A stretch of DNA of 64,000 nucleotides, taken from contig CM049321.1 in assembly GCA_026874595.1 (NCBI GenBank), forward strand, positions 23,739,979-23,803,978, read 5' to 3'. The translations under genes were made by a program, and so were the position numbers. The notes beneath the pieces are model-generated. The model saw nothing but the letters and a program-made list of their open reading frames with translations. It did no database searches and was not told the origin of the DNA. Below, one piece after another: positions 1 through 64,000 of the stretch. The number at the start of each line of letters is the position of its first letter. Position 1 is the stretch's first letter. Source of the DNA: Sipunculus nudus (Eukaryota; Annelida; Sipuncula; Golfingiida; Sipunculidae).

Positions 1-1190
1 TGGGTCAATAGGACTTCGTTCCTTCGAGATATTAAGGAAAAACCTCAATTTTTTATGAGAAATCTATTTTCACACTTCAGGACTGCCTAATATCAAAACC
101 ACTCATCTGGTTTTCTTCATATATACCATGATTATTCCTCTATATAGTTTCTATGTACATGGCAGATATTAAATCAGTATTATATAATTTAAAAAAAGTT
201 ATGGGCCCAAACATAATGGACTTTGTAAAAAAATCAGGAAGATATTTGGTCACTTAAGACCAAAAGTGTTAAAGGTAGGGACTTTTTTCCAGTAATACAA
301 CTTTAATTAATCAAAATTTAATTGTATACCAAACATTAGATCAAAATCTGTTTTTTTTTTTTAATTTTTTTTTTTTAATTTTTTTTAAAATATTGGCAAA
401 AATATAAAATTGGTACCTTAAATTTTGCCCAACTTTCTCCACGGCACGTTTTTTTCTTGTAAGTACTGTGGATTTAATTTTCACAGCATGTATACATAAG
501 GATTTAATCTGTTAAAATCAGAAATTTGAAAATAAAAGCTCCAAAATTAGGCTAGTTATTGAATTTTTTGGAGGCTCTTGTTGTATTCCCTTACATTGTC
601 AAGCAGTCCACTTTGATGACTGTAGGTCATTCAGTGCACATCTCTAAGCTCCCCAGGCTGTTGGCATAATTTTAGATGTCCCCAAAATCTCCTACCATAC
701 CAAAAATTGGTTCATTAGGACTTCGTTCCTTCGAGATATTAGGGAAAAAAACTCTGTTTTCCATAAAAAAAAGCCATTGTTACACTTCAAGGCTGCCTAA
801 TATCAAAACCACTTATCTGTTTTTGATTGTATTTAGTATTCACATTCTTGTATTCATTTTCTATGAACATACCAAAATTTAGCTAAGTATTGGGTATTAT
901 TTTGAAGTTATGGGCCAAAACATAATGCAGTTTTTTTAAAAATCAGGAAATATATTTACTCACCTAACATGAGAATTACTGAACCTAGAGACTTTTTTTC
1001 AGGAATATAACTTTATTTAATCAAGATTCAATTGCTTACCCAAAATTAGATCTGAATTTTGCAATTTTTTCAAGTTATTAGCATAAATAAAAAATCAATA
1101 CCTTAAATTTTGTCCAACTTTGGCACTGTTGATTTAATTTTCACAGCATATATACATAAGGATTTAATCTTTTAAAATCTGAATTTCAAA
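1..1190. repeat. Tandem copies of a dispersed ~707-bp repeat
   Basis: Two head-to-tail copies are visible. The motif AGGACTTCGTTCCTTCGAGA occurs at position 10 and again at 717, followed in both by the same order of sequence (ATATCAAAACCACT, then CACAGCAT, then ATACATAAGGATTTAATCT). The first copy is cut by the window edge. Related sequence in inverse orientation lies at about 28650-28960. No coding potential was recognised; the short open frame at 676-882 lies wholly inside the repeat. Confidence 0.8.
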
Positions 1191-1619
1191 GAAATTGATT
1201 GGAAAGATAAGCTTTTATTCATGTTTTCATACACCATGTAAAGTGTTGTTTACATCTAGCCCACCTAGAAGTACAGCCTTCACTTGCATTATGTAACCCA
1301 CCCCAGGCAGCTTGCCTTGGGTCAGCTTGGCCACTACCAGCAGGCTTCCCCTCTGCCCTGCACTCCCCCCCCCCTCCCCCCAGATGGTGCATAAACTAGA
1401 TGAATGTTATTATTTTCTGTATTTGATTCATTCTTATTCTAGGCTATGCTACATTTTAGATTTTGTATTGTACCACCAGGGTTACAGTGATTAAAGTGTA
1501 CATTTAATTGTGTCCACAAAGTGGTGTATTGCTATGAAAGTGTGGATGTTCATGAGATAAGTAATTCCTTACTTCAGAGGAGTAAAAACTTCACCAGGTG
1601 TGAAATTGACTATTAATTC

Positions 1620-1960
1620 CAGTAATAAATTAAAACTGGGATGGTAATTAGCACAATGATATTGTTTGTCCCTCATTCAACCAACAGTGTGTATACTTTA
1701 TTTGAAAAGATGTTTTATTTTATCAAATTTACTGAATCTTTTATTTTATTTTGCTGAATAAAATTAAGCATGTACTGAAAACTCCAATGTGCAAAACCTT
1801 TTAATAGTGATTCAAGGAATATTCTTGTAGATGCCATGTTGTGGCATTATTTTCTTTTAAATTCAGTTTAAACATTTATGATTTAAAAATAATAAAATAT
1901 ATGTGTATGCATAATATGACCCAATATGAGCTACACTCTGGATATATGATGATTGCAACT
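1620..1960 (+). repeat. Inverted copy of a dispersed repeat (partner at 27860-28140)
   Basis: The stretch containing CCAACAGTGTGTATACTTTA, GTACTGAAAACTCCAATG and CCATGTTGTGGCATTATT recurs as its reverse complement, in the same internal order, at 27860-28140. With the adjacent 707-bp repeat, which also has an inverse copy near 28.7-28.96 kb, this suggests both ends carry parts of one larger mobile element. Confidence 0.75.
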
Positions 1961-2069
1961 TTTGCAACAATTCTAATATTTTAACTTATAGTTTCAGTTT
2001 TTTACTCTGTATATATGATGATTGCAACTTTTGCAACAATTCTAATATTTTAACTTATATTTTCAGGTT
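1935..2069. repeat. 69-bp direct tandem duplication
   Basis: A unit starting ACTCTGGATATATGATGATT at 1935 is repeated from 2004 with only a few differences. The two copies abut. It is non-coding and AT-rich. Confidence 0.85.
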
Positions 2070-3800
2070 TTTTTATTAAAAATTTATAAAACCTGTAAAT
2101 AAAAAAATGATTCAGATAAAAACTTCTCAATGGAAAAAGTGGATATGCTTAAAAAAATAGGATTATATATAAACTTAAATGCATTATTCCCTTGAAAGTG
2201 AAATAAAGGTATTAGTCCATTCTGTCAACTTGCCTGTCCATCTGTAAATTTTCATATGCATCACAGTATCTCAAAACTTTTACTGTTTTTCTTCATGACA
2301 GTCTTGTCAGAGTATTAGTTTGCAATCATATATTTAGAACTTTACTATAACCAAGTAGGAGGGCCCCTTTCCTCTTAGCTTTTCATATTCTTATATAAAT
2401 GAAAAACATTACAATAGAATATTTCTACATCCACCTTCGTGCTGCCCTCACTTTTCCCTTCTCCGAACCCCATCCCAAAGTCAGCCTCAGTAAGCAATAA
2501 CAAGATGAATCAGATATATTCATACTTTAATATTTTGTATAACTATTCGTCCATAGGTACCTATGTACATGCCAGAAATTATGTCAATATTGTGTAATAT
2601 GTATACATAGTGGGCATCACAATAATGTACCTTGTCAAGAAGAGATATTGTGTCATACAGTCACAAACTCATAAATCACTTCATCAGCATAGTTAATCAT
2701 AACAGTCAAATTGAAAGCTTGCAGACTACCATACACTTTAGATCCTTCAACAAATAGCCTTATCATCATTCTACTACTGCTTATTACTGCTGTCATTGCA
2801 TTCATATTTGCTCAAATATATCACAATTTTCAACCCCTCCTAAATAAATAAAAAATTAACCACTATATTTGAATCTATTAATCCATCAGTCAGGTAATTT
2901 CATTTATCATTTACTCACATATTACATTACATTCCTTTATAATAGCCCAACATGTCCATGATATTCATAAACTTTATCGACTCGATATAGTATCACAGTG
3001 GAGAAACATTTATAGTCCAATCATGATCAGCTGAGCGCCGTGACCAATGGGTCCCTTGTTATCATAAAAACCAGGTATTCCTTCAACACTTACTTTTTTT
3101 AATTTGAGAAGTTGATCAAAATCTGTGGTAATTCATATAAAATGATTGTTCTGATTACTGAAACACTCTTCAACAAGGTCTCTAGTTCTTCTATTCAATG
3201 GACGTTTTCCCCAGTCTGGTAAATATTTGTGCAAGCATCAGATCTGATTATCTGAAAATTATCCTGTGTTCGCAAAATCTTTTTGTGTAAATTCTTTCCC
3301 AATTCATTGAAGAAAACAGGAGAATGCATCTCAGTGCATTTTAAAACCTTAAATCGTTTGTTTATTACTATATGTAAATCTTAAAAACAAGGGCAGAGTT
3401 TAGTGATTCAAACATAACAAAGTGATTGTTTCTATTATATATTTATTTGCAGTACATGTGTCAGCCTTGTGTTTTTTTTTTATTTGGTAAAAAGACCAGC
3501 TTCAAAATAAGCACATTGAAACTATAGCAGGCCAGCAAGATAAAGGTAACAAATAAACAGTAGCATCATTAAAATCTATGGCTCGAAGTGTATTAATTTA
3601 AGCAATAGTAGAACAGTGCCTCGTTCATAGGCCATACGTTTTATATGCATAAACATGTTTGGACAAGTTTTTATACCAATAATTTTTGACAATATTGCAA
3701 TTTCAATTTCATCATAAAGTTTTTGACTATATTTATATCAGCACCTTATGACAACACTGCAATATATATCCACAGACCCTGAAGCCAGCTGGAACCGATG
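2070..3800. other. Non-coding AT-rich spacer
   Basis: I see no supported exon, RNA gene or repeat boundary here. Open frames are short and lack family resemblance. It is downstream of lectin A (minus strand), so part may be its 3' flank. Confidence 0.5.
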
Positions 3801-3803
3801 CAG

Positions 3804-3806
<3 letters not shown>

Positions 3807-3857
<51 letters not shown>
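3807..3857. repeat. (AT)n microsatellite
   Basis: Uninterrupted AT dinucleotide tract of about 51 bases. Its length is likely variable and prone to assembly error. Confidence 0.95.
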
Positions 3858-3859
<2 letters not shown>

Positions 3860-4283
3860 CTGACAATATTTAAAGGATAAAAATATAATTATCTCAACAG
3901 CTCCTACAGCATATGTATTACCGCATAGGATTCGAAAAACAAGTAACAAAGAAATGTTACTATATCTCATCTGTTTTAGCATGACAAGAATGCCTGTTAT
4001 GCTGGCAGTGGCTTTCTGTGTTGTACCCCATTGTATGGTGCTATATGTTATTTAAAGTTGATCAGAAAGTCAGGTTCGTATATTGATCCTTTGCTCGCTA
4101 TATAAACTCTGGGATCCGTGTACTGTTTCCTGTAGACTGTTATGATCTGTCTATACGTTTCATACAAAAAAAGTCCCACGAATACCAATCTTACATTTCA
4201 TTTCAAAATGAGATACAATAAAACATAAATGCGACTAAAAGAAGATAAAACACAAAATTGATTGCATGTCTTTTGAAAGAACA

Positions 4284-7200
4284 TTATTCATCACCCAAAA
4301 ATTCTCCTGTTAATTCACAAATAAAACTACGTTGACTTGAACAGCGAGTGTTGGTCCAGAAGTGATTCGGAGTTGTCGTAATCACAGCACAGTTAAACGT
4401 GTCGAATTTAGCCGGTGCCAGGAACCAATTAGCGTAACGTACACGTTTGCCAGTAGATCCCCAGACCCATGTTTTCTGGTTTGTTTCGAACGTTGCCGAA
4501 ATCCAATACGATAGGATATTGGGGTTCTTTGAGTTTTCTGAAATCATAAATTTTAAGACAAGATCCCGCAAACTTGATTTCTCTAAGTAATTTGATCCTT
4601 TTAACATCACTTCACTCGACCGATGCCCACACTGCTTATTATATGAAATTACGTATCCATGCTTTATATTAAATAAATGAATATGAGCAGGTTAACATAT
4701 TCAACCTACCTATCATTCTTTCAACGTGGTCTTGCTCCAGCTCTGATTCTATGGTGAGAAGGTATGCGTTATAACTTTTGAAACAAAGCTCATTTGCTGC
4801 TCTGTAAGATAAATCACTCTGAAAAAAAGCGTTATCACAAATATTATTTAATCTCTTTTAAGTAATTTGAAAATGTTCAAATAATTCTTATGTATGCTCA
4901 GGCATAATAAAGACTTAATTGGAACACAGCCATACTGTGAGCTGGCTTTATTTTTACTTTTGATCCAAATACACGTGTTTTTCAACTTACTAATTATATA
5001 TATTTAGAATTTAAAAGGTATACTTGACATGTGACTTTATTTTTATTTAAAAAAAGATACATGAGCATTTATATGGAATCATGTACGTTGTTCTGAGTTT
5101 TCCCACGTGTCTTACCGGGCGGATTTTGTAACAAGATGTGACTGGTGTGGTGCTTCCAGCTGAAAAGTCTTTGAACATATCCCCGTATCCTCGAGGACAG
5201 CCTGTTAGGAGAGAACACTAGCGCGTAGAAAGTCATATGAATATTTCACAAAGGAAAATCAAGATAAAGTAAAATTCTAAACTACATACGTAATCTAGTG
5301 TTCAGTAAGTTTTCTATTACATAATAATATCTGAGAATTCACACACATGATTTCCTTTTTCGGGACAAAAAGTTAAGGTTGGAGCGAATTTAACTTCAAC
5401 AAAATGTTTAAAATATGAATCAATTTTAAATTTGTTAATTTATAAATATATCGATGTTACGTGTAGGACAGGGTTTAAATAGTTTTTGGCGTTTACGAAC
5501 AGTGTTTGATGTCAATATTCACACAGTGTCATTTCAGTATTTCAGCCATATCTAAACTGTGAGTAAAATATCAAAATATCTCAATCCTAATCACAATTGA
5601 GGCAATATTATACATGATAAAATATGTATAAAGAACTAACCTTGACTAAATGCAGTGCATTTCCTGTATATTAGAGAAAATGGCAGTGCAAACTGGTAGA
5701 GCAAGCAACGATTATTGACTGTCCGGCTGTACATGCAAGGTGGGTTGGAATTAGATCTACATAGGTCACGGCATTCACTGTGAAGTGTCGAGTTCCCTTG
5801 GATGCGTTTCAGTTCAATTTGGGGGATTTCTTGGTCGAGTGATGTTAAAGTACCTCCTGCAACTAAAATACAATATCGAAGTTATTCACATTTATGAAAA
5901 TTATGAGAATAATAAATTAATAAAAATTTAGAAAACTGATCCATACATTAAAACGAATCCATACATTAGGTTTAGTTTTTCATTTTATATGTGCCAGATA
6001 AAGGGCAGTTACATTATGATTATGTTGAATTTAATGGTCTGATTACAGTTGGCTAAACACTTAAACTATTCAAATCAAGGGTTATCTGGGAAATTTATTT
6101 ATTTATTTATTTATCTATTCCAAATATTTATACAGGGTTGCTAGTTCACTTTTAATAACTGTTCTATAACATTCATTATACAAAAAATATGCATAAATGA
6201 TAAAACAAACATTGTACTTATGATATGGTGGACGCACAAATTATACAAGTACATGAATATGATATATTACATGTCAGACAATAATCATGGCATATATGTC
6301 ATAATGCACAAACTCCTTCCCAAGTAAAACTAAAAAATAAGTGAATTTTACAATCACGTCAAAAATGTGTGTCAAAAATGTGACTTCAAAGGATAAGTGA
6401 AAGAATAAAACACAGCATAATCAAAAATATACTCTGCATATCGCGGTTCAAAAAGGGGATCGTTTGAATAGTAAAAAGGGAATAATATTCAAAATTTCTC
6501 TAATCATTCAAAGCTAAGACATTAAAGGGAACGATTTTGTACGAATGACTGAATAAATACTTTATTTAGATGTAAAGATAACAAGACTGTGCCCTGAAAA
6601 TAGGAAACGAATTAAAGCTCCTCCTTACAATCATACAATAAGAGTAAAAATTAATGCTAAAAAAAATGTACTCTATTCTAGCAATATGCATTACTTTCAA
6701 TTGGACCTTACCCTTTAAGATGTACACTGCCTTAAAGCGATGCACCACTTTAAACCATTTTAAAATATTTTAAGCTTGTGTATGAACTAGTCTCATCTTA
6801 TGGTACTTCATATCCTCACTATTCTGGGCTTTGTTAAGAATAACAAACTTTGTTACCAAACAAGACCTTTTTTCAGTTATTTAACGATATTATTCAGCCT
6901 TGATGTATATTATGGTGTCACTCTCATTCCTCCACTGCCGAATTATAGACACACATGTATTCCTAACAATATTATAATAACAGTCTGATTTAAAATAAAA
7001 AAAAAACTCAATACAAGGTTAAATATCTGCGATCTTTACTTGAAATCAGTGTGCTGTAGAAAGATTTTAAATTACATTAGATTACATTTTAAATTACAAA
7101 GAATTACATAAGGTGTACCAAAATTGATACATGCATCTATAATATATTTTCCGGATCGATTCACTCTGTCTTGTAACACGCTTTCCAAATAAAACGAATA

Positions 7201-10200
7201 GAATATATGCGAAATTAAGATATCGTGGTCTTAATTTTTTGGACTGGTTCATTTGATGTACCAAAAATTCCTATCTTACCTCGTGGATCATACCTTATGT
7301 CCTTTTGGTTTAACATACACTTTTTTCAGTATGATGAAAAGTGACAAACATGCAACGGGTCTGTATTTGAATAAAGGAGCTTGTTTTCTCATCCGTTACC
7401 AGATTTTGTTCTTCAGGCACTGCTGTCTAATGGCAGAGAGACATTACTTTTCCACAGCAGGGGACAGATCTGTCAATGCCCCACTTTGATCGGACGGAAG
7501 TGAAGCGGGAGTTTCTTAAATGTGGATCGAGAATATTTTATGGACACTTAAGAGTAGACTGACTTTTTTTTATTTTATTCACGAGCTTTCGTAGCTTCGG
7601 GCTCTTTTGTGTCATATAGAGACTGAAAGGAAAGTGGCTGTTTTATATAATGATGGTGAATAACAATACAATGTAAAATCTACATTATGACTGACGGTAG
7701 TCCGACTCCACATCTGTTAAACATTTTCTCCATAGCCCCGCCTCGGATATGCACGTTTTTGGTTTTGATATGTCTAGCAATAGCTAAGTATGTCTAAGAG
7801 GTTATTTTTTATATATTCCTTGTTCCTATGATATTGCATGGTACTTTTATGCCAAGCCAAAATTTTTAGCGCAATCTCTCAGTCTATACAAGACCATTCA
7901 TCATAAACGTGTAGTTTACTGTTTAACCACTAGAAAACACCTAAAACTAATATCATATATTGTTGGAAACACGACACGATTAAAATGTGGCATAAATTAT
8001 CTATAAAAAACCTTAAAGCCTCCTAAAACGAAAAACAATCTGATCTACCACTCCACGTGATTTTTTTTTTCAAATTCAAACCATTCCGGTGTGAATGAAG
8101 AAAGCCAATATTACAGCAGCATTCAGTCCTAAACAAGCATCAGAGTATTATGTCTTTTACTGGTCACATATTCAAAAGATTATAAACTGACACGATCAAT
8201 TTCGGTTGAGATTATGCTTCACACAAAATCAAATCATGTTTTAATACCACAGGGCATAATGGCAAGAGTGTACCAGAGCAAGACAAACTATTAAAATTTA
8301 ATTTTATCCTCAAGGCTTTGTTACACTAAGTAATTGACTCTCATTGATCTTGGTTCATGTCAGCTTACCGTAGAAAGCCCGTCGACAGCCCAGTCAAACG
8401 CAAGAACTGTTAACATGTTATATGGATAATGGGAAATACTTGTAACTGAGTAAACAGACACGAAAAAATATAATTTCATTATGAATATGAAATGTGGCAA
8501 TTGAATAGACAGAAATAGCAAATCAAATATCATTTCACTATCTTTAATATAACAATGGTGGTGGTACTAAATTGTTATCACAAAAGTCCTCTTTGGCAGG
8601 GCCTTGGTTATGCATCGTTTTTATCTTGAGGCAGTGGACACGATGCAAGGTGCGCCCCCAGGGATTTTCCGACCATTCCACATAAATCTATTGGAATTTG
8701 AAACTAGGGCTAGGGAAAGGGCTAGGAGCAATTACACTATTGTATATACTATTGTATCAAAAAGTTTAACTCGGTACACATTCAAACTCTCATCCGGGGT
8801 TAACCTGTCAATCTGTTCTATCACAAGAACGGAAAAATGATACTAACCAATTTGCTAGGTACAGTGTGTTGTTCCAATGACACTTCATATCGCCTACATT
8901 TGTGAAACCTCTCAACAGAATTTTTCTTGATTTACAACTTATACTAGACTCGGAGGTAATTAAAAAAAAACTCTGTATCCAGATCTGCAAGTACTCTCGT
9001 AGTAGCAGTCTCGGTATTACAAAATGTTTAATAAAAAGTAAAACGTTTAACATCCACTGGCACAAATATAGCTGGCGTACATTACCACGACGTTTACTTA
9101 ACGAAATCATATTTATCCATTTTAATAAACTCAACAAAGGGCACTGTGATTTTCAAAATGTAAGGGTACGTACATGCATATACCATGTCAACTATGTTCA
9201 TAAACTATAACCATCGGCAAAAAAGCCCCATAATAAGTCTGAGAATTAAATGACATATGCAATACATTATTCAAAGATTCAAAGACAAAAATTTACATGT
9301 TAACCAATATTATTTTATGACAACACACACGGGAGATGCTTGCCAAATTTGTGGACTGAAAGGTTATATAATTAACACACTGAAAGCAAATATAGGAAGT
9401 GATATAAAATATAATTTTAATGCAGAAGTAAGGGGTAACTCGGGATGCTTGTTATATTGCGCACTGTAGACATAGAGACCTGCCGTTTTACTAGGAGTAC
9501 AATATTAATATTGATGAGACGTCATTCAATGAGCATAGGTGCATATTCCCGCCACTAACATCACCGTGTTGTGAGACCACCTCTTCAGTTTACTAACGTT
9601 ATTTAACCTTCACTATCCACAAGGACATTGACTCCCTGTTTAATATATGACCAAGAACTAAGCTAATGTTAAATCTGCTTTCGTAAACAATTATAGGCTC
9701 ACTCATGTAAATCTATTATAAGAAATCCACTACCATAATACTTGTCAGTGCTTCATTTACGGCCAATAGCCTTATGCATACTAGTTAAATTTTGGGTCAG
9801 AGTGCAGTTACCAAAAATAGCAAGTATAGATATAATGAATTTACACCTAGTTTGATTGTGGGTAACTTAGGAATAACCAAATAGGAATATACCGAAGTGG
9901 AGCATAATCTTACAAGCTCCCAATTTCAAATCCAACACATTTAACCATTCGTTGTAGTTATACATCGTTAATCAATCATATATATTCAGCAACTTTCTGC
10001 TTACTTTCCACATGCACAAAAGGAAGGAACCGTATTCACGCTTTACCTGTGATAAAATAATATTCTAACATTGCTTGACATCGACAGGACCCTCAGCATA
10101 TACATTTCTGCACTAAGTCCTTACAATTATTCACTCTTTCCGTGATAAAAAAAGGAATCGCTTCTGGCATATATTAATTTCTGACATCTCGTTCCAGTTT

Positions 10201-12059
10201 TGTTTAACATCTATTGGGAGTGTAAGCAAATATGATAAATAAATGCATGAGATCATATACGCCTTAAGATTGGTAGTTGGGACTTATATTCGTGATGCAA
10301 ATTTTAACAGGATCGGGGATTTGTTGATATCGCTGAGCCCCGGACTAAGGCGAGAGGTCATAACCTGTGACATTTATCTTCCGGACGTGTAACAGATACG
10401 TCATAATCCTCGCTCCTGGGTCTGTGATATAATGATGTGGCCTGAATTCAAAATGAGTATGTGGCTTCACTGACAGCTCGGCACAACAGAAACTCGGTGA
10501 ATTCCGTTCTTTCTAACACAAAAAAGCCTCCTCTAGTAAATCCGCAGGCATTAACTCCATTTAACTAACTTTAAGATGTTGATCATCTATATTTTAATTT
10601 TCACTAATATTCATGCATCCATTTCTTATATAACGTAAACAAATCACCAGATTCATTAAGGCTTTTCAGGGTAAAAAAGTGACAGAATGCAGACCTGCAT
10701 TAATGTTCAAGGAAGAACGCGAAGAGCATGTAAGATTTTGCCATCATCCGTGCTCCTGGACGCGTGATGGGACGCGTGACATTGAAAATTAAGCTTTTAT
10801 AATATGAGGTATTGAAAGTAGAGGCACAATGGTACCTCCATTAGTGCACTGGTTAAGCAGACTTTGGAATTAGATGCAAACTAGTATTATTCTTAAAGTC
10901 TATTGTCGTTGAATACAAAAGTTCTGTTATCAAGGTTATTATGATTAGACTGTCATTTTTTTTCAGTCTGTTTAAGCTCTAGATCAATATATTGGGTATG
11001 GGCCTTCGGTAACTTTACTTATTAATAGATCACTGCGCTGTTATTGTTTGTAAGTGCATTAAACTGTCATGTCATCTGTTTCATTGTGTCCTGGTAAAGC
11101 TCCTTTTATTGTGGAGTCTTCGCCTAGGACAGCCAAAAGTTGTCTACCTGAACTGCTGTTCTCCTTTCATAGCGTCAACATCTATTCATTGAACAGGCTA
11201 TTTAGTTTTTCCATGTTTTGTCTTTTATGTTTTGATTATAGAATGAATCAAATTAAAAATAATAAGGTATATGGAACTTAGTGTTTTTCATGACAACAAT
11301 ATTTAAATAAGGGCATCGGACAAAAATCATCAAAGAAACTACATTTGACAATGTTCAATATTGCGAAAAAAAACATATATATATATTTACATAGCTCTAT
11401 CTGATTTAATGCTTTCTTTATTGATAAAGTTACCTAATCGCTGTGGGTTACGTTTTTTGTCTATCGTTACATTTCTTTCCTTCAGAAGACACGGTACATG
11501 GCCCTTCAGGGATAGCTCAACACAGAAAACCACTGTTTCATTAGTAAAAATACCTTTAATCCGTTTTTATTTTGTCTATCGTTACATTTCTTTCCTACAG
11601 AAGACACGGTACATGGCTTTTCAGAGATAGCTCAACACACAAAACCACTCAGTTTTATTAGTAAAAATACTTTTAATCCGTTCTTATATGATTTATACGA
11701 CATAAACGTTGAGGTTTACGTTCAAGGTGAATACATTCACAGGTAATCGTATCGAATATCTGATAATAGGCTCGGTATGAACATATTCCAGTTCAGCTAG
11801 GACACAGAGCGAGTATCTAATACTTATAAAAGGAATTCGGTTCACGTCTGATCGCAATGTTCTCTAAAACCGCGATGTGTACAACAGTGTGCCTTACATC
11901 ATTTTAAAGGTTATTATGCCCGCAGTGACATGGGCGATATTATGTAATTAAGTAATATTTAAATGTGTAAGTGTAATTTTATCTCCCAAAGGTAATGCGT
12001 AACTGACCTGCGAGAATTGTCAGACAGATCGCTAGGATGATGCACATAGTTGCCTTCAT
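4284..12059 (-). CDS. Secreted C-type lectin A with N-terminal cysteine-rich module (5 exons)
   Basis: Exons, in minus-strand order: 12008-12059, 5641-5856, 5116-5201, 4710-4818 and 4284-4537 (stop). All junctions have GT/AG and matching phases, giving 717 nt and 238 residues. Exon 1 encodes a signal peptide (MKATMCIILAICLTILA), so the product is probably secreted. Exon 2 encodes a module with ELKRI, ECRDLC, PPC and later cysteines. Exons 3-5 encode a CTLD with all six expected cysteines (CPRGYG, SCYK, ELCFKS, FNCAV, NTRC, FICEL), a YWISATF strand and a WVWG motif. The Ca2+/sugar motifs EPN or QPD and WND are absent, so canonical calcium-dependent sugar binding is doubtful. A ~6.1-kb first intron holds repeat block A. 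Family C-type lectin is secure; ligand and the role of the module are unknown. Start ATG is the only one preceding the signal peptide. Confidence 0.85.
8312..11115. repeat. Duplicated block A (partner 18213-22153)
   Basis: From CAAGGCTTTGTTA to about TTATTGTGGAG the sequence matches 18213-22153 in the same orientation and order, roughly 85% identical by eye where I aligned it. It lies inside intron 1 of lectin A. No open frame is conserved between the copies (indels are not multiples of three), so it looks non-coding. I see no terminal inverted or direct repeats, so segmental duplication fits better than a simple transposon. Confidence 0.85.
11457..11687. repeat. 114-bp tandem duplication
   Basis: TTTGTCTATCGTTACATTTC and the following ~100 bases (AGAAGACACGGTACATGG, ATAGCTCAACACA, TTAGTAAAAATAC) occur twice, starting at 11457 and 11571. 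It lies in intron 1 of lectin A, between block A and the signal-peptide exon. Confidence 0.9.
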
Positions 12060-13148
12060 ATTTCGGATTTGCTGAGTTTGGATCTTCGAAAATTGTCGGG
12101 GGCAGAGATCTGGTGTGACTTATTCAGTAACGTTTGAATACAGGTTCGGTGCAACAGTGAGACCGTACACTTGGTTTATCATTGACAGGTAGCACCCATT
12201 GCTATCAATACAATGCCAATGAATAAAAAAGTAGTTTAATATATTTGTAGTCGCCTTTGTTTTCTGACATCAGTCAATAAAAAAATGCTTTGGTGTCCAT
12301 GCTTCACAGACTTGCTCTTTTACTGTGTCAATTGTTTTCCTCAATACAAAAAAAACTATCAAATCATGACTTTACTGATCAGCTTTGTCATTCAACAAAT
12401 ATCTATTTGTGTCTGGCAGTCACATTTTCTCATTTTCTTTCATTGTCCCATTGTGCTTTTCCTTTAACTTTATCTGATGACTGGTGTGATCAAAGGCATC
12501 TTTAAATATTTCTGCATTGCTTTGACTAGGTTTGTAGAAGAATGGTGGATTTTAAAAAGCGAATGACAGAGGTGATAGTCGAAGAGACTAGATTGTTGAT
12601 TATGGGTATTGTCTGAAAGCTGTTTACGAAATATCCCTATGCTAAAAGAATGGGAAAGTCTAAGATGTCCAGACAAGTGCTGCGGCGAAGGTTAAGGCGA
12701 AGACATCAGATTCAGTGATGTTTGAAGCCGTAAACTGCTCGTGATGTTACGAGATATATAATTATATGTACATATATATACTGTCCAATCATAAATTCTC
12801 AATATTGTTACAACCCCTGTATTCAGAATTATTGGCACCTTTGGTGGCCCAAATGCTAATGGAGTCCAGCAAGTGCGACCACAAAGCACTGTAAGAATAT
12901 TTGTCACGAGTCAGTTGCTGAGCCAACGGCACATGACAAAGGTTGGCATTGGTCTCTAATAAAACCTATCAATGTTAATTACACAATTGTGTGTTTTTCT
13001 GTTGCGTAAAATGCGGCGTCCGAGTTCACATTGCTTCATCCTTATTGGTCAAATGTTCTTTTTAATCCTAAATATGCTTATATTCCTATATACGGTATTT
13101 ACCATAGTATTTAGCTATACTTGAACTTACCTGTATTATAGTCATAAG

Positions 13149-13223
<75 letters not shown>

Positions 13224-14801
13224 AAATAGCGTACTAAACAGAAAACTAGAAAAAAGCACACAAAGGGGGCAGGTATCAGTACTATTTTATTCATATGCGG
13301 AATGATAAAATATCATGGTGACAATAAGGCCAGAAGATGCGGGGAATTGAACAGTAATAAACATATATGAATAGCTCTTATATAGATCTGGAGTTGTTAT
13401 GCCACACTTATATGGCAAAGTAACCATAGATTTTTTAAAGAATATATTCACTGTTTTGTAGTCACCTATTCGAGGTATCCCATGCCTACAACAAGGAGCA
13501 TCTGTAGAAACATGAGAAGTTACACATGGACATCTTCTCCGGCATGGAGATTATTTTTTTTCTTTGCAGTAAGTAATTCAACTCCTCCAGGAGTTTATTT
13601 CCTAGACCATCAATACAATAAGCAACCAGAAAGGAAGCCCTTTCATTTGTATGTTTAGCTTGAACGGTGTAAGTAAGGTAGTGATTAATGATAATAAACC
13701 GTATATGATTATTATGCGGCATTTTGCATATAAATGACTGTGAGCTTGTGGACAAATATTTACCAACACTTTATTGAAGGTCTTATCCACATTTCAAACA
13801 AATTTAAATTTCTTAAAGACACTGTAAATGTTAACCCCTTAGTTGGACCTACATTTTAATGGTATAGACTTAAATATTGGCGTCAACGTGCAGGGTGGAC
13901 ACGAACGTACGGTATAAACATGAGTACGATGCTTAGTTAGAGTTAGGGAAAGCAAAGTTAAAAGGAAATGATGTATGTTTGTGTGGTGATCTGGCAACCT
14001 TACGACAATATTTGTGTTTCTTATTGCAACATCGATCGTTGTATTTACTGAAGCTCAGATGGGGAAACTTGTCATAATTTATTATTTCCTTTGTGATTGT
14101 TCCGTATTTCCCTACAAATAATGTTTGCTTCATTAAATATAAGTTAAAGAAAAGTTAAGTTAAATAAAGTATACCTAGACAATAAAAGCAAGCAATTGTC
14201 TCTTATTTACATGCAAGTAAAAGCTTCATTTGTAATGTTCATGCCATGCATCATAATATGGTGTAACATATCCTACTTTTACTATTCAAATGATTGTCAG
14301 AACAAACGCGAAACGGGACATTTGATACATTATGGAATATATGATTAATAAAACATTCACTTAATTGGTTGAATCTTCACCAAAGTTTACTGCGGTTATT
14401 TGCATTCGGACTTCGAAGGTATTAGGTGGGTATTTAGGTTTATCGACGTTTCCTTGTCCACCAGGGCACCAGAGCGAAAAGCATTAGGTGAAAAATGCAC
14501 CCTAGCTTCCAGAATACAAGGTCATGTGTATGGTTCGTGAAACGTAAGAGTTTTAAGGAAGGGACAGCCTGACTAATGAAATGTGTCCTTTATATCGTAA
14601 CTGGCGAGCTTTGTTTATAACTTATTTATACCCAAGGATACGGTTAATTTCATGGCAAGAAAGATTATCGTTCGGGTCCCTTTATGAAGCAAATGACCCT
14701 TGTCTCTAGCCCTTCATGCACATGTACCAATACTTCTCTATCAAAGAGCGATATAAAAGTAGGCTTTGCCAAATAGCCCACAGTTCGGTCGGGGCAACTG
14801 G
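12060..14801. other. Intergenic spacer between lectins A and B
   Basis: This is the 5' flank of lectin A and the 3' flank of lectin B. It contains a long (TA)n tract (13154-13221). An open frame on the minus strand at 13486-13755 has no recognised family. I could not identify a convincing core promoter for lectin A by eye. Confidence 0.5.
13154..13221. repeat. (TA)n microsatellite
   Basis: About 68 bases of uninterrupted alternating A and T. Confidence 0.95.
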
Positions 14802-17253
14802 TTAAGGCAAATACCTAAAGTTAAATGTCTTTTCACAGATGGCTTGTTGTGTCGCCTCACAATAGTCATCGTCCCACTGGTAATTTGAATAAAGGCGTAA
14901 AGTCATGCAATTCTGATTCCCGTCGGCGTTATTCGGTTCAAACGGGCCCCAGGCCTGGAACATCATGCCGACTACTTGCCCATTTGTATTCCATTTCCAT
15001 AGCCCTTCATTGTCAGCATCAGAAGCGGATGTCCAAAAAGTTCCTAAAATATTGTGAAAAACAATTGAGGGTATAATTTGCAATTTTATCTAACGGGAGT
15101 CCTCGAGCCCGACTCTGACAATAGATTGCTAAGTCTTTGTAAGGTTCATTGTTTTCAAACAGTTTTGTCTCTATCATTCACGGAAAATAGAATTGCGCAA
15201 GTTTATATGGATGAAGACATTTCTAATTTGACTACAAAGCTAAACAAGTAATGACATTCCTAAACACTATGCCCAAACCACTTTCGCCTCCATGCAGATA
15301 AAGTTTAATGGCAAGCGTATTTACGCAATTTTGTGTGGTTTCCTCATAACCAGTATGCTCATAATGTTCCAGGAACACCTAAGGGTAGTTCTATTTTAAT
15401 TATAGTTCCTGATGACATTCTGTTAGTAAAATAAATCAATGTTACATTAATCATAAGATAACTGAATGAGTAAAAGAAGTATGCTATAGACTGTGTTTTG
15501 TATATAATTTTTCAACATGACATTAGTCTTGATACATGAATGTGAAATGGGTATATCTAAATTAATTATGCGATATTCAAATGTTGGGTTACAAGTAAGT
15601 ACCACTGAGTTACCTGTCACATTCATTTCCTTGATTACCCTCCAGATATGCACCTGTTCCTTTTCAGTTTCGATACTAATCAGTGAAGCCCCCTCATTGT
15701 CACATTTTTCCCCAGCTCCAAACCAAGTGTGGTAGCCTTGGAGAAGTTTGTAACAACTGATGCGGATGTTAAATGTTGCACTTGTTTTGAAGCAGTGTTT
15801 GAATTCCTCTTCATCTTTGAAAAGGAGGTATATTTGTCAGCTATTTATTTTGTTGCATGGAGGTGATTTAAATTTAAATAATAATAATAACAATAATGAT
15901 TAAATAGAAAAGAAATCATGAAAAGATAAAAGCCTATCAAGTAATCCAGCTTATACTATTTTAGTCTGATCTTTTTTCCACCAAGGCATATCAGATTAAA
16001 AGAAAATGAAAACAACAATAACGGTAACATTGTTGACAAATGAATCGATGCCGAATTGAAGGAAAACCAGCAAACCAGTGTTTTAGTGTTGTTTTAAATT
16101 TTTAAAATATTTTTCTCTTGTAATATAAAATAATGATAACATCAGGTATTGGAAAACATTTGATTTGGTAAAACTCTTATTAATAAATATAACATATTTC
16201 CAACATAACAGTTGTTTTTTTTCTTTCGTTGCAATATTTATGAAAATTACGCACAAGTGTAATGCATTACGTTGTAAATAAGCATCTGGCATCAGTTAAA
16301 ATGCATGGCATATGATGCCTTAACATTAGTTTAAGACTGAAGTTTTATTTTCAGATAAAAGGACCAACAGCTTTACCTTGTCGTGATCTGGAGAGAAGCC
16401 TATTGGCAAATCCGTCAGATTTTACTGCTGAAACAGTAGACACTGTCACCTCATGTTTTATTTTATATTATAGAAAAGAACATGGTGATCGAGATTCAAA
16501 ATACATTCGGAAATTTGACAGTAAATTTGTATGGATATTGTTTTGTCTGCAGTAAAACTAAATCATTGATATTTTTCTGTATATAAATTTATTTTATTTT
16601 ATTCAACTGTAAGACTTTCGATATTTTAAACATAGACCCGGTACAAAATGATAAAGAAATTGCTGTTGTATTACAACTAGACAAGTAGACACTATAACGT
16701 GAATGAGATACATACCTACGCAAATCTTTCCATACAAAAAAACTCCTGTACTTAATAATAATAAAACAGTACTTTTGTCCATAAAAAAATCCATAATCTT
16801 TCGTAATCTTATCCATATTGTGGAGGCAACCAAGAGTATAATCGTAGTATATTATATGTGTAGACGTTTCTTTGTGTGTCATTATAAAGGGAAAACATGA
16901 ATTTGATCAGGATATTTTAATGTAATCTACGGTAACCCCTGAAACGTCGGGCCATTTCATGTAAGAATTCGAAATTTCTAGCCAGTACTCTATTGGGGAT
17001 TTGTTCATGATTTGCTTACTTTTACCAGAAGATGGGCACTCTTTGTAAGATGGTGAAAGTAGCGGAGCTGTCCTGTATAGGGTGCATAGATTCTTTGACG
17101 CAGAGCCTTTAAGACACGGAGGGTGTTTATGTCTGCTACACAGGTCATGGCATTCAGTCTGAGCTATCGCACTCTTGTGGATCCGTTTGAGCTCGGTTTG
17201 TGGGTTTTCTGGTTTAAGTGCCTCCATTGCTGAGTGCTGCGTGCTTCCTTTCA
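14802..17253 (-). CDS. C-type lectin B with cysteine-rich module (5' exon not found)
   Basis: Exons in minus-strand order: 17026-17253, 15614-15814 and 14802-15043 (stop). Each starts with two bases of a codon and each internal donor leaves one, so phases agree throughout. The first carries the same module as lectin A (ELKRIH, ECHDLC, PPC, NLC, KEC). The other two form a CTLD with six cysteines (KHCF, SCYK, EKCD, QNCM, DDYC, ICEK), the EPN sugar-binding triplet and WDD in place of WND, so a calcium-dependent, mannose-type ligand is plausible from family knowledge. The CTLD is split once, where lectin A is split twice. An upstream exon ending in phase 1, presumably a signal peptide, is required. 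I searched 22-27.5 kb by eye without finding it. It may be far upstream, diverged or lost. Confidence 0.78.
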
Positions 17254-17904
17254 CTATAACAAGAAAAATGCTTATGCTATAATTTCAAATATACTTTTTC
17301 TACACGACGGAACTTATATAGTTTTCCTCATTAAGGAGATCGGGCTATCATTTAGTAATTGTCAGTGGTTTATAACACCTTGTGTGTGAAATAACCTTTC
17401 GTTCAAATATAGGTTAATGCACTTCGGCCATTGGATTATACGATATAAACTCATGAAAATGATATATTTTACCATAAAAGACAGTGGCAAAGGCTGTGAC
17501 GTCTTATCTTAATTCATTCACAATAAAGCACTGATGCTAAAATCAAGGGTAAACAGCCACACACACTGAATGCAGGATGTCAGGTGATGCATTCTCGTCC
17601 GATAGATGCAGTAACATGCATTTATTGCTAAATCAAAGGCTGTTTCGATGAAAAAACCCATTTTGGAATTTATATCTTTTATGAATTCCAATCAAAAGTA
17701 AATAAAGCTCATGCGGATGTTTGTGTTTTGTTAGCCCAAAAAGTGAAATTTGTTTTAATCAAAGAAATGTGATTATTCTTAGTATAAGAACACATCAACT
17801 GCCACCGGTGAAACTCTTCTGTATGTTTATTTGACTTTTGTAGATTCAGGTCAAACAGACTGTTGTGAATTTACAGTGTTGTTTTTCTTCAGCATTATAC
17901 CTAT

Positions 17905-17916
17905 ACACACACACAA

Positions 17917-17984
<68 letters not shown>
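17905..17984. repeat. Compound (AC)n-(AT)n-(GT)n microsatellite
   Basis: ACACAC runs, then about 50 bases of AT, then GTGTGT. The tract is self-complementary and can fold on itself. Open frames on both strands here encode only Tyr-Ile repeats and are not genes. Confidence 0.95.
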
Positions 17985-17986
<2 letters not shown>

Positions 17987-18426
17987 TTGTATATACATAT
18001 ATATACATAAAAAAATTTGTTTTTTTACAGCTATTACGTTATTATATTCAGTCTTTTCAGGATAAGCTGGTTTCATGTTTTAATGTTTCGATTGCTGTGG
18101 TGTACTATTTTTTTATTTACCGGTTGTAAACCGGAAACAGAGCGATTTGCCCACTTGATACAACACTCCATTCTCTGTTCCTAACTTCTACATTGACTCC
18201 TACATTGATCTTAAACCCAAGGCTTTGTTACCCTAGGTAATTGACTCCCATTGATCTTGGTTCATGTCAGCATAAGGTAGAAAGCCCGTGGACAGCCCAT
18301 TCAAAGGCAAGAACTGTTAACATGGTATATGCACAATGGGAAATACTTGTAACTGAGTAAACAGACAAGGCAAAAATATACTTTCACTATGAATATGAAA
18401 TGTGGCAATTGAATAGACAGAAATAA

Positions 18427-19218
18427 CTATAACTATATTTATTTCGTATAGCGCCATTTTTACACGTATGTTTCAAATGCGCTTTACAACTAAAAACATC
18501 ATACTTAAAAATAGAACCACATATTTACTAAATTATCAATGACACTAAAAAGTTAAAATAGTTATATCGGTAAAAATATAAAAATATTTAGGTATAGTAT
18601 TTTCTAAAAAGGTAAGTTTTAACGTCCTTCTTAAATTGTTCAATACGTGATACTGCTTTCAGTTCTTCTGGAATGCTATTCCATAGCTCTGGACCACAAA
18701 CACTGAAAGATCGCGAAGCAAAAGTTTTCCGTTTTGTAGGGGGTACCACGAGCCTTCTTACACCCCTGTCAGATCTAAGCCCTAATCTGCCTGGTTTTTG
18801 TACTTCTATCAATTTCTTAAGGTAATCTGGTGCAGTTCCTTCTAAGCATTTGAAGACAACGGTCAAGACTTTATGTTCTATGCGAGCACGAATAGGTAAC
18901 AAGTGTAATGCCTTACGAGCTTCCGTTGCACTTTCGTATTTTTCCTTGTTTAATACTAATTTTGCTGCAATGTTTTGCACACGTTGTAGCTTTTTAATTG
19001 ATCTTTCTGGTAGACCGAAAAAAATTCCATTGCAATAGTCAAGGTGAGACATGACTAGTCCACGAACTAATGTGTGGGTTGCTTCTGTCGTGAGTATGGA
19101 TCTGATCTGCTTAATTCTATGAATATTATGCATTGCAGTTCTACATTTCAATGAAATGTGATGTTTGAAATTTAGCTGCTTGTCCAGCCAAGCTCCCAAG
19201 TATTTAATATTATCTGAA
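18427..19218 (-). mobile_element. 5'-truncated CR1/L2-like LINE (reverse transcriptase C-terminus)
   Basis: An open frame of about 210 codons (stop at 18588) reads as the C-terminal part of a non-LTR reverse transcriptase: NIKYLGAWLD near its start, then SHLDYCNGIFFGLP, KKLQRVQNIAAKLV, HLLPIRARIEHK and a final GPELWNSIPEELK motif. The 3' end carries a (TATAGT)-type tail, usual for this LINE group. Comparison with block A gives the exact empty site: sequence before 18427 and after 19218 is continuous there (GACAGAAATA then GCAAATC). The copy is dead on arrival, lacking the endonuclease and most of the polymerase. The frame has no internal stop, suggesting fairly recent insertion. Confidence 0.9.
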
Positions 19219-20715
19219 AGCAAATCAAATATCCTTTCACTATCTTTACTATAACAATGGTGGTGGTACTAAATGTTATCACAAAAGTCCTCTTTGGCAG
19301 GTCCTCGGAAATGCATCTTTTTTTTATCTTGAAGCAGTCGACACGATGCAAAGTGCGCCGTCAGTGCATTTCTGACCATTCCACATAAACCTTTAGGAAC
19401 TTGAAATTTTTTCCGGAAATTACTATTACACTTTTGTATATACTATTGTATCAAAGAGGTTAACTCGGTACACAATCAAACTGTCACCCGGCGTTAACAT
19501 GTCGATCTGCTCTATCACAAGAACGGGAAATATGATACTAACAAATTTGCTTGGTACAGTGTGTTGTTCCTATGACACTTCATATCGCTTACATTTGCGA
19601 AACCTCTCAAAAGAATATTTCTTGATTTACAACCTATACTAGACTCGGACGTAATTAAAAAAATCTGTATCAGGATCTGCAAATAGTAGTAGCAGTCTCA
19701 GAATTTAGAAAATGTTTAATCGAAAATAAATAGTTTTACTCCTACTGACACAAACATCACATATCTTTATATAGCCGCGCTGCCGTCATTACCACGACGT
19801 TTCCTTAACGAAACCTTATTTATCCATCATAATAAACTTAACAAAAGGGCACTGTGATTGCGAACTGTAAGGGTACGTATATGCATATACCATGTCAACT
19901 ATGTTTATAGACTATTACCATCGGCAAAAAAGCCTCATAATAAGTCTGAAAACTAAAGGACAAATGCAATATATTTGATTCAAAGACACAAATATACATG
20001 TGAACCAACATTATTTTATGACAAAACACACGAGAGATTACTTGCCAAATGTGTGTACTAAAAGGTAATATAATTGACACACGAATACAGGAAGTGATAT
20101 AAATCGGGATGCTGGTTATATTGCGCACTGTAGACATAGAGGCCTGCAGTATTACTAGGAATACAATATCAAAACTGACGAGACGTCATTCAGTGAGCAT
20201 AGGTGCATATTCCGCCAGATTCGCCACCGTGTTGTGAGACCATCTCTACTGTTTACTAACGTTATATTAATGTACACCGTCCATTAGGACATGGACTCCC
20301 TATTAATATATAACCAGGAACTCTGCTAATGTTAACTCTGCTAATGTATACAATTATGGACTCACACATGTAAATCTTTTATCAGAAACCCCCTACCATA
20401 ATACTCGTCAGTACGTCATTTACAGCCATCAGCCTTATGCATACTTGTTAAATTTTCGGTGAGAGTGCATTACCCAATGGAGCAACTATAGGTATAATGA
20501 TTGGACACCTAGCTTGAATTATGGATTACTTAAGAATAACCAAATAGGAATGTACTGACGTGAAGCATAATCTTACAAGCTCTCAATTTCAAATCAGTGT
20601 ACCAACACACTAATCCACGCGTTATAGTTATATATTGTTAATCAATCATACATGTATATTCAGCGACTTTCTGTTTACTTTCATCATTCACATGAGGAAG
20701 GAACGTATTTTCTTT

Positions 20716-21124
20716 ACGCATAAACGTACGCATTGCATGCAGCATGCTAACTGACCTTTCACTGCACGTGGTATGTTATGTTAGTGCAGAAAAATGTGAG
20801 CGCGTGAAGTGTGCTTCATACATTGGATATAAGTCGGACGTAACCAGTACAGTGAAATCCCTTTAGGGCGGACAGTCACGAGACCGGACGTTATAGCGTG
20901 GTGTCCGCCTCAGACGCTGTCGGACCAAGGGGGTCTGGCTGCGGCCACATTTTGGAGACCGAAGTATGGGACTAAATCATCCATGAAAGCCGGTATTTTC
21001 CCTCAAATATGTGACCTTACATTTATGTTACATGTGAATAAAATTTATTACTACCGATTGTTGTGTTTTATTTTATTATTTTTTTAAATTTTTGAATGAG
21101 GCTTTCAACTGGAACATTATCGTC
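20716..21124. mobile_element. ~410-bp insertion in block B with a CAGTGAAATCCC end
   Basis: Block A reads directly from AAGGAAGGAACCGTATT to CTTTACCTGTGA; block B has about 410 extra bases there. Inside is CAGTGAAATCCCTTTAGGGC followed by GC-rich sequence, resembling one end of the CAGT-type TIR elements found elsewhere in this window. I see no matching opposite end, so it may be a truncated MITE within a composite insert. Confidence 0.6.
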
Positions 21125-23171
21125 TTTACCTGTGAGAAAATAATATTCTATCATTGATTGACATAGACAGGAGCCTCAACATTTTCATTTCTGCACTAAG
21201 TTCTTACAATTATTCACTCTTTCCGTGATAATAAAAGAATCGCTTATAGCATAAAATAATTTCTGACATCTCGTTAAATTTTTGTTTAACATTTTTCGAG
21301 AGTGTGAGCAAATATTATAAATAAATACATGAGTTCATATACGCCTTAAGACTGGTAGTTGGGACTAATTTCCGTGATGCAAATGTCACAGGATCGGGGA
21401 TTGGTTGATATCGCTGAGCCCCCGACCAAGGTGAGAGGTCATAACCTGTGACTGTTATCGTCCGGACGTATAACAGATACGTCATTATCCTCGCTCCTGG
21501 GCCTGTGATAGAATGGTGTGGCCTGAATTCAGAAGGAAAATGTGGCTTCACTGACAGCTCTGTACAACGCCTCCTCTAGTAAATCCGTGGGGATTATCTC
21601 CACTTAACAAACTTTAAGATGTTGATCATCTATATTTAAATTTCATTAATATTCATGCACCCATTACTTACATAGCATAAATATATCACCATATTCATAA
21701 AGGCTTTTCAGGGTTAAAAATTGAAAAAATGCAGACCTGCTTTAATGTTCAGGCAGAACGCGAAGAGTATGTAGGTTTTTGCCATCATCCGTGCTCCTGG
21801 ATGACTGGACGCGTGACTTGGAAAATTGAGTTTTTATAATATGAAGCATTGAGAGTGGAGGCAAAATGGTACCTCCATTAGTGCACTGGTTAAGCAGGCT
21901 TTGAAAATAGATGTAAAGTAGTATTATTCTTAAAGTCTATTGTATTTGGATACAAAAGTTCTGTCATCAAGGTTATTATGATTAGACTGTCATTTTTTTC
22001 AGTCTATTTAAGCTCCAGATCAATATATTGAGTATGGGCCTTCGGTGACTTTATTTATTTATAGATCACTGCGCTGTTATTGTTTGTAAGTGCATTAAAC
22101 TGTCATGTCATCTGTTTCTCTGTGTCCCGGTTAAGCTCCTCTTATTGTGGAGTTACGGCCATCTAGCAACTACATAAAAGAACTGAGTTTTTATATTATG
22201 ATGTTTTTATTAAGATAAAATAAGAACTTGGGTCATGTTTTTTTTAGGTCCCCCGGGTCAAAAGAGCAATACCAGGTGTCAAGTTGACACTTGAATCTGG
22301 TCATTTCCCAAGCCATAGGCACTTGAATTGGGTGAGCGATATTACAAACATCACCGAGTCCATCCCCCTTGTCACCTATCCAACAAGCATTCCCACTATT
22401 TGAATATGATTCATTCCCTTACTTTGACTGCCTATCAGCCTACATTATGCTATAATCACCCCAAAAAGAAGCTTGAAAACAAATTTTCAACCTGCCTACT
22501 TGGTCATCGTCACTCGTGCTCTCATTTACCACAAGGTATGGAAGCTGACATATATACAAAAAGGTATTGCGAAGGGGTCGTCATGAGTGTTAATGAAAAT
22601 TCAAACACCGGGAACCATGGGCAAAATTATGCCGGTGTTTCATAAACACGGGGGTATGGAGTCTTATTAGCACACGAGGGTCAAAGTATAAAGCTGATCC
22701 AGTAATAAAATTTGCTTATTTTGTAAGCAGAATACTCACAAACCACTGCAAACGGAATGAAAGATTGACTTTTTTGAGCTTTGTTAAAATTTATGGTATA
22801 GAATGTATTTAGAATGTGTTATGTAAAACACGTTATATATATTTATCAGGCCCCTGCGCGAGACTCAACCCACCCCGCGGGCTCCGGGGGCCCTCAACAC
22901 GCCCCGCCCTGCGGGCCTGCTTTTTTATGATTTTGCCGGGCGTGGCGGTCCTAATTGTTTTTACTGCAGTGCAGATGCAGGTTAAAGACTGATAAGTGCG
23001 GGGCGAGGCGGGCTGCATAAATTCTAATGAGGGTTCTTGCGGGCTGAAAAGTTGTTTTATCCAGTGCATTTCTCCAATAGTTCCAACTTGAAACAGACTG
23101 TTTTACATAAATCACATTTTTCTTTGTTGAAGTTAGTTTTATATATGTGTCCATTTGTATATAATATGCTC

Positions 23172-23174
<3 letters not shown>

Positions 23175-23241
<67 letters not shown>
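23175..23241. repeat. (TA)n microsatellite
   Basis: About 67 bases of alternating TA. Open frames on both strands through it encode only Tyr-Ile runs. Confidence 0.95.
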
Positions 23242-23244
<3 letters not shown>

Positions 23245-24151
23245 GTGATTACATTTACTTAAATGTAAAGCACTGCAGGTCCTTTTATGTTTCATCCTTT
23301 ATTCCATTTTCAGAATGACTATATTGTACTGGTGGAATATAAATTTCCGGAATTTTGAGAAATATTTAAAAAATGCAGGGACCATGCACTAGTCAGAATA
23401 TTGTACAAATGTACCTGGCTATAGAGTTGTTTATTAAGTCCGTTCAGCACTGCAGGCCTATACTCGTAGCCAGTCTGAGATATTACATATCATGGGTGAG
23501 GGTAGAGTACTAGGATTATACCTGTGATTTTCTAATGCATAGAGGTGCATCTGGTTCTGTCACCAGCTGGATATCGCTTTACATAACTCACAAAGACTGA
23601 GATGTGCTATAACCATGGATGAGCCAAAGAGCACTGGCTAGTTTAGAGGACTGCTTTGGCATAGCAAAATGAGATAAAGGGCATGACACCCACTTGATAT
23701 CTATTCTTGTGAACACAAAAATGACATAGAACTGACTCCCTCTGCAGTTCCATAGCATTCCCCATACAGCTAATTAGCTGATCATCACTGAACTGGATAA
23801 ACCTCTTAACAGTGAGTAACAGCCAAATAACAGTGTGAACTGTGGTGTGCAAGTGCTGCCCTCTAGCTAATGGAGGGATATTAGGCCCGACCCCGCTGGT
23901 AGAAAGAACTAAGCGCTACTCAAGGCATGCCGAACAGAGTCCTCTCATTAGTCTGCTACGTTACATGGCAAAGCCTAATCACCAGCAGTGATTTTTAACG
24001 AATGGATTAGTGTCCGAGTACTATATTCAATGTATACTGACCGACATGTTTAGTACATTCAAATAATCTCACTTCTCGTAGATTTTCCTTTAATCAATGT
24101 AGTCACAACATATTAACGGTCTATATGAAAGGATGCGTTGTATAAAGGATG

Positions 24152-24153
<2 letters not shown>

Positions 24154-24195
<42 letters not shown>
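24154..24195. repeat. (TA)n microsatellite
   Basis: About 42 bases of alternating A and T. Confidence 0.95.
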
Positions 24196-24198
<3 letters not shown>

Positions 24199-27100
24199 GC
24201 ACTTTCATAACTAAGTGTAAAGTAAAACTAGGTTATAAAAGAAATATATAAAGGTAACAGTCGCCCTGATCAGGCACAATTTACTTTTGCATTAGATATA
24301 CTCTAAGCAATATGCAATACGTATTTCTTAACAATGTAATTTTAAATTATTTATACTTTATAGTCTTTGATTTATTTCTGTTGTGCATCATATATTTTAC
24401 AGTATTATATAAATTTTTGTTATGTGTTCCTATGACAGTTGGAACGTTAAGATTTTAGGTTAATCGTCTTTCGTCACTCTATAATCGTAGTTCTCCGTTA
24501 TCATTGGATAATTTGAGCTACTCCTTAAATACCCAGGTAACTGGGATGTCATCTAAACCAAAGGATGTAATGTTGACAGATATATAATTATTTGTTTATC
24601 TGTTAGCAGGACATTACACAAATCACTACTATACCGATTATAGGGAGATATGGTGTGACCTCATCCTGGTTCTTTACTTTAGGCACATTTAATGCATTGA
24701 ATGAAGTTCATGAACATTTACATGAAAACTAAAACATGATTTACACCAGATAAAGCATAATAAAATGTGGTTTAAAGTGCAATTTGTGCTGTTAGCCAAT
24801 GTTAACAAGTTATTTTATCGCTGCATACTATTAGGTACCACTCTGGAACATGCTTTATGTAAACCAATGAGGACCCATTTATTCAGTCAAAGGCGTTCAG
24901 TTGTTTAAAGTTCCCACAGCAGTTGGGTAATAAATGAAACAAAGAATTACATGCATATATCTCTGAACTAAACTTGACTAAACATATGATTTTCCTACAT
25001 TGTGTTGCTAGTAATATAGCGATTACCTGAAAGTTAAATGTACAAAGACCTCAAGCAGATGGTGCATTTATGAAATTTTGTTACAGCCGACTGAGGATAA
25101 TTGTGTATGATATCTTAATAATGCTTGCTTTGGGTCTTAATTGGCCGTTCAATTAACACATCAATTAAGGATGGGTCTCTAAAAGTATATACAATTTTGT
25201 AATCAATCGGTATATATAGAGAGAAAAAAAATCATTACCCGATCATCATTTGAGTGAGCACAATTGCTCATATTTGATTATCTTTTTACTGTTACTGGTT
25301 TTCCTATTCAAAGTAAATTGTACATAATTGGACGAACAAACTCCCTTTTAAAGATGAAATAGTTGGTTTGATGTATTCTTAAAGTATCACATGAATTTTT
25401 ATTACCTGCATCTATGGATATGATTTGCTAAAGTTAGATGCAGATGTTGTACACGGAACCTGATCTACAAACATTTCACATTCACTTTCATTAAACCATT
25501 AAACCATTAATGCATTCAAAAGTTTACCCTTCCCTGTGGTTCCCTCAAACAAGAACCAAGGTTTGATAAAGTATTCATTACTCTGCCAGATAAACCTAAC
25601 ACAACATCATATCTGGGAATATCATGTTCATATACATAAACAACGGGGTATAGGTATTACCGCTTGATTGTCATATCTCTCTCTCTTAAGCTATTTCTGT
25701 GATCCCAATAATATATAGAAAATTATACACAAACTTCTAAGAAATGAAAGTGCTTGTCATGTTGTCATAATGTGTTTTGATTTAATGTATTACTGCACTG
25801 TATGCATTTCTTTTTATATTCGAACAGCATACGAAGCACGCGTTCTGTGATATGGAAGTGTATAAAGAATTTAACAAAGGATCAATTCCTTGATTATATA
25901 AAGAAGCTATAATATAATCAATAATATTGATGTCTCAAACTTATATATTCTCTTATTCTTATAGATAACTTCATACGGGAGAATTTTCATAGGAAGCGTT
26001 GAGCTGACTCCAGCAGTATCAAGTTACTCGAGTTACTACCTTCATCATTCATCAGGTTACCATGGTTATCAATTCCAAGTCAGATTCCCTTGACGACGTA
26101 ACTGTCTCGACATACATTTCAAATTGAAATTTTGGGATTGTATTTAATTTAACAGCTGATGGGTTAGACAAAAGTTGAGTATCATTTTTGCATATCTTTA
26201 CAATGCCAAGTACAGTGGTAAAGAGTTAATGGCATGACAATTATTGTATTGAGGAATGTAAGTGACAAATTATAGGCGCATGCGCATGCATTTTCATAAA
26301 TCTGTCGCCGGAACAATCACGATTAAATGACAGGTAAAATATACATGCATTTTGAAGGTGGAATTGAAAAATTATACTTATATAGGTAACATTGTATCTC
26401 CAAACAAAGCAGCTAAAACATAAACTATGGTTGTCTTCGTATCTTCCGTGGCTTCAAATTCGCGATATTCGCGGTCGCCGAAAGAGCGCAAACTTGAAAC
26501 TGCGCAGTTATGAATACTAACTATGAGCTATGATACCGGACGCTTCCAATAGTAGGCAACAGTTTTGATCGGTAAACTTCAAATTATGATCGCATTGACC
26601 GTAACTTGAGACGGGAAAAGGACCTAAATATAGGTTTGATTCCTGCACTGTGCGAATAAAATTTCTTTCAAAAGTGTTTTACTTTGTTTCGTTATATTAT
26701 TTGTTTCATTGGAACAAACTATCGCAGATGTCTCTTGCCGACGCAGGGGCTTAATCCAGTCGTGCGATGCGCTCGTTAGTTCATTGGACGTGGGTCTGGC
26801 GGACATTCGGATATATGTCGCTATTGGGTCGACCTTTTCTTTAGAGCAAACGCAGTGGTCTTTTTATTTTGGCAAAGAAGAGACACTAATTTCGAGATAA
26901 TGTCGATTCACTAAGATGAAAAAAGTGACCATTAGATTCCCAATCAAAGGAAATACTGGCGTGCACTGTTCACTTGTCAATTAACAATAATTAACGACAC
27001 ATACTCTCATCAACAGCGTCCTCCATAAACAAACTGATTGCACGGTCAAGTGGTCGCTGGTAGTTTATTACGCAGAAACTAACAGATGAGGCTCTGGCTT

Positions 27101-27859
27101 GTCTAAGCTTAATTTTACCATACAATAGCTGCCTACTGGCAACCCCGCCTGCCCAGGCACAGATGGGCCTATCATAGTTCACTCATACGGCAACTGCACC
27201 AAGGCACTGGGCTTTGAGATCTTTATGTTGAGTTCAGGAGAGGAAAAGCCAATGGATTATAAAACATTTCATTAAATAACTTCAGAGATACTATTTGTCA
27301 TATATATATATATACTAATGATTGACCGCGGAAAAGGAACCCCGTGAAACCCAGAAAAAAAAACGAAAATACAGCCCCTCTGATATGAAAGCAACCCAAG
27401 TAATGGACGTCCGATCAACCAGGAGCAATTAAGAACCATCCGGACCAGCCAGTTGGCTCATCTGATGCAAATGTCATGGCACACACATATTCCCGTCGTT
27501 TGGATTTACCTCAGATGGGTAGATATTCTGTGTTACCTGGTTAACACAGAAGCTCACAAACTGAATAAACATATTAAATATTGACAAATTAGACACAAAT
27601 ATTGATGAGTGGGTTTATAAACTGATTTCACCAACGATTTCAGTTTCACTCCCCTTTACAATTTGATTTCCTGGTCTTTCGGTCCTTCACATCCTTGTAG
27701 TTTTTCTCGGCTCCACTATTTAACTTTACCGTACAAAATATAATTATGTTTCTGCTCTTGTTTTCCTTTAATAATTGTTATCAGATTCATTTTTTTTTTA
27801 TTTACAAGTAAAAAAATCTGAAAATTTAAGTTAAAATATCAGAGTTCTAAGTTGCAATT

Positions 27860-29095
27860 ATTATTTATCCAGAGTGTAGGTCATATCGGGTCATATTATG
27901 GATACACATATATTTTATTATTTTCAAATCACAAATGTTTAAACTGAATTTAAAAGGGAATAATGCTACAACATGGCATCTTCGAGATTATTCGAGGTTA
28001 TTCCATTGGAGTTTTCAGTACATGCTTAATTTTATTCACCGAAATGAAAGATTCAGTAAATTTGATAAAATATAAACATCTTTTCAAATAAAGTATACAC
28101 ACTGTTGGTTGAATGAGAGACTAACAATATCATTGTGCTACAAACTCTCAGCTAAAATTGTATCCGCCAAAACGAAGTTTTTTGCAGATGTTTTTGACCG
28201 GGTTCCGCCGCCGCGCCGCGTTCATTTCCGGAGAACTCCTCTAAGACTACTGGACGGATTTTTCCGAAACTTACACCAGTTATCGGGTCACATGTGAACT
28301 GGTGCCTAACCAATAGGCGTTGACCTCTGTCCTTTCCTCTCTGCCATCGACAGCTTTTTTGATTTTATGACAGGAGGCACCACCTACATGCTAGTTTACG
28401 CTGCAGACATCCAAGCTCATATCTCGGGAACCGTTTGACCGATTGAGACAAAATTTTGCATGTGTATATATCTCACATAGCTCTTTATCATACACAAAAC
28501 TGGTGGCGCCACCTGCAATCATTTTTGCACAGCGTCCGTCTGTTTGTCTGCATAGGGCTAAAATCACTCATATCTCAGTAGTGGTTTGACTTATCTGCCT
28601 AAATTTTTGCGTGTTAATACATCTTGGATAGCTTTCTCGAATTTTTTGGCAGCTTCAGCAATTTTTATGTCAAGTGAGTAAATATATTTCCTGATTTTTT
28701 AAAAAATTGCATTATGTTTGGGCCAATAACTTCAAAACGATACAAAATACGGACCAAATTTTTGGTATGTTCATAGAAAATGTAAGGAAGAATATGCATA
28801 CTAAACATAATCAAAACCAGATCAGTGGTTTTGATATTGGGCAGCCTTGAAGTATAACAATGGCTTTTTTATGGAAAACAGAGGTTTTTCCTTAATATTT
28901 TGATGGAACGAAGTCCTAGTGACTCAATTTTCGGTATGGAAGTAGATTTTGGGTACATCTTACTGTATGCAAGATTTTGACTGCAGGTCCAATGGTTTCA
29001 AAACGTACCCTGTTAACGGACGGACGGCCGGACGGACGACGGACAAAGGACCACCGCTATAGCTCAGATGACTTATAGTCAGCTGAGCTGAAAAC
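27860..29095. repeat. Dispersed repeat, inverse of sequence at 1-1.96 kb
   Basis: 27860-28140 is the reverse complement of 1620-1960, and 28650-28960 is the reverse complement of the 707-bp repeat at the window start (AATATTTTGATGGAACGAAG and flanks). Between them is a segment with the palindrome GGTGGCGCCACC. The block ends with GGACGGACG runs and a hairpin-capable terminus around CTTATAGTCAGCTGAGC (about 29060-29095), an arrangement resembling the minisatellite-cored elements further right. Confidence 0.7.
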
Positions 29096-29708
29096 CGTGT
29101 GTGGGCTCTGTAGCGCCCCCCGGGTGGTACCACCGGGAAGTTAATTGTATAGTCTTCTGAGCCAGTTATTGAGAAGGGGACTTTAAACCTGCGACATTTT
29201 TTAACTTTTTAAAAAAGAATCAGATTTGTACCTATAAATTTTTACTTTTTGAGGAACTTCATTATACAATTTATACAAATTCACCAAAATGCCGCCCCAA
29301 AAAATGTGCCGCCCGACCGCCCCTGCCACCCCGTCTTAAGTACGCCACTGTGATGACCTGAACATAGTGAAATTTTTATTTTATTAGTTGTAAAGTGAAA
29401 TATCAAGTGTCCCTTGTTTTTCTACAAAATGTCTCATAAGGTTCTTGATTAATCTCAATAAAAGTGTGTGGAAGAATGGATCATAGACCAAGGAAGAAAT
29501 GGTTAAATATTTTTTTCTTTGTAGATCACTTTTTCGGAAGGTGTCCTGAGAAACAAAGATTATTATAGCCACATTTGGCTGGATACAGATTATGATTCGT
29601 ATTAAATTACCGATCTGTCCGAGCATTATAGTTTCTGACATTTCATGACCCTCGTTTTATAAATTAAGGGAACGACGTGCAGATACTTATCGAACAAGAA
29701 TGTACATA
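29096..29708. other. Spacer between repeat elements
   Basis: Contains a C-rich patch (around 29281-29335, GCCGCCC motifs) that looks like another repeat fragment. The minus-strand open frame at 29384-29641 has no family resemblance. Confidence 0.4.
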
Positions 29709-30607
29709 CAGTCTAACCTCTTTCATTCGCCCATTGTTCATCCGCCAACCTCGCCAATCGCCAACAAATGACAAAGTCCCGATTTCCTTACTACTTATTA
29801 CCTCGTTTATTTGCCATCCTCGCTATCCGCCATCCGCCAGGTGGTCTTTTTACCCAAATATGCCACATTCCCTTGATCATAAGCCAACTTTCACATTCAA
29901 GCTTAAGACAAGTCGGAAATATTTCGACAACCTGGGGTGTTATCGCTTGGGTTCAGCTGACCTGACAGCGTCTGTGTTAACAACATGCCACGCCTCACTG
30001 CTTATAGATCAAGTACCCGGTGCCACTGCTTAATTTATGACCTTACACCCTTGAGTTGTTTCGGGACAATTGGCATCAGCTGAGTGACCGGTGTTGATTT
30101 CACACCTAGAGTTTATTGGATAAGTGTTTTTTTAATGAAGCAAAACAGATGAGTAGTTTGGAGCAATTAACAGGGTTACGAGGTCAAGCGGCGTATACAT
30201 ATCGTGTACATACAACAGCGAACCTAGCGGGTTTGGCCTTATAGTGTCGTAGTTCGCTGGACGAAGCGTGCCTGGGATTCTATCAGCAGAGCCACCATCG
30301 GCAATTGTTTGAAACACACAGGATTTATATTCAGGGGTGACAAGCCAAATGAAACAGATCGGCACGGCTGTCCAGAAGCAAAAATATTACTTCCTGTTCT
30401 ACAGTGACAGATTTTATGTGAATAAAGTTATATAAATGTACAAAATATTGGTTTTTAATATGACCAGTTTAAGATGAGCATAAGTGAGCATGCCCCGATC
30501 TTAGCTACCCTGCACATCTCATTTGGAGCCCTCGATCAACCGCCGCCCTCGCTTACCGCTAAAAATGCCCCCAGCCCCAAGGTTGGCGAATGAAAGAGGT
30601 TAGGCTG
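29709..30607. mobile_element. Non-autonomous TIR element with TA target duplication
   Basis: The left end CAGTCTAACCTCTTTCATTC and the right end GAATGAAAGAGGTTAGGCTG are inverted repeats with few mismatches, and TA flanks each side (29707-29708, 30608-30609). CAGT-type termini with a TA duplication fit the Tc1/mariner/pogo superfamily. No transposase was found in about 900 bp, so it depends on another element. Confidence 0.8.
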
Positions 30608-30665
30608 TACTAACAAACCACGGTGATCAATTAACCATCTGCCATGGCATATATAATGAAACAAA

Positions 30666-32950
30666 CAGGGTTCATACACTTTTCAAGGCTTAAAATTACA
30701 TGACATTCCATGACCAACTACTGAAATTTCCATGACTTAATTCTTGTATCGAACGAACTAGCCAATAAGTGGTGATATTATTAGTAAACGGGGCGCCGTC
30801 ATATTGTCGTCACGGGAGACAGCCAATCAGGTATCAGCTATTTGAACTAAAACCTGCCAATATTTGAAAGCTGGAAATCTTACCAAGACGGTTGGGGTCC
30901 AGGGGACCCCTTTAAAGACGTAATTAGATACATAAGACGTAACGATTAAATACAATAAAACTGCAGGTAAAACCTTCAATTAACCTTGTCGTTGGCTTCA
31001 ATTGATAATACCATTCACCTTCAGTTCAATTATTATAAATATTATTATATATATACAACTTCAGTAATTAACACGTGGGTTACCTCTGATAACTTAAGAT
31101 ACACGTGTTTACTTTGCATGAAATTCACAGAATATCACAATACTATCATATTTCTTTGAAGCATGTTTGCATTTTCCTCCGAAAAGTAAAGGAACGTGCT
31201 GTCAACGGCAGTTATGAAGATATCTTTTCAACTCGGTGTGCGGTTGACATCGACGCTAAACCCTAAATCATTGCGTCAATACTTTTTTAATAACATGTTA
31301 AGTTCACCCGACAGGCCTATTCATATGGCCTATGTTTTTTTTATATCTGTATAACATAATGGATAACCTTCCAAAATACAATTAGAAACACAGGCTTAAT
31401 AAGTTTTTATTTGCTGACAAGTACCCGGGATCCCGGGCACGTACGTAGATCTCGGTACTATCCACGAGCGGGCGGGCCTACGACTGTGTATTAGCGTTTC
31501 ACGACGACGAAATGCCCTACAAAAACCTGACCAAATATCAGGATAGAGGGCAGATGAACAAATTTATATATTTTTATTTTTCACCGCATTTTCAGACAAA
31601 ACCCGTAATCGGCAATTTGACAGACTTTATTATTACTGACAATGTAAAATATTGACATCACCGGCACTTTATTAGACCTGGTTATATCATATGATATGGA
31701 TCAAACGGTAAAAAAACTGGATCATTTAAAGTGCACACGGCCCGTTTAGTTAATGCAGATAAATCGTTTGGTAAATTAAATACAAATATTTTGCTCTTTG
31801 GTTCACTTTGATGATAGGTATCACGTCCAGCCCACCGAAGCGGGAACTTTCTTCCGTGCAAAAACATCGGTCAGACAGTCACAAGGGGGGGGGGGGGTCA
31901 GAGGTCAGATGACGTCTATGCAAATAAAATCGAGATCAACCAATGGACGCATGGGTCGAATTACGCCGATCTAATGTCATCCAATGGGTGTGTGGGTCAT
32001 GTGTCACTGGTGTCACCATGATTAGCTTTCCGGGAAACTTTAGCAGCAAGCGCGTCAGTCAACCCGTTTATGCATCGTTTAACGGAGCTCGTCTCCAAGA
32101 GAATTAACCGAATGCCGCGGTCACGCACCTGCGTTTATAATATGTGCACTTTTGTTCACGGCTGCATTTCACCACGCAAGGTGTCCCAGGAATCGTTCTC
32201 ATTAAAAGGTTGACACATGCATTTCAATAAATTCGCAGACACACTGATAGGAAATAGAAACTTTTCGCAATGGATCATTTTGCGTCGCTTAATTGCTCGT
32301 ACCACAGTTAAAAGGTTTCATTTTATTAGCACGTACACACACGAAGTTTACAGAATCCCTCTCAGTGAATAAAATCTACAATAGACCAGCTTTAAGCGCT
32401 CAGGATTAATTGGGTAATGGAATGAATGAACGACGAATAAAGACATACAGTTCGATCAGAAATTAATGACAGAAAATCTTGATTAGTAGAATGAATTTCT
32501 TTTCCCAGAAAATTAAAAAATCCTACTTATACGATGCTCTCTTGCCAAAAATTTTAAAATTCGGACTTAGTACGATTAATTTGGACTAGTCGGCAGGACT
32601 GTGCCCTCCTCCGTCATGCATGTCCATATAATTATCATCCCATTAAAATAAATCCAGGGGCCGCGGAGAGAGCACCACGGCCGTCCATTGCCGATAAGGC
32701 TTTAAGCCAGAAGATTTAACCGAGTGGTTCTGAGTGCGCGGAGAGCCCTTGGGCGGGAAAGATGAAGTAACTTTTCAACGTAAAGCGGGGCAATACGTCA
32801 TTGCTTTCGAGAAATTAACTATTAGTTTGGCATGCAAGAAATTTCATGATATTCCATGACAGGTAGCTAAATTCCATGAGTTTCCAGGCCTGGAAAGCAA
32901 ATTTTAAAATTCCCTGACATTCCAGAAATTCCATGACCGTAATAGCCCTG
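30666..32950. mobile_element. Putative non-autonomous hAT-like element, 2.3 kb
   Basis: The left end begins CAGGGTTCATACAC and continues with TTCCATGAC motifs. The right end, read inversely, begins CAGGGCTATTACGGTCATGG with the same subterminal motif. AACAAA flanks both sides, which could be a target duplication, though hAT elements normally make 8 bp. No transposase open frame is visible. It ends about 150 bp 3' of the CTLD exon of lectin relic D and may have displaced the rest of that gene. Confidence 0.65.
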
Positions 32951-33099
32951 AACAAATTTCACCTGAAGAGTTGTCCAGCGGAACCTTGCAGACAGCTGGG
33001 AAAAAATGTATACATATTTATATTGTGCTGTCCTCATACTGGTTCTGTTATGTCCTAAAGAAACATAAATGAAAGAGGACAATTTTATCTAGTGATTTC

Positions 33100-33545
33100 C
33101 TACGCTTTCGATAATGATCAAGATATATTCCTGTTCCTTATTTGTTTCCATACTGACCAGAGAGGCCCCAACGTGATTACACCGGTTTTTAGCGGTCCAC
33201 CAACTGAGGCGGTAGTCAGGGAATTTATAACAAGACCGTGAATTCTCCTTTGTAGTAATAGTTGAATCCCTCTTGGCAACCTGCAAACCGAAAAAAGGCG
33301 TTTTCAAAGGTGAAGATAAAGACTGACGGGAAATGCGCTGAAGGCTTAGCTTCATTCCAGTGAGGCTTATGGAAAATTGAATTCTATGGGAGCTGAAAGT
33401 AAAACAACTAGGTGGAGAAGACCATGCAGATATCCAGACAATATTCTCCGGTGCGGAACGAGCGCATCCTTTACCAGAAGATAAATAACAGTATGCAGTT
33501 CTATAAATGTAATTACACGGAGGGAGAAGGTAATTAAACTAGAAA
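33100..33545 (-). pseudogene. Lectin relic D: CTLD first half plus degenerate module exon
   Basis: 33100-33280 on the minus strand reads as a CTLD N-terminal exon: acceptor TTTGCAG, then SRSCYKFPDYRLSWW, a second cysteine in NRCNHVGASLVS, and an METNKEQE helix closely matching lectin B. The donor expected after the last base is G|GA instead of G|GT, and a stop follows shortly after. The second CTLD half (EPN/WND region and ICE motif) is absent downstream, where a hAT-like element begins. Upstream, at about 33477-33545, PPC, YRTAYC and SSG before GTAAAGG resemble the end of the module exon. It is most likely a broken paralogue; use of an alternative donor cannot be excluded. Confidence 0.7.
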
Positions 33546-35017
33546 AATATCAATGTGTTAACGCCCTTCATCATGCAAGGATAAGTTTTAAAACTTAACA
33601 CTACAGAGCGCTTTTTTGGCCTTTAAACGTTTGTATACTCGTTGAATAGAGTTAAAACTCCATACTGTTTTTTTTTTTTATTTCGAATAAACGTTACGTT
33701 TAATAAAGGTATTTAAAAGCTATATAAGGGAAAAGTTGTACAAGGATGTATGAAGGGCTCAGGATGCCAGCATGATGAAAATGGTAGGGTCTTAAAGGGT
33801 TGCTGCAAGATATAGTTTATCATTTATAAACGATCTAATGTATATTCTGACATTATTTATTATATGAGTAAAGACTTCCACACACACACGTCTCACCAAA
33901 ATCATCAATCAATGTAATTTTGTATAGAAATGTCCTAAACACTTCGTTTATTGAATCATCTTTTTTCTTACAGCAGTAGCCAACAGTATAGCCATGCCAT
34001 TGTGTTATGGAATTCTTTCAATAATATACTTTAGTCGACAAAATAACAGGCTATGATGGAAATTGAAATTATGCAAACAACGGTAATATTGCTGCCAAAC
34101 CCTCCAGCTGAATCTAGGTAAAGTGCACGCATAAGCATGGGTAACATACAACCAAGTTCAGCAAAGGTTTATATAAGAATGACAATCAACAGTGCGTGTA
34201 ACTCAGGCAGTCCTGCTTAATTCGCTCCTTTTTCAAGACTACAACAGGATTTCGTGGAGCCTTTCATTGTCCGTGCACCCCCCCCCCCCTTGATTTCATT
34301 AAAGTCTGACGTCCACTTGCGATTTTGCTGCGACGCGATGGGATGCGACTAAAATCGCAAGGGAACTGCGACTGGTTGCCGATTATAGACCGTATCCGCA
34401 CAAGCAAATAATCAAGATCATGAATTCGTTACCCTTTGCGCGCTAGGCCACAAAACCGCATCAATTTGGTTTACTGTACTCCTCTTGAAAGGCGCATTAC
34501 AGTAGTCCGGTTCAATTCAGTCCGGTTTCCAGTAAACCGGTTTCTAGTGGTTTTTATTCCGAATGAGTCCAATTTCAGTGAACGGCCTTGACCGACAACC
34601 TTATGCTGCCTAAGAATGCGTTGCATTTTTGTGCTCCTTTGCAGGCCTGAATCAGATTACGAACCAAGTGTGGACAGCAAACACACGAAATGTTGAATGG
34701 ACATTTGTAAAGCGAACTACAGTGCGTACGCGAAGCGAACTACATCGAGACTAAAGTAAACCGGTTTAGAATGATCCGGTTTAGATGCGAACCAAGTGCG
34801 GATACGGCCACAATCGCGTGGGATCCGTAGATGAGCAGGCCTTGCGACCCGATTTGTGACTTGCGACCGTCAGTCGCAGACGATCGCGTAGTTTCAGGCA
34901 TGTCAGAAACCTTGCGATTCCCTTGCGATTTCTTTCGACCGTTGCCTTCATCTAAGATATGAGATTTCCGGCTGAACTTCATCCAATGGGTTGCGGTAAT
35001 TTTGGTCTGATGACTGA
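33546..35017. other. Spacer with nested TIR-like repeats
   Basis: A segment at about 34388-34810 has inverted ends (ACCGTATCCGCAC on the left, GTGCGGATACGGCC on the right), so it looks like a ~420-bp TIR element. It sits inside sequence rich in TTGCGA/TCGCAA words (34306-34930), which recurs near 43380-43520 and may be another element. No gene was recognised. A poly-C run lies at about 34278-34289. Confidence 0.5.
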
Positions 35018-35459
35018 AGCCGGCGGCTCACTTACCGATTTTATCGGCCGATTCATGGGATCGGCCGATTATGCACCGACGGGGGTACATTGTCGTGTAG
35101 TGTGACACCCCAAGCGACGCGATTTTGTCGGAGTCGGCGTGAAAAATCGCCGTCGCCAAGAGTCTGGCACTGTCAAAGAAAATCGGCCGATTTTATCGGG
35201 TATATTAGCGAAATCGTATAGTGAGCCAATGTTTGCGACAAAGTCGGCCGATTTTGTCAATTATTGTTTGGTCAGAGTTCACGTTCTGTACGTTGTTACT
35301 ATTAGTTATTATTAGTGTTTACTGTATAATGACATATTTTTGTATTTTAAATAAATTAAAGACCGATTTTGGTAAAGACTCAAATTTCATGGATTCCTAA
35401 AGACGACCTGCAATTTATAAATTTAAAGGAGTTACTATTCATATATTTACAATGTTTGC

Positions 35460-35730
35460 TGTTGCGGAACCCAATAACAACAGATCACGTAGTCGTGACG
35501 AGCATAAATTTTGTTATGGAGATAAATATAATCAGATTTTGCAACACTAGGCAGCATAAAATGTCTAGGGGAATGAATAAAGAAGTCAGTGGGTTTTTGT
35601 TATCAAGCAATACACTAAATCAATACAATTAAACAGTATAACAAATAAAATGTACAGTACCAGAGTGTCCGGAACCTAGTCTTTGATATCTGGATACCAC
35701 CACTGTCACAGCACAACAAGTCCTTTAAAA
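35460..35730 (+). repeat. Direct-repeat block, left copy (partner 41925-42240)
   Basis: Contains AACAGATCACGTAGTCGTGA, CACTAGGCAGC, ATGTCTAGGGGAATGAATAA and later TGGATACCA with AGTCCTTTAAA. All of these recur in the same order and orientation at 41925-42240. A plus-strand open frame here (35369-35632) is inside the repeat and is not conserved in the partner. Confidence 0.8.
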
Positions 35731-35785
35731 CCAATAATCCACGTAGATAATCCAAGTTTTTTTTTCTCTTTTAGTATTAAATTTG

Positions 35786-36420
35786 AATATAATGTTTGTG
35801 AATGTATAGTATCATACTCTTTGCACTTAATTGACTTCCGATACACATGAATATCATGTTTGTGAATGGATGGTGTTTACTGTACTTGGTGCACTAAATG
35901 AACTTTAAGTACACAAATATCATGTTTTTTTTTAATTTGGTGTATTACTTTACTTGGTGCACTTAATGAACTTTCAGTACAAAAATATTATGTTTGTGAA
36001 GTATGGGGTCATACTGTACTTTGTGCTCTTAATGAACTTTCAGTACACATGAATACCATGTTTATAAATGGATGGTGTTATACTCTACTTGGTGCACTTA
36101 ATGAACTTTTAGAACACAAATATCATGTTTTTAAAATTGGGGGTTTGAATGTACTTGTTGCACTTAATAAACTTTTTAGTACAAAAATATCATGTTTGTG
36201 AAGTATGGGGTCATACTGTACTTTGTGCTCTTAATGGACTTTCAGTACACATGAAAGTCATGTTTATAAATGGATGGTGTTATACTCTACTTGGAGCACT
36301 AAATGAACTTTAAGTACACAAATATCATGTTTGTGAAGTATGGTGTAATACTGTACTTGGTCCACCTAATGGACTTGTAATACACTTGCATATCATGTTT
36401 GTGAATGTATGGTGCCATAC
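35786..36420. repeat. Minisatellite (~70-80-bp units) with ~202-bp higher-order period
   Basis: About eight diverged units, each with a form of AATATCATGTTTGTGAA, a TACTGTACTTGGTGCAC core and TTAATGAACTTTCAGTACAC. Near-identical three-unit stretches recur 202 bp apart (GTATGGGGTCATACTGTACT at 36001 and 36203), showing that amplification copied multi-unit blocks. Confidence 0.85.
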
Positions 36421-36569
36421 AGATAATAAGATCTAATAAAATATACTTTAGCAAATTACTTCAGTACTGTTTGATAGAAAAAAAAGGCATGTAAATTTGC
36501 ATATATGTGAGTTTATCCCGCTATTATTATCCGTAAAAAGTCTTTGAAGTGATCCTAAAATAAATGTAC

Positions 36570-36700
36570 CTGTACCTATTGGTACCCTGTACCTATTGGT
36601 ACATTCTAAATACCTGTACCTGTACCTATGTGAAAACCAATTATCTATACCTGTTCTTCACCTGGCAAATTCACAAGTACCTGTACCTAGGTACTTTCAC
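36570..36700. repeat. Irregular TACCTGTACCTA-type short repeats
   Basis: ACCTGTACCTA and variants (GTACCTATTGGTACC, AAGTACCTGTACCTAGGTAC) recur about eight times, several as local palindromes. No gene is associated. Confidence 0.7.
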
Positions 36701-36775
36701 TTAAACCTGGTCCCAACCCTGCAAGTAACTTAAGCGTATGTAAGAGTTTCCTGAACAAGAAACACAATTGTATAG

Positions 36776-36878
36776 TTACAACTCATGGATGGCACTAATC
36801 AACTGTTTGTACTCTCTGTCCATCATTAAAAAAATTCTTCCCTTTAGATAGTTTTTCCGCCCTTTCACATGTTCTCCT
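36776..36878 (-). other. Possible orphan terminal exon
   Basis: After a good acceptor (TTTATTTATACAG) the frame reads GEHVKGRKNYLKG, then MMDREYKQLISAIHEL and a stop. The charged, helix-like composition is more protein-like than surrounding frames. I cannot assign a family or find upstream exons. A second exon-like stretch, WCDRIVPECTLAKN onward, follows an acceptor at about 37868. Both could be chance or parts of a mobile-element gene. Confidence 0.25.
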
Positions 36879-37509
36879 GTATAAATAAAAAAAAACCCAA
36901 AGTATGAGGAAATAAGAGAAGACAGGAATGAATAGCGGGAAATTGTTGACTGATGCAATATCAAGTCCAGCGCACGCAGCAATACCTGCTGTATACAGGT
37001 AACCCAATAGGCAAAAGCGTTCATATGAACTGATCTATGGTACACTTTTTTTCACGGAGTCAGCGGCTATACTTTAATTCGTTTTAATAAAATTAATCTG
37101 ACAGATAGCAGAGAGTTGCCAGATATATAACTCATCGTCACACGTCTACAGAAATTAATGATAAATATTAAAACCTAATCACGCAAATATCTGCTGATAT
37201 AGACATCTGTTGAGTGTAGCACTCAAGTGAAAAAAGATGATAAAGTGTTGGCTGGTTTATACAGGAAAGAAGAATACGTATCACTTCTTTGAATTTCTAG
37301 AAACAGGAAATCCAAGAAATCAAACAAACATACAAGTAGAATGTCATTTCTAAATTAAAGTTCGTGTCTGATGAAATAGCCCTTCTGAATGTATTATCCT
37401 GATGATCAGCCGCAGCAATCGTTCAAAGGGTTCAAGACCAGTCCTTTTCTGATCTTGGGTCCTTTCTTTAGGTTTTGTTTTTAGTCCTCCTGAGTTGGAC
37501 CCCTCTTTT

Positions 37510-37790
37510 CCTAAATGCACACTGTTAAATTTATGTGTTCAGAATCGCACACATAAAGTAACACATTCCATGTAACAAAAAACGGAACACATAAATGTGT
37601 TCCAATATAAAGTGTTCAAAATAGAACGGATAAATTGCACACATAATTACAGAACACATTTTGAGAACACATAAAAAGTGTTCTGTAGAAAACGCTTTAA
37701 AGTGTGTAAGGCATGTAACAAAAACAGAACACAATCCTAGTTTGCACACATTTTTTGTGTATCTGATGGAGAGATTCTGCACACTTTTAA
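37510..37790. repeat. Self-complementary ACACAT/TGTGTT-rich region
   Basis: Many copies of GAACACATAA and its complement alternate here. One pair forms a perfect hairpin at 37584-37603 (GGAACACAT, AA, ATGTGTTCC). It probably is a small foldback or MITE-type repeat, but no clear ends or target duplication were seen. Confidence 0.5.
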
Positions 37791-38191
37791 AATGTGATGG
37801 AAGTTGTTCTTTACCGATAAAGATATTTTTGGCCAACGTGCACTCAGGGACAATCCGATCACACCACTGAAACAAACATACTGTTAAACAAGTCTATATA
37901 AATCTAAAGTGATTAACAGCCTTTATTACAAGAATTCATGAATTAAAGTTATTTATTCGCTTTATTAGTTTTTCAACAAGATCAATTTATAAATCAGACA
38001 CTAAAATGAAAAAAAGTACAATGGCTCAAATAGTTAAATTGAATGAAGGCTTCATCAAAGGTATTCAGGTACAAATAATCAAAGAAGAGCAACAAGTAAA
38101 ATACATTAAATTTTAATTTAAAGCAAATTTTAAATTTTACAAAAAATTTAAATCTTAGGCATTTGATTATTAAGTTAATATCATAATAGTA

Positions 38192-38193
<2 letters not shown>

Positions 38194-38231
<38 letters not shown>

Positions 38232-38277
38232 TTATGCTTTCTGTAAAAACAATATTATGTAACATCTAACAATATCA

Positions 38278-38316
<39 letters not shown>
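38194..38316. repeat. Two (AT)n microsatellites
   Basis: AT tracts at 38194-38230 and 38281-38316 are separated by 50 bases that recur in part just downstream (TTATGCTTTCTGTAA at about 38232 and 38347), indicating a local duplication. Confidence 0.9.
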
Positions 38317-38322
<6 letters not shown>

Positions 38323-38724
38323 TTATAATCTCTATTATGAACTGTTTATGCTTTCTGTAATAACAACAATTTTAGCTAATATCTTACAATACCCCCTGAT
38401 ATGGCTTTAAAACTGACCGTTACAAAACTTAGATAACATTATATTATTATAGATTTAAAAAAAATAGGTCACCGTGGTATATGTAGAATGAGGTTAAATA
38501 TTCCAAGAAATAAGCCCATTGACCGTATATTTGGAGAAACAGTAATTAAAATTGAGACATTGTATATAATTTGAGGCCAAGATACAAACATGAACATTTG
38601 AGGTAGTTTAGTTGCAGCGACCCCTGGTGGCTGTATTCCAAAAATTATATTCCAAGTCGAGATTCTGACGCAATTTCGTTGGCCTCTAGGGCATCGTTTT
38701 GTGACTATAGCAACGAGCAACTAG

Positions 38725-41132
38725 TTAGTCCTGCTCCATTTCAGTTTCACATGACTGTGGCTCAGTCCGTCTAATTTCATTGTCCACAAACAGCTCGTAG
38801 TTCTTCAGTAAAAACTTGTACCTTTGGGTTGTAGGCATGGAATATGGCTCTCCCCAGACTGCTGTTTGTAGGAATCCTAAGGCCATACAATACCCGTCAG
38901 GATATGCCAGGTCAAACGTGTAGTACACGCTGACAAGCTGCACGATGACCTCCTCAAGACTGGTGGTATCACAGACAATGGTTTCAGTATCCGCCGAAAT
39001 GAAAACTCCAGCAACCTCCCCATTTCTTAAAAAGCATATTACCCTTGGCGAGGATCCAGGAGTCGTTCCAGTTTCTTCTTTAAATCCGAATCTGGTACAT
39101 CCTGAAAGTGGAGAAATTCAAAGTGGCCCATTAGATACATTTGCTTCAAAGTATCAAGAGAGCACTAATCATTATAAATATAGGGATTCATTTGCTAACA
39201 CTACAATCAGTCATTAATGATGTTTTCTTTGATTAAGATAAACGGTTTGAATTATTAACTATTGCCATTTTAAGATTCACATTTACCTTTTGAAGAGAAC
39301 TGACAATACCAAGACCCTAAACTTTATTGAATCATATAAAAAGAATATGAAGGAAATGTTACAACGATAATTTGCTTACTAATAGGATATAATTACCCTT
39401 TTCTCTATTATAGTAAAATTACTTCACAATTATTCATTTTAAAACAATAAGAAAAGCTTATATTTTTTAGATAGTGCCACTTCTTACCTCATAAGCTTCA
39501 AACAAGGGCTCTGACTTGTTCTTTCCCTTGGTTGCTCCCACTCGCTTTTGCAGGAACTGCAGTGCCTTTACCGGGGTAGGAGCCTGCAAAAAATGAAGTT
39601 CGATTGAGCAATTCAATAAAATGTGAAGGATTGTTTAAAATGATATTCAGTAAAGAATCTGAAAACTTCCAAGTGCCATTAGCATATATACTGCGGAATA
39701 CTCCTAATTGTACATGTAACGGAGAACTTTTTCTCTCAAAATAAAGAAACATAATTTATCAACATATTTTTTTGTAAAGCATTTTACAAAAAAATAAATG
39801 TCTCTGCCATGGATGGGTCGTTTTGATCATTCCTGTCTGTGTGTATGTGTGTTTGTAAAACTTTCCCCTTTGCTTTATTACCAAATAAATTATTAAATGT
39901 ATAAACCAGGAGCCAGAAAACCTCCTAGAGATTATTAACCTAGATCCGTAAAACAGGGTTGAGTGAAATCAAATCCTATTTTGTATTTAACGAGTGATCA
40001 AATAAGGAGATTCTAACCTTTGCTTCCTTTTGAAGGAATGTTATTAGATGCTTGCTATTTGTGGTCATCTCTGTCACCTTATCAGGCCCGTAAACAGTGG
40101 TTAGGCTAACGTCATGTACCACCTGCAAAGGAATTTTACACAAATTGTTAATATCTGTTCGTAAAATCCAGAATTTTAAAGTACATATGTATCAGCTGAA
40201 TTCCAATCTGATTTACGTTATTTCTTCGTATACATTACAGTTATATATGATGCAAACCTCTGTTTATTTTAGGATAGAAATTTAACTATCGTTATGAAAA
40301 CACATCTCCAATATATGATTTGAAGATATAAAATAATACACAGCACAAATGAATAATTTATATACATTACTTGTACTGAAAGATGACCAATCATTTAATG
40401 TCATATACAAATTAAACAGAGAAATTTGAAACTCACATTTTTGGCAAGTTGCAAGCACGGGTACACTTCCAGTATAGGGGTCAGCTGACCGCCAGGATGA
40501 GATTTCAGGAGTTCCACTCTGTGTCGCTTCGTAAACTTCATGAGTCGCTGTACTTGTGTTGGGTTTCTTTTGCCAACAGGCTTCCCCCACTCTCGCTGTA
40601 GCGCTGCCATCCTCGGTGCCTTCCTCCTCATCCACCTGCTCCGTGGCCTGTTGGCGAAACACTGGCTGTTGGTTCACCTTCTTGTTGCCTGTCGTCACTG
40701 TCCCACCTTGAGACTTCCTCTTGATGTCCATCCTCATCCTGCGGATTTTGATCGCCAATGACCTGTTGAATGCTAACCTGAAAAAAAACCGTAAAACTTA
40801 AGCCAAAATTTATTTAAATTTGGGGAAAATATAAACCTTATTATGTGCATCCAAAATTACAACTGAATAATTGAAATGTATATCATTTAATCTCTTAGGA
40901 ATAAAAGTTGACTTATAGCTGCCAATAGCTTACACTTACGAGCTCCATATCTGTGTAAAACTTAGATTCATTTAATGCATATTCCTTTATATTTATTTGT
41001 GACATTAGACTAACAACCGCAAAATTAATATCGAGAATAAACGTTTTACATAGGAATACCCACAAATATAATCAAAATACTTGACAATAAGATTTATCTT
41101 GTATGATTCCCTGATGAGAAATCTAATCATGG

Positions 41133-41192
<60 letters not shown>

Positions 41193-41468
41193 AACGAAGT
41201 AATAATAAATGTTATAGAAGACATACCCATGGCTTTTTCCCCAGGTAGTCGAAGGGCTCCCTTGTCATTCTTCGTCCGATGGTCAAGTAGTGGGCCTGTG
41301 ACGTCTCGTGACTTTTAAGGACTGGCCAGAAATGCCAGGCTGTCTGCTCCACTTCCTTCCTCCACAACTTCCTCATATCCGGTCTGGGAGATGCCAGCTC
41401 ATCGCCAATATCTCCACAGAATTTAGGAAGCTGTATGCTTTCTAGATCTTTCAGAATTTGCAGAATGT
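38725..41468 (-). pseudogene. SAMD3-like multi-exon gene, 5' incomplete, two single-base frameshifts
   Basis: Exons in minus-strand order: 41227-41468, 40437-40777, 40018-40122, 39488-39583 and 38725-39101 (stop). All have GT/AG and the junctions are phase 0. The protein resembles the widespread, uncharacterised 'SAMD3-like' family of fish and invertebrates: YLTIGRRMTREPF; then KRNPTQVQRLMKFTKRHR with HPGGQLTPILEVYPCLQ; then a C-terminal domain with VICFLRNGEVAGVF and a region of YYTFDLAYPDGYCMALGFLQ type. The exons at 40437-40777 and 38725-39101 are each one base short of a multiple of three, and the frame breaks near 40630-40660 and 39040-39075. Upstream exons, including any SAM domain, were not found. 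Either this is a young pseudogene or both gaps are sequencing errors next to G runs. Function is unknown; its position inside a candidate transposon suggests a mobile-element passenger gene. Confidence 0.65.
41136..41189. repeat. (AT)n microsatellite
   Basis: About 54 bases of AT, in the intron between the first two visible exons' upstream side of the SAMD3-like gene (just 3' of the exon ending at 41227). Confidence 0.95.
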
Positions 41469-41924
41469 CTAAAATAAGAAGTTGAAACTTATGTAGCTTT
41501 AGAATTCTCCTTTTTTAGAGTCTGTTTTTCTTAGAGATGATTTTTATTGATATACATAAATAAGGTTGAGATAAATAAAACTGAAAAAGTATTTATACAG
41601 TATTTGCATTATTAAAGCATATCCTGCCATCTTACACCTAATTTTTTTTATTGAAGTATCAATAAACATATTTGGAACAAGTTAAACAAACGATACAAAG
41701 TTTGGAAAAATATATGACCAAGAAAAATAAGTTGGGAGAAATTATTTGATTGTGTTAAAATTTATGTTAAAATTTATTTGTATGATTACACTAGTACCTG
41801 TTGGTTATGGTACTCTTTGTTGAACCCCAAACCTCGACCCATCCTCTGAGATATGCGGAGGAAACCATTCAATTGATGAAGAACGATTCACCCTCCTGTC
41901 TCAGTTCGCATAGAACTGTATTGT

Positions 41925-42240
41925 CACGGAACCTAATATAAACAGATCACGTATGCGTGATGAACACAAATTTTGTAATGGAGATAAAAACAAATGAGAT
42001 TCTGTAACACTAGGCAGCGTGAGATGTCTAGGGGAATGAATAAAGAAGTCGGTGTTTTTTTTTTTTTTACAAATAACTATAATTTATTCTTAAAACAATC
42101 CTAACATTACAATACACTGAATCAATACAATTAAACAGTAAAACAGCGGTTTCACAACAAGTCAATACAATCACATAGAAAAATAATGTGCACAGTACCT
42201 GGATACCAACTCCATCACAACGATAAGTCCTTTAAATGTA
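41925..42240 (+). repeat. Direct-repeat block, right copy (partner 35460-35730)
   Basis: Shares AACAGATCACGTATGCGTGA, CACTAGGCAGC, ATGTCTAGGGGAATGAATAA, CAATACAATTAAACAGTA and TGGATACCA with the left copy, with indels between. The remaining sequence to about 42900 has no partner in the left copy and no recognised gene. Confidence 0.8.
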
Positions 42241-43600
42241 AACTCCCGGAGAATGAAAGTCCAGTGTAAAGCTCTTGCAACAATCCAGAAAGTAAACCGA
42301 AGTCCAAATGCATAAAATCCAGGAGAAAGTCTTTGAAAGTCTACAATTGCCGCATTAGTCGGATAAGGTCCTTGAATCTGACATACGCTTCTGCGTCCGC
42401 TGGAATCTTCTCTGCTCTCTCTCTGCCCTACCGTTCTAAAACGCAGCCCCTTCATATAATTTCACACCTCAAGCCGAGAATTTTCCACTTCTCGAACATT
42501 CTATAAGGACCCTACTCAACAGTAAAGCGCGTTTCAGGAATTCTCTAGAAAACATCGCCGTGCCTCTACACACCATGGTGTACACGTGATCTCGCCCCAA
42601 GCCAGCATAACAACAAGAGTTCAACCAGTACGGATTAAACATAGAATGTAATACGCGGCCAGACACGAGTGCCACAACAGGAGTTACGCCCGTGTCACAT
42701 AATAAAAAAGAGCACCTGTAATAGTATTAATTGTTTATATGCCCCTACTAGTTCCTCGCTTTTTCTCAAGCCGAGGTGTAACCAACAAGTCAATTTTCTG
42801 ACACAGCATATTTCTTTGGACAAGCCACAACGCAGACAAATATTCCCTTTTGTTTTTTCTCCTAGAAAGCTCAGTATTTGATCGCCATGAAGAGACAGGA
42901 TTTTTCGGCGATAATCGAGAGGTGGGAACACGCGCGTCGGTAAATTTGACACCGAAAATCGGCCACTTATATTGAGCCGATTTTCAGCCGATTTTGAAAT
43001 AATCTGCCCAAGAAGTCGCCCGACATAGTCGCTTGATAAAATCGGGTAGTGAGCACCCGGCTTGAGCCTGCTACCAGTCGGTGACTAGTTACAGACTGAG
43101 CTTGTAGGTATAAAATGTTTCATCGCCTCAAGGCAACTTCTTTTGTCCCCTGGAAAGAAAGATGAATTAATTCCGATGTGGATTCAAACACCGTGTCCGT
43201 ACAAGATAGCGCCCGAATACCGAAACCAGAAAAAGGGCATGTGAATAGATAGTTGTGGTACTGGTCTGCTCTAGTGAGCTGTGGCTGATACTGTGATAGT
43301 TTTTTTTATCACTCATATTGGTTGTAACAGAAATTTATCATCTTCTATATTAAATCAACGCGGTAAACTCTATCATCTCAAGTCTGCGACCGATCGCTAA
43401 ACGCCAATTGCAAGCAGTCGCAGACTGTCGACGACTGATATCCTACATTCCCCGACTGTCTGCGACTGGTCGCAGATAAAAATTGCAGGAAAATCGCCTG
43501 TGGGCGGCAGGCTTTGAATTATACAAATTACTCATCCTGACATCCTGAAAAAATATCTAACATGCAAGTCTAGAAAAATAACCTACTCGGATGATAACTA

Positions 43601-43760
43601 CAGTAGAACCCCACAATTACGACCACCTTAAGGACTGACCAAAGTGGTCGTAATTTGGGGGTGGTCGTATTTGTGAAACTCTTAAGTTACCTGGATCGTA
43701 TATTCTGGACCAAGAAAAGTGGTCGCAATTGCAGGGTTGTCGCAAGGCGGGGTTCCACTG
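43601..43760. mobile_element. 160-bp MITE, CAGT termini, TA target duplication
   Basis: Left end CAGTAGAACCCCACAATTAC and right end GCGGGGTTCCACTG are inverted repeats with subterminal GACCAC/GTGGTCG words. TA flanks both sides (43599-43600 and 43761-43762). It is a Tc1/mariner/pogo-type MITE, 33 bp 3' of the lectin relic C exon. Confidence 0.85.
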
Positions 43761-43793
43761 TATAAGGTTCATGTTTAATTTGCTAACGTTTAT

Positions 43794-44000
43794 CAGAAGG
43801 TGGACATCTTCCATCTGACAGAGCTTGTTGGCGTTCTACGCCAAACATGATGCAGATATTCTTGTATGTGTGAATTCGGATACAAATTGGCCGTTCATAT
43901 CTGGTACACAGGTCACCATATGCAGCCGGAGTCAAGATCGCCTTTTTGTGGATGCGTTTCAGCTCAGTATTCGGGGAGTATATCGAGTGCGAATTAGATG
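43794..44000 (-). pseudogene. Lectin relic C: isolated cysteine-rich module exon
   Basis: After an acceptor (GGTAGTAGCAG) the frame reads the lectin module: TELKRIHKKAI, then YGDLC, RPICIRI, KNICIMF and GRCPPS. Its length (207 nt, phase 1 to phase 1) matches a functional module exon. Two changes suggest decay: the first cysteine of ECxDLC is tyrosine, and the donor aligned with lectin B's TCTG|GTAAAAG is TCTG|ATAAACG. No CTLD exon is visible downstream, only a MITE and transposon sequence. It could still be an exon skipped in some transcript. Confidence 0.7.
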
Positions 44001-44556
44001 CTGCTACTACCACCAAAAGAAAATGCAATTACAATATATCATACCCTTAGATTTCACTAATGTTACTGAAATATCTCATATAGGTTGGTATTGTGAAAGT
44101 GTTCACGAAGTTCAACTTTGGTGTAAATCCAAGCATAAATAACCCCGGAATGAGTGCTTAATGATTTTTATAGCACATTTTACCACTTTCACGTGTTGTA
44201 TGTGACCACACGCCCATCTATCGAGCATGATACGTTACGTCACGTGCGAGTTGACGTCACGCCACGTGCCATTCCCCTGAAAAGTGTCAATAAACCAATG
44301 TACATCATTGGTGGTGGGGGTTGTTCGTTATGTTTATAGTTTAGTATACAGTAATACCACGATGTTCAGGGCGTTTTTCAAAATATATTCAGTCAAAAAG
44401 TACCAAGATATAACACAGGTTTAATTAAAATTCCATATCACTATCTTCTTCGCAGGGTTTGCGTCCCCATATCGAACGCTTTTTAATTTCAATATGGTAT
44501 TTAAACTATTAACGATATTCTCTGGATAACAGGGATTTTTTTAAGCTATTTATATA

Positions 44557-45032
44557 CAGTAAGACGCCTGTATTACGGAAACCATCGGGACTGGATAAAA
44601 GTGGCCTTAATACAGGAGAGGCCGTTTACAGGATTTGACCAGAATGGGGGGGGGGGGGGGGTAATGTAACACGAAACCAAGTTCTAATCTTTATTACAAT
44701 CAACAAAATAAATGTATATACAGAGTATTTGTATAATTACTGTTATCAATATAATATGTGTGAGCGGACTCTTGTGTAATTATATTGAGGTCAGAAGTAG
44801 CCGCTCGATTTGTTAAGCCCATGTCACGGAGTCACTGCCCCTGGCCGCAATTGAGCCTTTTCCCGGCCTGCGGGACCGAGAGACCTGGCCGTAATACGGA
44901 ATAGAGGAGTGACCGTAATTGACAAGAAAACGATTATGAAATATAACGTTCGAAAATTCGGGACCGGAAAATCTGACCGTTATAGACGTGTTGACCGTTA
45001 TTGAGGCGTGGCCGTTAGCAGGCGTTCTACTC
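44557..45032. mobile_element. 476-bp MITE, TA target duplication
   Basis: The left end CAGTAAGACGCCTGTATTAC and the inverse right end GAGTAGAACGCCTGCTAACG match closely, flanked by TA on both sides. Internal words GGCCGTTTACAG and GGCCGTTAGCAG echo the ends. It holds a 16-base G run (44646-44661). No coding capacity. Confidence 0.75.
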
Positions 45033-47717
45033 TATATATATAACAAAATAATTGAAATTGGTTACAATCGGAGTCTGCGTTGTGTGTATGCCTATCCTGG
45101 AATATGATAAAAGGCAGTAGTCCGTAAGACTGTGTGATTTCTTTTTTTTTTTTTGTTCTGTATTGATTGTTAAATGAGAGTTTACTTTCCTTAATTTCTG
45201 ACTCATTGATATCCAAATTACATGGGCGCGATACAGTACATTTTTTATTTCTTTGAACAGTCAAGTGCAATGGATAACACGATAAACTTGAAGGAATCTA
45301 AGAAATCGCATGCTCCATACGCACATTCGACGTTGTCGAAGATAAAGCAAATAATAAGTACAGCGTCTCCATATTCAATTCAAATATGACCAGGCTAATG
45401 ATGAACACGAGAGGATTATTAAAGGTACCATTCTGAGATATCGATTACATTGGTATTTCAGCAGTGACACCAGTGTACCAACATATTTATATTTTGCAAG
45501 TGATTTGAATCTTTCTCGTCTTCAGTATTTGATATTTAATTAAATATTGGAGTTGTTGACTCTGATTTAATATCACTAAGGAAAAATCTATGTCAAACGG
45601 AGTAAAATCATAATTCTGTCAGAACAGACTATGAATAATCCTGTGCTTTTGTTAAAAAAAACTTTGTAGTACAAACCTTTGTAGTACATGCGCTAAACTT
45701 AAATGTAAACACAATACCAATTAAAGAAAATGCGCTTATCTTTTTAACAGGTGGGTAATCTCTACTAATATGTATTCATGCAATTATGTAGTGTGAACAG
45801 GAAAAAAATGTATACATCAAAGCGAGAGAAAAAAATGTGATTATTAAATATGAATATCCTTTGAATTCTGAAATCTTTTTTGCAATTTGAGTAACATAAC
45901 TGGTATCTGTGATATTAACAATATTCAATATCTGCCTTCCTCCTCTCTTTTTTTCTTTCTCTCTCTGTCTATCTCTCTCTCTCTTTCTGTTCTGGCAATG
46001 TTTTGGTGAAGATATGCTGTAGTAAATGACAAAAACATTTCCTTCCAGCCCTTATGCCTTGATTAGGTTATTAATATTGCAACACGATAACATAAACATA
46101 CAAACATATGACACGCAAAAGTGATAAATTAAGGCTTATGTATGTCAATAAGAGATCAAAGATAACAGAAATACTACCAATTTATGTTTTTGGGTGGAAT
46201 GCCGTGTTATAAAGGGACACAATACAGATTGTATGAACATTTTTTAATCGAGAGTAAGTCAATATTGCCGTGGTAGTCGATATACATGTAGCACTTCATT
46301 TTTTTCCCGGAACATATTAGTAGGACAACATGTTGGAAATAACCCACTGGCATTATTCTCACTATTCGTTCATAATTTTGTGGATAGTGGTTGTCTTGAA
46401 TAAGGACTGTAACCTTCCTCTCAGTCTGAAAATTTCTCAGTATTTAACCCTTAGAAAACAATTGTTTACATTATCATACTGTAACAAGCGAATGGTTAGA
46501 TTAGCATTCACGATTGATAAACATCGTTTCATAGTCATGAATATGTGAATGTTGAGGCGAACTCTAGCCGATAGCGTTAGCATTACTTTTCGCCATTTCC
46601 TCTAATATTCAAAATTAAACTGAGCCAGAGTTATCCCTTTAATATTTTCGACCAACGGGTGCTTATTGTAAATTTACAATAATTTATAGAATTGATATTA
46701 AAGCCTTTAGACCAATACACATAATTTTATGCCTTTATCCCCTCTTCCACATCTTCATGTATCACAGAATAATCGCAAAATGTCTTTACGAAATGACTAT
46801 AGTATTATGAAACCAAAACCACCGATCCTTAATCTAATGTTTGAGGAATAAAGCAAGTGAAATATTGTCTAGCCGTGACAACCCGACTCGGTAGGCAATC
46901 GGATAATTGGGCTGGTAAGCCTACTCGAGTCGTGATACAAGTTATATCTAGGAATGTATCGCAGTGTTCTTGCATCAGGTTGCATTCATATTGTGGCAAA
47001 CGGCCCATATAATCTCAATATTCTGCTAAAAATAATGAATTTACACAATAGTATTCATGTGAACTCACAACCTAAACTGAAACACCGTCTCCATGGACAC
47101 GGGTCATTTCCTGTATCGCCTGCAAGGAGCCTGCGTCCTGTAACCCGTGCGAACCATGTTTGTGTTCATACGCTCATAAATTAAACTGAACTCCACACCT
47201 GCATTTCAACTGACATGCATTTTTACGGTACCATTATATTTAGTGACCAAGAAAGAAAATAAATAAAAATCCCATAAAATAAATGCAACTCTTTGTGGAA
47301 ATGCAGAGGTCTCAGTGACACACTGTCAGATGATTTATATTACACAAATGATTCAACCTCGAAATAGAAAACTGTGGAAATAAACAGATCGCTCAGTTAT
47401 GAGCCAACCGCCAAACAACGAATTAGTGCGAAAAGTTGAAGCTGCAATAGATCATATATCACAAACACGATATTGTCGTTTCGTCTATAGAATAATGTCT
47501 AATGAAGGTACAGCGCTGTCAAATAGCGTTATTCACAGTAGTATGGATTATATTATCACTTGGAATTATATATTTTTGGTCCAAGCGAAATTATTGGGAT
47601 ATACCGTTCATCAATTATCGAAATGTTTGTGCCTATGCAGAATAATTTTGACAGCGTGAACATATTTGGAAAAAAATATTCAAATATAAAAAACTGATTA
47701 ACAATGCACAGACATCT
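45033..47717. other. Intergenic spacer
   Basis: No supported gene. Contains a polypyrimidine tract (about 45935-45990, CTCTCT-rich). Open frames at 46330-46548 (+), 46954-47184 (+) and 47399-47659 (+) are short and unrecognised. It separates lectin relic C from zinc-finger gene 1. Confidence 0.5.
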
Positions 47718-47723
47718 TTTATT
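47718..47723 (-). terminator. Candidate polyadenylation signal of zinc-finger gene 1
   Basis: TTTATT on the plus strand reads AATAAA on the minus strand, about 370 nt beyond the stop codon. Another copy lies at 47793-47798. Position is reasonable, but AATAAA is common in such AT-rich DNA. Confidence 0.3.
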
Positions 47724-47837
47724 TAGAAAAAAGGGAAAAAAAGTTATGGTTCTCAGGCACTTTTTTCAGAAACCAGTGCGGGCGGGCGAATTTTTATTTT
47801 ACCTGTTTAGTATGTTTCGATACAAGATGTCATATGA

Positions 47838-48095
47838 TCAGGAAAAAGCGTGAACATTCTGTTGTTTGTATGCGTAGGTGATTCGTTAACCCAACAGCTA
47901 GACGGAAACATTTGCCGCGATGCTCTCAATTGTATGGTTTCTCTCTGGTGTAGGTCCTTCATGTGATTTCCAGGTCTGCCTTATGACAGAAACGTATTTT
48001 GATGTGTTTTTTTAGGGCTGATAAACTAGACAAACATTTGCCACAGTGTTCACATTCAAATTGATTCTTTCCAGTATGTGAGCGGATATGCTTCT
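47838..48095 (-). pseudogene. Decayed 3' zinc-finger tract of gene 1
   Basis: Directly beyond the frame end, another frame continues the array: [20 protein letters not shown], a complete finger with CEHC and LSALKKH, then broken pieces (IRFCHKADL; TREKPYN; EHRGKCFRLAVGLTNHLRI). The switch is caused by one missing base in the TGTGACGATGTGGC codons at about 48125. At least three former fingers are now outside the frame. Confidence 0.8.
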
Positions 48096-50105
48096 TCAGA
48101 GAATCTGAACGTGAGAAATACTTGCCACATCGTCACATTTGAATGGTTTGATTCCAGAGTGCGAACTTAAGTGTGCATTCAGATTAGAAGAACATGAGAA
48201 ATATTTACCACAATGCTCACAAAGAAACATTTTCTCTCCAGTATGGATTCTTTTGTGTTTGGCCAGATGGGAGGATACAGAGAAACATTTCCCACATTGT
48301 TCACATTTGAATGGTTTCTCTGCTGTATGTATGCGCAAATGATCCTTTAACCCACCAGTCACACGGAAACATTTGCCACAGTATTCACAAGTGTATGGTT
48401 TCTCTCCGGTATGTGTCCTTATGTGATTTTTCAGGTCTGACTTATAACAGAAACATTTGCCACAATGATCACATTTAAAAGGTTTCTCACCTGTATGTAT
48501 TTTGTGGTGGTCCTTCAGGACACTTGAACTTGAGAAATACTTGCCACATTGTTCACATTTGAATGGTTTTATTCCAGTATGTGACCTTACGTGTACATTC
48601 AGATTAGAACAAGAGAAATTTTTACCACCTGGTTTATAATTAAATCTTTTCTCTCTGATATGCGTCCTTAGGTGCTTCTTTAGCAAATCCTGCAGACGAA
48701 AAGATTTGCAACAGTGTTCACATTTGAATGGTCTTTCTTTTGTATGTGTGCTTAAGTGTCTCTTTAGCGCACCCTGTAAACGGAAATAGTTGCCACATTG
48801 TTTACATTTGTACGGTTTCTCTCCAGTATGTATCCTGATGTGACATTTTAGATGAGTCTTTTGGGAGAAACATTTGCCGCACTGTTCACATTTAAATGGT
48901 CTCTCACCAGTGTGTGTTTTAAAGTGTCTCTTTATAGCGTATGAAGAAGAGAAACATTTCCCGCATATTTCACATTTAAATGGTTTTTCTCCACTATGTG
49001 TGCGGGAGTGTGCATTTAAGTTAGAAGAACAAGAGAAATATTTGCCACACTTTTCACACTTGTATGGTTTCTTATCAGTATGCGACCTCATGTGACGTTT
49101 CAGGTCAACCTTTAGACGGAAGCCTTTGCCGCATTGTTCACATTTAAAATTTTTCTCTGCAGTATGTCGGCTGAAATGTTGCATTAGAAGATATGAGCGA
49201 GGGAAGCATTTACAGCATTGTTCACATTTGGATGATCTCTTCATAGCATGTGGATTCTTGTGTGAACTTAGATCACTTTCACAGGTAAAGACTTCCGAAA
49301 AATGCTTACACTCAATTTTATGTTCCTGGGAATGTTCACCAGAGTATTGTTGAGATTCTGTTAGATCCAAGAAACTGTTTTCCCAAATCACATTTCTATC
49401 TTTCAGTATCTTTGCATGAGTTTCTAGATGTTCCATGAACGTTTCTTCCAGGAAAAACTTTTCACAAATCTGACATTTAAAAATCCCATCTGCATAACTA
49501 ATTCTCGTTGTATCATCAATTCTAGCTGTATCATTCATTCCGTCTCTATCCCCAATTCCAGATGTATCATTTATTCCGTTTGTATCACTGCCTCCATCTA
49601 TACCATTATCTGTCAAGTCTTGCATACTTTCAGAATTGACTGAATATAAGTCTGTTTCCTCTTCCGGAGCATCATAGACATCAGTTCGGATATATACTGA
49701 AATTTCCTGTGTGTTTCCATCAATAGGCAAAGCATTACATATCAAGTTTCGTGAATCCTCCGCTACGCAAAATGTATGTTTAATTGTCGTACTTGGAATC
49801 CTATGCAAACCGCCCACGTCTTTTTCCACAAAGTCTGCATAGGATGATTTTGTAGAGTTTATTTTAAACTGGTCTCCCTTGAAATTATCTAAACTGTCTA
49901 CATCACCTGAACAATTGAACAGCTTATTTCTTTGACTATTCTGGATCAGGTCAACTCCTTCCTCTTCCTTAATATACAGGCTATTCTGGATTTGGTTAAC
50001 CATATTCTCTTCTGCAATGTGTAGACTGCTCTGGATAGGATCAACTCCATTCTCCTTTTTAACAGTCATCCCCAGGTCTTGTAGTGCTAATTCTTCTGCA
50101 TCCAT
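48096..50105 (-). CDS. C2H2 zinc-finger protein 1 (669 aa, 13 intact fingers)
   Basis: Probable nuclear DNA-binding transcriptional regulator. The acidic N-terminus has three imperfect repeats ending in IQSSLHI, IQNSLYI and IQNSQ (residues 17-58), and SUMO-consensus-like VKKE (15-18) and IKEE (45-48). Residues 166-208 are rich in short GI-DT repeats. One isolated finger (CQIC...HLETH, about 211-231) precedes the array from residue 294. I count 13 intact C2H2 fingers and two degenerate ones ([17 protein letters not shown]), most with TGEKP-type linkers. I see no KRAB, SCAN, BTB or ZAD domain. The ATG at 50105 follows an in-frame TGA in the same exon, and an acceptor lies at 50171-50173, so the 5' UTR is spliced. 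The last finger is cut by a frameshift, leaving a short non-finger tail. Targets are unknown. Confidence 0.9.
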
Positions 50106-50109
50106 TTTT

Positions 50110-50166
50110 CTAACAAAAGCCAGCCACAAAGCAAAACAATATAATCCTCAGTCTGCCGTTGCCCAT
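50110..50166 (-). promoter_or_regulatory. Upstream ORF (18 codons) in the leader of zinc-finger gene 1
   Basis: In the same exon as the main start, ATG at 50166 opens a frame encoding [18 protein letters not shown] and a stop only four bases before the main ATG. If the acceptor at 50171 is used, ribosomes meet this start first, so the gene could depend on leaky scanning or reinitiation. Inferred only. Confidence 0.45.
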
Positions 50167-50173
50167 GATTCTG

Positions 50174-50689
50174 GAAATAAAAATATGTGAAATAACATAA
50201 TTTATTTATTCATTATATTTAAGACACCTTTGTGTTAAGGGTATTCTTTCAGGAAAACTCCCTTTACACAGGTGGTCCTCCTAAATGCACCTCAGATGGA
50301 TCGATTATTGTCAGTTCCTGACACCAATTGCCAAGCAGATGTCAATATGCTGATTTATGTTCATGAGGGTTTCAAATCTGCAATATTTGTGAAAGAGAAT
50401 TGTTTACGAAAATAATTTGCACTCACTGGCTTTACTCTCAGGTCTCTTTCCAAATGTAACAATTTTGCGTGCATATTGTTTAATATAACTAATTCATATA
50501 ACAATGAATAATATGTGAAGGTTATTGTAAGGTGAGATATGGAAAAAGAGACCCTCTCGAAACAATGAAAAAAGTTGAAAATCATGTAACTAATGTTTAT
50601 AAGAATGAGTGATTAAAGAATACTCCATTTAAGCTCAAATATTAAAGTGTAAAAGTTGACATTGTATAATGCAGGAATTAAACTAGATA
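50174..50689. other. Upstream flank / intron of zinc-finger gene 1
   Basis: No further coding exon was recognised. A non-coding first exon and promoter of gene 1 should lie here or further right. Confidence 0.4.
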
Positions 50690-52625
50690 TTTCTTGGCAC
50701 CGCAGGTGCCATAGTATCGCCAGACAATTAATCCCCCCCCCCCTTTAAGAATAGGCCCCCCATCTTCAGCAACAATTAATATCAGACCACACTCATAGAA
50801 AAGGTCATTCTCATAGAAAAGGTGATGATCCAAATTTCAATATACATCATCCCCTAACCCATGTCTATGTATATGCAAGAAATCTGTCCATTAGTTTTTG
50901 ACTTATAATGCTCACAGTACTGTTAAGTGGCAATGATTGGGTATTAAACGGCACGAAAACAAGTAAAAGAATAACAGGTGGCACCACCTGTTTCCCGTAC
51001 ATGACAACACTATCCAAGATCTTCGTTCAAGTTGATTTTTGGACCAATCAATGCATCCCTTATTGAGAAATTAATGATTTTGTGTGATTTTCACCATATA
51101 TGGCAATATTCAAGGTCAAGGCCACTCATTGGAAAGGTCATGACCCCTATTCAAATAAACATTATCCTATAACCAATATCCATGTATATGCATAATATGA
51201 AAGAAATTTGTCCATTAGTTTTTGACTTCTAATGCTCACAGTACTGATAAATGGCAATGATTGGGTATTAAACGGCACAAAACAAGTAAAAGAATAACAG
51301 GTGGCGCCACCTGTTTCTGGTACATGACAATACTTTCCAAGATCTTCGAACATGTTGATTTTTGGACCAATGCATGCATCCCTTATTGAGATATTAATGA
51401 TTTTGTGTAATTTTCACCAAATATGGCAATATTCAAGGTCAAGGCCACTCTAATAGGAAAGGTCATGACCCCAATTTATATATACATTATCCCATAACCC
51501 ATGTCTATGTATATGCATAATATGAAAGAAATCTGTCCATTAGTTTTTGACTTATAATGCTCACAGGTTATAAATGTACTGTTAAGTGGCAATGATGGGG
51601 TATTAAACGGCACGAAGACAAGTAAAAGAATAACAGGTGGCGCCACCTGTTTCCGGTACATGACATTACTATCCAAGATCTTGGGTCAAGTTGATTTTTG
51701 GACCAATGCATGCATCCCTCATTGAGAAATTAATGATTTTGTGTGATTTTCACCATATATGGCAATATTCAAGGTCAAGGCCACTCATTGGAAAGGTCAT
51801 GACCCCTATTCAAATAAACAATATCCTATAACCCATATCCATGTATATGCATAATATGAAAGAAATTTGTCCATTAGTTTTTGACTTATAATGCTCACAG
51901 TACTGATAAATGGCAATGATGGGGTATTAAACGGCACAAAACAAGTAAAAGAATAACAGGTGGCGCCACTTGTTTCCGGTACATGACAATACTTTCCAAG
52001 ATCTTCGAACATGTTGATTTTTGGACCAATGCATGCATCCCTTATTGAGAAATTAATGATTTTGTGTGATTTTCACCATATATGGCAATATTCAAGGTCA
52101 AGGCCACTCTCATAGGAAAGGTCATGACCCCAATTTAAATAAACATCATCCCATAACCCATATCTATGTATTTGCATAATATGAAAGAAATCTGTCCATT
52201 AGTTTTTGACTTATAATGCTCACAGTACTGTCAAGTAGCAATTTTGGGGATATTAAACGGCATGAAAACAAGTAGAGAATAATAGGTGGCGCCACCAGTT
52301 TCTGGAACAAGACAACGCTATCCATGATCTTCGATCAACTTGATTTTGGGATCAATCCATGCAAGTTTTCTTGTGATTTAAGAATTTGTGTGATTTTCCC
52401 CAAAATTGAACCTATTCAAGGTCAAGGTCACTCTCCTAGTTGAGGTCATGACCTCATTTTAAATAGGCGTCGTCCTCTCACCCATATCTATACATATACC
52501 AAGTTTGGTAAAGATCCGTGAAATATTTTTTTTGTTATTGTGTCCAAAAGAAATCTCTGCGGCGGTGGCGGTGGCGGCGCGACCGTGCCTAAACCATAGT
52601 ATCTCCAGACTATGTCTGGCAATTC
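50690..52625. repeat. Tandem array of ~328-bp units with hairpin flanks
   Basis: About five units. The marker GGTGGCGCCACCTGTTTC and variants recurs at about 50970, 51300, 51636, 51959 and 52286 (spacing 323-336 bp). Each unit contains TTCAAGGTCAAGG and GGTCATGACC. The left flank has a hairpin (TGGCACC, GCA, GGTGCCA; 50695-50711) and the right flank another (CCAGAC, TAT, GTCTGG; about 52604-52618). Conserved CCATAGTATC-CCAGAC words at both ends suggest one mobile element with a minisatellite core. Confidence 0.85.
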
Positions 52626-52946
52626 AATAATACATTTTTGCCTCTCCCAGGAGGTTATGCATTCATTCCAATTCATAACTGATTTTTTTTTCACAACATA
52701 AGTCATGCCATCATAAACAGAATTACATGAAATTTTCAAGACATTATTGGGGATGGGCCAAACAAGAAATGATTAGTTTTGTCATGGATCCATGTGATGC
52801 AAATTTAGGAAGTCATCAAGGATAATTCACAAATGAGCAGTTTTTATGTACGAATGAATCTGGGAATATGGGCCAATATGCTAATGCAAACATTCCTCAC
52901 AATGCAGTATTTCTTGTTTAATATTTATATAAAAAAAACCAAAAAA

Positions 52947-54487
52947 CTAGATGTGTCAGAACGACACGAATGCCCCCGCCTGGGGCAAATTAGAAACGTT
53001 TGTAAAATTTTGAGAAATATTTTAAGTTCAGGAGGTGTCGTATGGTCAAAAGTAGGTCAACAAGGGCAAAATGCAAACTCGATCTGTAACGGGTCATTAT
53101 CAAGCAACACACCAAAAATCATGCCAGTATATGCATGCATTGTGAAAAAAAAGTCCATACATGTGCATTTTCCATAAAAATTTCTGTCTTTCATGAAAAT
53201 TTCTATGTTTAGGAGCCGTAAAACAATCGAAAGTAGGTCAACAGGGATGAAACACGAACTCGATCTGTAACTGTCATTATATGCCCACACATAAAAAATC
53301 TGGTATCTGCAGGCATTGAGGAAAAACAGTCAGTACATATGCATTTGTTATGAAAATTTCTATTTTTCATGAAACTTTCTATGTTCAGGAGCAGTCAAAT
53401 GGTCAAAAGTAGGTCAACTGGGACAAAACAAGAACTGGATCTGTAACTGGTCATTATCTGCCTACACACCAAAAATCAGGCCAGTATCTGCAGGCACTGC
53501 GAAAAAAAGTCCATACATGTGCACTTTTTTATAAAATTTTCTATGTTAGAGCACCGTCAAACGGTCAAAAGTAGGTCAACTGGGACAAAACGTGAACTCG
53601 ATCTGTAACAGGTCATTATCAAGCAACACACCAAAAATCAGGCCAGTATCTGACAGCATTGTGAAAAAAAGTCCATACATGTACATTTTCCATAAATATT
53701 TCTGTCTTTCATGAAATTTTCTATGTTCAGGAGCCGTAAAACGGTCAAAAGTAGGTCAACTGGGACGAAACGCAAACTCGATCTGTAACTGGTCAATATC
53801 TGGCGACACACCAAAAATCAGGCCAATATCTGCAGGCATTGTGAAAAAAAGTCCGTACATATGTATTTGTCATGAAATTTCATATTTTTCATGAAAATTT
53901 CTAAGTTTAGGAGCCGTAAAATGGTCAAAAGTAGGTCAACCGGGATGAAACACGAACTCGATCTTTAACTGGTCTATATCTGCCAACACACCAAAAATCA
54001 GGCTAATATCTGCAGGCATTGCGAAAAAAAGTCCGTACATGTGTATCTGTCATGAATATTTCTATTTTTCATGAAATTTTCTAAGTTAAGGACGCGTAAA
54101 ACAGTCAAAAGTAGGTCAACTGGTTCAAAACGCAAACTCGATCTGTAACTGGTCATTATCTGCCTACACACCAAAAATCAGGCCAATATCTGCAGGCATT
54201 GCGAAAAAAAGTCCGTACATGTGTATTTGTCATGAAAATTTCTATTTTTCATGAAATTTTTTAAGTTTAGGAGTTGTAAAATGGTCAAAAGTAGGTCAAC
54301 AGGGACGAAACACATACTCGATCTGTAACTGGTCTATATCTACCCACACACCAAAAATCAGGCCAATATCTGCAGGCATTGCGAAAAAAAGTCCGTACAA
54401 CTGTTTGATTTCGGAATGACAGAAGGACGGAAGGACGGACATGGGTAAAACTATATGCCCCGGCCACTTTGTGGTGGGGGCATAAAA
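52947..54487. mobile_element. Minisatellite-cored element 1 with hairpin ends
   Basis: Starts CTAGATGTGTCAGAACGACA, which can fold (GTGTC/GACAC), and continues to ATGCCCCCGCC. It ends in a stem-loop (GGCCAC, TTT, GTGG flanked by GCCCC and GGGGGC) followed by ATAAAAA. The interior is about eight copies of a ~185-bp unit marked by AAAAGTAGGTCAAC, GAACTCGATCTGTAAC and CCAAAAATCAGGCC. 5' arm, tandem core and 3' hairpin arm resemble Helitron-type non-autonomous elements known from molluscs, but that class is inference. No transposase. Confidence 0.75.
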
Positions 54488-54919
54488 AACAGAATACTAC
54501 TTATTATTGACATTATATATTCATATATATTGTGGTCACACCCTAATGACGTCACGTCAACAAAAACAGACTTGGCGTTGCTACCATATTTGGCATGTAA
54601 TAAACAAAAAAAAATCTTAAGCTGAATAAATTTCATATCATTTGAATTACCAAAACGTCAAATTCAGCTTGCAGAACAAATTCATCCAAATTTGGTCACA
54701 CTTTCTTGTTAGAGACATGAATAGAGGTCTCCTAATTTGCACTTTTACCATGAATATCACAGATTTAGCTTAGCTTTTCAAATGCTAATAAATAGGAAAT
54801 ATATATAAAAAAGTTTATTTTGCATTTGCTAGAATTTTGCAAAATATACAGCCGTGCTATGACTCATGAGTCCCTTGTTGTTAATTAGAGTTTATTTATA
54901 TATGTCAATTAATTATCAA
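54488..54919. other. Spacer between the two minisatellite-cored elements
   Basis: AT-rich single-copy-looking sequence without a recognised gene. Confidence 0.4.
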
Positions 54920-56608
54920 CTAGATGTGTCGGAATGACACGAATGCCCCCGCCTGGGGCAAATTAGAAACATTTGTTAAATTTTGTAAATTTTTTTAAGT
55001 TCAGGAAGTGTTGTATGGTCAAAAGTAGGTCAACAAGGGCAAAATGCAAACTCGATCAGGTCATTATCAAGCAACACACCAAAAATCAGGCCAGTATCTG
55101 CAGGCATTGTGAAAAAGTCCATATATGTGCATTTTTCATGAAAATTTCTGTCTTTCATGAAATTTTCTATGTTCAGGATCTGTCATATGGTGAAAAATAG
55201 GTTAACTGGGACGAAACGCGAACTCGATCTGTAAGTGATCATTATGCGCCCACAGACCAAACATCAGGCCAGTATCTGTAAGCATTGCATTGCGAAACTA
55301 GAATATTAGCAAAAGTTGATAATCATTTATAAACTTAAATTGGAGAGGTATATACCATGTTTCATAACAATCCACCAAATGCTTCCTGAGAAATAAGCTC
55401 CTAAGTTTTTTTCTATACTAAGCTCTGTGACCTTGAAAAGTAGGTCAAGATCACCCATCTTTGAACTTGACCAAGATTTTGTAAATATAATGCAATAGCA
55501 CTGAAGAAATGAAGTTCCTGTGTTGAATACCTTTGGAGATATCCTGCACAAACGCAAAAATTGAAAAAATCCGATAAAATTTCATTAAAAAATCAGAAAT
55601 TGTAGGTGGCGCCACCAAAATTGTGCAGCACAACCAGACCATCAGTCCCAATGATCATAGTAAGTTTTGTGAAAATCCACACAATGGTTCCTGAGATATA
55701 AACTTCTGAGTGTTTTTCTATAATCAGCTCTAAAATGTAGAAAAATGGGTCAAGGTCACCCATCTTCGAACCTGACCGAAATTTTAGCGATATACATCTT
55801 CACTGATGAAATAAATTTCCAACGGTGAATCCTTTTAGAGATATCCCGCTCACAAGGTAAAAGTTAACAGACACAGAACGGACAGACGGACGGACAGACA
55901 CCGGACAGACAGATGGACAGACGGACAGCTTGAGTGACGACAATAGCCCATCAGCCTATGAGCTGAGAGCTAAAAACGGCTGTACATGTGTATTTGTCAT
56001 GAAAATTTCTATTTTTCATGAATTTTTCTAAGTTTAGGAGCCGTAAAACGGTCAAAAGTTGGTCAACCGGAACAAAACGTGAACTCGAGCTGTAACTGGT
56101 CATTATCTGCCCACACACCAAAAATCAGGCCAATATCTGCAGGCATTGCGAAAAAAAGTCCGTACATGTGTATTTGTCATGAAAATTTCTATTTTTCATG
56201 AAATTTTCTAAGTTTAGGAGCCGTAAAACGGTCAAAAGTAGGTCAACTGGGACGAAACGCGAACTCGATCTGTACCTGGTCATTATCTGCCCACACACCA
56301 AAAAAACAGGCCAATATCTGCAGGCATTGCGAAAAAAACGTCCGTACATGTGTATTTGTCATGGAAATTTCTATTTTTCATGAAATTTTCTAAGTTTAGG
56401 AGCCGTAAAACGGTCAAAAGTAGGTCAACCGGGACGAAACGCGAACTCGATCTGTAACTGGTCATTATCTGCCCACACACCAAAAATCAGGCCAATACCT
56501 GCAGGCATTGCGAAAAAAAGTCCGTACAACTGTTTGATTTCGGAATGACGGAATGACGGACATGGGTAAAACTATATGCCCCGGCCACTTTGTGGCGGGG
56601 GCATAAAA
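54920..56608. mobile_element. Minisatellite-cored element 2 with nested insertion
   Basis: The same start (CTAGATGTGTCGGAATGACA), ~185-bp core units and 3' hairpin/ATAAAAA end as element 1, in the same orientation. Two units precede and three follow a nested insertion (55298-55975). The final units are closer to each other than to the first ones, suggesting recent local amplification at the 3' side. Confidence 0.75.
55298..55975. mobile_element. Nested element inside minisatellite-cored element 2
   Basis: The core unit breaks after GCATTGCGAA and resumes at about TGTACATGTGTATTT. The inserted ~680 bp begins CTAGAATATT and ends with GGACAGACGG runs and GAGCTGAGAGCTAAAAA. It contains GGTGGCGCCACC and GGTCAAGGTCACC. 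The CTAGA start and TAAAAA end resemble the host element, so it is probably a related family. Confidence 0.7.
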
Positions 56609-56986
56609 ATTATTTGATGCTTTCTTTGATCAGTAGCTGGGCAATGCGGAACAACTATGGTAAAAGAATAAAAAGCCCCCCCCCCCAAATACTTCCCAAC
56701 TCAACTTGATATTAAAAGTTGAAACTTGTATCAAATGTATCATTTGGATTCCCAATAGATCGCCTCAGATTATCCTGTCAAATAAACTCCATCAATGCTC
56801 TGAGAGGTGGTTTATCGGTCTGGTGTGGACGGGAAAGTGCCTCGCTTTCGGTCTGCAACCAATCAAGAGTACCACACCCTGTAGCCCATAAGAATGAACT
56901 CCTCAATTGCTTTTTTTCAGTGACTGATGCATTGTGGAGTCCAAAGATTGCACCTGCAGTTAACTGTGATTATAACATTCCATACA

Positions 56987-58543
56987 CAGGGTTGGCAAGT
57001 TTTAGGGAGGAAGGTTTAAACCATAGGTTTTAACCTGGTTAAAACTGCCCCGCCTAAAACAGGTTTTGGGCAGGTTTTAGGCACCAAAAGTGCCTAAAAC
57101 CTATATTTGTTTGAATTTTTGACTTAAAGATCTATAAAACTACCAAACTGGCTGGGGTGATGCAGTCACAAGGCTTTGCTGTTTTCTGTCTGCTGTTTTC
57201 CTGTTGACTGGCATCATGCAGTCTTCAAAGAGCCTGTATAGGTTTCTTGAGCATGAGACCATGTTTGTGTGGCACATGGTTTCATTGGCCAATGTTAAGT
57301 TATTATCAGGACCCTTTGCCCGGTTTCCTAATGAGTGCCCTGCTAACTTAAATGATGTAATAGAGCCTCCAGTATACCTCCTGTAACTATGTGTATCGGG
57401 GGGGGGGGGGGGGGGGTTAGACCGGTTAATAACTATTTATCAGGGTAATGGGGTGATAAGACCCAATGGTCATAAGTCCTACTACTGTGTAATAGTAGAT
57501 GTTCATGTGAACTTTCATACATAACTAGGATGATGAAATCACAGCCCTTGCCCTGAAAATTGTTCATAAGTCAAACTTTTTACTGAGTGATGCAGTCAGG
57601 GCCCCTGACCATGACATGTTGGTTTCTCAGGCCTTAAGAATGAACATGGCCCAAAAGTGATTATGAATATTCTGTGGTTTGCAACATATTTACTGCAATA
57701 TATTTTAGCATTTTTCAGTTTTATACTAATTATAGTGTTTCATGAGGGTTCATTTTCACAATCTAATCATACAGTTAACAGAGCATTTCTATCATTATAT
57801 AGACAATAAGTATGTGCACTAAATCTAAAAATTTGACAATGGATGACCTAGCTAAGGACATAAACAACTAGTGGAAATCTTGTTCATTATCAGATAATGC
57901 AAAAGATATCATATTTTAGTTTATGGCTAGCATAAAAGATCTTTTTTTTTATTTATAAAATCAATCTTTTGCTTTTTGCCATTTGAAGCTACACATATTT
58001 AAAACATACACAATATGTTAGTGAGACTACAGTATAAAGGACTATTCATCAGTGTAAATGGAACAACTTTTTGAATTGGGGAAAAACTTCTTTCACATAT
58101 ATCACAAAATTTAATCCATTGTGATCAAAAAGCAAATCAAAGAATCTGGTTAAAAGCTTATTGTATTAGCATTCATTTATAAATTGGCAGTAATGGAGGT
58201 AGGAGACCTCAGAATATGATTTTGGGATACAAGCTAAAACTGTCATTTGGAAAACCTGAAGTTGTGTTGTATTCATTTGTTACTTTTGTTTGTATCATGG
58301 TTTATTTGTTTAGTTTCCATAAAGTGTTCCTCACTTTTAATTTGTTGAGCATATTTCTGTAATGCATTTAGCTGTGTAACAATAAAACATAATTAAACTG
58401 CAAGTCATAGGTAAGGGTAAGTAAGGTTTTAGGCAGTTAAAGGCAGTTTTAGGCAGGTTATAACCTATTTTAGGCATTTAAAGGCAGGTTTTAGGCTCTG
58501 CCCTGCCGAAAACAGCTTTTGGGCAGCCTAAAACCCAACCCTG
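56987..58543. mobile_element. Non-autonomous hAT element with perfect 8-bp target duplication
   Basis: Termini CAGGGTTGG and CCAACCCTG are exact inverted repeats, flanked on both sides by TCCATACA (56979-56986 and 58544-58551). CAGGG ends with an 8-bp duplication are diagnostic for hAT. Subterminal regions are packed with TTTTAGGCAG-type words, likely transposase-binding repeats. The 1557-bp interior has a 19-base G run (57398-57416) and no transposase. Confidence 0.93.
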
Positions 58544-58551
58544 TCCATACA

Positions 58552-59173
58552 CAACTGTGAGATTTAACATATACCCATTGATTAATGTTCATTACATATA
58601 TGTGTATTGTATATTTGACCACTAGAAAACATTACTGTTCTCTTCTCAGCCCTATTTTGCACCAAGGAAGTTAAAATATGAACATAATAGTACACAGGCC
58701 TAAAGCCTCATACAGGACTGCCACCAAATGCAAGATGTCTACCGGGGCTGTTAATGCTTCAATTCTCTCTGGAAAAATACTATCAGTTGTTGATGTTACA
58801 GGTGCTTCATACTTTCCAGAATGGTTATTTTTTATTACAGGCCTTTTGAAATACAACATTATGTGAACATTGGTTTGCTAAAACCATAGGAAATATTTTT
58901 ATTTAATTTTCTTTCTAAGAGTAACAGATCGCATCATGCTATAACCCCAGTTAGCCCTTTGGTGGGCTGACAACGCAACAGAAACCTGAAACCTGTTGCG
59001 TTGACGTCGGCGGCTACACACCCTGATGTCTATAAACTTGAAAATTGTCGTTTTGAATAGGTCATTGGCTGTGAAACACCCTCTGACAGCAGAATCATAT
59101 ATGAACTATACGTCTTTGGAAAGCACATTTAAATTGACAGATATATTCAACATTAATAGTCACCCCTGATGGG
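58552..59173. other. Spacer between hAT and foldback elements
   Basis: Complementary open frames at 58671-58866 on both strands are unsupported. No gene recognised. Confidence 0.4.
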
Positions 59174-59894
59174 TCGGACTAAACACCCAAAACACCGGTG
59201 TTTTGGGTACCTGAGACGAAACACCACGAAACACCTATTTATCCTCAATGTTAAATTTTAATTTTGAGTCACTTTGATGAATCATTAAATGTTTATAATA
59301 TCTGCCGAATTTCAGGGCCTGAATGGGTGAACTTTTGATGAACTAGCGGGTTTTGTTCCATGGTCTTGCCTTCTTGATTCGTTGACAGTGGTAGCCATTT
59401 TAACAGAGTTCATGCTACCACCTAGTGGAGGATTTTGTAACCAAAATCATAGTGGCTGAAATTCCGGCGCTGGATATTAGAATCTGGATAAATGAATTAT
59501 TCTTCCATTATACATACTATCTTTTCTGCTCGCCTTATTCATAATTTGTTATCTTAACTAATTTGAAATAGGGTCTAATGAAATGAGACCCAAATGCTTA
59601 GTTTTCCCACCATGTTCCCGGTAAAAAGTTTGATATGTTTAGCAACCGCCAGGGGGCAGCATATGCGAGCCATGAATGGCTGCCTTGATTGTCAGTGAGC
59701 ACATCACGGGACGAAACCCTCCTTTATCACAAGTTTTCCTCGGGATTTTCAGTTCAAACATCATATATTTAATCAACATTTAATGATTCATCAAAGTGAC
59801 TCAAAATTAAACTTTAACATTGAGGATAAATAGGTGTTTCGTGGTGTTTCGTCTCAGGTACCCAAAACACCGGTGTTTTGGGTGTTTAGTCCGA
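59174..59894. mobile_element. Foldback-type element with ~123-bp near-identical inverted arms
   Basis: The left arm (59174-59296) and right arm (about 59775-59894) are reverse complements with only a few mismatches. Each arm holds a perfect 24-bp palindrome (ACCCAAAACACC and its complement; 59185-59208 and 59860-59883). CCCCTGATGGG occurs directly left (59163-59173) and 3 bp right of the arms (59898-59908), a likely target duplication. No coding capacity. Confidence 0.85.
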
Positions 59895-59908
59895 CCGCCC
59901 CTGATGGG

Positions 59909-61604
59909 TCCTCACGGAGGTGTTTCATCATTGACAGGAGATACATTGGGAATTCCCTTTCGGACCATTATAAATAACAAGAGGTCCTGGCGCTTTCTCT
60001 GAGCATTGTCCCTTGATTATGAACTGTGAACTGCGTGCCAGGTTCATTGACGTTCTTGACAAATCTAAAAGATCATGTTTTTTGGGGGGATTCAAACGCC
60101 TGTGATCTGCAGGAACACTATAATTTATAAGGAGGTAAACATGAGGGAATGAGTAGAGACAATTATTTATATTTTCATGTTCCAGAATGTAGACCAAATT
60201 CTGAACACACTCCTTCATTTTCCACATTTCATTTTAATATATCTGCAAGCTTTCACCCACCTGTATTGGCTGTGACACGGATAAATCTGCTGTGACGCAT
60301 CAGAGAGAGTGTTGACAGCCTGGAGGTCCACTTCAAATGTGAACGATAATGGGGCGCCTACACCACTAAAGCTTGGATGTTTCCATGTAGAATCCCGGAG
60401 TAGACGTGCAAAGTTTTTTTTTTAAGATTGACCAGTGTTTTAAATGAAAACTTTTTTTAATACTGATAGTGAACTATAACACTGTCAAATATTACTTTCA
60501 AAAACAGGGATGCATCAACCCAAGAGCACAATCAGGGCTGCATATAGTGTCAGAAGACAAAAACGTTAAATTGGGGTTAGCAAGAACTGCACCATTTCGT
60601 CAATACTTCACCACTAACCGTTTAACACCCACGCATACCTATTAAACTACTTAATTTAAATACTACAAAAGTGTAAGAAACAAAGATGATTTCAGTTGCT
60701 TAATTTACACGTTACTTATTTACTTAATTTGTCTGAACCGTTTCACATGCACACGTGTCTATTGAAACTATTTCATCTGAACACTACATGCAGAAGTGTA
60801 AGAAATCAAGATTTCAGTTGCTTAATTTTTACTTATTACGTTGATATCTTTCTATTTTAAATTATGCCTAATCAATGTAATGTCATTAGTTTGATATATA
60901 AAAGAAAAAAGAAAGATCTTGATTAAGGTAATTAATTTAATTTTCTTTAAGATATCCAGAGGAATTAGCCACTATAATAGGGTGATTGTGAACTTATCAC
61001 ATTAAACCGAGCGCATGTCGGCATTAAATTCCCATTTTATCGCTCACATAACGCTTCTGATTACCGCTGAGATATTTTTAATTATCATGTCCCTTTCTGC
61101 ATTATCATGGAATATAACAGGGTCTCAATTATAGTTTCATAGTAAAACAACATTTAAATGTGTTTGGCCGGTTGCTACGTTCTAGTCCTGTCATAATATT
61201 CCTTGCCGTCAGCAAGAGGCACGGTTGCACATCTACACGCTGTCTGCAAAACCTGGCGGTGATGTAAGGCGAGTTGTACAAAAGATTTATTTTCGAAAAA
61301 AAAATGGATGTTACAGTTTAATTTAAACACCGCGCAAATTTCAGATGGTTTAATTATACATACCATTTAGAAGTATGCAACAGTATTTGCACCGGAGAAC
61401 ACCATCAACATTACCGGGGAGTAATAAGGCGGGAAAACTATGGCACCCTTGGTTTAAACTCGAAGTAGACGGTCGCTCCTTTTTCTGCTACTACCGTCTG
61501 GTCAATTTCTTTGCTAATCCTCCATTTCTTTTATTTTTAAAACCTTAAATATTTTATTTTTGACATATTGACCACATGGGGGGGGGGGGGGGGGGGGGGG
61601 AGTC
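59909..61604. other. Spacer with a diverged tandem duplication and a long G run
   Basis: AGTGTAAGAAA, GATTTCAGTTGCTTAATTT and flanks occur twice at about 60617-60707 and 60737-60825. A 23-base G run lies at 61578-61600. No gene recognised. Confidence 0.5.
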
Positions 61605-62660
61605 GAAGAAGAAAATACGGACAGACATTTGCCACATTTAACATTTGATTTATTTATAATTTTGTCCTACATGTAAAGTCTGATTTACAGATGCGGAAAA
61701 TCATCTTAATACGTCCTTTCCTGACTGACTTACCCAAACAGACAAGAAGATTCAGAGGAATATTAGTCACATTGTTCACATTTGACTGGCTTCTCTCTGT
61801 ATGGTAAATACATTTTTTCACTTATTAACATTTCTGCATGTGAAAGAATATGTGAAGCCAAATCAAAGTCCGATGAGCGTCAAAAACATTTCCCTCATAG
61901 TTTTTTATAAATGATTTCTCTCAGGAAAAAAATAATATGTGCTAAATCAGACTAAAATTTTGATAAATGGAAGACACATCAGTTTCACTGCGTCTTTTGG
62001 GGGATATTCAGGAAAAAAATACACATTCAACACATTTAATATAGTAAAAATAAGTCAAATGAGAAGAACATACGGAGAGACATTTTGCCACAGTTTAAAC
62101 ATTTGATATGTTTCTTTTTTTCTCACCTGATATGAATAGTCAGATTTACTGATGTGGGGACCATGCACTTAGTTACATCGTTATTTCCTGTACAGTTTCT
62201 ATCCTGTTTGAACTCTTATAAGATTAATCAGACTATACGACACAGAGAAATATTTGCCACATTGATACTATTTAAATGGATTGTCTCCTGTATGAATTAT
62301 TTTGTGCTTAATAAGATCTGGTGATTCAGAGATTTCTCTCCAGCATGAACGTTACATTTAATCTATATATGCTAGAACGTCGGCCACATTGTTCAAATTC
62401 CTTCTGTACGAAAATTGATATTATATACTATTCAGCTTTAATGACATGTCCACGTTTTCACACTCAAAAAGGTTTTCCTCCAGTTTGAACCCTCACGCGC
62501 TTAGTAAGTCTAGAAGATACTGAGATACATTTCGGAGATACAGGTTCATAGAAAGATTTGCCAAATTGTTCACACATACTTGAAAGATTTCTCTCTCCAT
62601 AATGAATAACGTTGTGTCAAGTCAGCCAAGACGAATCATAGAAACATCTGCCACACTTTT
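61605..62660 (-). pseudogene. Decayed 3' zinc-finger tract of gene 2
   Basis: About 1 kb beyond the stop codon still shows finger code on the minus strand. Antisense words such as ATTTGCCACATT, TTGTTCACATTTGA and TTCTCTCTGTATG recur at near-84-bp multiples (for example near 61625, 61770, 62090, 62250, 62390 and 62560), but frames are broken by indels and stops. By spacing, it may represent up to about ten former fingers. Confidence 0.8.
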
Positions 62661-63833
62661 TTATTTGACCGGTTTCTTCCTCGTATGAATTTTTCGGTGT
62701 CTATTCAGATGAGAAGGACAGCTGAAACATTTCCCACACTGTTTACATTTAAAAGGTTTCTCCCCACTATGATTTTTTCTGTGTGTATTTAAAGCAGAAA
62801 GGTGGCAGAAACATTTCTCACACTGTTCACATTTGAAAGGCTTCTCTTCAGTGTGAACTGTGTTGTGAGTAATCAGATGTGAAAACGTGGAGAAACACTT
62901 GCCGCATTGTTCACACAAAAAAGGCTTCTCTCCAGTATGAACTCTTAGGTGTTTAATCAGATTACAAGATTTAGAGAAACTTTTGCCACACTGTTCACAC
63001 TCGTAAGGCTTCTCCCCAGTATGAACTCTACTATGAACTTTCAGATTCGAAGATGAGGAAAAACATTTGCCACAGTGCTCACATATGAAAGGCTTCTCTC
63101 CATTATGAACTCTTAGAGTATGTCTTTTCAGGTAATAAGATTTAGAGAAACATTTTCCACACTGTTCACAGGTAAAAGAATTTTCTCTAGTATGAATCTT
63201 CTTGTGTCTAAACAGTTCAAATGAATAGTGGAAACATTTGTCACACTGTTTACATCTGAAAGCTTTCTCTGCTGTATGAATTTTCCTGTGTTTAGTCAGA
63301 TTAAATAAATGGGAGAAACTTTCGCCACAGTACTCACATGAGATTGGTGTTCTCTTGTACTGCTCCAAGTCACTTGGTTCGGTTTTGCTACATCCAAAAG
63401 TGCCACTACTTTGACCAGGGTGATTTCCCATGTGAATTCTTAAGAACGCCTCTTCGGAAAAGCACATGTCACAGAACTGGCAGTTATAGACAGTGTCTGT
63501 ATCGGTTTGTTTTATGTGTGGTCTACTGATGAATTCAGATTTCATGACACTCAAATTTGACTCTTCATCTTGGTTACTGGAAATCACAGTCTCTACCTTG
63601 ATTGTCATTTCATCCGTCTTCTTTTTGTCTGATAGAGCATTACTCTGGGATGTGTCCTGAAAGTTTCCTGACCCATTTGTCTCATGATGTTCCTCTTTAT
63701 ACTCGTAGAAATCTTCCTCATCAAACATAGTGCTGGATCCTCCAGAATGCTGATAACCCAAGGTGTACTCCAGGCCTTTCTTTTCTTTATGAAACACCTC
63801 AATATCATGGGATTTAAAATCGTTTGAATCCAT
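62661..63833 (-). CDS. C2H2 zinc-finger protein 2 (390 aa, 9 fingers)
   Basis: Probable nuclear DNA-binding regulator, paralogous in layout to zinc-finger protein 1. The acidic N-terminus (FDEEDFYEYKEEHHE) has a SUMO-consensus-like IKVE (78-81). One isolated finger (CQFC...HMGNH, from residue 118) is followed by an array of eight fingers from about residue 164, mostly CEQCGKCF-type with TGEKPF linkers. The fourth finger has HTLRVH spacing (four residues between histidines). No KRAB, BTB or ZAD domain is visible. The start chosen is the ATG at 63833, 14 bases inside the exon after an acceptor (GTTTCAG, 63848-63850). An in-frame ATG at 63863 would lie in the intron. The array stops at KKPVK and a TAA, then continues as decayed finger sequence. 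Confidence 0.9.
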   Translation of the reverse strand: MDSNDFKSHDIEVFHKEKKGLEYTLGYQHSGGSSTMFDEEDFYEYKEEHHETNGSGNFQDTSQSNALSDKKKTDEMTIKVETVISSNQDEESNLSVMKSEFISRPHIKQTDTDTVYNCQFCDMCFSEEAFLRIHMGNHPGQSSGTFGCSKTEPSDLEQYKRTPISCEYCGESFSHLFNLTKHRKIHTAEKAFRCKQCDKCFHYSFELFRHKKIHTRENSFTCEQCGKCFSKSYYLKRHTLRVHNGEKPFICEHCGKCFSSSSNLKVHSRVHTGEKPYECEQCGKSFSKSCNLIKHLRVHTGEKPFLCEQCGKCFSTFSHLITHNTVHTEEKPFKCEQCEKCFCHLSALNTHRKNHSGEKPFKCKQCGKCFSCPSHLNRHRKIHTRKKPVK

Positions 63834-64000
63834 CTTTAAGACACCCTCTGAAACACCAAACATTGTGTAAATATATTTATCTCAATTGTTAACACTCAAA
63901 CCCTGGTCACAGATGGTGTCTTTCTAGATAAATCCCATTTATCTAAGAAATAAAATTGACTTTGATTTGACCTGGCGTTATCCTGCATATCCAGAACAAA
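63834..64000. other. Splice acceptor and intron upstream of zinc-finger gene 2
   Basis: An acceptor at 63848-63850 follows a TTTGGTGTTT tract. The rest is presumably intron; upstream exons are outside the window. Confidence 0.5.

Follow-up and report, generated by a model that had tools for sequence, protein, structure and literature searches.

A cysteine-rich phase 1-1 exon module in C-type lectin genes of Sipunculus nudus, possibly a divergent PAN/apple-like domain

C-type lectin-like domains (CTLDs) of the long form have six cysteines. An EPN or QPD motif together with WND is associated with calcium-dependent sugar binding, but is not required for membership of the family. Among the small disulfide domains of extracellular proteins, apple-type PAN domains have a disulfide joining their N- and C-terminal cysteines, a bond that is absent from some other PAN domains. 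Kazal domains possess six cysteines, bonded C1-C5, C2-C4 and C3-C6, and a core sequence of the form PVC...NxC.

The combination of a PAN-type module with a CTLD is reported in nematodes, according to the accessible part of PMC5297725. It was not met outside nematodes in the accessible literature, which includes parts of PMC10140915, PMC12842671 and PMC9334734 and in which subscription papers are thinly represented; in the accessible part of PMC3269628 the PAN module is named solely among the abbreviations. Here we describe a 64,000-nt stretch of the sipunculan Sipunculus nudus genome (CM049321.1, 23,739,979 to 23,803,978; hereafter the window, with positions counted from its first letter), whose sequence supports the existence of a lectin gene family sharing a phase 1-1 module in front of the CTLD.

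Three module exons and their genes

The original prediction had placed three homologous exons in the window, and they are found where it put them, on the minus strand, each open, preceded by AG and followed by GT. Each is indeed a single exon with phase 1 at both ends (3/3). The proposed ends hold for the first two modules, m1 and m2, although m2 has an in-phase alternative donor 6 nt further on. For m3 there is no GT after 43794, and the end moves to 43788, where an in-phase GT gives an exon of 213 nt.

When each module was compared singly with the 2180 six-frame ORFs of at least 20 aa, the other two were in every case the first matches after the query itself (E values of 6e-13 for m1 to m2, 6e-11 for m2 to m3 and 5e-4 for m1 to m3). 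Judged by these matches, the homology of the modules is beyond chance. A profile of all three detected no fourth copy, the next match having an E value of 0.15. Since 502 of 20000 random 213-nt frames are also open, openness alone is weaker evidence for exons. In all three module pairs dN is smaller than dS (0.54/1.25, 0.84/1.25 and 0.60/1.48). The PxC and NxC motifs are, as predicted, invariant in the three modules. The ECxDLC motif, thought to be equally general, occurs in m1 and m2 and is replaced by AAYGDLC in m3. There are five cysteines in m1 and in m2 and four in m3; those of m1 are spaced C-x3-C-x7-C-x9-C-x15-C, and m1 also has one N-glycosylation sequon.

Gene A comprises the following exons:

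12008..12059, minus strand: signal-peptide exon of 17 codons and one extra base, with donor CAG/GTCAGT in phase 1
5641..5856, minus strand: m1, phase 1-1 exon of 216 nt
5116..5201, minus strand: CTLD exon 1 (GCPRGY...SCYK), entered in phase 1 and left in phase 0; no Lectin_C match on its own
4710..4818, minus strand: CTLD exon 2, entered in phase 0 and left in phase 1; Lectin_C E 0.018 alone
4284..4537, minus strand: CTLD exon 3 and stop codon; Lectin_C on the ORF, E 2.1e-8

These splice completely, with GT-AG borders throughout, into a protein of 238 residues made of a signal peptide, the module and a CTLD encoded by three exons. The signal exon joins m1 in frame and has the top donor score among the listed hydrophobic candidates that run from an ATG to a phase 1 donor (donor 9.5, hydrophobicity 3.49).

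Gene B is made up as follows:

21737..21788, minus strand: weak candidate for a signal exon, within a repeated stretch
17026..17253, minus strand: m2, phase 1-1 exon of 228 nt
15614..15814, minus strand: CTLD exon 1, resembling the CTLD exon at 33 kb (E 2e-8)
14802..15043, minus strand: CTLD exon 2 with EPN, WDD and the stop codon; Lectin_C on the ORF, E 1.2e-10

The module was expected to lie between a signal peptide and a CTLD. This is the complete arrangement of gene A; in gene B, m2 joins the two lectin exons, and the signal candidate scores below that of gene A (hydrophobicity 2.59 versus 3.49, donor 6.1 versus 9.5). Both spliced proteins carry a C-type lectin-like domain and pass the PF00059 (Lectin_C) cut-off of 22.6 bits over the whole of it: A with 54.3 bits (E 2.6e-14, profile positions 3-106 of 107) and B with 58.8 bits (E 1e-15, positions 3-107). 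The CTLD part of each has six cysteines. The EPN motif is present in B, and A has neither EPN nor QPD. Gene A without its signal peptide, and gene B as modelled, each contain 11 cysteines; with six of them in the CTLD, one module cysteine is left over.

The features around m3, gene C, are:

43788..44000, minus strand: m3, phase 1-1 exon of 213 nt, first cysteine absent
33095..33280, minus strand: exon for the first half of a CTLD, possibly belonging to gene C and with a provisional 3' end; its typical start (CQEGF) does not share a frame with its core (SCYKF)

This lectin exon, the nearest to m3, is 10.5 kb away, and searches with the exons of genes A and B found no second CTLD half for it. 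Candidate signal exons upstream of m3 are found at 51-57 kb and mostly fall within tandem arrays. The predicted joining of module to CTLD can be modelled without interruption for genes A and B, but the model of gene C is interrupted. The sequence supports a family of one complete gene (A), one without an established signal exon (B) and one that is probably broken (C), since m3 lacks its first cysteine and the start and core of the nearest lectin exon differ in frame.

The stretches 8298-11117 and 18205-22153 are 81 to 90% identical. They were considered as a trace of gene duplication and rejected as such: they look much younger than the divergence of m1 from m2, which share 57% nucleotide identity at a dS of 1.25, and are therefore taken for insertions or exchanges of later date.

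Comparison of the module with PAN/apple and Kazal domains

The module had been called unrecognised, and no Pfam or NCBIfam family reaches its threshold; that it is a wholly new domain is not shown by this. Rfam at gathering thresholds and a tRNA scan gave nothing useful, and of 98 stretches in viral contigs that matched a pattern, 0 were confirmed.

The description as loosely PAN/apple-like still accounts best for the fold models, whereas no PAN profile cut-off is reached and sequence comparison favours Kazal inhibitors. In the Pfam search m1 scores 11.7 to 12.0 bits against PAN_3 (cut-off 21.1), no PAN model is listed for m2, m3 or two consensus sequences, nor for the spliced proteins, and PAN_3 disappears in the whole spliced A. 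Two of the three modules, m1 and m2, show a PAN-type C-x3-C with two more core cysteines after it, m3 lacking the first cysteine. No module has a cysteine N-terminal of ECxDLC from which an apple-type terminal disulfide could be made. Single-module searches of the PDB returned no PAN entry. Against plasminogen and HGF, the profile comparison is near chance, its score being reached by 12 of 200 column shuffles and by 19 of 200 with cysteines kept. Sequence shuffles reached the scores of plasminogen, HGF and factor XI apple 1 in 38, 51 and 9 of 1000 cases (200, 93 and 13 when cysteines were kept). Known PAN domains are themselves barely alike (plasminogen versus HGF, E 0.007), so that the missing hit says little.

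With the three-module profile, the Kazal inhibitor SPI-1 comes first in the PDB at E 0.0035 summed over two stretches (i-E 0.33 for the best single stretch), followed by ovomucoid (E 0.39); with m1 alone, SPI-1 is second (E 0.64). The hhalign score of 24.4 against Kazal references, which had been chosen for matching, was reached by 0 of 200 shuffles, also with cysteines kept. For OMTKY3, SPINK1 and LDTI, Kazal domains chosen independently of any match, 12, 0 and 4 of 1000 shuffles reached the score (46, 2 and 12 with cysteines kept). The invariant PxC and NxC coincide with conserved Kazal positions, and the third gap of the module fits SPI-1 better than plasminogen.

Two AlphaFold2 models, both built from the same three sequences and of low confidence (mean pLDDT 55.3 and 58.5), show a strand-helix-strand-strand order. 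The ELKRI segment, described earlier as a helix, is a strand in both, and the m2 model contains a helix of only four residues. The suggested comparison with PAN/apple folds places SML-2, a PAN/apple lectin, at the top of both structural lists, at low Z; all Z scores are below 5, a range where a common arrangement suffices, and in one list SML-2 is level with CSalpha-beta defensins (Z up to 3.5) and with an RNA ligase (3.6). Foldseek gave neither model a match with an E value of 0.001 or lower, and no PAN entry was recognised for m2 among the best 50 of 54 matches. Nor was a Kazal entry recognised among the structural matches listed (50 and 5 rows).

Readings of the module and a possible function

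With moderate confidence and on the strength of the models, we favour a divergent five-cysteine PAN/apple-like module on C-type lectins that would be secreted at least in the case of A. Its weight was slightly lowered, and that of a Kazal or new domain raised, by the four-residue m2 helix, the third gap and the absence of PAN_3 from the listing for spliced A. It is possible but unlikely that the module is instead a divergent Kazal domain without its original fifth cysteine, which would set a protease-inhibitor-like loop before the lectin domain. The SPI-1 ranking, the placement of PxC and NxC, the spacing of four cysteines, the shuffle results and a weak Kazal_1 match of m3 (12.3 bits against a cut-off of 21, E 0.17 to 0.18) speak for it, yet Kazal_1 is listed for neither m1, m2, the consensus sequences nor the spliced proteins, and a cysteine at the C5 position is absent from all three modules. 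Moreover, ELKRI, the most conserved part, would fall outside such a domain, both models show another topology, and the prolines 7 to 8 residues past the fourth cysteine (m2, m1) speak against the Kazal helix.

The lack of any family above cut-off and the weak fold scores would also suit a lineage-specific small disulfide domain, kin to neither PAN nor Kazal; a three-sequence profile is thin and PAN domains diverge widely, and we regard this as improbable. A bolder form, likewise improbable, is an undescribed, exon-shuffled domain tied to lectins whose odd cysteine would make covalent dimers; existing models would miss it, as its spacing resembles PAN and Kazal without membership in either. An origin of the exons from frames open by chance or from a mobile element is hardly credible: the region is rich in repeats, but this origin is rejected by the mutual homology of the modules, their conserved splice phases, dN below dS and the in-frame joining to CTLDs in A and B.

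If the PAN/apple-like reading is correct, genes A and B would encode a small disulfide-stabilised module followed by one CTLD. The module would be a reduced PAN core, with ELKRI as first strand, a helix bearing C-x3-C and a two-strand hairpin whose third and fourth cysteines may pin the helix to the sheet, the fifth cysteine coming after. Through the left-over cysteine two chains could be joined, giving a dimer that presents two lectin heads. Through its EPN motif the CTLD of B may mediate calcium-dependent binding of mannose-type sugars, that of A, which has no EPN, may bind some other ligand, and the proteins may conceivably serve in recognition or immunity.

Relation to described proteins

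The locus illustrates how far an extracellular module of animal lectins can diverge before databases lose it, and yields a testable proposal, namely that an odd-cysteine module before a C-type lectin domain may pair two lectin heads. Should the Kazal reading be true, an inhibitor-like loop fused to a lectin would be more unusual. With Kazal-type inhibitors the module shares PxC and NxC and, in the case of SPI-1 (3qtl) domain 2, the C-x3-C-x7-C-x9-C spacing of the first four cysteines; it differs by the lack of the fifth cysteine, another predicted topology and no match above cut-off. The plasminogen PAN domain has C-x3-C-x7-C and a fourth cysteine in common with it, with 11 residues between the third and fourth cysteines instead of 9. 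PAN/apple domains are extracellular modules, as this one would be, and the low-confidence models give it their strand-helix-strand-strand order, but the module has no N-terminal cysteine and one extra C-terminal cysteine.

As far as the accessible part of PMC5297725 goes, the nematode proteins likewise unite a PAN-type module, CW/PAN_3, and a CTLD in a single C-type lectin; unlike theirs, the module described here lies below the PAN_3 cut-off. Secreted invertebrate C-type lectins, as presented in the accessible parts of the bivalve surveys PMC12842671 and PMC10140915, have a signal peptide and a CTLD as in gene A and an EPN motif as in gene B, whereas here a further module stands between the signal peptide and the lectin domain.

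The module exons and their lectin genes

The three exons that encode the cysteine-rich ELKRI module (m1, m2 and m3) all lie on the minus strand. In its correct frame m1 reads GTLTSLDQEIPQIELKRIQGNSTLHSECRDLCRSNSNPPCMYSRTVNNRCLLYQFALPFSLIYRKCTAFSQ, and m2 and m3 are translated into 75 and 70 residues, respectively; 14 columns of the alignment are invariant among the three (P, E, L, K, R, I, D, L, C, P, C, N, C, C). When compared with 2180 six-frame ORFs of at least 20 aa each, every module has as its top matches, itself aside, the other two (E = 6e-13 for m1 to m2, 6e-11 for m2 to m3 and 5e-4 for m1 to m3), and a fourth copy was not found by the three-module profile, whose next match stands at E 0.15. 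In every pair dN is lower than dS (0.54/1.25, 0.84/1.25, 0.60/1.48), dS being close to saturation. Genes A and B, in which m1 and m2 precede exons of a C-type lectin-like domain (CTLD), were modelled on sequence alone.

Exons of lectin genes A and B as modelled
12059-12008, minus: gene A signal exon, MKATMCIILAICLTILA, donor CAG|GTCAGT
5856-5641, minus: gene A module exon (m1)
5201-5116, minus: gene A CTLD exon
4818-4710, minus: gene A CTLD exon
4537-4284, minus: gene A last CTLD exon, closed by the stop
21788-21737: candidate gene B signal exon, weaker than that of gene A and within a repeated stretch
17253-17026, minus: gene B module exon (m2)
15814-15614, minus: gene B CTLD exon
15043-14802, minus: gene B CTLD exon

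The spliced gene A product comprises 238 residues, and all four introns are GT-AG, in phases 1, 1, 0 and 1. Gene B, counted from the module, encodes 223 residues, the first of which depends on an assumed base; its introns are both in phase 1, and the phase-0 intron within the modelled CTLD of gene A is absent from its own. For gene B a convincing signal exon could not be identified; the stretch between the module and 33 kb yields a single candidate with a fair donor, the one listed above. Both spliced products match Pfam Lectin_C (E 2.6e-14 for A, 1e-15 for B), their best PDB matches being lymphocyte antigen 75 and mannose receptor 2, respectively. The CTLD of A has neither EPN nor QPD; that of B carries an EPN motif together with WDD.

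In the gene C module the first cysteine is missing (m3 reads AAYGDLC here). The original prediction had bounded this exon at 43794, but no GT follows there and the in-phase GT comes after 43788. Nearest to it is a CTLD exon with its start at 33280; in the frame predicted by the phase of m3 this exon begins with CQEGFNYYYKGEF, a typical CTLD start, and then runs into a stop, while its CTLD core (SCYKF...) sits in a different frame. When the exons for the second half of the CTLD in A and B were used as queries against the six-frame ORFs, they matched only each other. On these grounds gene C is probably broken or truncated, barring a local assembly error or an exon of another gene.

Affinities of the module

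Sequence comparison prefers the Kazal family over PAN/apple. Against the PDB, the three-module profile scored best with SPI-1, which is a Kazal inhibitor of two domains (E 0.0035; i-E 0.33 for the best single stretch), followed by an ovomucoid (E 0.39). The C-x3-C-x7-C-x9-C spacing recurs in SPI-1 domain 2, whereas plasminogen, a PAN/apple reference, is equal in the first two gaps and has 11 in the third. With hhalign, the Kazal score of 24.4, obtained with pieces preselected for matching, was reached by 0/200 shuffles, and the PAN score of 12.35 by 12/200, or 19/200 with cysteines kept. For references not selected by match, cysteine-keeping shuffles equalled or exceeded the observed score in 46/1000 (OMTKY3), 2/1000 (SPINK1) and 12/1000 (LDTI) cases for Kazal, and in 200/1000 (plasminogen), 93/1000 (HGF) and 13/1000 (factor XI apple 1) for PAN.

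A Kazal-type module nevertheless appears rather unlikely to us, given that the Kazal fifth cysteine is absent, that in m1 and m2 the fourth cysteine is followed by prolines which do not suit this fold, and that ELKRI finds no explanation. By judgement rather than by test result, we lean slightly towards a PAN-like module, because the predicted topology (strand-helix-strand-strand in two low-confidence AlphaFold2 models), the conserved first strand (ELKRI) and the known PAN-CTLD architecture outweigh the sequence scores.

Repeats and other open frames

A long direct repeat, whose pieces are 81 to 90% identical, occupies 8298-11117, within the first intron of gene A, and 18205-22153, upstream of the gene B module, where it is interrupted; it looks younger than the gene duplication. 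Mostly within this interruption lies a 226-residue open frame (18591-19268, minus) with no Pfam match at E <= 1, which resembles the terminal part of a LINE-type reverse transcriptase. Another frame of 130 residues (38728-39117, minus; DUF4939 below threshold, E 0.08) is perhaps a retroelement remnant. Inverted repeat pieces at 1-2137 and 27761-28960 (73 to 85% identical) may represent a dispersed element, and a small element of inverted-repeat type is perhaps marked by the 130-nt arms at 59172-59301 and 59767-59896, which are 97% complementary and separated by 465 nt. Tandem arrays are found at 50801-52465, 53189-54399, 55982-56528 and 35786-36420; their periods are 323, about 180 and about 66 nt. 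Two long C2H2 zinc-finger frames with a repeat period of 84 nt lie at 48099-50147 and 62664-63881 (both minus).

Possible cysteine pairing and comparison with known lectins

Once the signal peptide of A is removed, its chain contains 11 cysteines, as does the modelled chain of B; in each, six belong to the CTLD and five to the module, of which one is left without an intrachain partner. The simplest use of the spare cysteine would be a disulfide-linked dimer showing two lectin heads. Judging from its EPN motif, B may bind mannose-type glycans in a calcium-dependent manner, and A would have a different ligand.

Under the words searched, the portions consulted of two bivalve C-type lectin surveys (PMC10140915, PMC12842671) and of an Aplysia immunome survey (PMC9334734) yielded no PAN domain. 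In nematodes, the combination of a CTLD with a PAN module (CW, PAN_3) is on record (PMC5297725). On the strength of this comparison, we rate the module-CTLD lectins of S. nudus as a divergent variant of something already known.
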